Source: Sclerodactyla briareus (lineage: Eukaryota; Echinodermata; Holothuroidea; Dendrochirotida; Sclerodactylidae). From it: a DNA stretch of 64,000 nt. The notes under the pieces were generated by a model, which did no database searches, was not told the origin of the DNA, and saw only the letters and a list, made by a program, of their open reading frames with translations. Positions within the stretch are counted from its first letter, which is position 1. Each line of letters starts with the position of its first letter. The position numbers and the translations under genes were made by a program. Below are positions 1-64,000 of the stretch, in pieces. The stretch covers positions 147,328 through 211,327 of the forward strand of contig JAODTK010005376.1 of assembly GCA_026419785.1 (NCBI GenBank). The letters are read 5' to 3'.

Positions 1-379
1 AGGAGGATATGAAAGAAGGCTGAATGGAACTTTATTGCCCAGTTAACATCCCCTAAATGGTAATACTGGCTGGAATTCCATAGTTTTTGGTACCAATCCC
101 GCATTCCCTTATTGATATGGGTGCCACAGCCAGGGACTATTTTGCTTTCATTCAGATTATGTCTGAATATGTTGCCCTAAAATCCTCATGCCCTATCAAT
201 GTTTCCCCGTTATGCGTGCAACTTTGTCCTTTTCGTTTATCTAGAGAGGCATTTGTTAAGCTTAATGCTTGAAGCAGAGCACGGGAGATAAACTGAATAG
301 CGATATCTCCAATTATAGTAGATGCAAGGCGGCGATTTTGTGTTGGCGATTGGTGTGGGTGGTGGGGCTAATGAATGCA

Positions 380-940
380 TCAAGCGGAGCGCCACCCATG
401 ATTGACAAACCCCCCAGATTGCAGGCAATAGCACTTCCCGTTCCTATCAGCAAAAAACCGACATTCGTAAAATCGAAGATAGATCTATTGTTATTATTTA
501 AAAAATTGAGAAGGGTCCTGCGAGTATATGTGTGTCGCTCACTCCCGAAGATTACGCTTTGGCAACCAATTGCACAACAAATGTTTGTATTGGTCTTACA
601 CTCTCAGAACTCTTGAACTGTGGTCGCCACGGGCAGAGGCGTCTATAGAGTGGGTGATTGGGGGGATATAACAATCCACCATCTGTGTGGAGCGCCACCA
701 AGAGTTGGCGCGGATCGTCCAAGGAAATTTCGGCATCTAGAAGTTCCCAGATAGCAGGAAGTCCCTCTCACGTGCCATTACCATCAGCATAGAAAATATC
801 TCATAACAGCAATTTTCTGTTCTGTTTTTCTTGTATTAGGAAAATATTTATAAATTTCCTCAACTTGCCGGTGGAGAGGGATGCTCTCGACGACCAGCCT
901 CCATCGACAGTTTGTATGGATCGAATGAAAGCCTAGGAAA
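380..940 (+). repeat. GGAGCGCCACC-motif dispersed repeat
   Basis: The motif GGAGCGCCACC appears near 386 and again near 690. The second occurrence is followed by a region (to about 930) ending in GGAGAGGGATGCTCTCGACG. The same order of landmarks (GGAGCGCCACC, TTGGCGCG, a T-rich stretch, then GAGAGGGAT and CTCGACGACCAGC) recurs at 16935-17195, where nothing else from copy A is present. This is therefore a dispersed repeat and not only part of the duplication. No coding capacity is evident and I cannot classify it. Confidence 0.6.
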
Positions 941-1216
941 TCAGAGGGGTCATGCGCGAAAATGCGCGAAAAATTTCCACGTTTTTTTTCATCTCAAGAG
1001 TGTTTAATTTGTCCTTATTACTGACCTATTACAGAAACACCTTTCGCAGTATGTCGGTATGCCCCCTTTGTAATGACCTGTTTAACACGGCGCAGACTTA
1101 CACCTAGGTCCTCGGAGGAGAACACTGGGAGACAACCCAGGGCCATCCGGTGGTGAAAACTGGTCGGACATTTATTGAGGGCTGTTCACACTAATGCGAT
1201 ACGATACGATATGATA

Positions 1217-1384
1217 ATAATAATAATAATAATAATGTAACTCGTAAAGCGCTAAATCCAACCCAGGGTTGCTCAAAGCGCTTTACGGGTGATGAGACAA
1301 TAACAAAAACAAACATTAATACAACGAGTAAACATAAAGGTTTTAGTTTTATAATGATAATTTTTTTATTTTTTTTATTTTTTT
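1217..1384 (-). mobile_element. LINE/SINE 3' tail fragment with ATT repeat
   Basis: This segment is present in copy A and absent at the matching place in copy B (about 58390-58400), so it behaves as an insertion. Read on the minus strand it has a GC-rich stretch with two AGCGCTTTA-like motifs, then an (ATT)n run (plus-strand 'ataataataat'). The same combination of a GCGCT-type motif followed by (ATT)n is seen at 32375-32490 and 47455-47530. The 47-kb copy follows a recognisable LINE C-terminus, so this is probably a short 3'-end insertion of a related element. Confidence 0.5.
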
Positions 1385-1599
1385 TAAAAATGTTATTTTT
1401 AATAGAGTGTTCACACTATTGCGAGACGATACGATAAATTGATCGGACGTCAAGCTGAAATATTTTACTTTATTCGTATGATAAATCATCGGCTCAGTGA
1501 TAAACTTGCGCATTTTGCAAAGAGTATGTAACGTCAAACGGGCTATTGATTTGATTTGATTTGATTGCTACGGGTTCAGGAAGCCAATGTGACTCATCA

Positions 1600-1790
1600 T
1601 GGAACCCTAACCGAATTTTTGATCGTGGATGAGCACCGGCGACAACTCGCCTTCTCTTCTCGACTAGTGCTCAGATGATATCGAGGCAGGAGTGACACCA
1701 ATCCCTGCTCCCCGGACCGCAATTTTACGTCCCCATCCGACGGACGATCAGTGAACTCCAGGACCTGACCACTTTCTCAGAACCTGGAGG
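1600..1790 (+). repeat. Dispersed repeat shared with 41635-41860 (inverted)
   Basis: The reverse complement of about 41635-41860 matches this segment over several blocks in the same order: GATCGTGGATGAGCACCGG, GCTCAGATG, TATCGAG-CAGG, TTACGTCCCCATCCGA and CTGGAGGAGCGGAAG. Identity is high in these blocks with indels between them. No family is recognised. Confidence 0.65.
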
Positions 1791-1969
1791 AGCGGAAGAT
1801 GTTCGACGCGACTGCTCACATCCGAACCTACGAGACCTGTATTGCAAGTGCCCCGAACCACCCCCCGAAAATTACCAAGCCTCACTGCCCAACAGCAGGA
1901 CCAGAACCTAAGACATGAAACACCAATCGCAACTGCAAAGACAGCCACTTCTGGAAAAGCCCGTTGCTG

Positions 1970-2040
1970 ATCGCTGGATTCGAAACCCGGGACCTGTTTG
2001 CATGCCAGCGACACTGATCGCCCGCTCTAACTATTCTCGC
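1970..2040 (-). repeat. tRNA-like (SINE-head) sequence
   Basis: On the minus strand the segment reads like the internal part of a tRNA. An A-box-like AGTTAGAGCGGGCGATC lies about 35 bases before GGTCCCGGGTTTCGAATCC, which fits a B box and T-arm. The ends do not fold into an obvious acceptor stem and it sits inside the copy-A insertion. A tRNA-derived SINE relic is more likely than a functional tRNA gene. Confidence 0.45.
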
Positions 2041-3934
2041 CCGCTACTAGTCGAACTGCAGTACGCCACTTCTGGAAAAAAAAAATGGGGCGTTAGGCGT
2101 GAAAGTAGGTTTTAGTGATGAATCGGCGGGGGTTTTGATTAATGTATTGGGCATTGACGTATCCGTGGCAGACATTAGCCTCTGATCGCGCTGTTTCGGC
2201 CCTATTTGCCGCCATACATAGGATCTACGAAACCATTTTTTTTAAGGTCCGAATCCAGGAAGCCTTCTCATATACAATAATAGCGTGACCATGAGGGCAT
2301 GGTAGGGTATTGCGTCGTCGTCCACCCGACTCAGTGATTGGTACATGCGAGATATGCTGCTGGTATTGATGGCCGGGGGATGGGGTGGTTGTGGGCAGTT
2401 TGAGAGTGTCAGGGGTAGTAGGTATTTCTCAGGTGGGTGGTGTACGGAACTTTCCCAGAACGGGTCGATCCACAGCCTGGCGTCTTGACGGAAACTTCAC
2501 CCTATCACCCTCATGTGAAGGAAAGTAAGAGGCGGGAAAGAAACGAGGAGGGCAAAGGATAATCTATGGGGGGGGGGGCTAATGTCATCTACAGCCCAAG
2601 TTTCTCTCGTAGGCATGAGGAAAGTAGGCAAGGTACACAGGCGATATGAGAGCCTGGTCTATTTTTTTACATTCTTGTTCTGAGTAACCGAGAGTACCAA
2701 GCTCCGTACTTTTGTCAGCTCAACCATTCGTCCTGTTTCTTTATTTCGCGACTCCTACAAGTAATAGCACAGACAACTAAGCTTCGAATTGCTTTGAAAT
2801 TAAGATTCTTGATTCAGTCTTCTGCCGACCAAGCTAATTTCATTCACCGCCCGAGGCGACAAACTGGACAAAACTTTTATTTTCCTAACGCAACTCACAC
2901 CATTGCCCCGTATGTTATAGGCCCGACACGTCCGATATGTTATCGCACTAGTGTGGAACACCCATCCGATAAATTTATGTATCGTATCATATCGCACTAG
3001 GGTGAACAGCCCTTCAACCGTGGATGCCTAGATATGCGCGCCATGTTGTCAAAGTAACACGTACACCAGTACCAATAGTCTCGCTGAGTAGTCCTAATAT
3101 TGGTGTCACTAAATTGATTTTCATTCATTTCAAATATGCGAATTAGAGAGAAAAACTTCAGGCTAAGTATTGGGGACGAAATGCACTGCGCCTCTCAACC
3201 AAAATTGGCGGGGGAGGGGGGGCGGGGGTACGCCTCCCCCTGTTGCCCTTTCAAGATCGCCGCCCATGGTTGTTGGAGGATTAGGCGAATTAATCGTTTC
3301 TCTTATCAGTCTTCTATTCTAGAAACGGTATCGCATATTTATAGTGCTCATATAAAAGTACATACTCGTTTTTTTTTTAATTATTCTTATGTATATAAAA
3401 TATATATCTGTTCATCTTTAATCTGCTTAACTTCTTTGGATAATTGTACCTGCCCTTCAAACCTGTCGAAGTGAGTGTTCATTGAGCTCGTGTTATTTAG
3501 CATACCAGCCATGAGTCTCGATGCGATTCGCTTAACCTGTACAGCCGGCATATTCCTGGGTAAACATTTTAGCACAAGGGACTGTTTCAAAGTACTTACA
3601 TCAAGCAGCAGATTTTCATAATTGTTTTCAATGTCGTTTTTTCTAACACTAAAAGGTTGATATTGTTTTAGACGTTGGCAAGAATGGAAAGCAAATTCGA
3701 ATTAAACAATGAAAAGTAAACCCTGATGTTCCCGGCTCTAATATGTCTACTCGAATGGTATCAGTCCTATTATCGTACACCGATTCTCCAACCATTTGGG
3801 GATTGTCCTCTCCAAACTCCCAACCATCCAACCTGAAGAGGTGGGAATTTTATCCACTACCCTGTGCCTTCAGTATTATTCTCGCTGGTTGGCCAGTTGG
3901 CACTGTTGGTAGAGCCGGAGTCATACCAAAAACT

Positions 3935-3974
3935 CGGTACCGTATGGTACCGTATGGTACCGTATGGTACCGTA
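3935..3974. repeat. 10-bp tandem repeat (CGTATGGTAC)n
   Basis: There are about four units of CGTATGGTAC. The matching place in copy B (about 59636-59660) keeps only about two units, so the array length differs between the duplicates. Confidence 0.85.
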
Positions 3975-4196
3975 GCTGTTGCGTTCCCGCTGGGCGCTCA
4001 GCACCAGAGATTGGGCGGGGAAATAAAACTGTTGTAGCATGCGCACATACCAGAAGGTGGGCCTGGGCTGAGGTGCCGGGATCATCACCCCTCCCCCCGC
4101 GCAGCTAAGGGTAGTGAACAGCGTATCTCCTAGCCTTCCGTTTCCTTATACCCCATGAGGATGCACAAGAAGCTAACAACGTGGTGTAGGCCACCA

Positions 4197-4344
4197 TTAG
4201 GTGGACTAAGCGGAAGGGTGGCTAACACTGATTCATCGTACGTCTGACAGGACATTGCGGAGACATCCAGTGCACCACCACTGAGCAGACAAAAACGGAG
4301 TCACTAACAGGACAGTGGAGCTGGAAGATCATAGCTACTATGAT
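4197..4344 (+). pseudogene. X-family C-terminal coding piece, copy A
   Basis: This is homologous to the open piece at 59896-60033 in copy B, but single-base indels break the frame here. The last part is still readable in one frame as TKTESLTGQWSWKIIAT, against TESLTGQWNWKTIAT in B. The preceding part (GGYTEFIVRLKG and AGEFKC in B) is present at DNA level but frame-shifted. It lies about 2.2 kb upstream of the Y gene in this block. The breaks may be sequencing error. No upstream exon was recognised and the function is unknown. Confidence 0.45.
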
Positions 4345-4928
4345 ATGAAAAAAAAACCCAGCCAATTCGGCCATATGGGTTCAAGCTTATAGCATTTCAG
4401 TGGGAACATTTTTTTGGCTGAATTTTGGAATACTTGAAAATATTCCCCCTACTATTCAGCGCCCAGTGGGCCTGGATCGATTAAAATAATTACTATGAGA
4501 ATGAATAGCGCACCGCGCTATGAATGTTTGGTAGGCTGTCACGCTTCACTCGTGTAACACTGGGTGCATTTCAACAATGGCCGCGTTAAGTCGGTCACGG
4601 AGCCACCACAATTATGTAATTGTGTTAGGTACACAAATTCGAAAAAAGAAATGCCGGCTGCACTGCAGGCTGGCAACCTGAAGTGATAATATAAGGCCTA
4701 AAAAAAAAATTGTTTGTTTGTCCTCCACCGCCCGCTCCGAATTTTCCTTCCGCTCCGAACATATTTTACTTTCAATATTTTTTTAATTTCTTGTTCCGCT
4801 TGCAAAATATTACATTTCCGTGATCCGTCACAAAAAACTTTCCCTGTTCGATCGCCGTCTTAACACACATTATAAACTCAATCATACACATACCTGTGGG
4901 AGTATGCCAGTCCGTGACGGCGTGACTC

Positions 4929-4959
4929 ATCGATCGATCGATCGATCGATCGATCGATC
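4929..4959. repeat. (ATCG)n microsatellite
   Basis: This is a nearly perfect tetranucleotide run of about eight units. ATCG repeats are self-complementary and can form hairpins. The run lies inside the insertion unique to copy A. Confidence 0.95.
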
Positions 4960-5978
4960 ATGACCTGTCCTACCCTTTCTCTAATTTCCCCGAAATACTA
5001 CTCCCGCACTTACAATTTAAAAGTTTTCGTAGCCTAGAACAGGGAACATTGGAGGCCTCGCGATGCACGGCGGTGCAATGTAAATGGCTTGGAAACGTTC
5101 GTCGCACCATTGAGGTAAAACCTTTTACCCCCATGGTCACACAGATCAAATTACTGCCTGGGCCTGGGCTGCATGGTTCGCGGCGACAATGCATTTATCA
5201 CACGTGCCAGACCGGCACAACCTTCCTAACTTTTGGAGCACTATCAGTGTTGCCACTTCGCACCTGAGATGTAAGAATAGTGAAAGTTTCGCAATAAAAT
5301 TTCTGAATGAAGAACAACAATCATTGCAACGACATAGGAAATTTTGAGCATAATCCCTTCACGATCAGTGTGAACTGTCAAATTCTGTCAAAGAAAATAA
5401 ACCTTTAGCCCTACAATTTAAAAGTGTTCTCATACAAATGTAGCAAAGCTGATGAGAGCGACAACACAGTGTGGGGCTGATAGCACTTCTTCGATGTATA
5501 TTCTTGCAACTCGCCGAGCGTGCGCTCCCGGTCTCCACTCAAGTAGTGTGATACTACACAGTGCCGATCACTAGCACTAGCAGGGTCTAAACAAGGCGTC
5601 GTACACGCTCGGAGTTCTGTAACGGCGTTATAATTATTTAATGACCCTATTTGCACTGTTTGACGACTTTTCTACCCTGAAGGAGATTTTCGATCACCAC
5701 TTAGCCTGTGGAACAAAACGATTCAGACCTTCTTCTGAAAAATGTGAGAGTCGCGGAGCCACGAAATGGCCCATAGAGCGATATAGGCCCAGATGAATTA
5801 GTGTCAACCTTGGCGTGGTTTTTGCATGCGAACTTCCCGTCACGGTTTTGCTACTTAACTTGTACTTGTAAGGTTGCAGCGGAAACTGAAGCTACTGATG
5901 CAGCAGTACTAGTATGCTTGGGAACGGAACGCATTTAGTGTCCCATTTTCACATGTTACTTATGTGCGAATCTGCGTT

Positions 5979-6011
5979 CCCCCCCCCCCCAAAAAAAAAA
6001 AAAAAAAAAAA
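5979..6011. repeat. Homopolymer junction C12/A21
   Basis: A run of about 12 C is directly followed by about 21 A. Homopolymer lengths should not be trusted in this assembly. Confidence 0.9.
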
Positions 6012-6514
6012 TCCGCCCGCCTGTCCGCCACTTTTCAGGGGTCCGGAGGACAAACAAACACTTTTTTTTTTTAGGCCTAATCTAAATGCTCATTCAGAAA
6101 AGTTCGTGGGCAAGATTGTTCATTCTACAATCGTCATCATCGCGAGTCACCAGGAGTTATTGAATGCTGAATGCTGCGATTGTAACCTGCATGCTTGACT
6201 GGATCTCAGGATCCTTTGCCGGAGAAACAGCTTTTTTATTAGTTTGTCGAATTTGCTGCATAAAGGTATCTCTAATAGACAGATATCTGCTGTATTTGCC
6301 CACTTATACTCTGGGAAAATAAGTATTAATGTTTAAGGATAATCTAATGGATGTTATAAAGATATATTGTTAAAGTTTCGTGCAATTCTATTGCGGAACT
6401 TTTCGAAGACTTTTTCGATGAGTGATGAAAATGTGAGGTGGACAATAGCTTCAGAAATCGGCAGCTGCCAGAGTTTTTTTCCTAAACATTGCTCTTTCGA
6501 GGATCATCATCAAC

Positions 6515-7698
6515 ATGGTTGCCACTGAGTCTGAGAGTACACTGACACTATTTGTGCTTTGTTCTTTGCTGATTACTGTTAACGGCATCGTATTTGAAAA
6601 TCAGTGACTATGATTTGAACAGGATTGTATACGAAACCGAAAATATCAGGATGACGTGCAATGCGGCAGAGATCCGCAATCCGCAGATTGTTATCAAGCA
6701 CAATGGTAGGAATGTGGAACAAATCAATAATAACTTTGTTTTACTAACACAGAAAAGTTTCTGGATGGAGCTGATGATATATCGGTAAGTTGAGTCTGCT
6801 GGAAAGTAGAGTGTATGGTTCTAATATCAGGGTGTGTCGGAGAATAGATCATTGATAGTGAACGTTACTCCAGGAGGACGTGATTGTCTTCAAAATGAAG
6901 CAACCTTGACGAAAATAGAAGGTGCACATTTCACCCTTCACTGCTACTTTTGGTGGTTTGATGTTAAATTCAAAACATCAGTGTTAATGGGACTACGTGG
7001 AATGCAACAATTGGCCATGTGTCATCACCGCTAACTGGCCCATCAGATATAACACGGGGAGTTGTTAAAGGAACTATAATCCTCATGTTGGACCACTGGC
7101 ACTTTCGGCTATGACTAGCTTACACTTGTGGGTCACCCACGGCCCATTGGGAACCCCTCGTGTAGCCTTGGTCCTATTTCGTTCAACCAAGAACATCATG
7201 AAAACACCCACGATTTACCTATCCTTCTCGAAAGACGACCGGATATCCCGATGGGGGGATGCTTCCCTCCACTACCCCCATCAACTACAGTGGATCCACG
7301 CTCTGCCTCTTTCCCCTAGTGCATCCGTTGTACTCGAAGCGAATTCATGCCGCAATGGTTCTATTATTATAGTCTCTTGTTTAGCAATCGTTGTTTGTCT
7401 ACTGCTGGATTGTCTTGCATTATTGCTACAGAACGCAGTCTAAGGAAACAGGAAGAACCTCATAGGGGTGGTGGGCCTACACCCATTAACCCTGTCAGTA
7501 AGAAGTCTCATACAGATTTCATCCACGACTGGCCGTATCGCAGAGACAGCCGCTAGTGCGCCATCGGACAAAATCGGGGCAGCTCATGCGGAGATGAAAA
7601 CTGGCGAGGAGATCGATCTTGGGACCGTGAATGTTTACTCCAAACAATTTTATGGCGAGGAGGAGGCAATGGAGGCTGACGGATACTGTGATGCCTAG
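6515..7698 (+). CDS. Y-family receptor-like protein, two Ig-like domains, one membrane helix (copy 1)
   Basis: This is a predicted type I cell-surface protein of roughly 390 residues if indels are ignored. The ATG at 6515 starts a signal peptide with hydrophobic core LFVLCSLLITVNG (cleavage probably near the NG). Ig-like domain 1 (about 6590-6880) shows strand B ENIRMTCNA and, comparing with copy 3, strand F GEYECMVL. The strand C Trp is not visible. Ig-like domain 2 (about 6880-7130) shows FTLHCYFWW and YTCGSP. A stalk follows, then a hydrophobic segment at 7357-7440 (SIIIVSCLAIVVCLLLD) and a tail ending TVNVYSKQFYGEEEAMEADG before the TAG at 7696. At least four frame breaks occur along it. 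Copies 1 and 3 break at different places, which favours sequencing indels. No introns are needed. The ligand and role are unknown; an immune or adhesion receptor is an inference from architecture. Confidence 0.6.
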
Positions 7699-9130
7699 AC
7701 TAGGTGAATTTGGTAAACACGAGATATCTAGATCGAGAAAACAACAGACATTTACCATGTCACTCCATTTTCCACCCCTCTGGGTCTGGGTAGTGTAGGA
7801 AGATCACTCATATGCTGACAGTGATAGCTAGAACTTACTCGCCGATCGGAGCATTGTGGAGCAAGATGGACTCACGCCAAGGGCAATCGCAGAAATGAAT
7901 CACGCTCGCCTAAACATGTGCACGAGAAGGTAGAAAACCACAGGAACTACTAAGTTACTGTTTTATCTGGTCGTACGATAACTAATAACATCATCCTATT
8001 GTGAATATAGTACTATGTACGATACTAAAGTCAGGAATTAGAAATTATGTTTGTGCGGGTACCACACACAACGGTAGTCAGTAGTTTCCATTTTGAGAGT
8101 CATGGTATGACCGGCAGAAATCAAACTCTGGACATGACAGGCTCCTGAATGCACGTCGCATCAAGGGAAGGTCGGCAAATTGTCGTTACGTTGTAGCATG
8201 TCTGGAAGTTCTAGCTTGGATGAGAATTCGCGTTCCAAAAAATTATGCCTCAAGTGTTTGTGATAGAATGGGTCTGTCGTCGGTCAGAAAGTTAATGTGA
8301 CGTCGGCCATATATTGTTTCATCATGTAATAGGTTTATTGTCAATATGGTGGTTTGAACGGAGGGGTGAGAGGGTGTTTTTTAAATATTTATTACTTATT
8401 ATATCCATACTGGATGATCTCCTAAATATCATGTAGGCGGAACACCACGGTAGTACGGCCTATAAACAGACCCATTGGGATGGACCGACTTGGAATACAT
8501 CACCCCTGGAACGATAGAATAATCCGTGCCTATGTATAGTAGTTAAGGGGTTGGTTAATACTGGGATAGAGTCGAGATGAAGGTTAGTACGATTAAGTTG
8601 TCCGTACTTAGTAACTTTAGGTCGGATTAGGTTTAAAAGTTTTTAGGACATAAGAGAGGTGTGAGAGATGATATGAGAGGGGTATGGATTATTCCATCAT
8701 ACGGAGCCCTGGACATAACCTACTAGACTGCAAGTCGGGTGCTTCGTGATGTCTTAGAAGCCAAATGCATTGTGAAAAGAACGTGTGGCATTTTTCCGTA
8801 GTCTTAAAAATGCAAACTGCAATATTAGGGTAGTCGACTTTAGCGAAGGTACGGAATAATAACAACAGAAATCTCTATTGGCTTGACAATATTAATAGCC
8901 CATCTAGCCGTAACCATGCATATAATCTGAAACTTCCGATGTACGCTACCAACATGTTACTCTTAAGAGTGAATCGGCGTGCCCTCAGGTAATCGTGAAC
9001 TTGCCCTCAACTTGCCCGTAAAAACTATGGAATATCAGTCAATATTTACTATATAGTCCATACAATGAATTATACTACATCTTTAGATGAACTAGATTAG
9101 ATTACACACAGCTTAAAGCCTACCTCACAC
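7699..9130. other. 3' flank of Y gene, shared with copy B, no gene seen
   Basis: This aligns with about 62027-63640 throughout. I see no ORF with recognisable features. Conservation with B is similar to that in the gene itself, as expected of a recent duplication. Confidence 0.6.
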
Positions 9131-9139
9131 TATTAGCCT

Positions 9140-9600
9140 ACGGAGTCACGCCGCCACGCTTTAAGGTCGCCGCTGGCGACGACCGCAAGCAGCGGCCGTA
9201 AGCTCCTTGCGGCTCCTTGCGAAATTCACTGCGGTCGAGTTCCCAGACAGTGACTGTATTGTTTTGGACGCGCACTGGGTGAATTCACAGCAGAAGACAC
9301 ATGGGGATGTCTCCCATTTCAAAGGGTCTGTTCGTATGTCATCCGAGAATTATTGGAGGAAGTTGACCACTTTCAGTGGAAGCTATTCGAGCTTACATTC
9401 TGCCCATGCTTGTGATTATCTGCCACGACAAAATTCGCCGCCAGCGATTGCGACCAGCGGCCGAGCTCCAGTGGCGACGGTGTTGCGGGTCATCCGCCCC
9501 ACCCGTTGCGAGCTCGGGAAGCGGATGTGTCCCATCGCAAGGCCCCGCAAGCCTTGCGGAGAGCAACTTCCGCACAGTGCGAGGACGGTTTCAGATAAAC
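9140..9600. repeat. GC-rich element with GCGACCGCAAGC motifs
   Basis: This is a GC-rich island in an AT-rich flank. On the left are CGCCGCTGGCGACGACCGC and CTCCTTGCGGCTCCTTGCG. On the right are GCCAGCGATTGCGACCAGCG and GGCCCCGCAAGCCTTGCGG. The two sides look partly inverted relative to each other, so it may be a decayed inverted-repeat element. Its left half is also present in copy B (63645-64000). Precise ends were not found. Confidence 0.35.
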
Positions 9601-9659
9601 CTTAATACAAACAAGTTCCTCGACCATCTGATGATAGTCCCACTATTCCATTGCTGAAA

Positions 9660-12150
9660 GCCAGGGGTTTCCTAAGAGCTTATCGGTGAAGGAAAGAATT
9701 TGGAATTGGCATCATATACCTGGCTACTCATTTAGCGTCCCATAGTCTGCCAGTGCACTATATATAAACACCTACGCGAAGATAAGTCCCAAATTAATCA
9801 ATAATTCAATCCGCCATCAACGATAAGACACCAGATCGTCTCACTCGATGGTGGCTATATCATCACTGGTACTTATAAAAGTGTATAAACCACGAAGTCA
9901 TTAAGCCTGAACAGAAAAGATGAAATGGAACGGAAGCCAGTTTTGTTAATTATCGTTACGTTAAAAAGAAGGGTACCAATATGAGGTAATATGAATTCGA
10001 ATCGAATCAGATCAGGCACTGTGGTTTTCTTCATACTCTACACTCAGAGACGCAAAATGCCAAAATGAGTGTTAGAGAGTTGAAGAAATTGATGTTCGAC
10101 ATGCATGCATACATAATACGGATTCCAATAAAAAAGTGGATGAGGGTCCGGATTCTCGTTAGTGACCTCGATTAAACAGGAAGGCAGTGTACAGAAACAG
10201 CAAAAATGGAAATCGAACACAGGACACACTCACCTAATTCACTCACTCGCTCCGATAAACGCCTCCTCCGGGTAAGCGACCAGGCCTGCGCCTGACCCAT
10301 ACCACACTTCCTTTGTAAGGAATCCAATTCTCGCCTGGAAACACAAGAGTGCCAACAACACAGAGCTTCGTTTTCCCGGCTCAGATTCGTGACCGCGGTC
10401 CCACTAACTAGTGACCTCAGGCGCCCATTTTTGCCAGCTTAGGCATCTACTAACATCGCACGAGACATACGATACAGAGTCACTGATGGCGTTGCCGCCA
10501 ATGTATCGAAGAAGAGAGGAAACCTAATTATTCAGCGACCTCAGCCTTCTCAGCCAACAAACGAACCAACCCGGCAGCACTGTTGAAGAGATGACAACGA
10601 AGGAATAGTCTTAATAGTCTGAAGTCGAAACGTAGAACCCCCAAAAATCGCTCCTTCGTTTCAGTTCTGTTAAATACATTAACGTAGATTGGGATGCTCT
10701 AGTTCCTTGTAAGAGATAATGGCTGTGGGTAATTGATGGACTGTGCCTCACAAAAATCGAGAACGAAACAATGAATACGAATAGAATACAAAACCGAGTA
10801 GTCAATCGATTTGGAAGCTTCGTATGGACAAGCGGCCCCTGAGTTTTCAGCAGATCCATAACTTTCATCCTTTCAGTACGGTAAGGGTGACACGTTCTCA
10901 ACAAGTCAACATGGTGCAACACGCATGAAGAGGAACTCAGTCCACCTTTATGATGAAAGCCCCTATAAATAGCAAAATAGTTGCTCTGAGAAAAAGGTTA
11001 TCGTTTGTATTCAGCGTATGTTTCAGGCACTGAAAGTAGTGTGACATTTGGAATTATTACAGTCGGGGAAATTTAACCCTGTCCTGTCCAATAGAGCAAT
11101 GAGGCACGAGCAAGCTCGAGGCATCTCTGGATGTAGTTCATACTCACGATTCTTTCCACTTATCACTTACTCCGGCGCCCGGAGCCCTTCATTGGTAAGC
11201 ATTTCACAATCTACAGGCGGTGCAGCAACCAACCATCCTCTTTGATTTTAATGCTCTGGCAGCTTTGGGGATCAGCTTTTTTTCAACCCCCTAAAGCACC
11301 GAGCCCTGTGGCCCCCTCACCTCAGATTCATTCGTCAGATCTCGCCAATCAGCTGCCTTTGCAGATGAGCAGCCGCCAGGCGAGTTGCCGGGGACTTCTT
11401 GATTGCCCTGCAAGCCATGTGTTACCATGTACCAGAGAGATTGTCGTGACCATTTGTAAAATTGATGAGGCAACGTAAATATACCGTATAGATCATGCCC
11501 AACAAAAATCATGCTTGAAGGAATATTTTAATTTATTTCCAGTACGAATACCTCAGATACCCGTTCCCACAGCCCCAGCGATGACTGAGTTGCAGGCTGC
11601 AGTCCATGGTATGATAGCTTCAAGTTTTTTTTAGGACAAAGTGGAAGCCAGGATGGTTCATTGGAAATTCTATAATATACTGATGTATATATCACTAGCT
11701 GCCCGTTTAAGGTAGGTCGAGAAAAAAATCCTATATTCCCCTTATGGTGACAGAGGGTGTTCGTTTTCCCTTGTTAGTCATAGACATTGCCCTCAAATGA
11801 GTCGATTAGGTTTACAGGGCCACGATAGATCGGAATCGGTCAAGTAAATAAGAAGTAAAGAAGAAAGCGAACCCTAGCACGCACCATGTCTCGCTAATTC
11901 AGCACACCTAAAGTCATCCATTTCTAATGTGTAGTCCGAGTGGCAGCAGTCCTTATCGTTCAACCGAGATCAAACGAAAATCACTATCATTTCCACAGGG
12001 GGCTTAGAGTCTCTCCAAAAGACGACGAACAACAAATCAAATGAGCGGTGGGTGGGGTATTCACCCACTCTCGTCCCATGCTATCGGTTTAGTTGTCTCT
12101 GCCGACCTTTACATGCATGGCGTGTGTTACCAGTTGACGTCGACGCAACA
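9660..12150. other. No gene recognised
   Basis: This is unique-looking sequence with only short ORFs. A GTAAGC splice-donor-like site follows a short open stretch near 11195, and a TTTATTTCCAG acceptor-like site lies near 11540. Neither is joined to a recognisable coding piece. Confidence 0.5.
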
Positions 12151-12257
12151 GTAACCTCACCATTAAGTGTTCTGTTTTCAGCTCTGCTTCCAGCAGATCG
12201 GTGATGTCTCTGCTGGACTCACCAGTTATAATATGCTATAGATAACGGAATTAGGTA

Positions 12258-12590
12258 GCACAAAGAAGTCATCAAAACGAGATGTTGAGCCTACATTGTG
12301 CCTGAACGAACTGTGAGTGGGTGGACTACACCATCATCTACGATGGCCGAACATGGGAGGGTGGGGGGACCTCCAGTTACGCCACCGAAACAGGTACGAA
12401 TAGAAATTGCTCGAACAAAGGACTCTATCGGAGACGAGATAGGTCCAAGGTGGCTACTGTTCACTCCACTCCAGCCGGAGGAGGTAGGGTACCATCAGCA
12501 GAGCAGGGATGGTGGAAGCTGGGATCATACCTACTGTGATCGTAACCAATTTGAACTTCAAGTACTGAGGAATATCAACGATTTGAAATA
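12258..12590 (+). CDS. X-family C-terminal coding piece (tandem copy 1)
   Basis: An open frame runs to the TAA at 12589, ending GSWDHTYCDRNQ plus a short tail. DNA comparison with 13733-14025 shows the same blocks in order: GTAGCACAA-AAG, GAGCCTACAT, ATGGCCGA-C, a GACTC block, TTCACTCCA, GCCGGAG-AGG, then GGGATC-TACCTACTG-GAT. It is also related, more distantly, to 59852-60033. The final G-x-W...C pattern occurs in several extracellular modules, including CCP/sushi domains, but the match is too weak to name. An acceptor-like TTCTGTTTTCAG at 12170-12181 precedes it, so this may be a last exon. AATAAA overlaps its stop region. Confidence 0.4.
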
Positions 12591-12594
12591 AATT

Positions 12595-13635
12595 GAATCT
12601 CAACTGAAGATTGATGAGTTACATACGGCGAGCCATGTAGTCTACATCCATTTGCGTGAAAAAACTGCCACCCTCTCTGATAAACAGATAACATATTGAT
12701 TCAGCTATGACGCAGATCAACAGAGCTTTGGATCCTGCTCTATGGAATAGGGAAAGTCAGGCTAATAGGTGACTTTAGTTGTAACTTACCCACGCGGGTC
12801 CTCCTGACTATTGGAGACATTTGCGCGAATGAATTTCAGCCCTCCTCTTTGTGCTTCCCATAGTCAAAAGATAATCCTGAGTCTATGAGGGATTTAAAAA
12901 AGGCGTCTCGTCAGCTCAAATCACGTTCTCGTCCGCGCCCAGACTGAGCCCGACCCAATCTCTCGTCTGCACGGTCCATTCAGCCTGCTCCGGATCCGGT
13001 GTCACAGGAGACTGCTGCCGTCTTTATGTGATTATGCCGAGTCTGATATTTCCAGTTTAGTCATTGGGTATTACTACAGATGCAAGACCTTTGGTGGCCT
13101 CTCGTAAAACCAAGTGAAAACGTGAAATATTGTTTGCGTGTAGGGTTTACCGAGCAGTCATACTGTGCCACCAGAAATTACGGGGGGAAGGACAAAAAAA
13201 AAAATCGTCCTAATAGGCGTCCCGTCGCAGCCCAAATGTACGAGGAAGGAAAAAACAAGTGTGAACATGCTCTAGCGCCACCTATTCATGTGACCGTGAA
13301 CTTCACGTTTCAGGTGGTCAAGTGTTTAGTTTGGACGCCCTTGATCACGAAGCTAGTAGTCGCTGCTTACCCGATCATTTTTTACGGTTCTTAGGTGCAT
13401 GAAAATACATGGATTGCCGGCTGGACTCCCTCGCCCCTTTTGGCCTAACGTTGATGACCGCAGTTATTCACAAAACGGTAAATCCGCTAAATAAAAAAAG
13501 GGTAATTGCCGTCTCAGTTCACCTTCGTGGGTCAAAAGGTTATAGCGGTCATTTGTATTTGATGAACTGCAGCGGCGTCTATTACAAGGGTTTATGTCGA
13601 AGGAGGGATGGGGGGGGGGGAGGGTCAAAAGACAT
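12595..13635. other. Spacer between the tandem X copies
   Basis: I see no recognised gene. Short similarities occur inside it (AGGCGTCTCGTCAGCTCAAAT near 12900 and AGGCGTCCCGTCGCAGCCCAAAT near 13216), suggesting nested duplication. A G10 run lies at 13611-13620. Confidence 0.4.
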
Positions 13636-13732
13636 CATCTCCAATTACCAGCTTGTTCTGTTCACAGCGATCATTGTTTTCTCTGCTGAACTCCCATTCA
13701 TCATCTGATATACTATCACAGTGATTAGTGGC

Positions 13733-14025
13733 ACAACAAAGCAGTTATCAAACGAATGTGAGCCTACATGGTGTCAACCGAACGGGGGTGGGTGACTAAC
13801 ACATTCATCAGACTGATGGCCGATCTGTGCGGGACCTTCCATTCGCTACGAAAGACAAATGGAGTCCTCACTCGGGCGAAGGGACGCTACCGGGAAAGGG
13901 GAGAGATAGATCCAGAGGTGCACCGTTTTACTCCAATCTATGCCGGAGAAGGTATTGTTAAACCCCCCCGCCCCAGAGCAGTTGGAGAATGGGAGATCGT
14001 ACCTACTGCGATACTAACAATTTAG
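13733..14025 (+). CDS. X-family C-terminal coding piece (tandem copy 2)
   Basis: This is the second member of the local tandem pair, about 1.47 kb from the first. It shows TNTFIRLMADLCGTF, corresponding to the TEFIVRLKGLAGEF stretch of the copy-B piece, then GEIDPEVHRFTPIYAGEG, corresponding to the GDEIGPRWLLFTPLQPEE of copy 1. The frame stops with TAG at 14023. Both tandem copies are followed by a similar sequence (ATAAA, then GAACTGAAGATTG). The start is undefined and no signal peptide is visible. The function is unknown. Confidence 0.4.
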
Positions 14026-14094
14026 CCGTCGTGCATACCGATGAATAAACGATCGAACTGAAGATTGCTGCGTTACCTACGTATTTAAAAGCTC

Positions 14095-14172
14095 ATGGGC
14101 TCCACTTGATTCGAACTGCGTATTCCGAGTCCTAAACCTACTGCAAGGCCCTACCAGTCGAACTATAAGCCA
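14095..14172 (-). repeat. tRNA-like (SINE-head) sequence
   Basis: On the minus strand, GGCTTATAGTTCGACTGGTA resembles a D-arm and A box. About 40 bases later CAGTTCGAATCAAG resembles a B box and T loop. The acceptor stem and anticodon arm are poor, so a decayed tRNA pseudogene or SINE head fits best. Confidence 0.35.
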
Positions 14173-14179
14173 CTGGTGG

Positions 14180-15620
14180 TTTCAACCCGAGAAACAAAAG
14201 TACACGGTTGCACGGATCAGCTGAAAATACCCCTCAAAATACTCAAATTTCGCTCATTTTTTTGTTTTGCCATATTTCGTTTTTTCGTTTTTTTTCGCAA
14301 ATTTCGGTCTATTCTATTCCTAATTTGTGCTGGAGAGTCTTGCTGACCCATCACAGTCTGTCCAAACGTTTCCTGGAAGAAAAGCTTCCGTCAGCTAGTT
14401 TCACCCCTACCCCGTTATCTTCTGAACACCGGTCCGAGAATAGGATGCGAGTTATATCGCCACTGCGTCACATCTAATCTGCCAGGTTACCTGGTGCCGC
14501 CCTAATTGGCTTCCTTGAACCAGTGGAAAATCTAAGAGCTCGATCGAGTTCGGAACGACGTATTATGTATATGACTATCACGTCACACCACTTTTCTAAC
14601 TGTTGTTCCCTAAGCCTAAAGAGGTGTTTCTTGTTCTTCGGAAAGAAAAACCCTCTTTATGATATGATATGGACGTTGCATCCATTGTACTGTACCAGGT
14701 ACAGTCTGACATCAGTAGTGTAACATGCTGATATTTCGCTCATAATTTTTCGTATGTCGCCCTCTTCTTCTGTAGGTCTGTACCGTAAACTGGGGATATT
14801 TGGGCATGTAGGGGTAACTCAGCAGGTACCTGAACACCCTTGTTTTGGATTATCGCCCTCTCCATAGTGCTGCCAATTAAGGTGTTGTTATATCTATTCA
14901 AGGTAAAACTTAACTTATTATTTGGTTAGAGTATGAGGCCAAATTAGACATATTCCCCCCTAATTTATATATTTCGAATGCACCTAAATATGCCTCTAGT
15001 TAGGGCAACTAAACTGTAATAAAAATTCGGCCTTCCCATTTGATCCCAGCATTCTGAAAGTCAAGTCTACGTAATTTACCAACGACTTAAACATTTTTTT
15101 TTTTTATTTTTTTTTTTCACAGGAACCCGGATCTTTCTAAACTGTGACGTCACATAAACCTTCTAATATTCGAACATGTTTATTACAGTTGTTCGCTCAT
15201 TTATTGATAGTCGGCGTGCGACCTAAGCAATTAAGGATGTACAACAATGAATTAACGGAATGATCAGGTAGAAGCTTTTTTTCTGAGTATTTTTTTCTTT
15301 TCAAGAAATATATTTCAATAAATTGTCGATATACTAAAATTTGTTTGTCAAAAAACACATAGCAATTTCGCAGAACCGGCACTTGTACAAACTATGCCAC
15401 GACATCATAAGAGTTGACAACTGGGAAGATAGGGTCCGTTTTGTAATTGAAGACTCTAATGAATAGGCCTTATTTTGCATACATGCCTTACTTTATATTT
15501 TTGGTTTAGGTCACGTAAAATTTTGATTACTGACGGAATAAATAATGTGTAGTTGGTATTTAAACAATGGCTTTTGAAAACTGCCAAGTTACCCAAATTT
15601 CGAATTTCATTTCATATGTT
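14180..15620. other. AT-rich, no gene recognised
   Basis: The segment holds T-rich tracts (for example 15094-15119) and short ORFs only. I see nothing else. Confidence 0.5.
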
Positions 15621-15631
15621 TACCTTGCCCT

Positions 15632-15735
15632 CAGGGCGGATCCAGGTTTTCGTTAGAGGGGGCGCCAAAATGATCACTAACTATTGCTAGAATATATGGG
15701 GACGCAGGAGGCGCGAAGCCCCCAAATCGGGGGGG
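15632..15735 (+). mobile_element. Possible hAT-like transposon end
   Basis: It begins CAGGGCGGATCCAGG and runs into a G-rich stretch and a GGAGGCGCGAAGCCCCC hairpin. CAG-G-CG starts followed by G runs are typical of hAT-type ends in many animals. No matching partner end or 8-bp target duplication could be paired. Confidence 0.35.
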
Positions 15736-15887
15736 GTGCGCTGAATTCCCCTAGATCTGACTGTTAATTTGATTTGAACTCACGTATCTGATCATTGGCG
15801 TAGCCGAGATTTTTCTAAAGGGGCCATGGAGTGTCCGAGGTCTGAGAGTGGTTTGTGGCCAAGGCATATGAGTTCATCATGTTTGAC

Positions 15888-15965
15888 CATCTAGGGCGGA
15901 GCGCCACCCGCCGTTTGCGCGAGCGCAAACCCGAAAATTTCTGGTCGGAGACCTCCCAGGTGGGC
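15888..15965 (+). repeat. Partial GGAGCGCCACC repeat
   Basis: CTAGGGCGGAGCGCCACC is followed by TTTGCGCGAGCGC, the same start as the longer copies at 660, 16935 and 57815, but similarity stops after about 70 bases. Confidence 0.5.
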
Positions 15966-16346
15966 CGGAAACGCATTTCTCGTGTATTTTGTGAAAAAAA
16001 GCATAACCAAAAAATTATGATATGATTGTTTCATGGATTTTGGAGGAACACCTGGTGGTCCTTAGATAACTCCTTATTAACAAAAACAACACTTCAACGT
16101 TAATACTAACGAAAATTTTGCAAACATTGATCCCAATATACACATTGTTGGTGGCCGTTTGATGGACAAAGTCTTCCAGAGATGTTCCACTGCGGCGTAT
16201 GGAATTGACTCTTTCCATATGTGAGTGAAAAACAATTGTTTTGGATGAATTTGAAGGTTAACTGAGATCACGCGAGATTACCACTTGCACACGAACGAGC
16301 ACAGCACAATGCCCAGATCAAGAGGCTATTGACATGTCAGCGTTCT

Positions 16347-16380
16347 GGGGGGGGGGGGGGGGGGGAGGGGGCGGGGGTGG
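16347..16380. repeat. Poly-G tract
   Basis: A run of about 19 G is followed by G-rich sequence with single A and C interruptions. It could form G-quadruplexes. The length is unreliable. Confidence 0.9.
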
Positions 16381-16934
16381 GTACAAGAACTAGATTGTTT
16401 TTGGTGTGCGTAAATATGGGTCATTTTTAAGAAAATTGTGGAGAATGTATTTCTCGCCAACAATCGATTAGCCCAGAACTTGCCCCCGAAATCCTGATAA
16501 AGCTGAAACCTTTCTCTACTGCAGTGGTCATGATCCGTGATTGTGAATGGGGAACTCTTAGAGAACATCATGAAAAATTATATTTTGCTCAATTTTGTGT
16601 ATTATAATACGACAACACGCATCCCTCCACATGTTTTTGTCTCTCAATCCCCATGGTAAGTAAAATTGAGTGTGGCAACCTTATAGCAACAATACTTTAC
16701 CAGGTATAGATCAGATTTCTCCAGGAGGGGTGAGGTAATTTTTCGTGATGTGAATCGAGTACAGCCGGACCTATCCGTATGTGCGTGCATGCAAACACCG
16801 GTACATCCGTATGATCCATTGCCAAATAAACCGTAATAAATTATCGTCTCACCAGTTAGAGCTACTACGACCGAAGGATCCTCGTGGGCATGGGGGCGGG
16901 GCTAGGGTTTTACAAATAGGGGGGGGGGCAAAAT

Positions 16935-17195
16935 TGATGATTGACTATCTAGGCGGAGCGCCACCACAGGTTGGCGCGGGCGTACAGGAATTTTTGGGCC
17001 GTCTGAACTCCGCAGTGACAGAGAGATCGCCTCTCTTGGCCGTTTCATCTCATGACACTGAAAATATCGTTGAGTGGCTTTTATTCTGTCCTGTCCTTTT
17101 GTATAATGAGTATTCTTATTTAAAATTTTCCTCACTTCATGATGGAGAGGGATATTCTCGACGACCAGCATCGAGACCGCATAGCAGTCCATAAC
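16935..17195 (+). repeat. GGAGCGCCACC-motif dispersed repeat
   Basis: CTAGGCGGAGCGCCACC, GTTGGCGCGGGCGT, then GATGGAGAGGGATATTCTCG and ACGACCAGCATCGA follow the order of 660-930 and 57815-58060. Only this element, not the surrounding duplication, is shared, so it is a true dispersed family. Confidence 0.65.
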
Positions 17196-17329
17196 TGATA
17201 GCATGCACAAAAGAAACTCGCTCGTGAACGTGGCCTTCAGTTACAGTGCGCCTATGCGGCATAGGCGTAATATTGTACTGGGACTTTGTGGGGTTTTGGA
17301 ATTTTATTTGATTTTTCCACTTACAATAA

Positions 17330-18560
17330 GTGTTAAAAACTATCACACCAACAACATTTTTTATTTTTTTCACAAGATTTGGTTAGGGAACGGCCCCCAC
17401 CCCCCCCCTGCAACCCCCCCTCCTCATCTTTTGAAGGATTTGTTCGAATCCGATAAACTTGATTTTCGGTACAATTAAATTCATGCGTGGCATATAAGGA
17501 ATCCAAAAAAATCGATGCAGAAAAACAAAAGCACGCGCGCGAAGCGCGTGAAATTTTTGGGTTTTGAGTTGACTTAAGTGTTAAAAACTATCACCACAAC
17601 ATTTTTCTTGGGGATTTGGGTGAACATGTGCCCCCCCCCCCCCATCTACGAAGATTTGTTCGAATTTTTTCCCTTTTCCGCGAACTTCACTTTTTGGTAC
17701 ATTAAATTGATGCGTGGCATATAAACGGGTAAAATGAAACTGACGAAGAAAACCAGGCACGCGCGCTTGGCGTCTCGAAGATTTTGGTTTTTTTCTTACA
17801 TAAGTGTTAAAAGCTATCACCACAACATTTGATTTGTTCACACGAATTTGATTGGGGGAAGTGCCCCCCCCCTCCCTTTTTTCCGTTTTTTAAATTTTTG
17901 GGGGGTGAATACTTGATTTTCGGTACAAGTAGATTCATGCGTGGCATATAATCTGATCAAATGGAAATGACGTAGGAACACAACACGCGCGCAAGCGCGC
18001 AAAATTTTTGGGTTTTTGATTTACACAAGTGTTAAAAACTATCACCACAATAATTTTCATTTGGGGATTTGGGTGACAACCCCCCCCCTCCCATCTCGAA
18101 GATTTGTTCAAAAAAGAATCCGCGAACTTCCGTGTTTGGTACCTTAAATTGATGCGTGGCATATAAACGGGTAAAATGAAAATTTTAACGAAGGAAACAC
18201 AGCCAGGCGCCGCGTGGCGCGCGAAGATTTTGGGTTTTTTCAGTTACCTAATAACTAGGATTGATTTGGGGAACGTGGCCCCCATCTGCGAATACTTGTT
18301 CAATCCTCGAACTTTACTTTTGGTACATAGATCCATGCGTAGATATATCATCGGATCAATGAAAAGCTGACGAAGACAACATCGCCACGCGCGCGAAGAG
18401 CGCGAAAAATTGGGTTTTTCATTTACACAAGAGTTAAATACTATCAACCCCACATGTTTTATTTTAACTCTTTTCCACTAGATTTGATTGGGGTAACGTG
18501 CTTCCCCCCCCCCCCGAGCTACGAAATTTGTTCGAATCCGACCACTGATAGTTTGGTCGT
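17330..18560. repeat. Satellite, about 225-bp units with GC-rich hairpin
   Basis: AAGTGTTAAAAACTATCAC or close variants mark unit starts near 17330, 17577, 17802, 18026 and 18428, with a shortened or eroded unit near 18240. Each unit goes on with a C-run, GAAGATTTGTTCGAAT, a GGTACA stretch, ATGCGTGGCATATAA, and then a palindromic GC block such as CACGCGCGCGAAGCGCGTG near its end. Unit lengths are about 247, 225 and 224 bases, the rest compressed. ORFs crossing it are artefacts. Confidence 0.85.
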
Positions 18561-18639
18561 AACATATAAGACACCCTCACCCCCCACCCCAATGCGGTTT
18601 TACACATCTTAAACGATTTTTTTTTCGGCCCCAAAAAAA

Positions 18640-18688
18640 ACCCAGAGGGGGGGCGGCCCCCTTGCCCCCCTGTTGGTCGCCGCCCCTG
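18640..18688 (-). mobile_element. Possible hAT-like transposon end
   Basis: Read on the minus strand it starts CAGGGGCGGCGACC and runs into G-rich sequence. It is the same kind of end as at 15632 and 20055. No target duplication was paired. Confidence 0.3.
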
Positions 18689-19159
18689 CTCGTGGGACAT
18701 TTACCCACGCGTGCGACCTAACATGTACTTAACAAACAGGGGGCGTCGAACCCCGTTGTGAAAAGTGGGGGGGCACATCGAATGCATGACGCATCCTAAA
18801 CGAAGCGCCAAACCATCGTTTTGTCCGCGAAGCGTACCGCGAACATTTCAGATCTCATACTCTCCAGATCGACGTAAACTGCACTTGCCAGGCTCAATAT
18901 CACCCATCTACATGTGTGATTTGAGTAAAGACACAACTCAAAAGTTGTCATTGTGCATACTAAGAGATACCGAATATCACACATGTTTTGTTTTTTGTTT
19001 TTTTTTTATCACCTTTCACTCGGGCTTTTGTTTGCGTGGGATCCAGGGGCCACCGAAACAGTTCCTGTGGATCGAGGGAAAAGCCATTGGCGACGGGACT
19101 CATTTCCAATTCGGGAGCATAACAGTTGTAATACCCTGAATTTTACAAGTCGTCATCGG

Positions 19160-19200
19160 AAACTGCCGGCGCGCGCGAAGCGCGAAAAAAAATTGCATGT
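19160..19200. repeat. Isolated GC-rich hairpin
   Basis: GCGCGCGCGAAGCGCG followed by an A-run is the hairpin block of the 17.3-18.5 kb satellite, present here without the rest of the unit. Confidence 0.5.
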
Positions 19201-19587
19201 TTTTCCGGGCATTTTATCGCATAATCGCAAAAAATTAACGCATTTTTTCACTTTTCTTTCCTTACGAGATTTTCCCGATTTTTTCATCGCAGAAAAATGG
19301 GGTGGGGGGGCAATGGTGGCATTCTTTCCCAGCACGGCCCCTGAAATTATTCGAGTGAACAAAATTATTCCGAAGCATTACATCGCCTATGTAGCCTACA
19401 ACGTCTGGATAAACACGACATTGCGCCCAAAAACACATCATGCCTTTTGGCTATTCGATCACAAATTCGAGGATTCAGTTGAAACATATGTCCGCATCTG
19501 GAATTAGTGTACTTAGACAATTTCCTCCAATTTAGAGGATCAACAAAATCGGGCATGTGCCGATTATTTTTTATTCCGGTCCGGGAA

Positions 19588-19675
19588 CGTGGGGGTGGGG
19601 TCAAACGATATATCTCCCCCACTTATGAGAGGGGGAATGTCCCACCCCCCCCCCACCACCTGTTTACGCCCATGG
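19588..19675 (-). mobile_element. Possible transposon end with C/G run
   Basis: On the minus strand it reads CCATGGGCGTAAACAGGTGG followed by a G run. The layout of GGCGTA then G-run matches other candidate ends in this window. Confidence 0.3.
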
Positions 19676-20007
19676 CTACAAATCGCCACCGGAATGTTTC
19701 TTTATCATCAAAGATGTTTGTTTTCGCAGCCGCACAACATTCAAACGCGTTGCCGCGCTAACGTGGGGAAATCACCAAAATGTTGTCGCATATATTATAG
19801 CACTTGACAGCGCACTCGGCCCGTACTAATAGTAGAGTTGGCCGTGCCTAGATACGCGAATAGCTTTGAGGAGCTATGAAATACCTACCATGCAACCATC
19901 CGCATCGTGTTGCTTCTTCTGACTGGGCCAGATGGCAGATGGGCTTGTGTCAACTTTAACTCAAACGCCTCGGGCCGTCAAAACAAAAAAACTCCTCTCG
20001 AGATTTG

Positions 20008-20055
20008 TTAGGGGGGGCGCGCGCCTGTTGCCCCCCCTCTGGAGTCCGCGCCCTG
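20008..20055 (-). mobile_element. Possible hAT-like transposon end
   Basis: On the minus strand it starts CAGGGCGCGGACTCCAGAGG and continues with G runs and GCGCGCG. The terminus is only inferred. Confidence 0.3.
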
Positions 20056-20069
20056 GCCCTTGATGTGGA

Positions 20070-22785
20070 GGGGGGCCCTACTATTGATTCTGAAATTAAA
20101 TTAAATAGATAGCCATGGATCAAATGTACTGACAAACTGCAATATAGCATATGATTTATCATTTCTTTCCTGTTCATATCATGATATTTCTTGAATAACA
20201 TGTCAATTCCCCAGTTTTAGTTCTTTGTTCCGAGATTGTCTGAAATTCAGAGTAGGAGAAAAAAAACCCGTTCAGTGTAATTTAATTATTACGATTTCGT
20301 GTTTGGGCGGCAGGCCTGACCCGGAAAAGCCCGGCTCAGTTTTTTAGTCTTTCGGGGGGGGGGGGGAGCAATCATTTTCAGCTCCTCGTGGAGATGAGCG
20401 GATGTTTGCTTTCGTCATTGTTGAGTAAATTCTTCTCGTAAGTTTTCGAGTGTAGCTATCTGCACCCCGAGCGTTGAGTGACAGCAAAGGGTGGTCTACC
20501 TCGCCATATACACTACGCTATACTGTCGTACCTGAGATTGCTTGAGTGGATTGCTTCAATGTTTGTTTAGGATTGGTGGAGTAACCTCACTCCGCTGTTG
20601 TTCCTCTTCTCCTGTGTGTTCCTGTATTGCAGTCTTGCATAGACGCATATAACTGGAATTCACGGCTTCAGTGCGCACTTACAGTGCCTCTTAATAACAT
20701 GTATGCTACTGTATCTGTACCTAGGTACTTTCCCTCACACTGCTCGCTAATGCCACAACAATACGCGAAACACACTTAATCCCTCCCCTTGTGTACATAT
20801 GTCTCAGTAGAATCTTAATCAAAGTTCGTCCTGTGGACTCGTTCAATTTGGCGATCCAGCGGTGAACGTTAACGTTAGGCTGCTTTCATCTCTCGCAGCC
20901 CGAGGTCCTCAGTTATAGTTTTTTTTTTTTTTCAATAGCTCAAAGACTCTTGTCATTAATGGCATATTTGCTAGCCCACTCCAAATACCTCCTATTCAGG
21001 CGAACGGTCAACAATGGTCGCTTTGTTCGCATGCAAAATATTGCCAGGACATCGAATGTACATGGTAACCGGTATAATCATCACGAATTCACAAGGGCTG
21101 AGCCTGCAGACTGAGACGAACCAAAATGTTTTGTGCCCTAATCCATCACATCCACCCTAACTTCGCTGGGCGCCCAGCACGAAGGAATGTACAGAGCCCA
21201 ACGACGGGTCGGTACCCTGGTGACAGATCCGCGCTGACAATAACGTGCAGTAACGCAGGTTTTACAGCCTCGCTTGCATTGAATATGTATCGAAAAAATC
21301 CTCTGCTCGTCAAGAATATCTAAATAAACAGATAGTGCGTTAAGGCGGCCATAATGTAATAATGAGAAAGTTACCGAAATCCATTCATATTTTAATAACA
21401 GTTAAGGGATCCCAAAGTCGCATCCCAAATTTGGGGTCGAGATCCGAGGTCCCTCTTCAAAATGCCTAGCTTTTCATGCTAAGTTTTTTCCTTTTTAGTT
21501 TGTTAGTCCAATATTCGCGTTTGCATGTTTTGAAACATTACGTTACAAACGATGAGCATGCGATATGAGGAAGCCGTTCCTACAATTAGAGGGGGCTATC
21601 GCTCTTTTAGTATATACTAATGGTCGTATATTTACCAACATACGGGCACATCATGTACCGATTGGCTTATACGTCATCCTGCACATTTTAGTGAATGAGG
21701 CTGATACGAGGTGAGAAGAGTCAACGTTTCAGCAGGCTAGTCACAACTAGGATGTGAGTGTTTGTACATCTGGGTTCATCATGATCATTCATAACAGCCG
21801 AGGTCACAGTTTTCCGGTTTGTACAAATTTTCCGTGTACTATGGAGGACACTCTCATCGATCACACTTTGCATACATTATTGGCAATTGTTGAACATAGC
21901 GGTATCTTGACAAGTTATGACTGGTAAGATGACGGAAACGTGACTAACTAGAGTAAATGTTATAGTCGACACGTTTTCTACATCTACAATCTTCTACAAT
22001 GAACGCGTGGAACTGCGGGACATGCAGCAACGTCCCCCCTCTGATTAGACGGGACTATCAGTGATTATTACATACATTTCCTCTTGGTTTACCCGTCCGC
22101 TGACCTCCCACGCCACTCACCCCCAGTCCCTTATACTGAACCCCATCCAGGCTGACTTTTGTACATGCGCAGTAATACTGATAGCATTCTAGTCCATGGG
22201 CTAGGCAACGTTATGGGCCGGTCACACTACAACGATAGCCTGTCGTGCACGATACGATTTATTTTGTTTAGGCCGCATAATACCAGACCCTCTATCAAGA
22301 TGGCTGAAACACCCTGCCACATCGATAATTCGCTGTCTGGCAACCCCCCCCCCCACCCTCCCATGTTGATAGCCTTCCCTACGTTATGCTGATCACATAG
22401 GCTGTGTTTTCGGTCGCCTGTTTGTGTTAGCTATTACGTCATTGCCTCGATTAGGAGACCTGATTTTCTGACGAGTCATGTGACCCCATTACATCATCTA
22501 CCGATCTACCGCCCACGACGATAGTTAGGCCACGCCCACTGCTAGCACTGATTTTGTATACCAAATAAATGTCAACTCGACACACCTCTGATTACTGTCA
22601 CTAGTCACTAAACAATCGAACAACAACGCGCCCATAATATTCCATTTATCGTTGAGCTGAACGATGTGATCGTTCGCTTCTCCCGTTATTTACCTCCTTG
22701 ACCTTGAAAATGACCCTCATGTCGTTTAAAGACTTAGACAATCACAAATTCCGTTTCCGACCTTGGTGACCTGGAACAACATACT

Positions 22786-22817
<32 letters not shown>

Positions 22818-25800
22818 CGGGACCAACGTGTGTCCCCACACACCCCATTTCGTGTAAATCGACTACTCTGTATTTCGTGTAGAACATGCCAAAGAAACGG
22901 CAGCAGGAGAGCATTGATGCCCACTATTATCGAACTCACCGAAATTTTCCAAGGACTAACATGTGTATCAATTTTCCGATCAACGGAATGAAGCGTTAAA
23001 GAGTTATTGCGCTAACGGCCTAAAGTTCTCGGGCGGCGTCGGCCGATCCCGGCCACTTACACCGAAGAACCCATAAAGTCCCCGAACACTTAAAGTGGAG
23101 TGATTGGCGGCATATATTAGTTGGAGTGTTTTCTTTTCTCGTGGGGAGTCTATAACACACCCCCTTTTTGAAAAACAACTACTGCGTGACGGTTTGAGTT
23201 TTTTTTCATATTGCTATTTTCTAGTTTTTTCTACGTAGACAACATTGTAGTTAGCGTCGTGTCCTTGACCTCGACATGCATTGATTAGACGGTCAACTCG
23301 TTTTGTGGGGAAAACCGTTAAGCATCCACATTATAAGACTATATAAAAAAAATGAAGCGTGAACGAGCAAGGGGTGAAATAGATAAGACCTTTTGAAATA
23401 TGGCGTAGACAGGGTTAGAGACTTTGAAAGCGCGTGACCTACATGGACACTTACCGGGTCAGGGGAATGGAAATGGATTAACTAACTGACTGACTACTCT
23501 CAGTCTATGGGTTGCTTCATTCCTCTGGAAAGAGACTTTCGTACTTCACTTGGTGGTGACACTGTTCAATCAACGTATCTCTTCTTCTCTTCCAACCATT
23601 CGTGCACTGGTTTGAGGTCGTAAAATAAACCTGAGAGTACCATGGCCGATGTGAAGGAAAGAGCACTAAAGTAACTACCACCCGCGGCACTGATGTTGAT
23701 ATGGCGTGTACTTCTAGCTTCATTCCAACAAACGTAGCTGCTAGTGGTAAAAGGTGGGGGTGACAATAAGGTAGGGGTGGTTAAGGTCCATGTTCAAATA
23801 TTGGATTCTACTCTTCTTCTCTGTGTATCTCCAAGCGGTATCTGGAAGCGGTCACCACCTTCCTAAGGCCTTTGGATATATCACTGAACTGCAGAACCTA
23901 ATGGCCCCTATGATTGATGTGTCCTTCATTCCACCAATTTTGCACCTACGAAAAAAAACAAAAAAACTTCACAATACGTCTCGTCAGCATACATCAGCGC
24001 ACCTATATCTGTCATTCATTTTCTACTACTGTGCGTAATAAATCCATAGTGTCTTTCTGAATAACAACACAATCTATATATGAAACATGCTCAGGAAATG
24101 ATTAACGATGGCATAAACTTTTTCTTTATGTTAAGAGATACTCCATTTCTAAACATGATCTCATTTTGAGAATAGAAAAAATATACCACATTCGTGTTTT
24201 TTTGCATACATTTTACCCGAAAATTAATATTTTACAAATGAAATATGGAATATAATTAATATAGGATGTTCAAATTTTCGAAAAAACAATATAAAAGACA
24301 ACGGATACACTTAAAGTATTGAGTAAGGCTTATTCGAACAAAAACTGCACACATCTTTCCAGACAGCCCATAAAAGCGGACACCGCCAAAATAAATGATC
24401 TAATGACTCATTTTTTTTCGTTAACCACCAAAAGTGCATGAGGGAGAATCAAATCACTTTATTTTGAAAAGAAATTCATTGACTCCCAAAACCTATAATG
24501 AACGAATTTGAGAATATCGGATTTTTTTTGTCCCGAACTGCTACATTAGTTAATGTATTTTTTTTTTTTATTCCAACTGAATTCTGCATTTCCAGATTCA
24601 AATTTGACCATCTGGCCTTTCTCTTCAGTAATATATTTAAAGGTAATTCGGTGATTTAGGAACAGAGGAGAACTCTATTAAATTTCATTCGTTTCCATTG
24701 AGGGTTTCACAGTTGTACATTCCTTTTCTAACGTTCAGGCATTGCAGAAACTATACCGGAATGATGAAATGGAAATCCCTTGCTTCTTGATACCATTACG
24801 GGTTTTCTGAAATTTCCATGCGACAGAATTGTTCCGTCCTCAGCCAAAACTGCTGCTTCATGCACTCATATCAAATTTGCCGTGAAATTGACTGGTATGA
24901 AGACGTAAATTATTGTCAAATTCGAGACATAGTGTCCTGAAAAACTTTCTTTATGGATTGAGTTTGAGATTTTTCCATAATAGCATTTTACGCCACAATC
25001 AGAGATGTTCTGAAGTTATTTTTCTCAAAATGGACTCTCGTGGGCTTTTGAGAACCAGGGTAAAAATTTACTTTTTCGAATTTGTTCGCACACCAAAATA
25101 ATGAGATATTTTATTTATTATTCCGATTTACATTCATGAATGATGGGTAAAAGAGTCGGTTAGCAAAGAGCTAATCTAACAGAGGCCGAAATAATCTCCA
25201 ATTAAGAAATCTTTGAAAAATTACATATAGAATCTCCATGAAAAGGTAATATTTGATAAAGTGATATTTAAACGTAGCCATAGAAATCCATTGATATAAT
25301 AATTCATAAATCGTACGAAGCAAATGTGAATCAAATGAGATAATCATCAATGGATTAATAATATTAATGAGACTCCTTTGTCAAGTGAAACCATGTAGAA
25401 TGAAATCATCATACAATTACCTAATATACCATCATAAAAATCTTTCAAAATCGTTCAACATATAACTTCATGAAATTCATATTATTTCGTGAATTAATGC
25501 GTAAAACTGCTTAATGATTGAGCCTCCTTGATACAGTTTTGGGGTAAGTGATTCCAGTCTCTGGCAGCATTGCATGAAAAGCGGTCGTTTGTGGGATTCA
25601 TTGATGTTGATAGGAAGAAACATACTCCTTCTATTCATTAGGAAAAAGTAACAAATCAGTTTTGAATGCATGAGGAGTGAGTAAGAATCATGGAGGTATT
25701 ATACTGGAGAGGACATTGGAGCGCGTATTGTGTGCCTTGTTCAATTTCCCGTCAGAGAACACAAACTCGAAGTTGAGGAGGCGCCTATTGTGTATAAGCC

Positions 25801-26580
25801 ATCGTTACCACGTTTCAGTTTGTTTACTCTCTATCTGGCGAATTTCTTCTTCGACATAGCCCCCCGAAAATACCTTTGTTGCTCCATAGTAAGGTGTATG
25901 CAATAGTGCAAGATTCTGCAACCTTCAGTGAGTGTTACCCTGTTTCAGAAACGTGGGAAAGTCAGATGAATTATTACGGAAGTACAGAACAACGTCCAAT
26001 TCGGGAATACGACTCGATTGCGTCTGACAGAAACACCATCTAGGCGCGAAGTTCGGTAACATCACTGCGTGACAGTCTTAATATGTTCATGCTCGAATTA
26101 GAGGAGGCTGTCAATGTCGCCCAATCACATGTCACTAAAACACTAATATAAGTGAGGGCGCTGGTTTCGGCTTAGCACACGATTCTACAATCGTACACCG
26201 ACTTATGTTCTGTATGGAGCTTCAGTACAAGCATGTCCGGCCGGGCTTGGTAAGAATTAGACTGCTAACTCCAAATAATGCATTAGCTATTCGATGATTG
26301 CATCATTCGCATCAGGAAGTAGTGAGGGCGCGCCCACGCCACCCACCCTGGAACAAATCCCTTTCAACGACACTGTACGTGTTGACGTGCAACGCGTCAT
26401 ATTCATACGTCATATGGTAGATGCATCATTGGGTTGTTTATGAGACGGCGATATTTTCAGATTGACCTTAAAAAATCACGAATTAATTAGAATTTTGTTT
26501 GAAAAGACCGCGCCTCTATTCATTACTGCTGGCATTTAGCTCAATATCACCTTAGGTGGCCTATACAATGGTTTCATTTT
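20070..26580. other. Long stretch with no gene recognised
   Basis: All ORFs are short and show no recognisable domain. 24.0-25.6 kb is strongly AT-rich. A T31 run lies at 22787-22817. Weak signal-peptide-like hydrophobic stretches (for example after the ATG at 23790, KYWILLFFSVYLQAVSG) occur but lead nowhere. Confidence 0.5.
22787..22817. repeat. Poly-T tract
   Basis: This run of about 31 T could be the poly-A tail of a minus-strand retro-insertion, but no element is recognisable next to it. Confidence 0.9.
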
Positions 26581-26583
26581 GGC

Positions 26584-26605
26584 GGGGGGGGGGGGGGGGG
26601 GGGGG
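26584..26605. repeat. Poly-G tract
   Basis: This run of about 22 G may be part of a transposon end of the G-run type, but no flanking terminus is evident. Confidence 0.9.
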
Positions 26606-26609
26606 CGGA

Positions 26610-29600
26610 AATTTGAGCAGTGCCCGGTACACTGAATTTAATCAATTCCCTGCGTGGGGTTCAGGTGATGTGGCGTCGCCAGTGTGATTCAAGCGATCGC
26701 ATTTGGATTTTAATGGCATAGAACTGAGATGGTTGCAATAGGCCATTGTCCCTCGTGAGGTTCCACGCATGTTTTGTCAATATTATTATTAGCATTACCA
26801 CTGTGTAACTCCTTTGTTGCAAATTGTTCAACAATTTTAAACAACCTATGAAAGGGCCTATAGATCACATTACGATCTTAATGGTAATTGTGATGACGGA
26901 TGTGTCGGTATTTATAGCCACCTGATCCAGCAGACAGTGAGCCTTACGCAATCCTGATCAGGCTTCACACCGCAAAATGCATAGGCTATTTCTGATAGGA
27001 TCTGACTGGCCATCGTTTTTTTGATTCCTTGATCTGTCTGGACATGAAGGGTGTGTATTTTTCGTCACGCACGATTCTTGTGGACACAAATTGGCTTAAC
27101 AGTCACCTATAGCCCTTCATTCAAGATGAGTTAAGTTGGCAAGCTGTTGCGCTTTTTTCAATACAACCTTAACTATTTAGGACTAATTGTCTTTTCCATT
27201 CAGTGCGCGTGTGAAGGAATTTCTCTAAACTGCCCCTTGCCCATCCGTATTCCACTCTTTATTCTTCACAGGTGTTACTCGTAGCCTATGCATACAATGA
27301 GAGGTTCACGCATATTAGTCTTGATTGTACCTGGTAGCAATTTGGTACCATAGCGGTCCCGCATTGAGAGTGAATTTTTGGGGCGTATTGCCGATCTACA
27401 GCCAACAGAATTTTCCAACAGTCATTCCTCTACGCAAGCCAATCTGTAATTTCCCTACATTGTTTCGAAGTGGCATTATTCTTTTCCCTCATTTTTTATT
27501 AATAAACCAACCGATCACCACAAATATTCTTTTTGATGTGTATAAAAACATCAACAACCGAAACAATTACTCATATGGAAATATCTAAAATATCATATCC
27601 GTAGAAAAACATTAAAATTATTAACAATAGCCACGGCAAAGGGAGAAAAGTGAAGGGTCGGGCTTTTTTCATCAAAGTTACCCTATATTAGAACAGGAAT
27701 TACTTCACTTCTTATATAAAATGTCACAAACCTGTAATTCTGACGGACATGTCTCTACATGCAGATAAACTGAAATCAATATACGATTACGAATTAATCT
27801 TTCCAGTGTTGGTTCGTCCCACCTACGGAGTCGACCTACCCCCTAACCAGACTGCAAGTCCGATACATCCACCAACCACGTGAACCACGTCAGACGTGGG
27901 ATGAAGCACCTGGGGCGGGAAAGGGGCTACTTGGGTTAGCATCATAATTACTCAGTCTTCGATCATGCACTGGAAATTCACCGTAATGAAGCAGAACGAA
28001 ACTCGATTCCTTAGACGGGGTGTGGGCGGAACGGGGGTGCGACGGTGTGACCAATCCCCTTTCCCCGGGCTCTCCTCAGCGGGAATTTGCTGTCTAAACA
28101 ATTCAATCAATGTTTGGTCTGGTTCCCCCCCCCCCCTCTAAATTTGATGCTTCCCGCGCCACTGGAAATGAGTACCGGATGTTCTTACCTTGATAAGAAA
28201 ATTCATAACGCGAAAGAATACAACAATAATAATTTCAGATTGTGGGATAGAGACCCATTGACCCTTTATGAAATTACCCATACTCTATCTTATATGGAAA
28301 GTTATATATAGGCGGGGTAACGTAACCATCCTCATTGACAGGGCAACACACCGAAATTAAAACAGGAGACAGCAAGAAATTGGCGATGGAGTACTCGGTC
28401 CAACTAATGAGGAATGAAAGTCAACCTGTTTTTATTCTCACAGAACTGAATTACGCTGAATTATCGCCATTATATTCTCTTTGAAATGAGGACTACAGAA
28501 TATGATGAAAAGCCATTGGGCTACTAGAGTGGAAACCATTTAAATTCCAACCTTTTGATCAGCTCCTCTGAAAATGGATTCAGGCAGTAGGCGTACCGCA
28601 ATTGTTTAATACAAAAACGGATCTGGATCATGAGGAAGATATTACTCGGGAACCGTGGCGTCCTATAGAGAATTCATGGAAACTTGCAGAGAAAAAAGTC
28701 CATCAGTTGTTTTTTTATGCTAGTAGACTTTGACGAGGCATTTGATATCTTCAGTCTTAACATTTTTGTTTCAATTTACCCATGCGTTTTGATTCATTGG
28801 ATCAGTACTAATGTATTTTCCAATGCATACGACATTTGTTCAACGATTTCGTGAAGGCAAACGTGTCCCCCATTTTTCAGGCGTGGCCATAATCAAGTCC
28901 CCGCAATATTTTCGAACGTAAGAGAAAATATACAGTCACATCCTTACGGATCGCCATAATCAGTGATGATATTGCGATTATACATTCCAATCCCGCCATG
29001 TTTAGGTCCGCCCAAAATCGCATTAGCGACCGGGCGTGATTGTTCTGGATGAGGTACTTCCCGGAAATTATGCGATTCTGCGAAGACCGAATACCTCAGA
29101 GGTGGAAACACTGTCGTCAAATTTGGTTCGCAGCTGGTTTTCCATTTGTTTAACTCATCGCTAGGCTCTTGACGATATTATGTACATTAACGTTGCTGGC
29201 GTTAAAAAAGGATGTATTTCTCCAAGGAATCATTACTGTAATTGCATGACCTTTGCTCTGATTTTGACTGATTGTGACCTACGATATGGACTGGTAGCAA
29301 TAGTGCCTCCTTTTTTCGTTAATTTTTTTTTTTTTTGCTTTATTGCGTACGATTGTGGTTAGTTTATACTTTTATATACTTATCCCCTAAGTGCGGAAGC
29401 GGAGTGCGGTACGTATAACTCCATGAAGTAAAATATCACGTGAGCATAATGGAAAGGTGTCCTGATAATGCTTTAGGCTGGCATGGAGTTGGTTTTCCAT
29501 TGGAGCAGCATTAATCTCAAGAAATGGAATTAGACTGAGCAGACTGCCACAATTTACCACATGGGCCAATACGGGGGTAATGCCGCATCACTGCAGTGGA

Positions 29601-30010
29601 TTTATGGATTATCTCCCACAACGTCTGTATACATGAGCGCAGCATTTCTAATCATAATGGTCACATTTCAGCACACCGTCACGTTTATTTTTTGACGTTA
29701 ATTCGCTTCTTTATCACGTTTCGCTGCCGCCTTGGCAATTAAAAAATGGCGCCAACTCAACAACCGTAGTTCACGATAACCTTTGAAAATCCTTGCTGGA
29801 ACAATCCACATACCACGACTGGAACCAAACAACTCATGCTACTGTTACAACTCAGTTCTTTCCCTTTCCCTTCCCCCGCCCCTCCTAAAAAATCACACCA
29901 TTACGTTCTGTAAGTTTTATTGCTTTAATTTTACGAAGGTGCCAGACTAGAAAAGTTCATGCACCTTTCTGGTTCCTCTACTTCCTCACTGTACGTTTAA
30001 TTAGCCGATA
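26610..30010. other. No gene recognised
   Basis: There are short ORFs only, with no repeat recognised apart from brief C and T runs (28127-28138 and 29320-29336). Confidence 0.5.
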
Positions 30011-30012
30011 CT

Positions 30013-30170
30013 ACATATATATATATATATTATATAATATATAATTATATAATTATATATATATATATATCTATATATATATAATAATCTATATATATAT
30101 ATATTATATTATTATAGATCTATATATATATATATTACTATATTGTATATTATCATATATTTTTATATTA
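30013..30170. repeat. (AT)n microsatellite
   Basis: This is an interrupted AT dinucleotide tract of about 150 bases, able to form cruciforms. It directly precedes the inverted-repeat element that starts at 30226. Confidence 0.95.
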
Positions 30171-30225
30171 TTAACTGAAACTAATAATTCGATTCCCCAT
30201 TTAGATATCCCCCGCATCCACTTAT

Positions 30226-31042
30226 CATCCGGGAGATTCTCCAAACGGGAAGAACCTATTTCTTCTCCCGAACAGGAGAATCTGTATGCAAATGCTAGTA
30301 ACACGCCATGCTGATGAATGACGGCCAGTCGTTTCCGATGGCGGTCTTCCCGTGTTTTTAAAAAAAACAGAACCCACGAAGCGAGTCAAGCCCAGAACTT
30401 TCGCCTATTAGGACCATGCGTAGATAACGTAGTAACAAGTAAGACTTCCCTACGGTTTTATGGTAGCTACCCTTCTTGGAGCCTCACGCCTTCAATGAGG
30501 TCGAGGCAAGGGTTTGCTAGGACTGAAAATACCCAGACCTTCGCTACGGCCCTTCACCAGACAACAATGATGACTAGGTGCATCAAACACACGCACTGTA
30601 GAAACCCGGTCGGATTTAATGTACCGCCGTTGAACTGCCGCCTCAGTGCAATGGCCGACAACGGTCATTGTGTTGTCCCGCCGCTGTAAGCGGAGCTATG
30701 TACGATCCCGCGCACATGGCAACGGTTAATTTGCTACGCCTGTACCCGCTCTACGGGTAATTGAGATAATAACAGTTCCCTAGTTTTTCCTCCCGAAACG
30801 ACCTTTTGACTATAGTTTCATACCAAGCTTTTTTTTGTAGCCTATTTATACATCCTATTGGTAATATTTTTTAAACTTCTTCTACGTAAATGGGTTTTTC
30901 AGAAGACTGTTATAACATTTGAACACATCTCCTGATATGGCCAACGACTTGCATTGTGGGTAGAATTCCATAGTCCCGGATGTCACAAATTCTCCCAAAC
31001 AGGAAGATTGGTATTCTCCCGAACAGGAGAATCTCCCGACTG
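30226..31042. mobile_element. 817-bp DNA element with inverted ends and 5-bp target duplication
   Basis: The left end reads CATCCGGGAGATTCTCC and the reverse complement of the right end reads CAGTCGGGAGATTCTCC. Similarity continues for about 30 bases (next block ACGGGAAGAA against TCGGGAGAAT). CTTAT lies immediately outside both ends (30221-30225 and 31043-31047), as expected of a 5-bp target-site duplication. A palindrome TTCTCCCGAACAGGAGAA lies just inside the left end (30263) and again at the right end (31015). An ORF of 123 codons (30318-30689) has no recognised domain, so the element looks non-autonomous. The superfamily is unassigned. Confidence 0.65.
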
Positions 31043-31049
31043 CTTATCA

Positions 31050-31640
31050 TGTTCTTCATTATGGATCGTACCCCTCAGGAATGGCCATCGTGATCTCGGG
31101 GCCCACTCGGTGCATTGAATTTGATTGTAATGCAACAATGTGTAATCGTTTCATATTCGTGATCTCATGTGATTGATGGGTGGAATAAACGAGCAACGTT
31201 TTTTGTTTATTTTGGCGAATCGAGTTTAGTTTTAATAGGCTACAGTGATGTTAGTCTGGTGCGTTTGGTTGCAACGAATAGCGTCGGTCATCGCAGGTCA
31301 TCGAATCAGTCAACATGCTTTGTGAATGTTCAGGAGGAAGTTTGTTTATGAATTGCGATGGAATGTGGTCAGCAGTATCTTCAGACCCGAGAATTCAGTC
31401 CAATTTCCAGACATGATGCCAAGTTTCTCAAGTGGGCAGTGATTTTCCACTATTCCTGTGACCCTAGCTATTCTGTTGTCTCCTTGTCAGACTTAGGGCG
31501 ACCTCTATTTTATCAATGTAAAAATCAAGCCGACTAAACTAAAATAGTCTTGCGTCCTTGTTGTTGTTGATAAAAAATAAAAATAGACGAAAAAAAAAAC
31601 AGACCTGGTCGCATAACAGGTATCTATTTCCTACAAAAAC
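31050..31640. other. No gene recognised
   Basis: I see nothing distinctive besides AT-rich tracts. Confidence 0.5.
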
Positions 31641-31654
31641 TCACATATAGCATT

Positions 31655-31870
31655 TTCAACATTTTAGTTTAGGGAAAAAAGGGGTCGGATGACAAAATTC
31701 TCATGATGACCCTGAAGCCACAACCACCCAAAAGAGGAGAACCGCCGACCCAGATGCCTAAAAAATTCACCAACTTCTTGAAAAATCATCAACACGGTTC
31801 TTGAACCTGAACGCATTCACAACAACTCTTGACAGAACAACATCTCCAGGAAGGCTATTCCACTCATTTT
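31655..31870 (-). mobile_element. CR1/L2-like retrotransposon, C-terminus and 3' end
   Basis: The minus strand reads WNSLPGDVVLSRVVVNAF and then FKNRVDDF before a stop, the usual C-terminal ending of CR1/L2-type reverse-transcriptase proteins. A 3' untranslated part follows, with GTTGTGGCTTCAGGGT, GAGAATTTTGTC and CCCTAAACTAAAA at 31668. The same 3' block occurs at 38990, 45320, 51780 and 51950, so this is one family. It is truncated upstream. Confidence 0.7.
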
Positions 31871-31989
31871 TTTTTTTTTTTTTTTCTTAAACAAGTGACA
31901 TGAGGAAGGGCGAAACCATAATTGCCTAAACAAAAAGGCAAACCCCCAAGCAGCAGAGAAACTAAATGGAAGAGGAGAGATCCAGCTTG

Positions 31990-32110
31990 TGATACTACTT
32001 TTGAACCGCTGGAGGTCAAATCATGAGGAAATCATCCCGAGGAAGGCTATTCCAGGCGCGCGAAGTGCGAGGAAACAAGATCGAAAGTTGTGTAGTGATT
32101 CCTGCCATAT
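31990..32110 (-). mobile_element. Second CR1/L2-like C-terminal fragment
   Basis: The minus strand gives TTQLSILFPRTSRAWNSLPR, again the conserved WNSLP region of CR1/L2-type proteins, preceded by the usual charged stretch. It lies just upstream of the 31.7-kb remnant in the same orientation, so the two may be one insertion with an internal rearrangement. Confidence 0.5.
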
Positions 32111-32280
32111 AACGATATCAAACTTTTTTGACACCTTGTCCTTGAACAGCCTTGTCGGCAGAATTTTAACAGTGGCAAGTACTGTCACTGTGAGTGGTTA
32201 TAACAATGTAAATGTTGGGTGCGGGCTGACTAGAACATTGACTGGGCGCCCATCGTTCTACACAGTGATCTTAAGATTTA

Positions 32281-32634
32281 GCCGCGTTTCCATGCACCGG
32301 ACGGCGGGCACGCGGACATGCTGAAGTGACCCGTTTCCATGTCCTCAGGCGGTCGGGGGGCGTTTTCTCGAAATCACGCACCTAGTGTGTATATGCGCTA
32401 TATAAGATCCGATGTAGCCTATTATTATTTCTTTTATTATTGTATTATTCATTTTTTTACAATTATTATTATAATTATTATTATATTATCAACCCCCGGA
32501 CGCATATGCCACTAGTGTTTAAACCCTAAACGCGGTTGTTTTTAGTTTCTTAGAACCATTGTTCTAATGTCAAACGATAGCGCTTTAACTTTCGCATTGT
32601 CCGCTTGCCCCCGCCCGCGTTGCAGGAAACGCGC
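32281..32634. mobile_element. 354-bp MITE-like element with TIRs and TTA duplication
   Basis: The left end is GCCGCGTTTCCATGCACCGG and the reverse-complement right end is GCGCGTTTCCTGCAACGCGG. Similarity extends about 40 bases, through GGCGGGCACGCGGACATGC against GGCGGGGGCAAGCGGACAAT. TTA lies directly outside both ends (32278-32280 and 32635-32637), matching the 3-bp duplication of PIF/Harbinger elements. There is no coding capacity. An ATT-rich tail (32375-32490) sits inside it. Confidence 0.6.
32375..32490 (+). mobile_element. Nested LINE/SINE-like 3' tail with ATT repeat
   Basis: GCGCTATATAAG is followed after about 15 bases by an ATT/TTA-rich run. This resembles the tails at 1217-1384 (minus) and 47455-47530 (plus). 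Its position between the inverted ends of the 32.28-kb element suggests insertion into that element. Confidence 0.45.
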
Positions 32635-32639
32635 TTAAG

Positions 32640-35290
32640 GGGCTCCAATTGAATCAAGGAGATAATAATTTATATGAACTATTGGTATAAATTTCAACAT
32701 TTGCTCCCAAAGAAAAAATGATGGCCTAGTGACACCATAACAATACATTTACTTGACAAACGCCTACAAAAGATGCAGGGGTATACATTCCTCTTCCTAA
32801 TACATCTAGGCTGGAGTTGACAGAAGAACTTCACCTGTGTGATGTTTCCCAGCATGAACCTTTCTCTGATATAAATTGCAAATTTGTGAAGATGAAGCTG
32901 GCAGTACTGACTCTGATTTTTGTTTATGCCCCACGCAGGGAGTCAGCTGATTATAATGCAAGGGGGAACAGATCCGAGAGTATGGCATCACATGGAAGAC
33001 CTGGGTAGATGTACAATGACTTTATCCAGATAAAGAATCATGTGGAAAAAAGTAACACTCAGGCCTAGCCTTCAGGCCCGAACACTCGGCCTAGCCCTCA
33101 CCTCCATGAAAACATTGGCTGAGCTTGGGTGTACAATCCATCTCTCAATGGTCTACGCTAGGCCTCATGCTAGGCCTATACATGATATACACAACCATAG
33201 CCTATGCCTTACTGCTATGCTATCACACTTACATTTTGGTGTTGATTGAGTTGTATATATGTATTCCCCCAAGTCCAATGAGTTTGCAATCTTGGTGGTC
33301 CCATCCATGTCTTAAATGCCACAAGGTCACTGCGGGTGAGGTCAAAGACACTCAAATGAGTCAGCAGTACATTATGCAATAAGCAAAGGCATAGGCCTAC
33401 CTCCCCTCCCCAACTCCTTACTTCATTCAGCCAGGACACATGAATTCGAACAGTGGAGGAGGTGGAGGGTTAATTTGGGACGTTTATTTTTAGCCTGAAC
33501 CTAAGTTTTGCTTTTTCTCTTGGTGCTCACAAAAAACACCAGACGACTACAGGGTCAACATTCCTCTCACACAGTGTCACACATACCCCATATTTACACA
33601 ACACTCACTTTGACGTTGTGTGTGAGATCTCTATTACTGAACATATAAATGTTGTTTTTGTATTGGGTCCTATTCCCAATTTGCAAGTTGCCCCAAAGAT
33701 TAACTGGACAGTCTGGACCTGTTTCATGTAATTACGATTATTAGCCCTTACCAATTTTTTGGAAATAGGTTCATCTACCCTTTTGGGCGATGAGACCTTC
33801 GTGTTTTTGGTAATTCCCCCCCCCCCCCCTCTCCAAAAAAAATACACCCTTATGCCTATGCTCTCTGTCAGGGAGGGGCATGGCCCCCACTTCCAGGAAA
33901 AGTTGATACCTGGTGTTTTTTTTGGGACAAAACAGGTGGGGCAGTAATGTATGGGATGTTGAGGAAATTGATTCTGGCAACCACAACATTTGCGCACGCT
34001 ACTGCCTGGCATCACCATGCCATCTGAGTATAAGCCCTATACTGCTTCCATCGGCCATTTACTCTCACTCATGAAACAGTATCACAGAACAGTACACAAT
34101 CTGTCAGGACACTGGGACCAGGGACACTTGGGCAGTGATCCAACAAACTGTCACCAGTAAGGACCCATACCTTTGTGATTCAAATGGAAAACAGAATGCC
34201 AGCAAAATAGAATTTGCACTTAAAACTAAGGTAAATGAACCCCTCATTGGGCCTTTTCTGACCTTGCATCACATGAATGTTTTTTGGAACATGCCCCCTA
34301 CCTCCTTCACAGGAGCCCAAAATTATCAAATATCATGTTGTATCCTGCCATTTAGCATTAATATTCAGTTTTCAGTCCTACTGTCAACGATGTTATACCC
34401 CACTAAACTAGCTGTGTCCACTCATGGCACTGTCAAAACGGCGCAGCTACACACCCCAAAGACCATCATACCCGGACACTTCCAGTGTCACGGGATATAA
34501 CTAATAAGATATAATATAAGAAAACTTCATGAGATCTTCTCTCAATACATACATCAACATTAGATTATTCAAGTGATTTAAGGTCATATTGGAATATCTC
34601 CCATTCAGTTGCCCAAATACACTAACCGACACAGCCTACTGACAACAGGCTCCAAATTCCATGCGAATATTGATCCCTGACACCTTAAAGACATGTAGAA
34701 AACATGTACTTTCCAGCCAAATAGACAAACCAGGGGAGACAGAGCTACCAGGCCAACCTAACAATGTCATGTGGGGAGGTCACTGGCTCGTAGACCTGTC
34801 AGCCCACAATGCAGGGGCCATTTTCTTCTAGTTAATATCGCAGCTATTAATGCCGAGTAGGAGGGGAAGCCCAGGTCAAGTGCCAAATGACGACTAATAG
34901 ACAGCTGTCAACAGTGATAAATGATATTTTTATCAGACTGCTGGCCAATATTAAAGACCTATTGACGGGGTAGTCAATTGAATGCAGGGGAACACTACAT
35001 TACTGTGAAGAGGCAGTAGGTAAAAATCCAAATAACATTGCTAAAAACTCACTTAACGCATACTAAGGCAATAATTATCCTTGTTGTGACCAGAACAATA
35101 CTTGACGTACATACTGTTCCTAAAATTTCAACATGCCAAGCAATTACACTGTAAGTGGTTCCAAAAAAACATTAGTTTTTTGTCCATAAGTGACTTTGGA
35201 ATACCTTTGATACATGACAGTTTTTTATGAAATATGTTTACTCTCGATGAAAGCACTACGTTCCTACAATCATTGTGCATCTCAAGTGTA
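32640..35290. other. No gene recognised
   Basis: There are short ORFs only. AGGCCTA motifs cluster near 33060-33180 and 33390. A C15/A9 junction lies near 33817-33842. Confidence 0.45.
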
Positions 35291-35297
35291 CTGGCCG

Positions 35298-36470
35298 ATG
35301 CTCTCGCCAAAAGGTATCAGAACCACCCTTTGATCCCTTGTAACTTGAGAACCACGTGCCGATTTGAAACGGAGTTTTGTTTTGTGTATTCATCACGCAG
35401 AGCATTCTGCCACATTCTTTGCACCCACAGTCACAGGTCAATTACTTGGACCATTTCATCGCAGGTACCTTTGAGATTCGAAATGGCCACAAAAATTGAT
35501 CGGGTCGGGCCCAAAACAAGGAAAGGTCAAAAGGAGGCAAAGGTCACACTGCAATGGATTCACTGATTAGATCACTTTGGCACCCTCCCACCTTGACAAC
35601 ATATGGTTTCATGTTATGCCAAAAAACTAGTTTTTGACCTCTAATTGACCTTTATGACCTTGGATGACGTACCCTTCTATAAAAACTTTACTTGGTCTGA
35701 GATGCCCGCAGTCCCTACACCATTAGTAACCCCTAATTATACTGCCGATGCATATTTTCCAAAAAGTATTCAAAAACCAACCTTGACCCCCTTGTAACTT
35801 GAGAACCGAGTGCCCGATTAAGCGGGAGTTATATCATCTATTCAGCACACAGGCCTGTCACATATCCAAAAATTGACAGTTTAATTTTCTTTGCCCTGTA
35901 ACTCTAAAAATAGGCCCATCTATTCGAGATTTGACCTAACCTTTTTGACCTCTCAGAGGTAGTTTGACACTGATTTCTAACAAACACCATGACAAATCAC
36001 TATAACATCCTTAACACTGCACGAACTTTTCAAATGAAAAACTTTGACCCTGATTATCGTCGCACACAAGGTCACATGGGGTCAAGTTATGGTCCCTTTC
36101 GATCGGCAGGTACTTGAGATCCGAAAATGGCCACGAAATTTGACATTCGGCCCAAAACATGGTAAATGTCAAATTGAGGTCACGGTCACACGGATGGGGT
36201 CAACGATTGATCCCAATGGCGCACCTTCCACCTCGGCAGATGTTCGGTTTTCATGTTGGCCAAAAAACTAGTTTTTTTAAAAACCCCTAATGACCTTGAT
36301 GACCTTGGAATGAACATTACCGTTATGTTTGAATATGGATCCTTCTCATCATCGCAACTAGTCCCAAAAGCAGCGATGTAGGACCTTGCTAATGGGAGTC
36401 TTGCCCTTTTTGATATTCAGATTTTGGCCTCTCATTGACTTTTGTGACCTTGACGGGCAACCAGAGAAAT
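35298..36470. repeat. Tandem repeat rich in TGACCT/AGGTCA
   Basis: Two degenerate units lie head to tail. GCCGATGC followed by CTTGTAACTTGAGAACC occurs near 35305 and 35745. GGTACnTTGAGATnCGAAA then GGCCCAAAACA occurs near 35464 and 36109. CCAAAAAACTAGTTTTT occurs near 35620 and 36262. The spacing is about 440 and 645 bases because the second unit carries extra sequence. TGACC and GGTCA words occur throughout. No protein is encoded. Confidence 0.7.
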
Positions 36471-36569
36471 AGCGGATCAACTACAAACAACCACATGACA
36501 ACCCACATGCGGATATGAACTTGTACATGCTTGCGTTCTCTCCAGATATCGTCCGGAACAAAATGGTGT

Positions 36570-36605
36570 CACACCACACCACACACACACACACACCACA
36601 CACGG
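36570..36605. repeat. (CA)n microsatellite
   Basis: This is an ACACAC run with CACC interruptions, next to the CR1-like remnant at 36640. Confidence 0.9.
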
Positions 36606-36639
36606 ACACACCCACCATACTTGCGTGACCGCATAGATG

Positions 36640-37012
36640 CCTTTGCCGTTGGCAAGGATCAAAAAGGAGCGAGCATATGTTTCGGTGCGTGACGTGGAGG
36701 ATGCAATCGAACGGGTGGCTGGAAGAAGAAGAGCGGCATTAAATAACTCTCTGCGAGAGAAATATTTCCTTCGAATGTCCAATCTACAGCGTTTACCACG
36801 CGCTAGGGGGGCAATGACCCTATTGGTGGGACTTTTGGAAAACCAAAGCAATAGGGGAAGGAAAGGCCCTCGAATCCATGTACAACTTTACCACCGAATC
36901 AAATCACCCTCGAATCGTCTCAGCTCCATCGAAGACTGAGCCGCCTTAATCTTTCCTCATAAGTAATCTCTAAGATAGTGGGATTAACCAGTGGCCCTCC
37001 GCTGAATGTTTT
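36640..37012 (-). mobile_element. CR1/L2-like C-terminal fragment
   Basis: The minus strand reads SMELRRFEGDLI at about 36930, then FSKSPTNRV and ARGKRCRLDIRRKYFSRREL. This is the stretch that precedes WNSLP in CR1/L2-type proteins. Related DNA blocks (CCTCGAATCCATG, CGAATCGTCTCAGCTCCAT, GTGGCCCTCCGCTGAA) recur at 39320 and 52150-52310. It is cut before the 3' end by other sequence. Confidence 0.65.
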
Positions 37013-37019
37013 AACAAAA

Positions 37020-38980
37020 TCATGGTGCCCTGTTTTGTGTGATGGCTATCGAGGAGCATCGTCTACTGCAACAGATTTTGTTGCCCCTGTTTACACCAAG
37101 ACTATCAGCATTCATCTAAATGAGAACATGCTCTTATAAAGAAAATATTTATTTTTAATAAAGGCACATTCTTTTCAATATTCAAATTGTCGTGCCACTG
37201 ACATTTTATTTGCTTTCGCTAGACAGTTAGATATCGCAAGGTTTCTGTCGAACATTCGACTTGTTTCTATGGGATTGACTTGTCATGTCTGGGGCTAACA
37301 TCGGATAGGCCTACAAAAGCATTTTTTTTTTTCGTATCCACAGTTACGTATTGTCTTAACTTGAATGATTATAACATGTGCCGTTTCAAGTAATCTACCG
37401 GTCGGATGAAAGTAAATAATGGGCGTCAGCGTCACTCGATTCGCCTGCCTAATTTTGAACTTTTATTGAGTTTGACAGTTTGAGTTATTTTATACTAGCG
37501 AACTTCATGCAATCAAGAATGGTCACACCAGGCAAGACATAGTCACTAACACAACTTCGTACCATCGACGAGGAATGAAAAGGGCATCTCGGTGAATGTA
37601 GATCTGATATGTCTTTCCGCAGACCTGGTATGGGGACGTCAAGGAAAGAAAAGATAACAAGAAGCCAAATTCATAAGGACAGCCATCAACGTGTTTCATT
37701 TGGCTTTTGGTTCTCTGTAGGCAGGTCCGTCAAATGGCATTACTTGCGGGCTGTTCATTTGTTCTTGTCAGTTGAAGTCAACAGAAGTCACGCTCTTTGT
37801 GACGACAATTACACGAAGGCGTTCCAATGACCGCCAGCAAAGCAAACCAATTGATCTTACAGAAAGAAAACTGGAGAGAAAAATAGGTCTTTGGCAAGAA
37901 AGCCAATTGGTTTTGGAATATCAAACAATAGATTTTGACCCTTATCCGATTCAAAGACAAACAAATGACAGAATGACCGTCCTTTTACAGTTTGTGGTTA
38001 GGCAGTGTAAACCAGCACGTAGGGTGTCAAATAGGAACTTTCCTCTTATTGGCCTCGTTTTCATGAACGGTCGCGAAGGACATGATTGTAAACATTGTCG
38101 ACAAGAAGACGGTACCCCGGTCGGAGTGTGCGAGCAATGCGAACGAGACGTGTGAACGATCGTGCACGTATGGGACACTTTCAAATCAGGGCTTTATAGT
38201 TATAGGGGCTAGGGCAGACAGGAATTGCCAGAAAATATGGGGAATTTCAAGATTTTTTTTTTTAACTTTTACATTCTTCCTTCCCCAATTTTTTACTTGT
38301 TTCTATTACGAAGTCTCCCCCACCACCCCGCCCCTCGTACAACTATACAGCAGTTGCGACTTGCGAGAGACAAGTTGACCCCTACGCATGGGATAATACC
38401 AATTTGGTATTGTCATTAAAACTACCATTCAATTCAATGCGACTTCGTCCATACAGCAATACATGGTATAGACATAACCACCAGTAAAACAATATATAAC
38501 AATAATTTTATCGAGCTATTGACCGAGTAAAAGTGAGAACAGTGAAGAGACGAAAACGAGGAAAAGTATTAGGCTACAATCATAATGGATTCAATTATAA
38601 TAATGAGGTGGCTTTGAGTATACATTTGACATGAAACAGCACCGCCTGTGAGGGCCCCTAGGATCCTGTGGGCCTGGATCCGTCGTGGACTTCTTCGTGA
38701 CCATACATACCCCATCCGCGTCACCAATTCCAATCTGCATGGGCACCGGGGAACAGAGAAGCGTGAAATTCTTCAACCTTCGGGTGAACATAATATATAG
38801 CTGTTCGATCAGCCTGTTCCCACGATGAAAGCTTAGGGTCAAAATAATGTCAGACTTATGTGGGTAACCTTTAATTCACCTTGGTTGCAGGGTAGACACA
38901 CTGTCCATATCCTGTTGTTTTTATACCATTTTGCCGGAACTCGGCTGTTTGTCGATGGGTTAGCAAGTACCAATCTAGGT
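37020..38980. other. No gene confirmed; one 127-codon ORF
   Basis: The ORF at 37772-38155 (plus) is the only longer one here. Its end has four Cys and a His in CKHCRQEDGTPVGVCEQC, a spacing like a small metal-binding motif, but no homologous copy or splice context supports it. The rest holds nothing recognised. Confidence 0.35.
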
Positions 38981-38989
38981 GTTATCCAT

Positions 38990-40420
38990 TCTATCCTTTT
39001 GTTTTCTCTAGTTTGGTTCAGTGCAACAAGGTCATTAAGGACAAAATCCTCATTAAACACCCTGAAGCCACAACATCCCACAATAAGAACCCCAGAATGC
39101 CTAAGAATTTCGCCCACATTCTTGAAAAAAAAAACTAACTCAGTAACAACACTTCAGGAAGGCTATTCCCTCAGTAATGCACTCTCTGCCTGCTAATGAA
39201 ATAATCTAACGAATGTCCAATAATACAGCGTTTACCATTACCATGAAATTAGACAATTCACGGTACAACTACTGGTTTACAACTCCTGGTGGTACTTAAC
39301 GAAATATTGAAATGCCAGGCCCTCGAATCCATGACCAATTTTAAAAAACCCTTAATCAAGATCCTCGATCGCTCAGCTACGGTCGAAGTTAGCCGAGACC
39401 CCCTATCGTCATGTAGTAATCCTCTGAACAGTGAATTAATCCATGGCACATCCGCTTAAACGTGTTCACTTACCTACTTCATTCTTTTTTTCGAGAAATG
39501 CCATACTTGGACAGATTCTCCGCAGTCTCATCACCAGCTGCTTAAACATCCTGGCAACAATATATTCATCAAGGAAACTGAAGTGTCGTCCCTAATCAAA
39601 GCCAAGAATCCATTACCTCTTCTCGATTTCAGTACGCTGCTTTGGGTGTTTCCAAGAAGAATCAAACAACTCCGATTTTTTATCTTTTCTCCTTTTCTGA
39701 TCACCTTGATGAAATTTCCTTTTAACTGTGAACGAAGGCCTTTGCCGATTGTGGAAACCAAGATGCACAACTTTGCACTTATCAGCATTAAGAAACAAAA
39801 AATTGCCAATCGAAAGACCATTCGGAGATTATATCCAATGCTTTTTGGACAATTGCAACATCTTCGGTTCTACAGCAACCTCCTCCCCGATAAACCACTT
39901 GGTAGCGTCCCAAACGTTTTAACTCTGCGGAATGCACCGAAATCTCTCAAGATCGGTCAATATACGGTCCAGAAAAAGTAAATGCCTAAGAACTAATCTT
40001 GGGGACAACTACAAGTGACCCTTTGCAAAGGAGAAGAACGCCCATTGATTGACTCACGCGTTGTTCCTAGTGCTAAGCCCTGACGGAATCCACTCAAGGA
40101 AATTGCCTTAATGCCAGAACTTTCCAATTTGGGCAAGAAACGCTCACGAGGAACCTTTGTCAAAGCTTTTTGAAAATCTAGGAATATCATCTCTACACAG
40201 CACTGTCTTGTCAACTTCAACTGCACCAGTAACAATCTTCCATAATCCATAGATTATAAGAGTTAGTCCCACCACGAACGTTTTTCTTAAAACGGCATAG
40301 CTGAAACCCCAACGCCCGATTAGACTATACTCCATTTTGAAAAAAAAATCGCATAGTACCCGAATAAGGATTCCAGCACCTTGCAGGCCACACTAGTAAG
40401 ACGCACTGTCACTGCCGTGA
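38990..40420 (-). mobile_element. CR1/L2-like retrotransposon, RT domain to 3' end
   Basis: The minus strand shows, in order: LIGRWGF and KIVTGAV near 40240-40330 (before the palm); VEMIFLDFQKALTKVP at about 40150-40196, which is RT motif A with its Asp; a degraded VPQG region near 40000; NADKCKVVHLG near 39756-39789, which follows the YADD motif; and the 3' block GGGATGTTGTGGCTTCAGGG near 39070. Stops and frameshifts are many. It lacks the endonuclease and ORF1, as is usual for 5'-truncated copies. It is the same family as 51895-53200. Confidence 0.8.
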
Positions 40421-40429
40421 TTACAATTT

Positions 40430-41630
40430 ATTTCATTTTACATAGTTAGCGGAACTAACATAGAGAGATCACGATCTCGGCCTGTTCTAAAGCGACTGAT
40501 CCTGTTCGTCACAGCAACGATTTGTTATGAATCCCAAATATGGTTGGTGTGCAGCTCCCATTGATGTATCCCCTATATAATATTTTATATTGTGGGGTAC
40601 CCATGGGTGCTGTGGTTCCTGCAGAGAGGTGGCACTCGACCTAAGGTGTCCCGTTAGTGCGCATGCGTGTGTTAGATCGGGCGGCCTTTTCTCCCGATTG
40701 TCATAAATGGTTTATAGCTATTCGCGAATATTTAGACTTCGGTACAACTGAAACCTGTTCAAATTTTTCACGAGGAGAAATTGTCACTAATCACTTTTTT
40801 CACAAACTGGTGGTCAAAATCGTCGACTTGTAGGGGGGGGTGAGTTGAACAATTATGATTATTTATATTATGATTATTATTATTATTATTATATTATTAT
40901 TAATTATATTATTATTATGATTATTATTATTCTTTCAAGAGACCTGTTTCTAAGGGAAATTTTGTCAGTATGCCAATAGTTTTCCTTCAAAGAAATCATT
41001 CATGAGTTCAATGATAGTACCAGTTCACAGTGAAATAGAGTGAGTTTTTTCTGACAAGTTAAGAGGCGCTATGAACGAATTCCCCGTTGGCTGCTACTAC
41101 TGTCTCTATAAAGACACAACTGCATGCAGGCAATAAATTCCATCTGCCCATAGAGATAATTCGAGCTATACCAGTACCTCTATATCAAACGGAAATACTG
41201 CCTCGAGCGAAAAAAAAAAAAACCTCTGCTATGACTTTTTCTCGTCAAGATTATAGTTGTCTCAACGGTAACACGATTGCGCCTAGCGCTTAAAGCCTAT
41301 ACGTACTGTAACTTGAATATCATGATTGGCATGCAACTGCCGGAGCTGAGTTCCCATTCTGTACCCATATATGGGGTTTGGGTTATTGGTGCGATGGGTT
41401 CCAGTACGATAGAGGGTTCGGGGTTCATTTGGAGTTATCGATGCCTTGGGAGATAGTCATCGCTCGGCAGAGGAATGGCAGAGTGTGTAGCAGTGACGCT
41501 TCGCAGCAAACATTCCGGGCAGTCATCGAACGTTTTCCCCAAGTGGCTGTACTTTGAGTTGCGATGGGCGAGGTCTTGGTCTACCTTCATGTTACCCGCC
41601 GTAAATCAGTGGACTTCTTGAGGTTACTGG
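40430..41630. other. No gene recognised; ATT microsatellite at 40861-40935
   Basis: The ATT run is interrupted and about 75 bases long. Otherwise there are only short ORFs. Confidence 0.5.
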
Positions 41631-41634
41631 TGGA

Positions 41635-41860
41635 GTCTGAGTCACGGTTGGATCTGGAAGTCCTCTTCCGCTCCTCCAGATTCCGATAACGTTGTCGGGT
41701 CGTTGTGTTCATGATCTCTTTTCGGATGGGGACGTAAATGGCGGTCCCGAGAGCAGGTTGGGATTAGTTCCACCCCTGTCTCGATACATCTGAGCAGCTA
41801 TTTCGATGATGCGAGTTATAAAAAAACCGGTGCTCATCCACGATCAATACGGGCAGAGTT
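41635..41860 (-). repeat. Dispersed repeat shared with 1600-1790 (inverted)
   Basis: On the minus strand this copy matches the segment inside the copy-A insertion block by block, including the ends GATCGTGGATGAGCACCGG and CTGGAGGAGCGGAAG. Family unknown. Confidence 0.65.
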
Positions 41861-41916
41861 CCTTGATAAGCCTTAAGAGGCTCATCGGCCAACAAATCGT
41901 ACGTACGTTTGCCGTA

Positions 41917-42942
41917 CAGTGGCGTTCCTAGAGATTTTGTTGAGGAGGGGGGAGGTGGGGTGAGTCAGGGACACAAGGGAATTATTCCACGCGATCTGAT
42001 TTAGATCATGTTCACATCTTGGTATTTTGGGTTTTCCATAATGAATACATTAACCCTGTTGTGTTGGGTTGAGGTGAGGTCAACGAAAGTCAAGGTGTCC
42101 ATACACTTGGGAACACTAGTCCAACTACCTTGTTCCATTTTATAATCAAGTTGAAATTCGCTATATAGCTGAACATGGAGTAAAAACATTCTTTTTTCTT
42201 GGTGTAGAAGACCGGGCTCATTTTGTGGTCAGGTTTGAGAAAAATGGTGATTTGGGAAATTGTGGGAAGTGATAGTTCGTCAATGATTAGCTTGTAAACT
42301 CACCCCACTGAGTGCTAATACCTGGTATGTGGGTTCCCCATGATGTAGTAGTACCCGTACTGAACAAGAAGGTCGACAGAGCTTGGCTGACCCTTATCAA
42401 AATGTGGTCAATGGCTTTCTGTTTAATTTGAAAGGCCGGCCTTACAACACCTCAAGGTATTAGACAAGTCAATGCATGGATGTGCATGTGATTGTAACGC
42501 GTGAATATGCGGCCCCTCGTTCGGTCGGGGTGACTAAACCCCGAATCTAGGGCGTACACAAGGCGTCCTGAAAGAAGGGTTTTCATCGGGTTAAGGGTCA
42601 AGTTGAACACAGTAAATTATTGATCCCACGAAATCCACTGTTCGTCCCGTCCCGTGCCAGTGTGATCCCTGTAATACACCCAAAAAATAGCGGGAACAGC
42701 CCTTCCGGCCATCGATGTCCGATTCATTCCAAAAAACACTCTTGAATAAGTGCGGTACCAAGAGATTTGTCCTTGCGGGAGTTCCCGCCTCCGGCCAAAA
42801 AATGCGATTTTTGCGGCTCCCAAGCAAATACCGAGTGATGATTTAGGCTTTTTTTTTCTCTCAATTTCGTTCGTTTTTTTTTTTTGTTGTTTTTTTTTGT
42901 TTTTTTGTGTTTTGGGGGGGGGGGGGGGTGGTTACGCCACTG
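41917..42942. mobile_element. Possible DNA element with CAGTGGCGT ends
   Basis: The left end starts CAGTGGCGTTCCTAG and runs into G-rich sequence. The reverse-complement right end starts CAGTGGCGTAACCACC and runs into a C/A-rich stretch (G and T runs at 42848-42928 on plus). Such ends are typical of hAT-type elements. The flanking bases (TTGCCGTA and GGTAATTA) do not match as an 8-bp duplication, so these may be ends of two different elements. No transposase is seen between them. Confidence 0.35.
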
Positions 42943-42949
42943 GGTAATT

Positions 42950-45290
42950 ATGCCTTGCATTAACTTTCGTAGTCCCAATGCCAATAGGCTTACGACAGAG
43001 CCATATGTAATCACTGTAATCACTCCAAGCACGCGCATTCGCGAAGTATATCGCCTTCCATGTGCTCGCTGATATATCCATTCGTCCATGGTGCTTGCAA
43101 TAAACTATTTCTAACTAACCTTCTACTAATGTATTTTCCACGAGGCCACGACCCTGTCACATGACCTACCGTACCTTACCCCCCTCCCCCTCCTCATGAT
43201 GTCATGGTCTCCATGGAGTTGACATATATAACACCACCGAGAGTCTGGGGCAAGTGCCAGCGTCGACGATGTCAAAGACTCCAACCCATCTATCTGTCAG
43301 CATTAGCCTATGATCGGTACTCTACTCTTCCACTCCATCTTCTTCTACGCATGAAGTGCAACCGTCGGGTGGGCGATTTGGCAATAAGGAATTGAAAAGT
43401 GCAATGTCACTAAGGAATGCAGACATGGGTAGCTGAGTCGACTTGTCCCTTGAAGCATTGTCAGTGGGTTAATGGACTGTACCACTGACCGATAGTCACG
43501 CCTTGGTAACTCCTGGGGCATACCTGCATGTTGTGTTCACAAACACAACGGTTTAGCCATAGTATACAGGCATATATTTGCCAATATTGTCACGTCAACG
43601 GTGACTATAGACGGTACGATTTTACACGAGAGGTTATAGTTATAGGCCTACTGACGGGCCGATTGCGTATAATGTAGGCTAGGTCAAGAGGTTTTATTGG
43701 TCCTCACAGCACACTGGCGAAGACAATTCCTTCTATATGGTACACAAACTTTACAATATACTCTCTTATATGTGTGCGTAAACACCAACAGCTGAAAAAA
43801 TCCAAACATCTCCATATCACCACCTCAACCCCTAACACTGAATCGCCTACGCAACCTAACATTCATGACACTTCTAATTTTTGCCTAATACACCGTTAAA
43901 TATAACAGTATTCCTTAACAATGACCTTGTAAGTTTGGGTTGATATATGAATTCAGACATCTATTAACCCCTTTAGGTGCCAATAAGCTTACTTGCAGTT
44001 ACAGAGTATATGAAAACCTACAATACACTGATACACTTAGAAACATAATCCTCGGTTTTCATGCAATGTTCCATGGAGTTGGAAGGGTTGACAGGATCAG
44101 TGCATGCCTTCCTAAAAACCGTGCTCTTGATGTTCGTTAAGCGAATGGTCTTCTCATCACTGAATCTTTTATGCCCTTGGCCTATGGAATATCTCCTCGC
44201 AAATAGTTACCTTATCAGTGGGTTTTGATATAATCAATATATTTCTTAATACAAATACCAAGCACAGTTCCAGGGAGAAGGATCAGTATGGGTATAATAG
44301 CCTGGATGTATAAAGTATTCCACTGGGTAGGTCCACTCATTGGTCATGCCTCGGTGAATCTCAAAAGAAACTTTGTCCACCACCTCCAGAGTTCTCATTA
44401 GAACGGCTATTTGTTTTTTTTCAATACAAATTCAAGGTAGTAAGCACTTTTCCTTCTAAGACAGGAAATCTGATGGCCCCTGAAAAAGCTAAGATCGTAC
44501 ATTCTTTCGAAGGTTCTTGTTATAAAGACCTAAAGAAACTTAGCTAGTCAGGGTAAGTGAGCACCTTCCGGTAGTACTGCAGACCAGTGCCATCCATGAT
44601 CGCATCAGTGATTGTGCCGAGTTACGTAATCGTTGCAGCTTATAAAAATTTTCCATCCAAGCCAGCGGTAAAACACAGACTTCGAGAGAAAAGTCCATGA
44701 GCTCGTCATATTGGCAAGCAGAAACGAGACGTCCCTGCACGTGGTGTCTTGTTCCAAGTACATACCGATGATGTATATTAGGTAAATTGACCACTTACCT
44801 GAATGCGGGAGATTGCAATCTCCGAAACGGTCGTTCGTAAACAGAGTACTGCAAAACATTCTTGGTTCTCATTTCCGGCGCGCCTCCATCACGCTGGTTC
44901 ATACATGTTAGCTCTTCCCAAACCACATCAGCATTATTATCGCATCTGTCCGCATCGCTTAATCGCCATAGTCATCGTGACGCCATTCGAACGTCACCGT
45001 GTTTTGCCGTTCTCTGCTTCATGCAGCCGAGGTCAGTATACGCCCCGGACGGGCAGAATGGAGTCATGACTCACTGGCTCGTGGTGTCTGACAGTCGTCG
45101 ATATCTGAGCAAAAGAACAACGTTGTTTTTGTTTTTTTGGCTCTTTTGTTCTTTCCAGTCTTGCATATTCTAAGTGAGGCTTGGATCCACTGTTGGGCTG
45201 AGACGTTGATTGGATTAGTTTTTTTATCACCTCGCTCTGCCGCATCCTTGGTTACCACTTGTCGCAGTTGTTCATACACTGGTACGAATG
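42950..45290. other. No gene recognised
   Basis: There are short ORFs only. A GDCNLP stretch on the minus strand near 44820 recalls LINE endonucleases, but the sequence around it does not. Confidence 0.45.
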
Positions 45291-45309
45291 TTCAAGTTTG
45301 TTTGGTTAT

Positions 45310-45400
45310 TTGTTCTTTCCTGGGGATGTTGTGGCTTCGTGGTCCGTTATTGAGGATTCATGTCCTTCCAGACCCTTCTTCACTAAACTATACAATGCCA
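45310..45400 (+). mobile_element. CR1/L2-like 3' end
   Basis: GGGGATGTTGTGGCTTCG, TTGAGGATTCATGTCC and TTCACTAAACTA match the 3' block at 38990 and 51950 in the opposite orientation, and match 51780-51845 in the same orientation. Confidence 0.55.
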
Positions 45401-45409
45401 GGTTCTTCT

Positions 45410-47090
45410 CTGGGTCTTCGGGCGAGCGGGGATGGTGGACGGTCAGCTGCCTGTTCTCGGTCGTAAACTGCGGTCTCTTTGGCATAACAGTCATCTGACA
45501 CGCCTCCCGGCGAACTATAAACTGCCCTGCGTGTTAACATAGTAAACATAATCCAGGGGGTTTGGTACGGCTGAACGCCGTGAACGCCAACCCACTCAGT
45601 CCCTGTCTAGTCTGCTTGCCCGGAATAAGACGTAGGCGATGGAAAGCGTCGAGTTTGATGCGGCTAGGTCAGTTGTTTATCGCTTTAAAGAGAAGTTTGT
45701 CACTAGAGGATAGTGCCTCTTTGAGAGGAGTGCTATGTTATTGTAGAATGCAGCAGTCTGGCATGTATACGGTGCAGTCTGTGTCACATTCGTGGAAATA
45801 ATTTTTGGTCATGAACTTTAATATTGCACTCCTAAGTGACGCGGAGAGTGCTTATATATCGAAGCAAACACGGGTGCAACTTCTGTTGATTTAAGCCTTT
45901 CAATAAATTTGCCTAAAATCCCTCACGTGTTCTTCTATCTGCTAAGATTAGACGATTAGTTGATTATTAGCGTAATCAGTAGTCCACCACAATCAGCCTA
46001 CTAACGGCAACCGGTATAGGCTATAATACTCTCAAATAGAAAGCCAAATGATTGCGAATGGAGGAATAAAACCAATTTGGGGTCGAATTCATACCCGGAT
46101 CAGGTCAATTTGAACAAAACTAGGGTCAATGTTTGACACCAAGTTTCTTCCGTTTTCCTCCTGATCGAATCCGATGGGCCGAACTGACCCAAAGTCAGGA
46201 AGCCACTAACCCGCATGCGTGATCGTAGAATGTGCAATCCTAATGAGACCACCCCCTCCCCCCCCCCCCTCCGCTGCGATGCAAAAAACACATAATAGGG
46301 TAGGCGTCCCCAGGCGTTGGATCCCTCAGGAAGTAAAGTGGCTACTTCCATCTATTTGCTATTCTTCACCTAGCGAAACTTCTCCCGGTAATATGGTAGA
46401 CCTAATTCCACCCTGTCAAATTGGTGCAGCGTTGCGCCAACCTGCAGTAGCGGTCTGTCGTAGATGGCCACCCCCACCCACCACACACGAACGACCGAAT
46501 CAATAGACCGCGCGTGGCCATAGTCCTTTCACAGAAGTACTCGAAGATTGTAATAGTGGTAATAGTCAGTGTTCGTTCTCCTAATGTTGACCTGCACTTG
46601 TAGTGGTCTGTGGGTGGCTGACACTGTCTGGGGGCGGGGCACATTTCGGGTTATTTACCAAACTTATCGTTGACGGCAGTGAGCATGTGTCCGACACCTG
46701 CTCCTCCGGGCCCTGAGAAGGGGTCGGGAGTTCTTTCTCACTGCACGCAATCAAAATGATTGTACCTACGAATTTCAATTCAATATATACTTTTTTTTTT
46801 TTTTTTGGAAGAGCTGTCTATTTCATGATATTGATATATACCCAGACCAAATATTATAGCCTCCATGTCGGCTTCCTCCCTTTCGGCCTCATCCTTCCCA
46901 AAATCGATATTGTGGTTTACTTGAACCCCTTGTCGTGAACCACTAATACCAGCCTGGTGAGATAATTATGGGTCTCGCTGAATTAATAAGATCTCGCATC
47001 AGGAGCGATAATAACTGTCAGATTAAGGCAAGAATAATGAAGAAGGACTTGGGTTCAGGGGATATACTACTGTCTGCACACTTAAACTAG
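45410..47090. other. No gene recognised
   Basis: A C run lies at 46258-46269 and a T18 run at 46789-46806. The ORFs are short and unrecognised. Confidence 0.5.
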
Positions 47091-47094
47091 GAAT

Positions 47095-47535
47095 GGAAAT
47101 ATGGGCACTGGCTTCCCATTTCACCTGCATACAGTTAAAACATTCTCGTTGCTTGCTGTAAGCTAAACATTGGTCTCGCTCCACATAAGCCTATATACAG
47201 ATATATTCTGGATCTGGCAGTGTCCCAAGGAAAATGACTGCGTCGTCTGCGGCGCTGCGAATCTGCAATCTCTTTCCCATGTTGATCTCAACCCTGGATC
47301 TGTTCCTCGTACTCGTTATGGCAGACGTGCATTTTCTGTTGCAGCCCCTGTTCTGTTCAACACGAATCCAGTTTTTTTTTCGTGCGTTTCCTACTCTATA
47401 ACCACCTTCAAGTGGCAATTGAAAACCCCTTGTTCCCAGTCCACTGAAACTCTGTATTAAGCGCTTATAAATGCCTAGTATTTTATTATTATTATTAGTA
47501 TTATTATTAATATTATCATTAGATTATGTATTTCT
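47095..47535 (+). mobile_element. LINE C-terminal remnant with (ATT)n tail
   Basis: LHWLPIH, followed by VPRTRYGRRAFSVAAPVLFN and FKWQLKT, is the conserved C-terminal region of many jockey/I/L2-type LINE proteins, where the usual wording is RRAFSVAAPxLWN then FKxxLKT. It is followed by the stop at 47458, GCGCTTATAAATGCC and an ATT repeat. This is a different family from the CR1/L2-like copies that carry WNSLP and the CTAAA-type tail. It is 5'-truncated. Confidence 0.75.
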
Positions 47536-47649
47536 GTTGTAAGCGCGGGCCAGAAATCTTCTGTACATAGTTATTTGTAAACCTCATGTCAAAATGAGCC
47601 TGGCAAGCAACCGAGTTTTTTGCACATTACCGAGTGTTTGGCAACGCTT

Positions 47650-47862
47650 CCCAAGAGTGTTCGGCACAGTTGATAGAGCGTTGCCTTCCACCCGGGAGAA
47701 ACCGGGGTTCGATCACCGATCGGGTCTGACTTTAATATATTTCCTTCTGCTGGAGGCTACCACAAGTCTGGTGAATGGGGATTTCGCAGTCTGACAATTG
47801 GTGCAGTAGCCAGTTCGCACCCCTCCAGTCCTCGAATAGGGTTCGATTCCTCTTCTTCGGCA
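47650..47862 (+). repeat. Double tRNA-like SINE
   Basis: Unit 1: TCGGCACAGTTGATAGAGCG (D-arm and A-box-like, 47661-47680), then GGGGTTCGATCACC (B box, 47704-47717). Unit 2: TGGTGCAGTAGC (A-box-like, from 47799), then GGGTTCGATTCC (47839-47850), a full match to the B-box consensus. The spacing within each unit is close to that of tRNAs. It directly follows the LINE remnant. Two tRNA-like heads in a row suggest a dimeric SINE or two insertions. Neither looks like an intact tRNA gene. Confidence 0.6.
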
Positions 47863-47869
47863 AGTAACC

Positions 47870-48460
47870 ATGAAGAAAGATAATATTATAACATTCATCC
47901 TTCACTATTCCCTTCCCCCACTCACCGTGTGTAACAATCTTTTTTAGATTTTTTTTTCTATCTAGGTACTACTGGGAAGTACAAAAAAGTGAAGTTTGCA
48001 CGTCTATCAGTCTAATCATCTTTAAGAAAAAACGCGACGAATCCGCGGCACAACACGTTCAGACCACAGCTGTTAGGTCCATTTGGTTCTTTTGTAACGC
48101 ACCCGTCCGAGTATGATTCTTTTAGGATAGCCCACGTGAACAGAACCTTGTTGGACCGCAACGTCCCTCGACTGATAGACGCGGGGATAGAGGACCAAAG
48201 AAGGTATATCGGGTTGTGTTTTTCCTTTTAAAGGCGGGTTTAAATAATAAAAAGTATAATGAATGGAATACGAATGGAAAACGACGTTGCACATATAACA
48301 CAATGTCCCAATATTCAAAGGATCACGCTCAGTCATACTCAATTAACATGACATCGAGGCGAGAGTTCTCAATTATCCAAGCAGTGTCGGCGGAAATGCA
48401 GAGTAAAGGGTTCATCCACGGTACGCGCTACCACGAAGAGAGGTGACATGAAAAGAAGCG
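47870..48460. other. No gene recognised
   Basis: This is spacer between the SINE-like unit and the minisatellite. Nothing was recognised. Confidence 0.5.
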
Positions 48461-48464
48461 ATCG

Positions 48465-49077
48465 TCTATCGACGGTACCTTCAGGCATGCGCTCCGACAC
48501 TCGACAGGTACCCTTACAAATTGCCAGGCTTCGTCAATCGACATGGTACCTTTCATGCAAGGTCTCCGTTTCTCGACAGGATTCCGCGCCGCGGCCCTCG
48601 GGCACTCGAAAGATACCTTCCTGCAAGCACTCCGTCGGGCTCGAAGGTACCTTCACTGCATGCGCTCGTCTCTCGACAGGTACCTTCACTGCATGCGCTC
48701 CGTCATCGACAGGTACCTTAAGTGCATGCGCTACGTCCCTGGACAGGTACCTTCACTACTGCATGCTGCTCCGTCACTCGACAGTAACCTTCAACTGCAT
48801 GGCGCTCCGTCACTCCGACAGGTATCCTCACCGCATGCGCTCCGTCACTCGACAGGTACCTCTGCACGTGCATGCGCTCCGTCTCTCGACAGGTAACCTC
48901 ACTGCATGCGCCTCCGTCACTCGACAGGTACCGATTCAACACTGCAGCGCTCCGTCCTCTACAGGACTTCATCACTGCATGCGCTCCGTCCTCGACAGTT
49001 ACCTTCACGGCACTGCATGCGTCTCCGTGCACTCGACAGGTTCTTTCACTGCATGCGCTCCGTACTCGAACAGTAGC
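48465..49077. repeat. Minisatellite, 34-38 bp units
   Basis: There are about 18 units of the form CGACAGGTACCTTCAC followed by TGCATGCGCTCCGTC, most with KpnI (GGTACC) and SphI (GCATGC) sites. Unit length varies from about 32 to 40 bases, mainly by short indels. The first units (48500-48640) are the most divergent and the central ones the most alike. A 220-codon ORF crosses the array, but the unit length is not a multiple of three and the frame meaning changes between units, so it is not taken as a gene. Confidence 0.9.
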
Positions 49078-49084
49078 GCGGGGG

Positions 49085-49820
49085 GGGTTTTCGCTGTTGA
49101 CTTACGCTAACATAATAGCCGAAAAGGCTTACCACATAACCTCATTTAAGGGACGATTACGGCTTACACAAAAACATTATACGAAGAATACTTGGAATGT
49201 CAGGGCGCGTTACCACTGTATCTCCCTCCCTCACACTTAAGTTTTCCATATCGAATCAATAAGCGCCTTCACTGAAGCCTTACGCCCGGCGTAACACGGT
49301 TTTACCATTGAAGGTTGATGCGCGCTAACACTTCATCCCTCCCTGGTCTTGAACATGCTCTCCTTATGTATCACTGGTCACTTTCACTAGAGCAGAGCAC
49401 CTGCCTTACCCGTTACTCACTTCTACTACTACGAGCCATAGAGGTCAACGAGACGCTACGACTAACCTGGCATTCCACTCCTCACAGACTAAGTCCCGTC
49501 TTCTGTTAAACTCCGCCCTCCAAGATCGTGAAGTCTGGGTTTGTAATGCGGAAAACAAGCCAAACAAACTGCGCCGGGCCGGCCGAGGCACCCGGTTTTA
49601 TTCCTCGCTACTAGTGCTCTCTGATGCGTACAGACCGTTCCTAGTTCACCCCCACTAGCCGTCTGCCTTCTGGAGGAGGGTCCAACCACAATTCTCCATG
49701 AAGTTTTCCGGCTCACACCCATGTCTAAGGCTTGTCCCGATTGGCTGAAAAGGTCCCCAGACATTGTGGATCCATGCGGCACGCTGTCTGACCTCCGATT
49801 GGCTAGCCCGATTCATCTCA
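49085..49820. other. No gene recognised
   Basis: There are short ORFs only. The sequence is less AT-rich than its surroundings. Confidence 0.45.
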
Positions 49821-49829
49821 TTAACGGCA

Positions 49830-50285
49830 CAGCACTTAACCCCCCCCCATTGACACAACACGGGCACGTGTCTGCTGCCGCATCCACGTGGCCCATGGCT
49901 CTACACTTCCCACAGTCGGGACGTAAGGCTAAGTACGCCACGTGGCCGTCCGCATTGTGCTCACGGACAAAAACGAGTCAAACGACGCCCCACCGCACGG
50001 TGTCTACTGCTCTCGGGCAATTCTCGTAACGCTCCACGGGGTGTTCATTCTGCTCAAGATGCCGGTAGGAAAACTTTCCGGGGTGTTATATTCTGTCTGC
50101 TTCAGAGTCCGGGAGTTTGGAAGTCGCATACGTTCACTTTTACGTCTCAGACTCGCAGAGCAAACGTTCACACCGGTATTGTGGCAAACAACTGAGGCGG
50201 ATGTAAGCTCCTGGAAATTGGGCACCAAGTTGATCACTGATCGGTTCACAGCGAGCTGAGAAAACACCTCCGCCCTGAAATCCAA
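49830..50285 (-). pseudogene. Possible retroelement gag-like fragment with Cys/His motif
   Basis: On the minus strand, HNADGHVAYLALRP is followed by DCGKCRAMGHVDAAADTC and PCC. The spacing C-x2-C-x4-H fits a CCHC zinc knuckle, as in ORF1/gag proteins of retroelements. The stretch before it could be a second, damaged knuckle. The last Cys is farther away than in the standard motif. The upstream 93-codon frame (50004-50285) is unrecognised. A chance match is possible. Confidence 0.3.
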
Positions 50286-50289
50286 TATA

Positions 50290-50750
50290 CTCGGGATTCA
50301 CTTTCGGTTTTGGGGCTGGCTCGTCATTAAAACAGTAGCCACTACAACGAGAACCATGGGGTAAACGAAGTAAAATATCACACGGCTTGTTATGGGCATT
50401 CCTCCAGCCTGCTCTCAGGATTCGCGAGAAAGAATTTAAAGGTAACCAGGCGTAAATAGAAGGAAACGCGGAATGTGGTCACTCTGGCCTACCCACCATT
50501 CCTTTGAAAAGTTTCATACACTCCTGATTCCTTTCCGAAGGGCAAAAGAATCACTACGCATTCACGTCATCGTGTTTGTGTGGTGTGGGGGGGGGGGGTG
50601 TATGGTCCAGGCTTCTTGTTGATAACATACTGAGGAACGCAAGCTTCCATTAGGTTCAAATTAGCCCTTTAAGTGTACAGTTATAAGGAATAAGACCCCC
50701 TTGTTTAACTGGTGTATACCAGTCCCTATTGTTCTCTTATATTCATTTCA
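50290..50750. other. No gene recognised
   Basis: A G11 run lies at 50588-50598. Nothing else was seen. Confidence 0.5.
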
Positions 50751-50754
50751 CAAT

Positions 50755-51205
50755 TTTAGCACTTATTTGGTAGTGACTCCTCACTTGTGACCACCCCCTA
50801 TAGTTTCAGTAGAGTCCAACCACCTACCCAAAATTGAGAAAACCCATAAGGCATTCAGACATCGCAAATAATCGTTTTTATTGAAATAATTCCTCATCTC
50901 TAGCATGAATATTCAAACTATTTTGTCATGGCATGGCAATCGCCAAGAGTTATACCATTTTACTTACATAATTTATTTTATAGTGACTCCAATAACTTGT
51001 GACCCCCAAAAACGCCCGTTATAAGTTTTCAGTATATTCCACCACCTACCCCAAATTGAGAAAACCCATAAGGCATTCAGACCATCGGCCAGTATGGTTT
51101 TTTTTATTGAAATATTTCCGCATCCTCTAGCAGGATTTCAAAATATGTTGTCCATGTGCATTGCAATCCCAAGAGTTATACATGTTACTTACATAATATT
51201 ATTTA
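50755..51205. repeat. Two tandem units of about 220 bp
   Basis: TAGTGACTCC, CTTGTGACC, CACCTACCC, AATTGAGAAAACCCATAAGG, CATTCAGAC, TTTATTGAAATA and AAGAGTTATAC appear in the same order twice, starting near 50770 and 50990. They are non-coding. Confidence 0.8.
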
Positions 51206-51209
51206 TACA

Positions 51210-51735
51210 ACGTGTCAAAATTCCCCTGCGCCGATGATAGACAGTTTAAAACAAATGTGATGGGTGATGAGACCCATGAAATGCCTTATTTAACCTAAAG
51301 CAGATTATTCACTATGATCCCACATAATAAATTGATGAAATTGTGGAAAATGGTGAACATTTATAATATTTTTCGGGCACTTTAGCTTTCCACACGATAC
51401 AGTACCTCACACACCAACCTGAATCGGTAAAATCCCATACTTTGGTGCGTAGGCTCTCCATGATGAGTACAAATCGCTAATGTTTTTTGTGGTAGTGGAG
51501 ATAGGTCTGCAATTCAAGATAAGTCAAAGTCAGAAAATCTTTTAACCCACGATCAGTCAAAATGCCTAGTCCGCTCAAGAATGAAATTATAATTAATTTC
51601 AGAGCTTCAGATTGGACATTCTAATATTTCTTCTTCGCAGAATGATCAATGAGTGAATGTCTTCGCTTAAAATGTTGTCTCTCTAAGAGTGTGAAATGCG
51701 TTCAGACAGTCTTGATTTCTTCTTCAGGAATCACG
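51210..51735. other. No gene recognised
   Basis: AT-rich, short ORFs only. Confidence 0.5.
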
Positions 51736-51764
51736 GGCGAATTTTTAGTGGGTCCGTTTCTTTT

Positions 51765-51870
51765 TTCTTTCCTGGAAATGTTGTGGCTCCGGGGTCGTGC
51801 ATGAGGATTTTGTCCTTCCTGACCTTATTTCACTAAACTAACGAACTATGCAGTCCTTCTTCTGGGAGTA
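51765..51870 (+). mobile_element. CR1/L2-like 3' end, plus orientation
   Basis: GGAAATGTTGTGGCTCCGGGG, GAGGATTTTGTCCTTCC and TTTCACTAAACTAACG match the 3' blocks of the family. Similarity to 45310-45420 goes on past the tail (ACTATGCAGTCC against ACTATACAATGCC). It lies about 60 bases from the 3' end of the next copy, tail to tail. Confidence 0.55.
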
Positions 51871-51894
51871 TTATACATGAGGCTACATGTCTCA

Positions 51895-53200
51895 GTGTTT
51901 AGTTTACTTTAGTTTAGTTTAGTTTAGTGGAAAAGGGCAGGAAATGACAAAATCCTCATGAGATACCCTGAATCCACAACATCCCAAACAGACGAGAACA
52001 ACCCGATGCCTGGAAATTCGCCCATAAGTCTTGAAATAAATCTGTGAGAATAAATAATTTCCGGATGTCATCTAATCGGCGCTTTACCACGAAGCTTGAG
52101 CAAATGGACCTCCGATTATGGTAACTTTGGAAAAATTCAAAACAAATAGTGTAGGGAAGGCTCTCGCATCCATGAACACTTTTAAAAACCGGAATCAAAG
52201 CACTCTCGAATCGTCTCAGCTCCATAGAATCCTTAGAACCGAGACGCCCTTTAATCTTTCTTCCTCGTAAGGAATCTCTAAGACAGTGAATTAATCAAGT
52301 GGCCCTCCGCTGAACGTTTTCAATCACCTGCTTGTCTTCGAGAAATATGGATTCATACTTGGACAGAATACTCCATGTGAGGTCTCACCACTGCTTAAAC
52401 AACCTGACAACGATTATTTTTACAAGGAAACTGAAGTGACGTCTTCTCATTCAAGAATCCATTACCTTCCCTAACCTTCAGCACACTGCTTAGAATTGTG
52501 GGTTCAAAGGAAGATTAAAGAATGAAAAATGAATCACGAGTTCCCTTCGAATGCACCTGATGAATAGTTTTTGCCCAGTTTATCCTTAAAGAAGGCGTTG
52601 CGATTGTTTGAAACCACATGCAAACTTTTGCAGCTTACCGGCATTGCAAAACATTTGCACAATCGAAAATCATTTGGAGTTAATCCAAATCCTTTCGGAC
52701 AATTGCAACATCATCTTCAAGTAACCCACCTCCCATACAAACTTGGTATTGTTCGTAATCTGGAATGCACCGAATCCTGCGATCGTCACTTACGTCATAA
52801 ACAGACAACGCCCAAGAACCGATCCTTGGGGAACACCGTCTAGTGAACTTTTGCCAAGGTGACGAACGGTCCATTTAATGACAACTCGTTGTTCCCTATT
52901 GAGAAGCCACTGACGAATCCACTCAATGACAATCCCCTTAATGCCAAAACCTTTTCAATTTACGCAAGAGACGCTCATGAGGAACCTTGTCTCCAAAGCT
53001 TTTGGAATCTAGGGAAATTATAGCAACACGCCGTTGTCACTGCACTAGTGAACTCGTCCATAAATTCGCAAGAGATTAGTCCAGACACGAACTATTTTTC
53101 TGAAACCATTGAAAAATCGACAATATGATCCCCGAATACTGAATTCTAACACCTTGCAAATAACATAATTCAAGACTCACGGCCTGTAATTACAAGCTTA
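51895..53200 (-). mobile_element. CR1/L2-like retrotransposon, RT domain to 3' end
   Basis: The minus strand carries an intact RT motif B, VPQGSVLG, at 52811-52834. It also shows NELSLNGPFVTLAKVH-like sequence before it, SMELRRFESALIPVF near 52190-52230 (thumb/C-terminal region) and the 3' block near 51950. It ends in a clear TAAAC/CTAAA tandem tail at 51897-51930 (plus-strand TTTAGTTTAGTTTAG), the kind of short 3' repeat typical of CR1/L2 elements. It is 5'-truncated and many frames are broken. It is collinear with 38990-40420. Confidence 0.8.
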
Positions 53201-53209
53201 TAGAATGAT

Positions 53210-55710
53210 GAACAGGCTAGAGTTTACTAAATCGGTTGGCTTTCTTGTGAATGAATAACGTTTTATTCTATATGGTTATTTTCACAGCGTACGTGGTGCA
53301 GTAATTGACGGTGTGCCCAAACTTTTGACATTTAGAGGTCTTTGTATAGATTACCCTGTTAGTGAGTGAAAATGACTAGAATCCTCATTAGGTAAACACC
53401 GCTGACCGGTATATAACTACCTCTAGATGATCCTTTTTCCGGAATATATTTGCGACCTTAATCATTCATTTGGCTATTGTTTATCAGGCTTGTTTTACTT
53501 GTTTCTTCCGTCCCCTATCTCTATTCAGGATTAACCCCGGAATACATATTGTCAGCTGCTTCTGGGATTACCGATACGAAGTTGTTGAGCATGTCGGGTT
53601 CCACGGTTTTGGAAGGGAGTCATGGTATTAGACTTGCCCAAGTATCTCGTGCGTAGGTCTCAAACATATCCAAGACGGCAGGCGCTACTACCGAGGTTGC
53701 TTCTCAATCATTCCGCCCCTCGGAACCTGCTGCAAAGAGCGAAAAATCAATCAATCGTCAATCAATCGATCCGTGCGAACTAATCAAGTGTGTTTAAAAT
53801 TAGAGGTCGTACTACAATCGGGCTCTGATTAAGGCAGAATGGGATAGTCCTATAGGATGAAACGTTCACGAGAGACTTGGGCAAGTCTATGGTGGTATCA
53901 TCGCGTTGGAGATCGTGTTGATTGAGGCAAACGTCCAGGATCAGATTACTAATATAGAAACATATACTTTGTAAATTAAAAAAGAAGCTTATTTGTTCCG
54001 TGATCCGTCGGTGGTCAAAAGCCTGAAGAATGATTGGTCGATATGGTAGTCGAGCCGGACGGTCACTCAAAGAAAGTTCTTCGGCAGATTTTTCTGTTCT
54101 TTAAATCAGAGATCCTACTAATTACACACAACGTGTGTTTATGTTCCCTGCCTAACTGTGTATTCTACGACGGCGAATGGCGTCAATTTCAACCGTTGTG
54201 TGACGCTCCGGCTATAGTTCCTCTAGTGGTGAAAGTTTGTACAGCTGAGACTTTGTTGATCCGTTGCCGTATGTCTCCAAGATGTATTAATAGCATATAA
54301 CCCACTGGCACTCGCTGTCCGTCCGTGGTCTCGTCACTGTATACAGGGGTTCCGTATACTGCTACCGTGCCAACTCCCGACAACAGGGAGAGGAGGGCCG
54401 ACGAATTACACGCCAGGAAAAAGTGTTTAGACAACAAACAAGTTTGAACGCTATTTGGCACCGTCTTTACAATGTGTTTTCGAAATGTTGCAAAACGTCG
54501 TTCAAAAAAGCGGATAATTCCTAACACATTGCTGTGCGATTTCGTGTCGGATGCAGGAGAGCCTGTCAATGCAATCATGCATGCGCTGCGTTATAGTGTG
54601 TGTGCGTGCGGGTGTGTGTGCGTGCGTCTGCGTGCGTGTAGTGTATATGACACTCCGGCCAGCCCGCATACTAACGAAGCAAGAATGTGCCAGTTGCAAT
54701 GAAGTAGGTTGCTTTTATGTTGGGGATGGTCCTATGTTTTTTTGTTTTTTTTATTTTATTTTTTTTTAGGGGGGAGGGGGAGGGGGTAAGGCGAAGTCAT
54801 TCAGGATCGTGAGGGGGTAACTTCGAGAAGCTTGTCAGCAACAAGTATGAAACGCAAGTACATATTAGGTTCGAAACGCGTATGTAGGGTGTAATATGTA
54901 TTTAGTGTGAGATCAAAGTCAATCAGGTCTCTACTTCTCGATACGAGACAATATTGTTATAACTTGGCAACGAACCATAACGGGACAAGCGTAATGGCAT
55001 TGTTTTGTCGTATGTGCAAACTGTGACTTACTTCCGCTTATCACCGCTGAGATAAGGAACTCATAAGGCCCATATCTCCGAGCGGGGCAGGTCGCTCGGG
55101 TCAGATGTGACCAGTCTTGCTACTTTCGCGAGCAGGTTTCACGGGGTCCCGGTAGAGGACATCATGCGGGCGGCAGCGGGGAAGACTCCCACGACGTTCG
55201 TCTGCCCGCTGCCTCCTCCCAATAACAGTCTCGGCCGATATCTTCCTTCGCCAGGGCTTGTTAACCACACAACCTCCACCCAACCCCTTCTGTCTACGCC
55301 TAGTCCACACCAATCGTGACCGCACGGTCCCGCCTCCTGTGGCCCTGTGCTAGTCTGGTGCAAAGGAAATGTGGGTTACGTTTGAGTAAAGTGAAAATAA
55401 TTTTTCACAACCCTCTCCCTGGTTTGTGAATCTGTGAGCTACCAAATACTCACCCATATTGGTGCGTTCCGCCCAACCGTCCCCACGTCCGTCCGGCCAT
55501 CACGTGCGGTCTCCTTCGTCGACCACGGGGGCTTCGCCCTTTCATTCCCTTGGACTACTCGGCTGAAAAATAGAAGGACGTGGGGTTGCACCCGACTTCC
55601 GTAAGATTGCCAGTGTAATGGCGCGGGGCGGGGTTGCAAAGTGCCACTATTGAGTAAGTATCCGTAGCTCACAGATTCACAAACCAGGGAGTTTTTTTGT
55701 GATTCTGTGA
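53210..55710. other. No gene recognised
   Basis: A TG/TGCG-rich tract lies at 54595-54650 and T/G runs at 54738-54790. The ORFs (up to 129 codons) have no recognisable features. Confidence 0.45.
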
Positions 55711-55714
55711 CGGA

Positions 55715-56200
55715 TGTTGACCAAACTTTGACCCAATGTTGTGACTTTGGTGAGGTCAGGGTCAAAGGTCCTTAACGGGAGCAATATAGGTCATTATGTG
55801 TTTTTCCCAACTGTATCTCCTACCAGTACATCAGATTTCTTGAACTGTGTCATAATGTACTCTTTTGAGCCAGTTTTGCAGATTTGGATGCACATCATGT
55901 AGTGTCATTAGAATTAAAAACAGTAACATTTGATGACAGGACCCAATGTTCTGGACTTGGGACATCTTTGGACCATGTGAAGGTCATGGTCATGGGTCAT
56001 TAACGGGCAACAATAGGCCACCGTGTAAATTTGCTTTTCTCTTTCTCACTTGGTCATTCTTTTGATGATGTTGACCAACTGAGTAAAATGTTATTGAACC
56101 TGCTATTGCATCAGTGGCATATGAAGTCAATGTCAAAAATCGCTTGCAAGGGGCACAATGGCCATTGTTTGAACTCATTTTGGTCTCATGATCTTGACAT
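55715..56200. repeat. Two tandem units of about 240 bp rich in GGTCA
   Basis: GACCCAATGTT, GGTCAnGGTCA(A/T)nGG, TTAACGGG and AATAGG occur in order near 55730-55790 and 55940-56010. TGACC and GGTCA words are dense, as at 35.3-36.4 kb, though the units differ. The array stops just before the homology of Y copy 2 begins. Confidence 0.65.
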
Positions 56201-56244
56201 TTAACACATTCGTCTAGTTACATTTGTGCGGTGTGAATTACAGC

Positions 56245-57400
56245 ACCATTGTGCTCTAGTTTCTGGTCCTGTTAAAACGGCATCGTATTTGGAATCAGTG
56301 ACTAGTTTGAAACAGGATCGTATACAAAACGAGATATCAAGATGACGTGCAATGCGTCAGAGATTCACAATCCGCAAGATGTTATCCAAGCACCGGTCCG
56401 GTGGTAAAAATGTTGAACTAATCGATATAACTCTGTTTTTAGAACATAGGAATAACTGATGGAAATAATGAATAATTCGGGTAAAATTTGAGTCATGCTG
56501 GAGAGGGAGAGTACGAGTGTATGGTTATAATGATCAGGGTGTTTTTTGTGTTCGGCGGGTTTTAGATCCATTGATAGTTAGTGAACGTTGCCTCGCATGG
56601 AACTCCATGTCTTCAGAAAAGAAGAAGCAGAAGCAACCTTGGACAAAAGATTTAATTTTTATTTGGCGCAACATGTCACTTTACTGCTACTTCCCGTGGT
56701 TTGCTGATCAAGGTTGGGGTAACTAGGGAATATGAAACTACGGATGCCACACAGACCATGTGTCATCACCACTAACTGGTCCATCAGATATAACACCGGG
56801 CGGTGTGAAAGGAAAGGAAACTATATCCTTAATGTGGGACCATGAGGGCTTTTGAATACGGAACTACTACAAGTGTTGGTCACCCACAGCCAGTTGGAGC
56901 CTCTCGTGTAGGCCTCGGTCCTATTATCGTTTCACCCGGGACACAGCAGTAAGAAGACAGAAAGAAGAGCAGAAACGAAGAAAGAACAGAGCCACCAATC
57001 GATCTAACCAGTATTTCTCCAAAAGACGACCGAGCAGACAGCTCGAGGGGGGATGTTTTCCTCTTGATAGCCCCATCCTCTCCACGACTTTGCATCTTTC
57101 CTCCAGTGCATCGTTACTCCCAAAGCGAATTCAAGCAGCAATGGTTCTTATAATTATTAAATCCTCTGGTGTTAAAACGATCGTTGTTGGGTACTGCAGG
57201 ATTTGCCGGCATTATATGCTACACGAACGCAGTTATTGAGAGACGCATTTCAATAGGAGTGGTGCGCGCTAATTCACAACCCTGACAGAAAGAAAAGAAA
57301 GGCCTGACAGGGATTCATCATGCGACTGGCCAAACAACTGACGAAATTTTGACCCAATCCTATCGATTCGACATTTCTTTTTCAATTGTAGGATTTGTAT
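56245..57400 (+). pseudogene. Y-family Ig receptor-like gene, copy 2 (5'-truncated)
   Basis: DNA homology to Y copies 1 and 3 begins inside the signal-peptide coding part (TTGTGCT...CTGTTAA near 56250). There is no equivalent ATG or upstream region; the TGACC/GGTCA tandem repeat lies there instead. Further along, GATGACGTGCAATGCG (strand B), GGAGAGTACGAGTGTATG (GEYECM, strand F of domain 1), CACTTTACTGCTAC (domain 2) and CAGATATAACACCGGG are recognisable. The membrane and tail regions are present but broken (57150-57300). With many indels and no start, it is probably a pseudogene. It is followed within about 50 bases by the start of duplicated block B. Confidence 0.6.
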
Positions 57401-57814
57401 TCAGGCAATACAATACAGTAATATGGGCAGCGTCGTGGCTGGAAAGGAGGGTGATATGAAATGAAGGCCTGAATGGAACTTAATTGACAGTTAAATCCCC
57501 TGAACTGAAATGGTTGAATTGGCTGAACTGGAATTCCATATTGGAACTAATCCAGCTTCCCTTATTGATAATTGGGTGATGCAACCATGGCGAGAGCATC
57601 ATTAGATTTTGGCTGAATATGTGCCCTAAAATCATCCTGCCCCTATTTTAGGATTGAAAGGGACTTCGAGATTTGTAAGTCCGCTCCACTCCCGGCGATT
57701 AAGCCTTTGTCAACCAATAGCACAACAAATTGTTTGTATTGGTCTTACACTCTCAGAACTCTTGAACTGTGGTCGCCACGGGCGTCGCCAGAGATGGGTG
57801 ATCGGGGGGGGGGG

Positions 57815-58060
57815 GGGTATATCACAATCACCATTAAGTGGAGCGCCACCGAGAGTGACGCGGATCGTCCAAGGAAATTTCGGCACCTAGAATTCCCAGA
57901 TTAGCAGGGAGGTCGCCTCACCGGGCCATTCCATCAGCCATCAAAAATATCTCATAACAGCCACTTTTCTGTTCTATCATTTTGTCTTATGAGAATATTT
58001 ACAAATTTCTCATTGCGTGGAGAGGGATCTCTCGAACGACCAGCCTCCAACGACAATTTG
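57815..58060 (+). repeat. GGAGCGCCACC-motif dispersed repeat (in copy B)
   Basis: It corresponds to 660-930. A G12 run at 57806-57817 precedes it, as G runs precede the copy at 16935. Confidence 0.6.
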
Positions 58061-59851
58061 TATGGATCGAATGAAAGCCTAGGAAATCAGAAGAGCCATG
58101 CGTCGAAAAATGCGGCTGAAGATTCCACGTGTTTTTTTTGTGTTTTATTTTTCATTTTCAGAATAAGAAGTTGTTAATCTGTCCTTAGATCTTAAACTAT
58201 TCGAAAACACCTTTGGCAGTAAGTAATGTCAGTGTCTGCCCCATTTTGTAATGACTGGTGTAACTCGGCCAGGACTTACACCTCGGTCTCGGAGGAGAAC
58301 ACTGGAGACACCCCAGGGCTCCGGCGGTGAAAGACTGGCCAACTTTTATTGCATGTCCTGTTCACACTATGCATACGATACGATCTGATAATTTTATCGG
58401 ACGTCGAGTAAAAAAAATGTTATTTTCAATAGGAGTGTTCACACTATTGCGATACAATACAAAATTGATATCGACGTCACGCTGAACACCTCTTCTATTT
58501 GTTAAACTTTATTCGTATGATAAATTCATCGATGCGATGAATTGCGCAATGCATACCAACCTGCAAGAGTAGTAACGTCAAACGGGCTATTTTGGGACGT
58601 TTTGGCGTGAATGTACATCCGATAATATTATCGAATCGTTTATCGTCATCGCTCAGTGTGAACATGCTTTCAACCGCCATTCCTATGATAGGCCCTGCCC
58701 CAGGTGTCAAAGTAACACGGTACATCAGTACCAATAGTCCTCCGCTAAGTAGCCTACTGAGGAATCGTCAAATCTAATTTGATTTTCATTTATTTCCAAT
58801 ATGCGAATTAGAGAGATAAAACTCAGCTCAGTACTTGGGGACGAAATGCACTGGCGTCCCGCTCAACCAAAATTCGGGGAGGGGGTGACGCCTCCCCTCT
58901 TTCTTTTTCTCCCCTCCCCAAATCGCCTCGCCCATGTTTGATGAAGGATTAAGCGAATTAATCGTTTTCTCTTTCCATTCATTCAGAACGGTCGCAAATT
59001 TATAGTGCTCATATAGAGTACATTACCTTTTTTGTTAATTTTCTTATTATGTAATATAAATAATATGACTGTTCCATCTGTTAATCTGCTTAACATCTTG
59101 GATCATTGGTAACTCTGGAACTGCCCTTCAAGACCTGTCACAGTGAGTGTTTCTGAGCTGTGTTATTTAGCATATACCAACCAAGTAGTCCGGATCGATT
59201 CGCTTAACTGTTAACAGCCGGAACTGATTCCTGTGTAACATTAGCACAAGGGACTGTTTTCAAAGTAATTACATCAAGCATCTATATTTTCATAATACGT
59301 TATTCAATGTCGTTTTTGCACACTAACCACTAAAAGTTTTTGATATGTTTTCGACGTTGGCAAGAATGGAAAGCAAATTCGAATAAACAATGTAAATGAA
59401 CCCGTGTTCCGGTATAATATGTCTACCTCGAATGGTAACAAACAGTCCTATTATCGTACATGATTTCTCACCATTTGGGGGGTTGTCCTCTCCCAACACC
59501 AACCATCCACCTGAAGAGGTGGGACTTTTACCCAACTACTCTGGCCTTCAGTATTATTCTCGCTGGTTGGCCAGTAACACTGTCGTGAGGCGTTCGGCTT
59601 AATACCCACGAGGAAGGAGTACATACCGAAAAACTTAGTACAGTATGGTACCGTATGGTTAACGATAGCCGTTGCTTCCCGCTTTTGTGCGCTCAGCACC
59701 AAAAATGGGGGGAAAGCGAACTGTTGTCAGAGCACATACCCACAGCAGGTGGCCTGGGCGAGCTGCCGAGATCATCAGCCCCTCCCCCGCACAAGCTATG
59801 TGTAAGTGCACAGAGGAGTATCATAGCTTTCCTTTTCCTTATCCCCCCATG

Positions 59852-60033
59852 AGGTAGCACAAAGAGCCAACAACGTGTTGTGGGCATCATTAGGTGGACC
59901 TAAAGTGAAGGGTGGCTACACCGAATTCATCGTCCGTCTGAAAGGACTTGCTGGAGAATTCAAGTGCACCACTGAAGCCGACAAAACGGAGTCACTAACA
60001 GGACAGTGGAACTGGAAGACCATCGCTACTTGA
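59852..60033 (+). CDS. X-family C-terminal coding piece, copy B
   Basis: This is the best-preserved X copy. From 59896 it reads GYTEFIVRLKGLAGEFKCTT and on to ESLTGQWNWKTIAT, then TGA at 60031. Only 45 codons are clearly conserved. AGEFKC looks like an Ig strand F (compare GEYEC in Y), and G-x-W...C-like endings occur in CCP modules. Neither is firm. The DNA before it (GTAGCACAAAGAG at 59853) matches the tandem X copies at 12258 and 13733, which contain an extra segment of about 100 bases before the final Trp. No start or signal peptide was found, so it is probably a last exon or a remnant. Confidence 0.45.
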
Positions 60034-60798
60034 TGGACCAAATACACCAGCCAATTCTACCATATGGGTTCAAGCTTAGTAGCTTTTCAGGGGAGGAAAA
60101 AACTATAATTTTTGCCAAATTTGGTAATACTTGAAAATACCCCCTATTATTCAGCGCCAAGGGGCCTGAAATCAGATAAAACAAAATTACTATGAGAATG
60201 CATAGCGCACCGCGCTAGAATGTTTGGTAGGTGTCACGCTCTACTTGTGTGTAAAACGGGTGCATTCAAAAATGGCAGCGTAGTCGTCACGGAGCCACCA
60301 TTTTTGTAGGACAAATTTGGAAAAAAGAATGTCGGCTACACTGAGGCTGGCAACCCTGGAGTGATAATACCCCCACCCGAGACACCACACACATACTTTT
60401 CAGAAAGTTCGGGGGCGACGAGCGGCTCCACGCTCTAACGTCACACCCAGAGTTACTGAACTGCTGAATGCTGCGATGTAACCCACGCATGCATGCATGG
60501 ACTGGATTCATTATTTCAAAACCAATCAGGATCCTTTTCTAGGACACAGATTGTTTTTAGTGTCGAATTTGTTGTATAAAGGTATTTCAAGGACAGACAA
60601 TATGCTGTTTTGCCCGCCTTTTATACTCTGGGGAAATAGGGAATTTATGTTTAAGGATAGTCTAATGGATGTTAGAGATATATGGTTGAAGTTTCGTTGC
60701 AATTCTTTTGCTAAACACGGACAATCGCTCAGAATCGGCAGCTGCCAGAGTTTTGGTCTAAACCATTGCTGGCTTGTCAAGGGAGAAACATCATCAAC

Positions 60799-62026
60799 AT
60801 GGGTGACACTAAGAGACACATAACACTATTTGTGCTTTGTTCTTTGCTGATTACTGTTAACGGTTATCGTATTGAAATCAGTGACATGATTGAACATGAT
60901 TGTATACCGAGCACGAAAAATATCAGATGCCGTGCAATGCGTCAGAGATCCCCCTAATCGAAAAATGTTATTCAAACACAATGGTATAAAAATGTTGAAC
61001 TAATCCATAATAAACTTGGTTTTAAGGGGAGGGAAAGGAAGTAAACTGGAGGGAACTAAGATAAATCAGGTTAAAGTTGAGTCATGATGGAGAGTACGAG
61101 TGTATGGTTCTACATGATCAGGGTGTGTCGGAGACTAGATCATTGATAGTGAACGGTGCTCAGGAGGGGCCCGTATGTCTTCAAAAGAAAAACCTTGACG
61201 AAAATAGAAGGGTGACATGTCACCTTTATCGACTGTACGTGGTTCCCCGGTGATTTGGGAGAACATTAGTGCTTATGCAGCCGTGGAATGAACAACACAT
61301 GGCCAGTGTCATCACCACTAACTGGTCCATCAGATATAAACACCGGGAGGTGTGAAAGGAACTATATATCCTGTTAATGTTGGACCACTGAGGCTTTTGA
61401 ATAACGAAAATTACACGTGTGGGTCACCCACAAGGCCAGTGGGGGGGGAAACCCCTCTGTAGCTTCGGTCCTATTATCGTTAAACACGAACAGCAACAAA
61501 AAGAACCACCATTCGATCGAACCAGTCTTATCAAACCAGACGACCGAAAATCTCGAGGAGGGTGCTTCCCTCCATACACCCATCACACTACAGTTTAATC
61601 CAACACTTTGCATCTTTCACCTGGAAACATCGGTACTCGAGAAGCGATTCATGCAGCAATGGGGCCATAATTATTATAGTCCTCTTGGTTTAGCAATTGT
61701 TGTGTTCTGCTGGATTGTCCGGAATTATTCGCTTAACAAGAACGCAGTTATTAGGAACAGAAAGAAGCCATCAGTAGGAGTGGTGGGCCCTACATCACTA
61801 ACCCTGATAGAAAAGAAAGCACTAACACAGATTCATCCTACGACTGGCCGGTAATCGCAGAGACAGCACGATAGTTGCGCCATTGGAACAAATCGAGAGA
61901 AGCAAGCTGCATGCGGAGAATGAACACTGGAGAGGAGATCGATCTTGGGACCGTGAATGTTACTCCAAAAATTTATGGCGAGGAGGAGCAATGGAGGCTG
62001 ACGGATACTGTGATACCCTAAATAGG
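60799..62026 (+). CDS. Y-family receptor-like protein, two Ig-like domains, one membrane helix (copy 3)
   Basis: The ATG at 60799 opens MGDTKRHITLFVLCSLLI, a good signal peptide, followed by YRIEISD. Domain 1 has IRC-type strand B near 60930 and an undamaged SHDGEYECMVLHDQ (strand F) near 61080-61115, followed by GVSETRSLIVNG. Domain 2 keeps ENYTCGSP near 61409-61420 by DNA and frame comparison. A 145-codon frame (61417-61854) covers the stalk (EEGASLHTPITLQF), the membrane region (GLAIVVFCWIV) and the first part of the tail. The C-terminus reads TVNVTPKIYGEEEQ before a stop near 62023, a different frame from copy 1 at the last residues. It is intronless like the others. Broken frames probably include sequencing errors. 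Confidence 0.6.
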
Positions 62027-62686
62027 TGACTGTTGGTACCGAGCTATCTAGATAGGAGAACAACAACATGTCCATGTCACTTCATTTTGCCACCCTATGG
62101 GGGTGAACAGCAGGGAAGACACTTATATGCTGACAGTGATAGCTAGAACTTACTCGCCGATCGGAGCATTGTGGAGCAAGATGGACACAAGCGAGGGCAA
62201 TCGCAGGAGGACAGAATGAACACGCTGTCTAAAATGTGCACGAGAAGGTAGAAAACCACAGGAACTACCACAGTTACTGCTCCGTCTGGTCGTACGATAA
62301 CTAATAACATCATCCTATTGTGAATATGGTTACTATTAATATAAAATTAACAAATTAAACTAACACAAAATCAGGGATATTCGAAATTATGTTTGTGCGG
62401 AGATACCACACACAACGGTAGTAGGTTCCCTTTGAAGTCATTTGTATGGCCCGAGCAGAATCAAACCTCTGGAAGGCTCATGAATGCAAAAGTCGGCATA
62501 GGGGACAGGTCGGGGCAATTGTCGGTACGTTAGTAGCAGTCGGGCAGTTAGTGAGAATCGCGTTCCCAAAAAAAATATGCCTCACGTGTTTTGATAGAAT
62601 AGAACATGATGTGGCCTGTCGTCTGTCTTAGGACGACAAAAGAATCGTCCAGCCAGTTAATGTTACGTTAGCCATATATTGGTTCT

Positions 62687-62786
<100 letters not shown>

Positions 62787-64000
62787 GGTTCATTGTCAAT
62801 ATGGTGGTGTACGGAGAGAGTGTTTTGTGTTCATTATTTCTTATTACGATTCATAAGTGTGCAATGGACTGATCCCCATAATCATGCTTATGCGGAACAC
62901 CACGGTAGTAACGCCGGAAGAAACAGACCCATGGGATGGACCGACTCGGAATACATCACCCCGGAACGATTGAAGAATCGTGCTTTATGTATAGTAGGTT
63001 AATGGGGGGGGTTAATACTGGTAAGAGTCGAGGGAAGGTAATAGGGATTTAAGATGGTCCGAACTTAGTAACTTGAGTTCGGATTAGGTTTAGAGTTAGG
63101 AGTTTGAGTAGACATAAGATAGGGTTAGGTGTGAGATTGATATGACATGGTATTAGGTATGGATTATTCCCATTTATTACGGAACCTGAAACCTAACTAC
63201 TAGACTGCAAGTCGGGTGCTTCGTGATGTCTTAGAAGCCAAATGCATTGTGAAAAAACGTGTGTCAGTATCGTCGTCTTAAGAATGCAAAAATTCAATAT
63301 CTAGTGTAGTCGACCTTTAACAAAGGTACGGAATATAACAACAGAAATCTCTATTGGCTTGACCAATTTATTCTCCATCAGCACAATTCTAGCACGTAAC
63401 CATGCATTATAATCTGGGAATTAACCAGGTGCACGATACGCGCATACCAACATTAATCTTAAAGTTGAGTAAATCACGGCGTGCACCTCAGGTAATCGTG
63501 AATTTGCCCTCAACTTGCCGTTAAAAACTAGAAAATATACAGTCAATATTTACATATGGGCAAACAATGAATTATACTACATCTTGATGAACTAGATTAG
63601 ATTACACACAGCTTTAAAGTACCTCATTCCACTATACGGAGTGCAACGCCGCACCTCACGGTTCGCCGCTCGCGACGACCGCAAGCGGCAGCCGTAAGCT
63701 CCTTGCAACTCCTGGCGAAATTCACGCGGTTCGAGTTCCCAGACAGGATGTAGTGTTTGGACGCGCATGGGGGGGAATTCACCCCAGCAGAAGACACACG
63801 GGTGTCTCCCATTTCCAAAGGTCTGTTCTATGTCCTCCGAGAATTATGGAAGGAATTGGACTGATAGCAAAAAGAATACTGTTTTCAGTCGAGCTATTCC
63901 CGAGCTTCCAATTCTGCCATGCTTTGATTCATCGCAAAACTACGTGGGCCTTGCGGAACTTCGAAAATTTTTGAACTCGTTTCAAAAATTCGCCCGCAAC

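Follow-up and report, generated by a model that had tools for sequence, protein, structure and literature searches.

The window analysed here, 64 kb of DNA forming the terminal part of contig C2687 in an unpolished 319-Mb assembly, carries three homologous stretches on the + strand (copies A1, B and A3; Table 1), which self-comparison and alignments locate where a first-pass annotation had placed them; its final base coincides with the final base of the contig. Between the copies a gap opens per ~7-9 aligned bases, equally in coding and non-coding DNA, so that all copy readings hop between frames. Copy A1 encodes, in this order, a signal peptide, an I-set-like Ig domain (D1), a V-like Ig domain (D2), a stalk, a membrane helix and a tail, and because the whole reading lies within 1.2 kb it leaves no space for introns. 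Residues 1-28 are all in one frame, no single frame spans a whole domain, and the guided reading covers 396 of the 412 guide residues (20 by frame hops, 0 stops), a figure that is partly circular since the guide protein derives mostly from A1. The composite reading is hydrophobic at both the signal peptide and the membrane helix, with hydropathy of up to 3.35 over 19 residues in the latter. With A3 readable nearly as far (one stop, 51 hops), the proposal that no intron is needed holds. The tails of ITIM/ITAM immune receptors carry a tyrosine motif of the form [SIVL]xYxx[ILV]; visual inspection of the composite tail shows none, within the limits set by frame errors. Neither a tRNA nor an Rfam family at gathering score was found in the window, and the assembly gave no COX1 match in a search whose control was positive in 8 of 14 genomes.

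Table 1 Features of the locus, in window coordinates
Feature	Position	Strand	Basis
First copy of duplicated block, begins 107 bases before window	1..9420	+	Self-comparison
Transposon-like repeat of 1.39 kb bounded by 34-base inverted ends, in block copy 1	4692..6081	+	Self-comparison
Copy A1, complete intronless reading frame, ~412 aa with frame hops, TAG stop	6515..7698	+	Guided reading, hydropathy, Ig matches
A1 signal peptide MVATESESTLTLFVLCSLLITVNG	6515..6586	+	Single frame, no hop; hydropathy
A1 D1, I-set-like Ig domain, approximate limits	6599..6880	+	Pfam Ig_3; PDB profile search
A1 D2, V-like Ig domain, approximate limits	6881..7190	+	PDB nanobody V domains; Pfam V-set_CD47
A1 membrane helix, approximate limits	7370..7445	+	Hydropathy of composite reading
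Dispersed repeat, start approximate; its end replaces the B 5' end	55736..56262	+	Repeat search, alignment
Copy B, fragment, ~residues 22-356, without signal peptide and tail end	56269..57331	+	Self-comparison, guided reading
Second block copy, ends in dispersed repeat at contig end	57336..63933	+	Self-comparison
Copy A3, same reading frame, in second block copy near contig end	60799..62026	+	Self-comparison, alignments, guided reading

Ig domains and a diverged relative

Sequence profiles recognize the Ig fold fairly in D1 and weakly in D2. Pfam Ig_3 matches the composite reading at E=5.4e-4 and an unmodified one-frame A1 piece, a test more independent of the guide than the full A1 reading, at E=0.0057, both under the curated cut-off (20.8 bits vs 30 bits); the match is absent from two of the four readings, and only one of four short pieces had an Ig match in Pfam. 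A four-row profile searched against the PDB retrieves neuroplastin at E=2.5e-4, with Ig proteins making up 16 of the 18 rows up to E=1 and D1 matching neuroplastin, VEGFR2, PTPRD and CSF1R, whereas the single composite finds one Ig protein at E=0.012 together with two unrelated proteins. The PDB matches of D2 at E<=10 number five; all are V domains of nanobodies and individually weak (E 0.51-1.1). Pfam V-set_CD47 matches the composite reading at E=0.081; two D2 pieces searched alone in Pfam gave no Ig match. The earlier description of an intronless, receptor-like gene with two Ig-like domains is thus supported by these matches, all of them modest, by hydropathy and by the domain order of a relative found elsewhere in the genome.

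This relative lies on contig C1723. It follows the domain order of A1 and runs unbroken from ~residue 25 to the tail, in a reading that takes 50 hops and meets three in-frame stops. Against the guide it scores 252, where five shuffles give 70-87 and the reversed protein 98, and its 3' flank is shared with A1 (score 89, while the best of ten shuffles reaches 24.8); the 5' flank scores 23.1 against A1, below the shuffle maximum of 29.3. The signal-peptide stretch taken alone does not stand out from shuffles, of which 12 in 200 reach its score, and the start codon region is placed by one alignment only. In a six-frame comparison with C1723, A1 scores highest in its proposed frame (224 vs 109-162), and again after equal masking (178 vs 109-146 for the other frames); the six-frame comparison for A3 and B was unmasked, the masked version covering C1723 only. 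The tails of A and C1723 are alike in a GE[E/K]IDL...NVYS stretch, and since both are intronless from ~residue 25 to the tail, that state predates their split.

When A1 DNA, the protein and the C1723 copy were used as queries against the genome, no further members appeared among the matches listed beyond A1, A3, B and C1723; the protein search itself missed C1723 and is therefore not sensitive. Two viral stretches matched a peptide pattern and neither was confirmed, leaving no confirmed viral relative in the viral contigs scanned with the four-row alignment (one peptide pattern). The gene family was not found named in the literature searched, a result of little weight for a search made without a species name, and none of the papers listed under the sea-urchin family name 'IgTM' was relevant.

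Block duplication, truncation and sequence error

A1 and A3 lie in two copies of a ~9.5-kb block, whose ungapped identity is 0.917-0.944 in five flank stretches and 0.935 in the coding part; the flanks being as alike as the coding part, the two are one duplicated block and not gene-sized duplicates. As the window ends with the contig, A3 is only 2 kb from the assembly end, and the duplication that includes it is either false (allelic) or a recent, large event. B is delimited on both sides by other elements: its 5' end is taken by a dispersed repeat, the end of which falls at 56255-56265 in all 15 listed rows covering it (40 of 1531 candidates scored), so that the bases before ~56262 belong to the repeat and the apparent B start at guide residue 15 is a chance match; at the other end, B stops at ~residue 356 of 412, where the boundary of the duplicated block cuts its tail. 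Of the layout said to be common to three copies, the three homologous stretches and the organization of A1 and A3 stand, and B lacks the signal peptide and the tail end. The clustered, duplicating family likewise reduces to one contig-end block and one fragment, with no further members listed, rather than a row of several complete and diverged copies. Where an assembly is unpolished, a contig end can lend a single gene the appearance of a tandem family.

Codon-position tests on DNA alone were non-significant in all seven comparisons and so do not show selection on the protein; for A1 and C1723 the values are 0.257 at third positions vs 0.211 and 0.215 (p=0.31). A protein-guided synonymous excess was obtained for A1-A3 (p 0.04) and A1-B (p 0.009) and was not above the null for A3-B (p 0.14), in comparisons that the guide favours; the excess also obtained with C1723 is biased by its guide. 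Three-way column counts of A1, A3 and B varied with the chosen reference. The differences among these copies are at the level of sequencing error, which makes both kinds of test uninformative there.

It is unlikely that every copy is a decayed pseudogene derived from an Ig gene at another location, even though stops or frameshifts occur in every reading, codon-position bias is non-significant in the DNA-only tests and B is truncated. The indels are equally frequent in the flanks and in the coding part, so that sequencing error explains them; moreover, the proposed frame is the one best kept between A1 and C1723, and the A1 signal peptide lies in a single frame. With an error rate this high, pseudogene and gene are indistinguishable.

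Nature and origin of the gene

The locus and its relative likely represent an animal Ig membrane protein gene with a single coding exon and a diverged intronless member on C1723, A3 belonging to the block and B being a fragment. Such a gene would encode, in that one exon, a type I membrane protein of ~412 residues, with a signal peptide, an I-set-like and a V-like Ig domain, a ~60-residue stalk, one membrane helix and a ~95-residue tail. Two or more diverged members would exist in the genome, A and the C1723 copy among them. Of these, A would occur in the window as A1, as fragment B and once more as A3, the last being either an allele that was assembled two times or the product of a recent large duplication. 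If the protein is expressed and located at the cell surface, the most likely work of its two Ig domains would be to bind a partner there, in adhesion or recognition, and the tail with its GE[E/K]IDL...NVYS stretch may connect to the cell inside and signal. A surface recognition or adhesion protein is probably what it is; of the role in recognition or defence suggested in the first-pass annotation, the former is a fair guess from the fold and nothing points to the latter.

Chances are about even that the duplication itself arose in assembly, with the A1 region's second allele, or a single chimeric raw read from that region, attached behind B as the contig's last 6.7 kb; the animal would then have a single A gene and possibly a complete B. 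Falsely duplicated divergent alleles are a known source of false gene gains, according to PMC9516828. The second block copy extends to the contig end and B ends where it begins; the differences between block copies resemble random error (110 transitions vs 201 transversions in five stretches), the flanks are at least as well conserved as the coding part (inner mismatch 0.054-0.075 vs 0.088 in the latter), and A3 needs more frame hops than A1, a count in which the guide favours A1. However, the neighbouring 9700-13600 occurs only once in the assembly, so a general failure to merge alleles is not seen here; the transposon-like repeat of block copy 1 is missing from the matching site in copy 2 (about 60369-60399), which alleles and paralogues explain equally; and a contig of truly duplicated DNA would also naturally break at the kind of dispersed repeat that ends this one. 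Conversely, it is improbable that the duplication over ~54 kb is real and tandem, with a lineage-specific intronless Ig receptor (I-set, V-like, conserved tail) diverging via truncated copies at a young recognition locus still forming.

It is also quite doubtful that reverse transcription of the mRNA from an Ig gene with introns gave rise to a copy that then multiplied in tandem into a clustered family. The lack of introns in A1 and A3 (signal peptide to tail) and in C1723 (from ~residue 25) would agree with this, as would two or three copies inside 56 kb, but the block copies carry flanks on both sides, so that amplification, if real, involved a DNA segment rather than just the gene; B is truncated to a fragment, and the only other listed locus is the one diverged copy on C1723. 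In addition, the genome protein search, which also missed C1723, yielded no intron-bearing parent at E<=1, and no poly(A) tract is seen by eye past the end of the A-C homology at 8021, although an old copy may have lost one. Of the proposed retrogene, intronlessness is retained, while origin by reverse transcription is possible yet unproven; a freshly amplified three-copy family is probably not what the locus contains.

The single-exon gene favoured here probably fits an already known class of intronless Ig genes. Human FIGLER 3, 5 and 7, among others, are intronless IgSF genes whose integration by reverse transcription was suggested by the authors (PMC2094703), and AcFREP1 of Aplysia is another (as cited in PMC11999971); they share with A1 Ig-domain coding sequence in one exon. 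Unlike A1, FIGLER proteins bear leucine-rich repeats and a fibronectin domain (PMC2094703) and FREPs a fibrinogen domain (PMC7588048); leucine-rich repeat, fibronectin and fibrinogen domains had no match at E<=1 in the Pfam searches made here. If expressed, the protein would be another Ig receptor without introns, useful for studying the origin of such genes and whether recognition is their role.

Neuroplastin and basigin genes contain introns. Proteins of this IgSF type have few Ig domains, one helix and a tail in common with the A1 reading, and the third Ig stretch of neuroplastin is the best match of D1 with the four-row profile. A1 differs from them in its V-like membrane-proximal D2, long stalk and ~95-residue tail. 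The resemblance extends no further than the I-set fold.

Reading and predicted layout of the gene

The window covers bases 147328-211327 of contig C2687 (its last base, 211327, is the contig end) in an assembly of 319 Mb and 3171 contigs, and its sequence resembles long reads that have had little correction: between the window copies gaps open at 0.107-0.135 per aligned base, at about the same rate in coding and non-coding DNA, and transitions and transversions (110 versus 201 over five compared stretches) are near the expectation for random error. In sequence of this kind frames must be read with hops, and no ORF of 150 or more residues overlaps the three homologous copies, A1 (6515-7698), A3 (60799-62026) and B. 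These were read by frame-hopping alignment to a 412-residue composite guide, which was itself made from the window copies, so that the frame-hopped scores are partly circular. A1 covers guide residues 1-412 in 396 codons, of which 20 are hop codons, and meets no stop; A3 covers residues 5-411, needs 51 hop codons and meets one stop. The layout that the first-pass annotation gave to all three copies holds over these spans, and fails for B, which covers residues 15-356 (43 hop codons) and lacks the signal peptide and the end of the tail. On the composite, hydropathy peaks at the signal and the helix, and eight N-glycosylation sequons are present.

Predicted features of the composite guide
Feature	Residues
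Signal peptide	1-24
D1, first Ig-like domain	~35-120
D2, second Ig-like domain	~128-228
Stalk	between D2 and helix
Membrane helix	~291-316
Tail	helix to 412

D1 can be assigned with fair confidence as an I-set-like domain, and D2, with less confidence, as V-like. In Pfam, where all Ig matches lie below the cut-offs, D1 of the composite matches Ig_3 at E=5.4e-4, and a piece of raw A1 read in one frame matches it at 0.0057; none of three further short pieces gave an Ig match. With each reading taken singly, Ig_3 is matched by two of the four members, at best with 0.0022. For D2, Pfam returns a V-set_CD47 hint at 0.081 and nothing else. Against the PDB, the composite alone retrieves a single Ig protein, at E=0.012, besides two proteins that are unrelated; a four-reading profile retrieves neuroplastin (2.5e-4), then VEGFR2, PTPRD, a nanobody and CSF1R, with Ig proteins in 16 of the 18 rows to E=1 and chemokines in two. 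All five hits of D2 alone are nanobody V domains (E 0.51 to 1.1). Profile searches support, at modest strength, the Ig-like domains noted by the first-pass annotation; fold and layout together suggest a role in surface recognition or adhesion.

A diverged relative and the intronless state

A DNA search with A1 found a relative on another contig, C1723, as two minus-strand pieces within 2769-3533 (69 and 77%), longer pieces being 63-69% alike. Its frame-hopped reading spans guide residues 25-405, needs 50 hop codons and 51 inserted codons, and meets three stops in frame. It scores 252; five shuffles gave 70-87 and the reversed protein 98. The proposed A1 frame scores 224 against it, the five other frames 109-162, and under equal masking 178 (sd 10) versus 109-146; DNA-only codon-position tests reached significance in none of seven comparisons. 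One alignment extends upstream across an ATG and ~70 bases of 5' flank (A1 6441-6719); upstream of residue 25 homology is no more than suggested, since the signal-peptide stretch alone (its score is reached by 12 of 200 shuffles) and the longer 5' flank do no better than shuffles. The 3' flank is clearly common as far as A1 position 8021. Within it, C1723 holds ~1.1 kb extra (1386-2504), either an insertion or an intron of the 3' untranslated part. In the tail, the stretch GE[E/K]IDL...NVYS, alike in A and C1723, hints at a putative intracellular binding site.

Both A and C1723 are without introns from about residue 25 on, none separating the domains in the C1723 copy, and since introns are absent in both, the intronless state of this part is, on this comparison, older than their split. 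It may have arisen by reverse transcription or, alternatively, by intron loss. The retrogene origin put forward earlier retains the intronless copy in its favor. A protein search of the genome, which also missed C1723, gave no intron-bearing parent gene at E<=1, and inspection by eye past the end of the A-C1723 homology showed no poly(A) tract, which an old copy may have lost. Ig genes likewise without introns are FIGLER in mammals (PMC2094703) and AcFREP1 in a mollusc (as cited in PMC11999971).

The duplicated block, copy B and family size

Self-comparison aligns bases 1-9420 with 57445-63933 as a direct repeat; the match continues 107 bases upstream of the window, the second copy then starting at 57336. 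The gene is one part of this block, its coding part kept no better than the flanks. A genome search finds the block twice, both times on C2687 (40 of 1054 candidates scored, mostly block-end repeat), and the adjoining 9700-13600 is single in the assembly except for a ~45-base repeat. This element (10251-10312, core 10261-10305) is 85-97% kept at 14 places on other contigs. Copy 1 carries at 4692-6081 an entire transposon-like repeat of 1.39 kb whose inverted ends are 34 bases long (AGGCCTAAAA...), and at least ~30 nearly full-length copies of this repeat are present elsewhere (scoring covered 40 of 79 candidates); copy 2 is without it and without a second ~1.4 kb stretch (1548-2962), and from 63615 a dispersed repeat runs to the contig end. 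Copy 2 may be an allele, or a chimeric read, placed at the contig end, or else the product of a large duplication of recent date; the chances of these two sources appear nearly even. Copy 2 also contains a run of 94 T (62689-62782), not in copy 1, perhaps a read artefact.

B matches A from 56269 to 57331 and nowhere beyond. Its tail ends at the block start (57331 versus 57336), and a dispersed repeat aligns across its supposed signal peptide, stopping at 56255-56265 in all 15 listed rows that cover it; B is a fragment in the present assembly. We take it as a separate copy because its inner mismatch to A (0.107-0.125) is somewhat above that between A1 and A3 (0.088). A genome search with the C1723 copy returned itself and A1 and no others, and the matches listed in the protein search were the window's copies only; as far as these searches reach, their counts being lower bounds, the family is therefore small in the assembly. 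The clustered, amplified family of the first-pass annotation is not supported: the gene is one part of a duplicated block at a contig end, accompanied by a fragment and few other listed members.

The window holds further repeats: a dispersed one with internal inverted stretches at 55037-55703 (many copies at 73-78% raw identity), a local tandem repeat at 17307-18541, a second direct-repeat pair of ~1 kb (39317-40291 and 52158-53105), and ~17 copies of a 33-base unit at 48469-49069, where a 220-residue ORF is probably repeat only.
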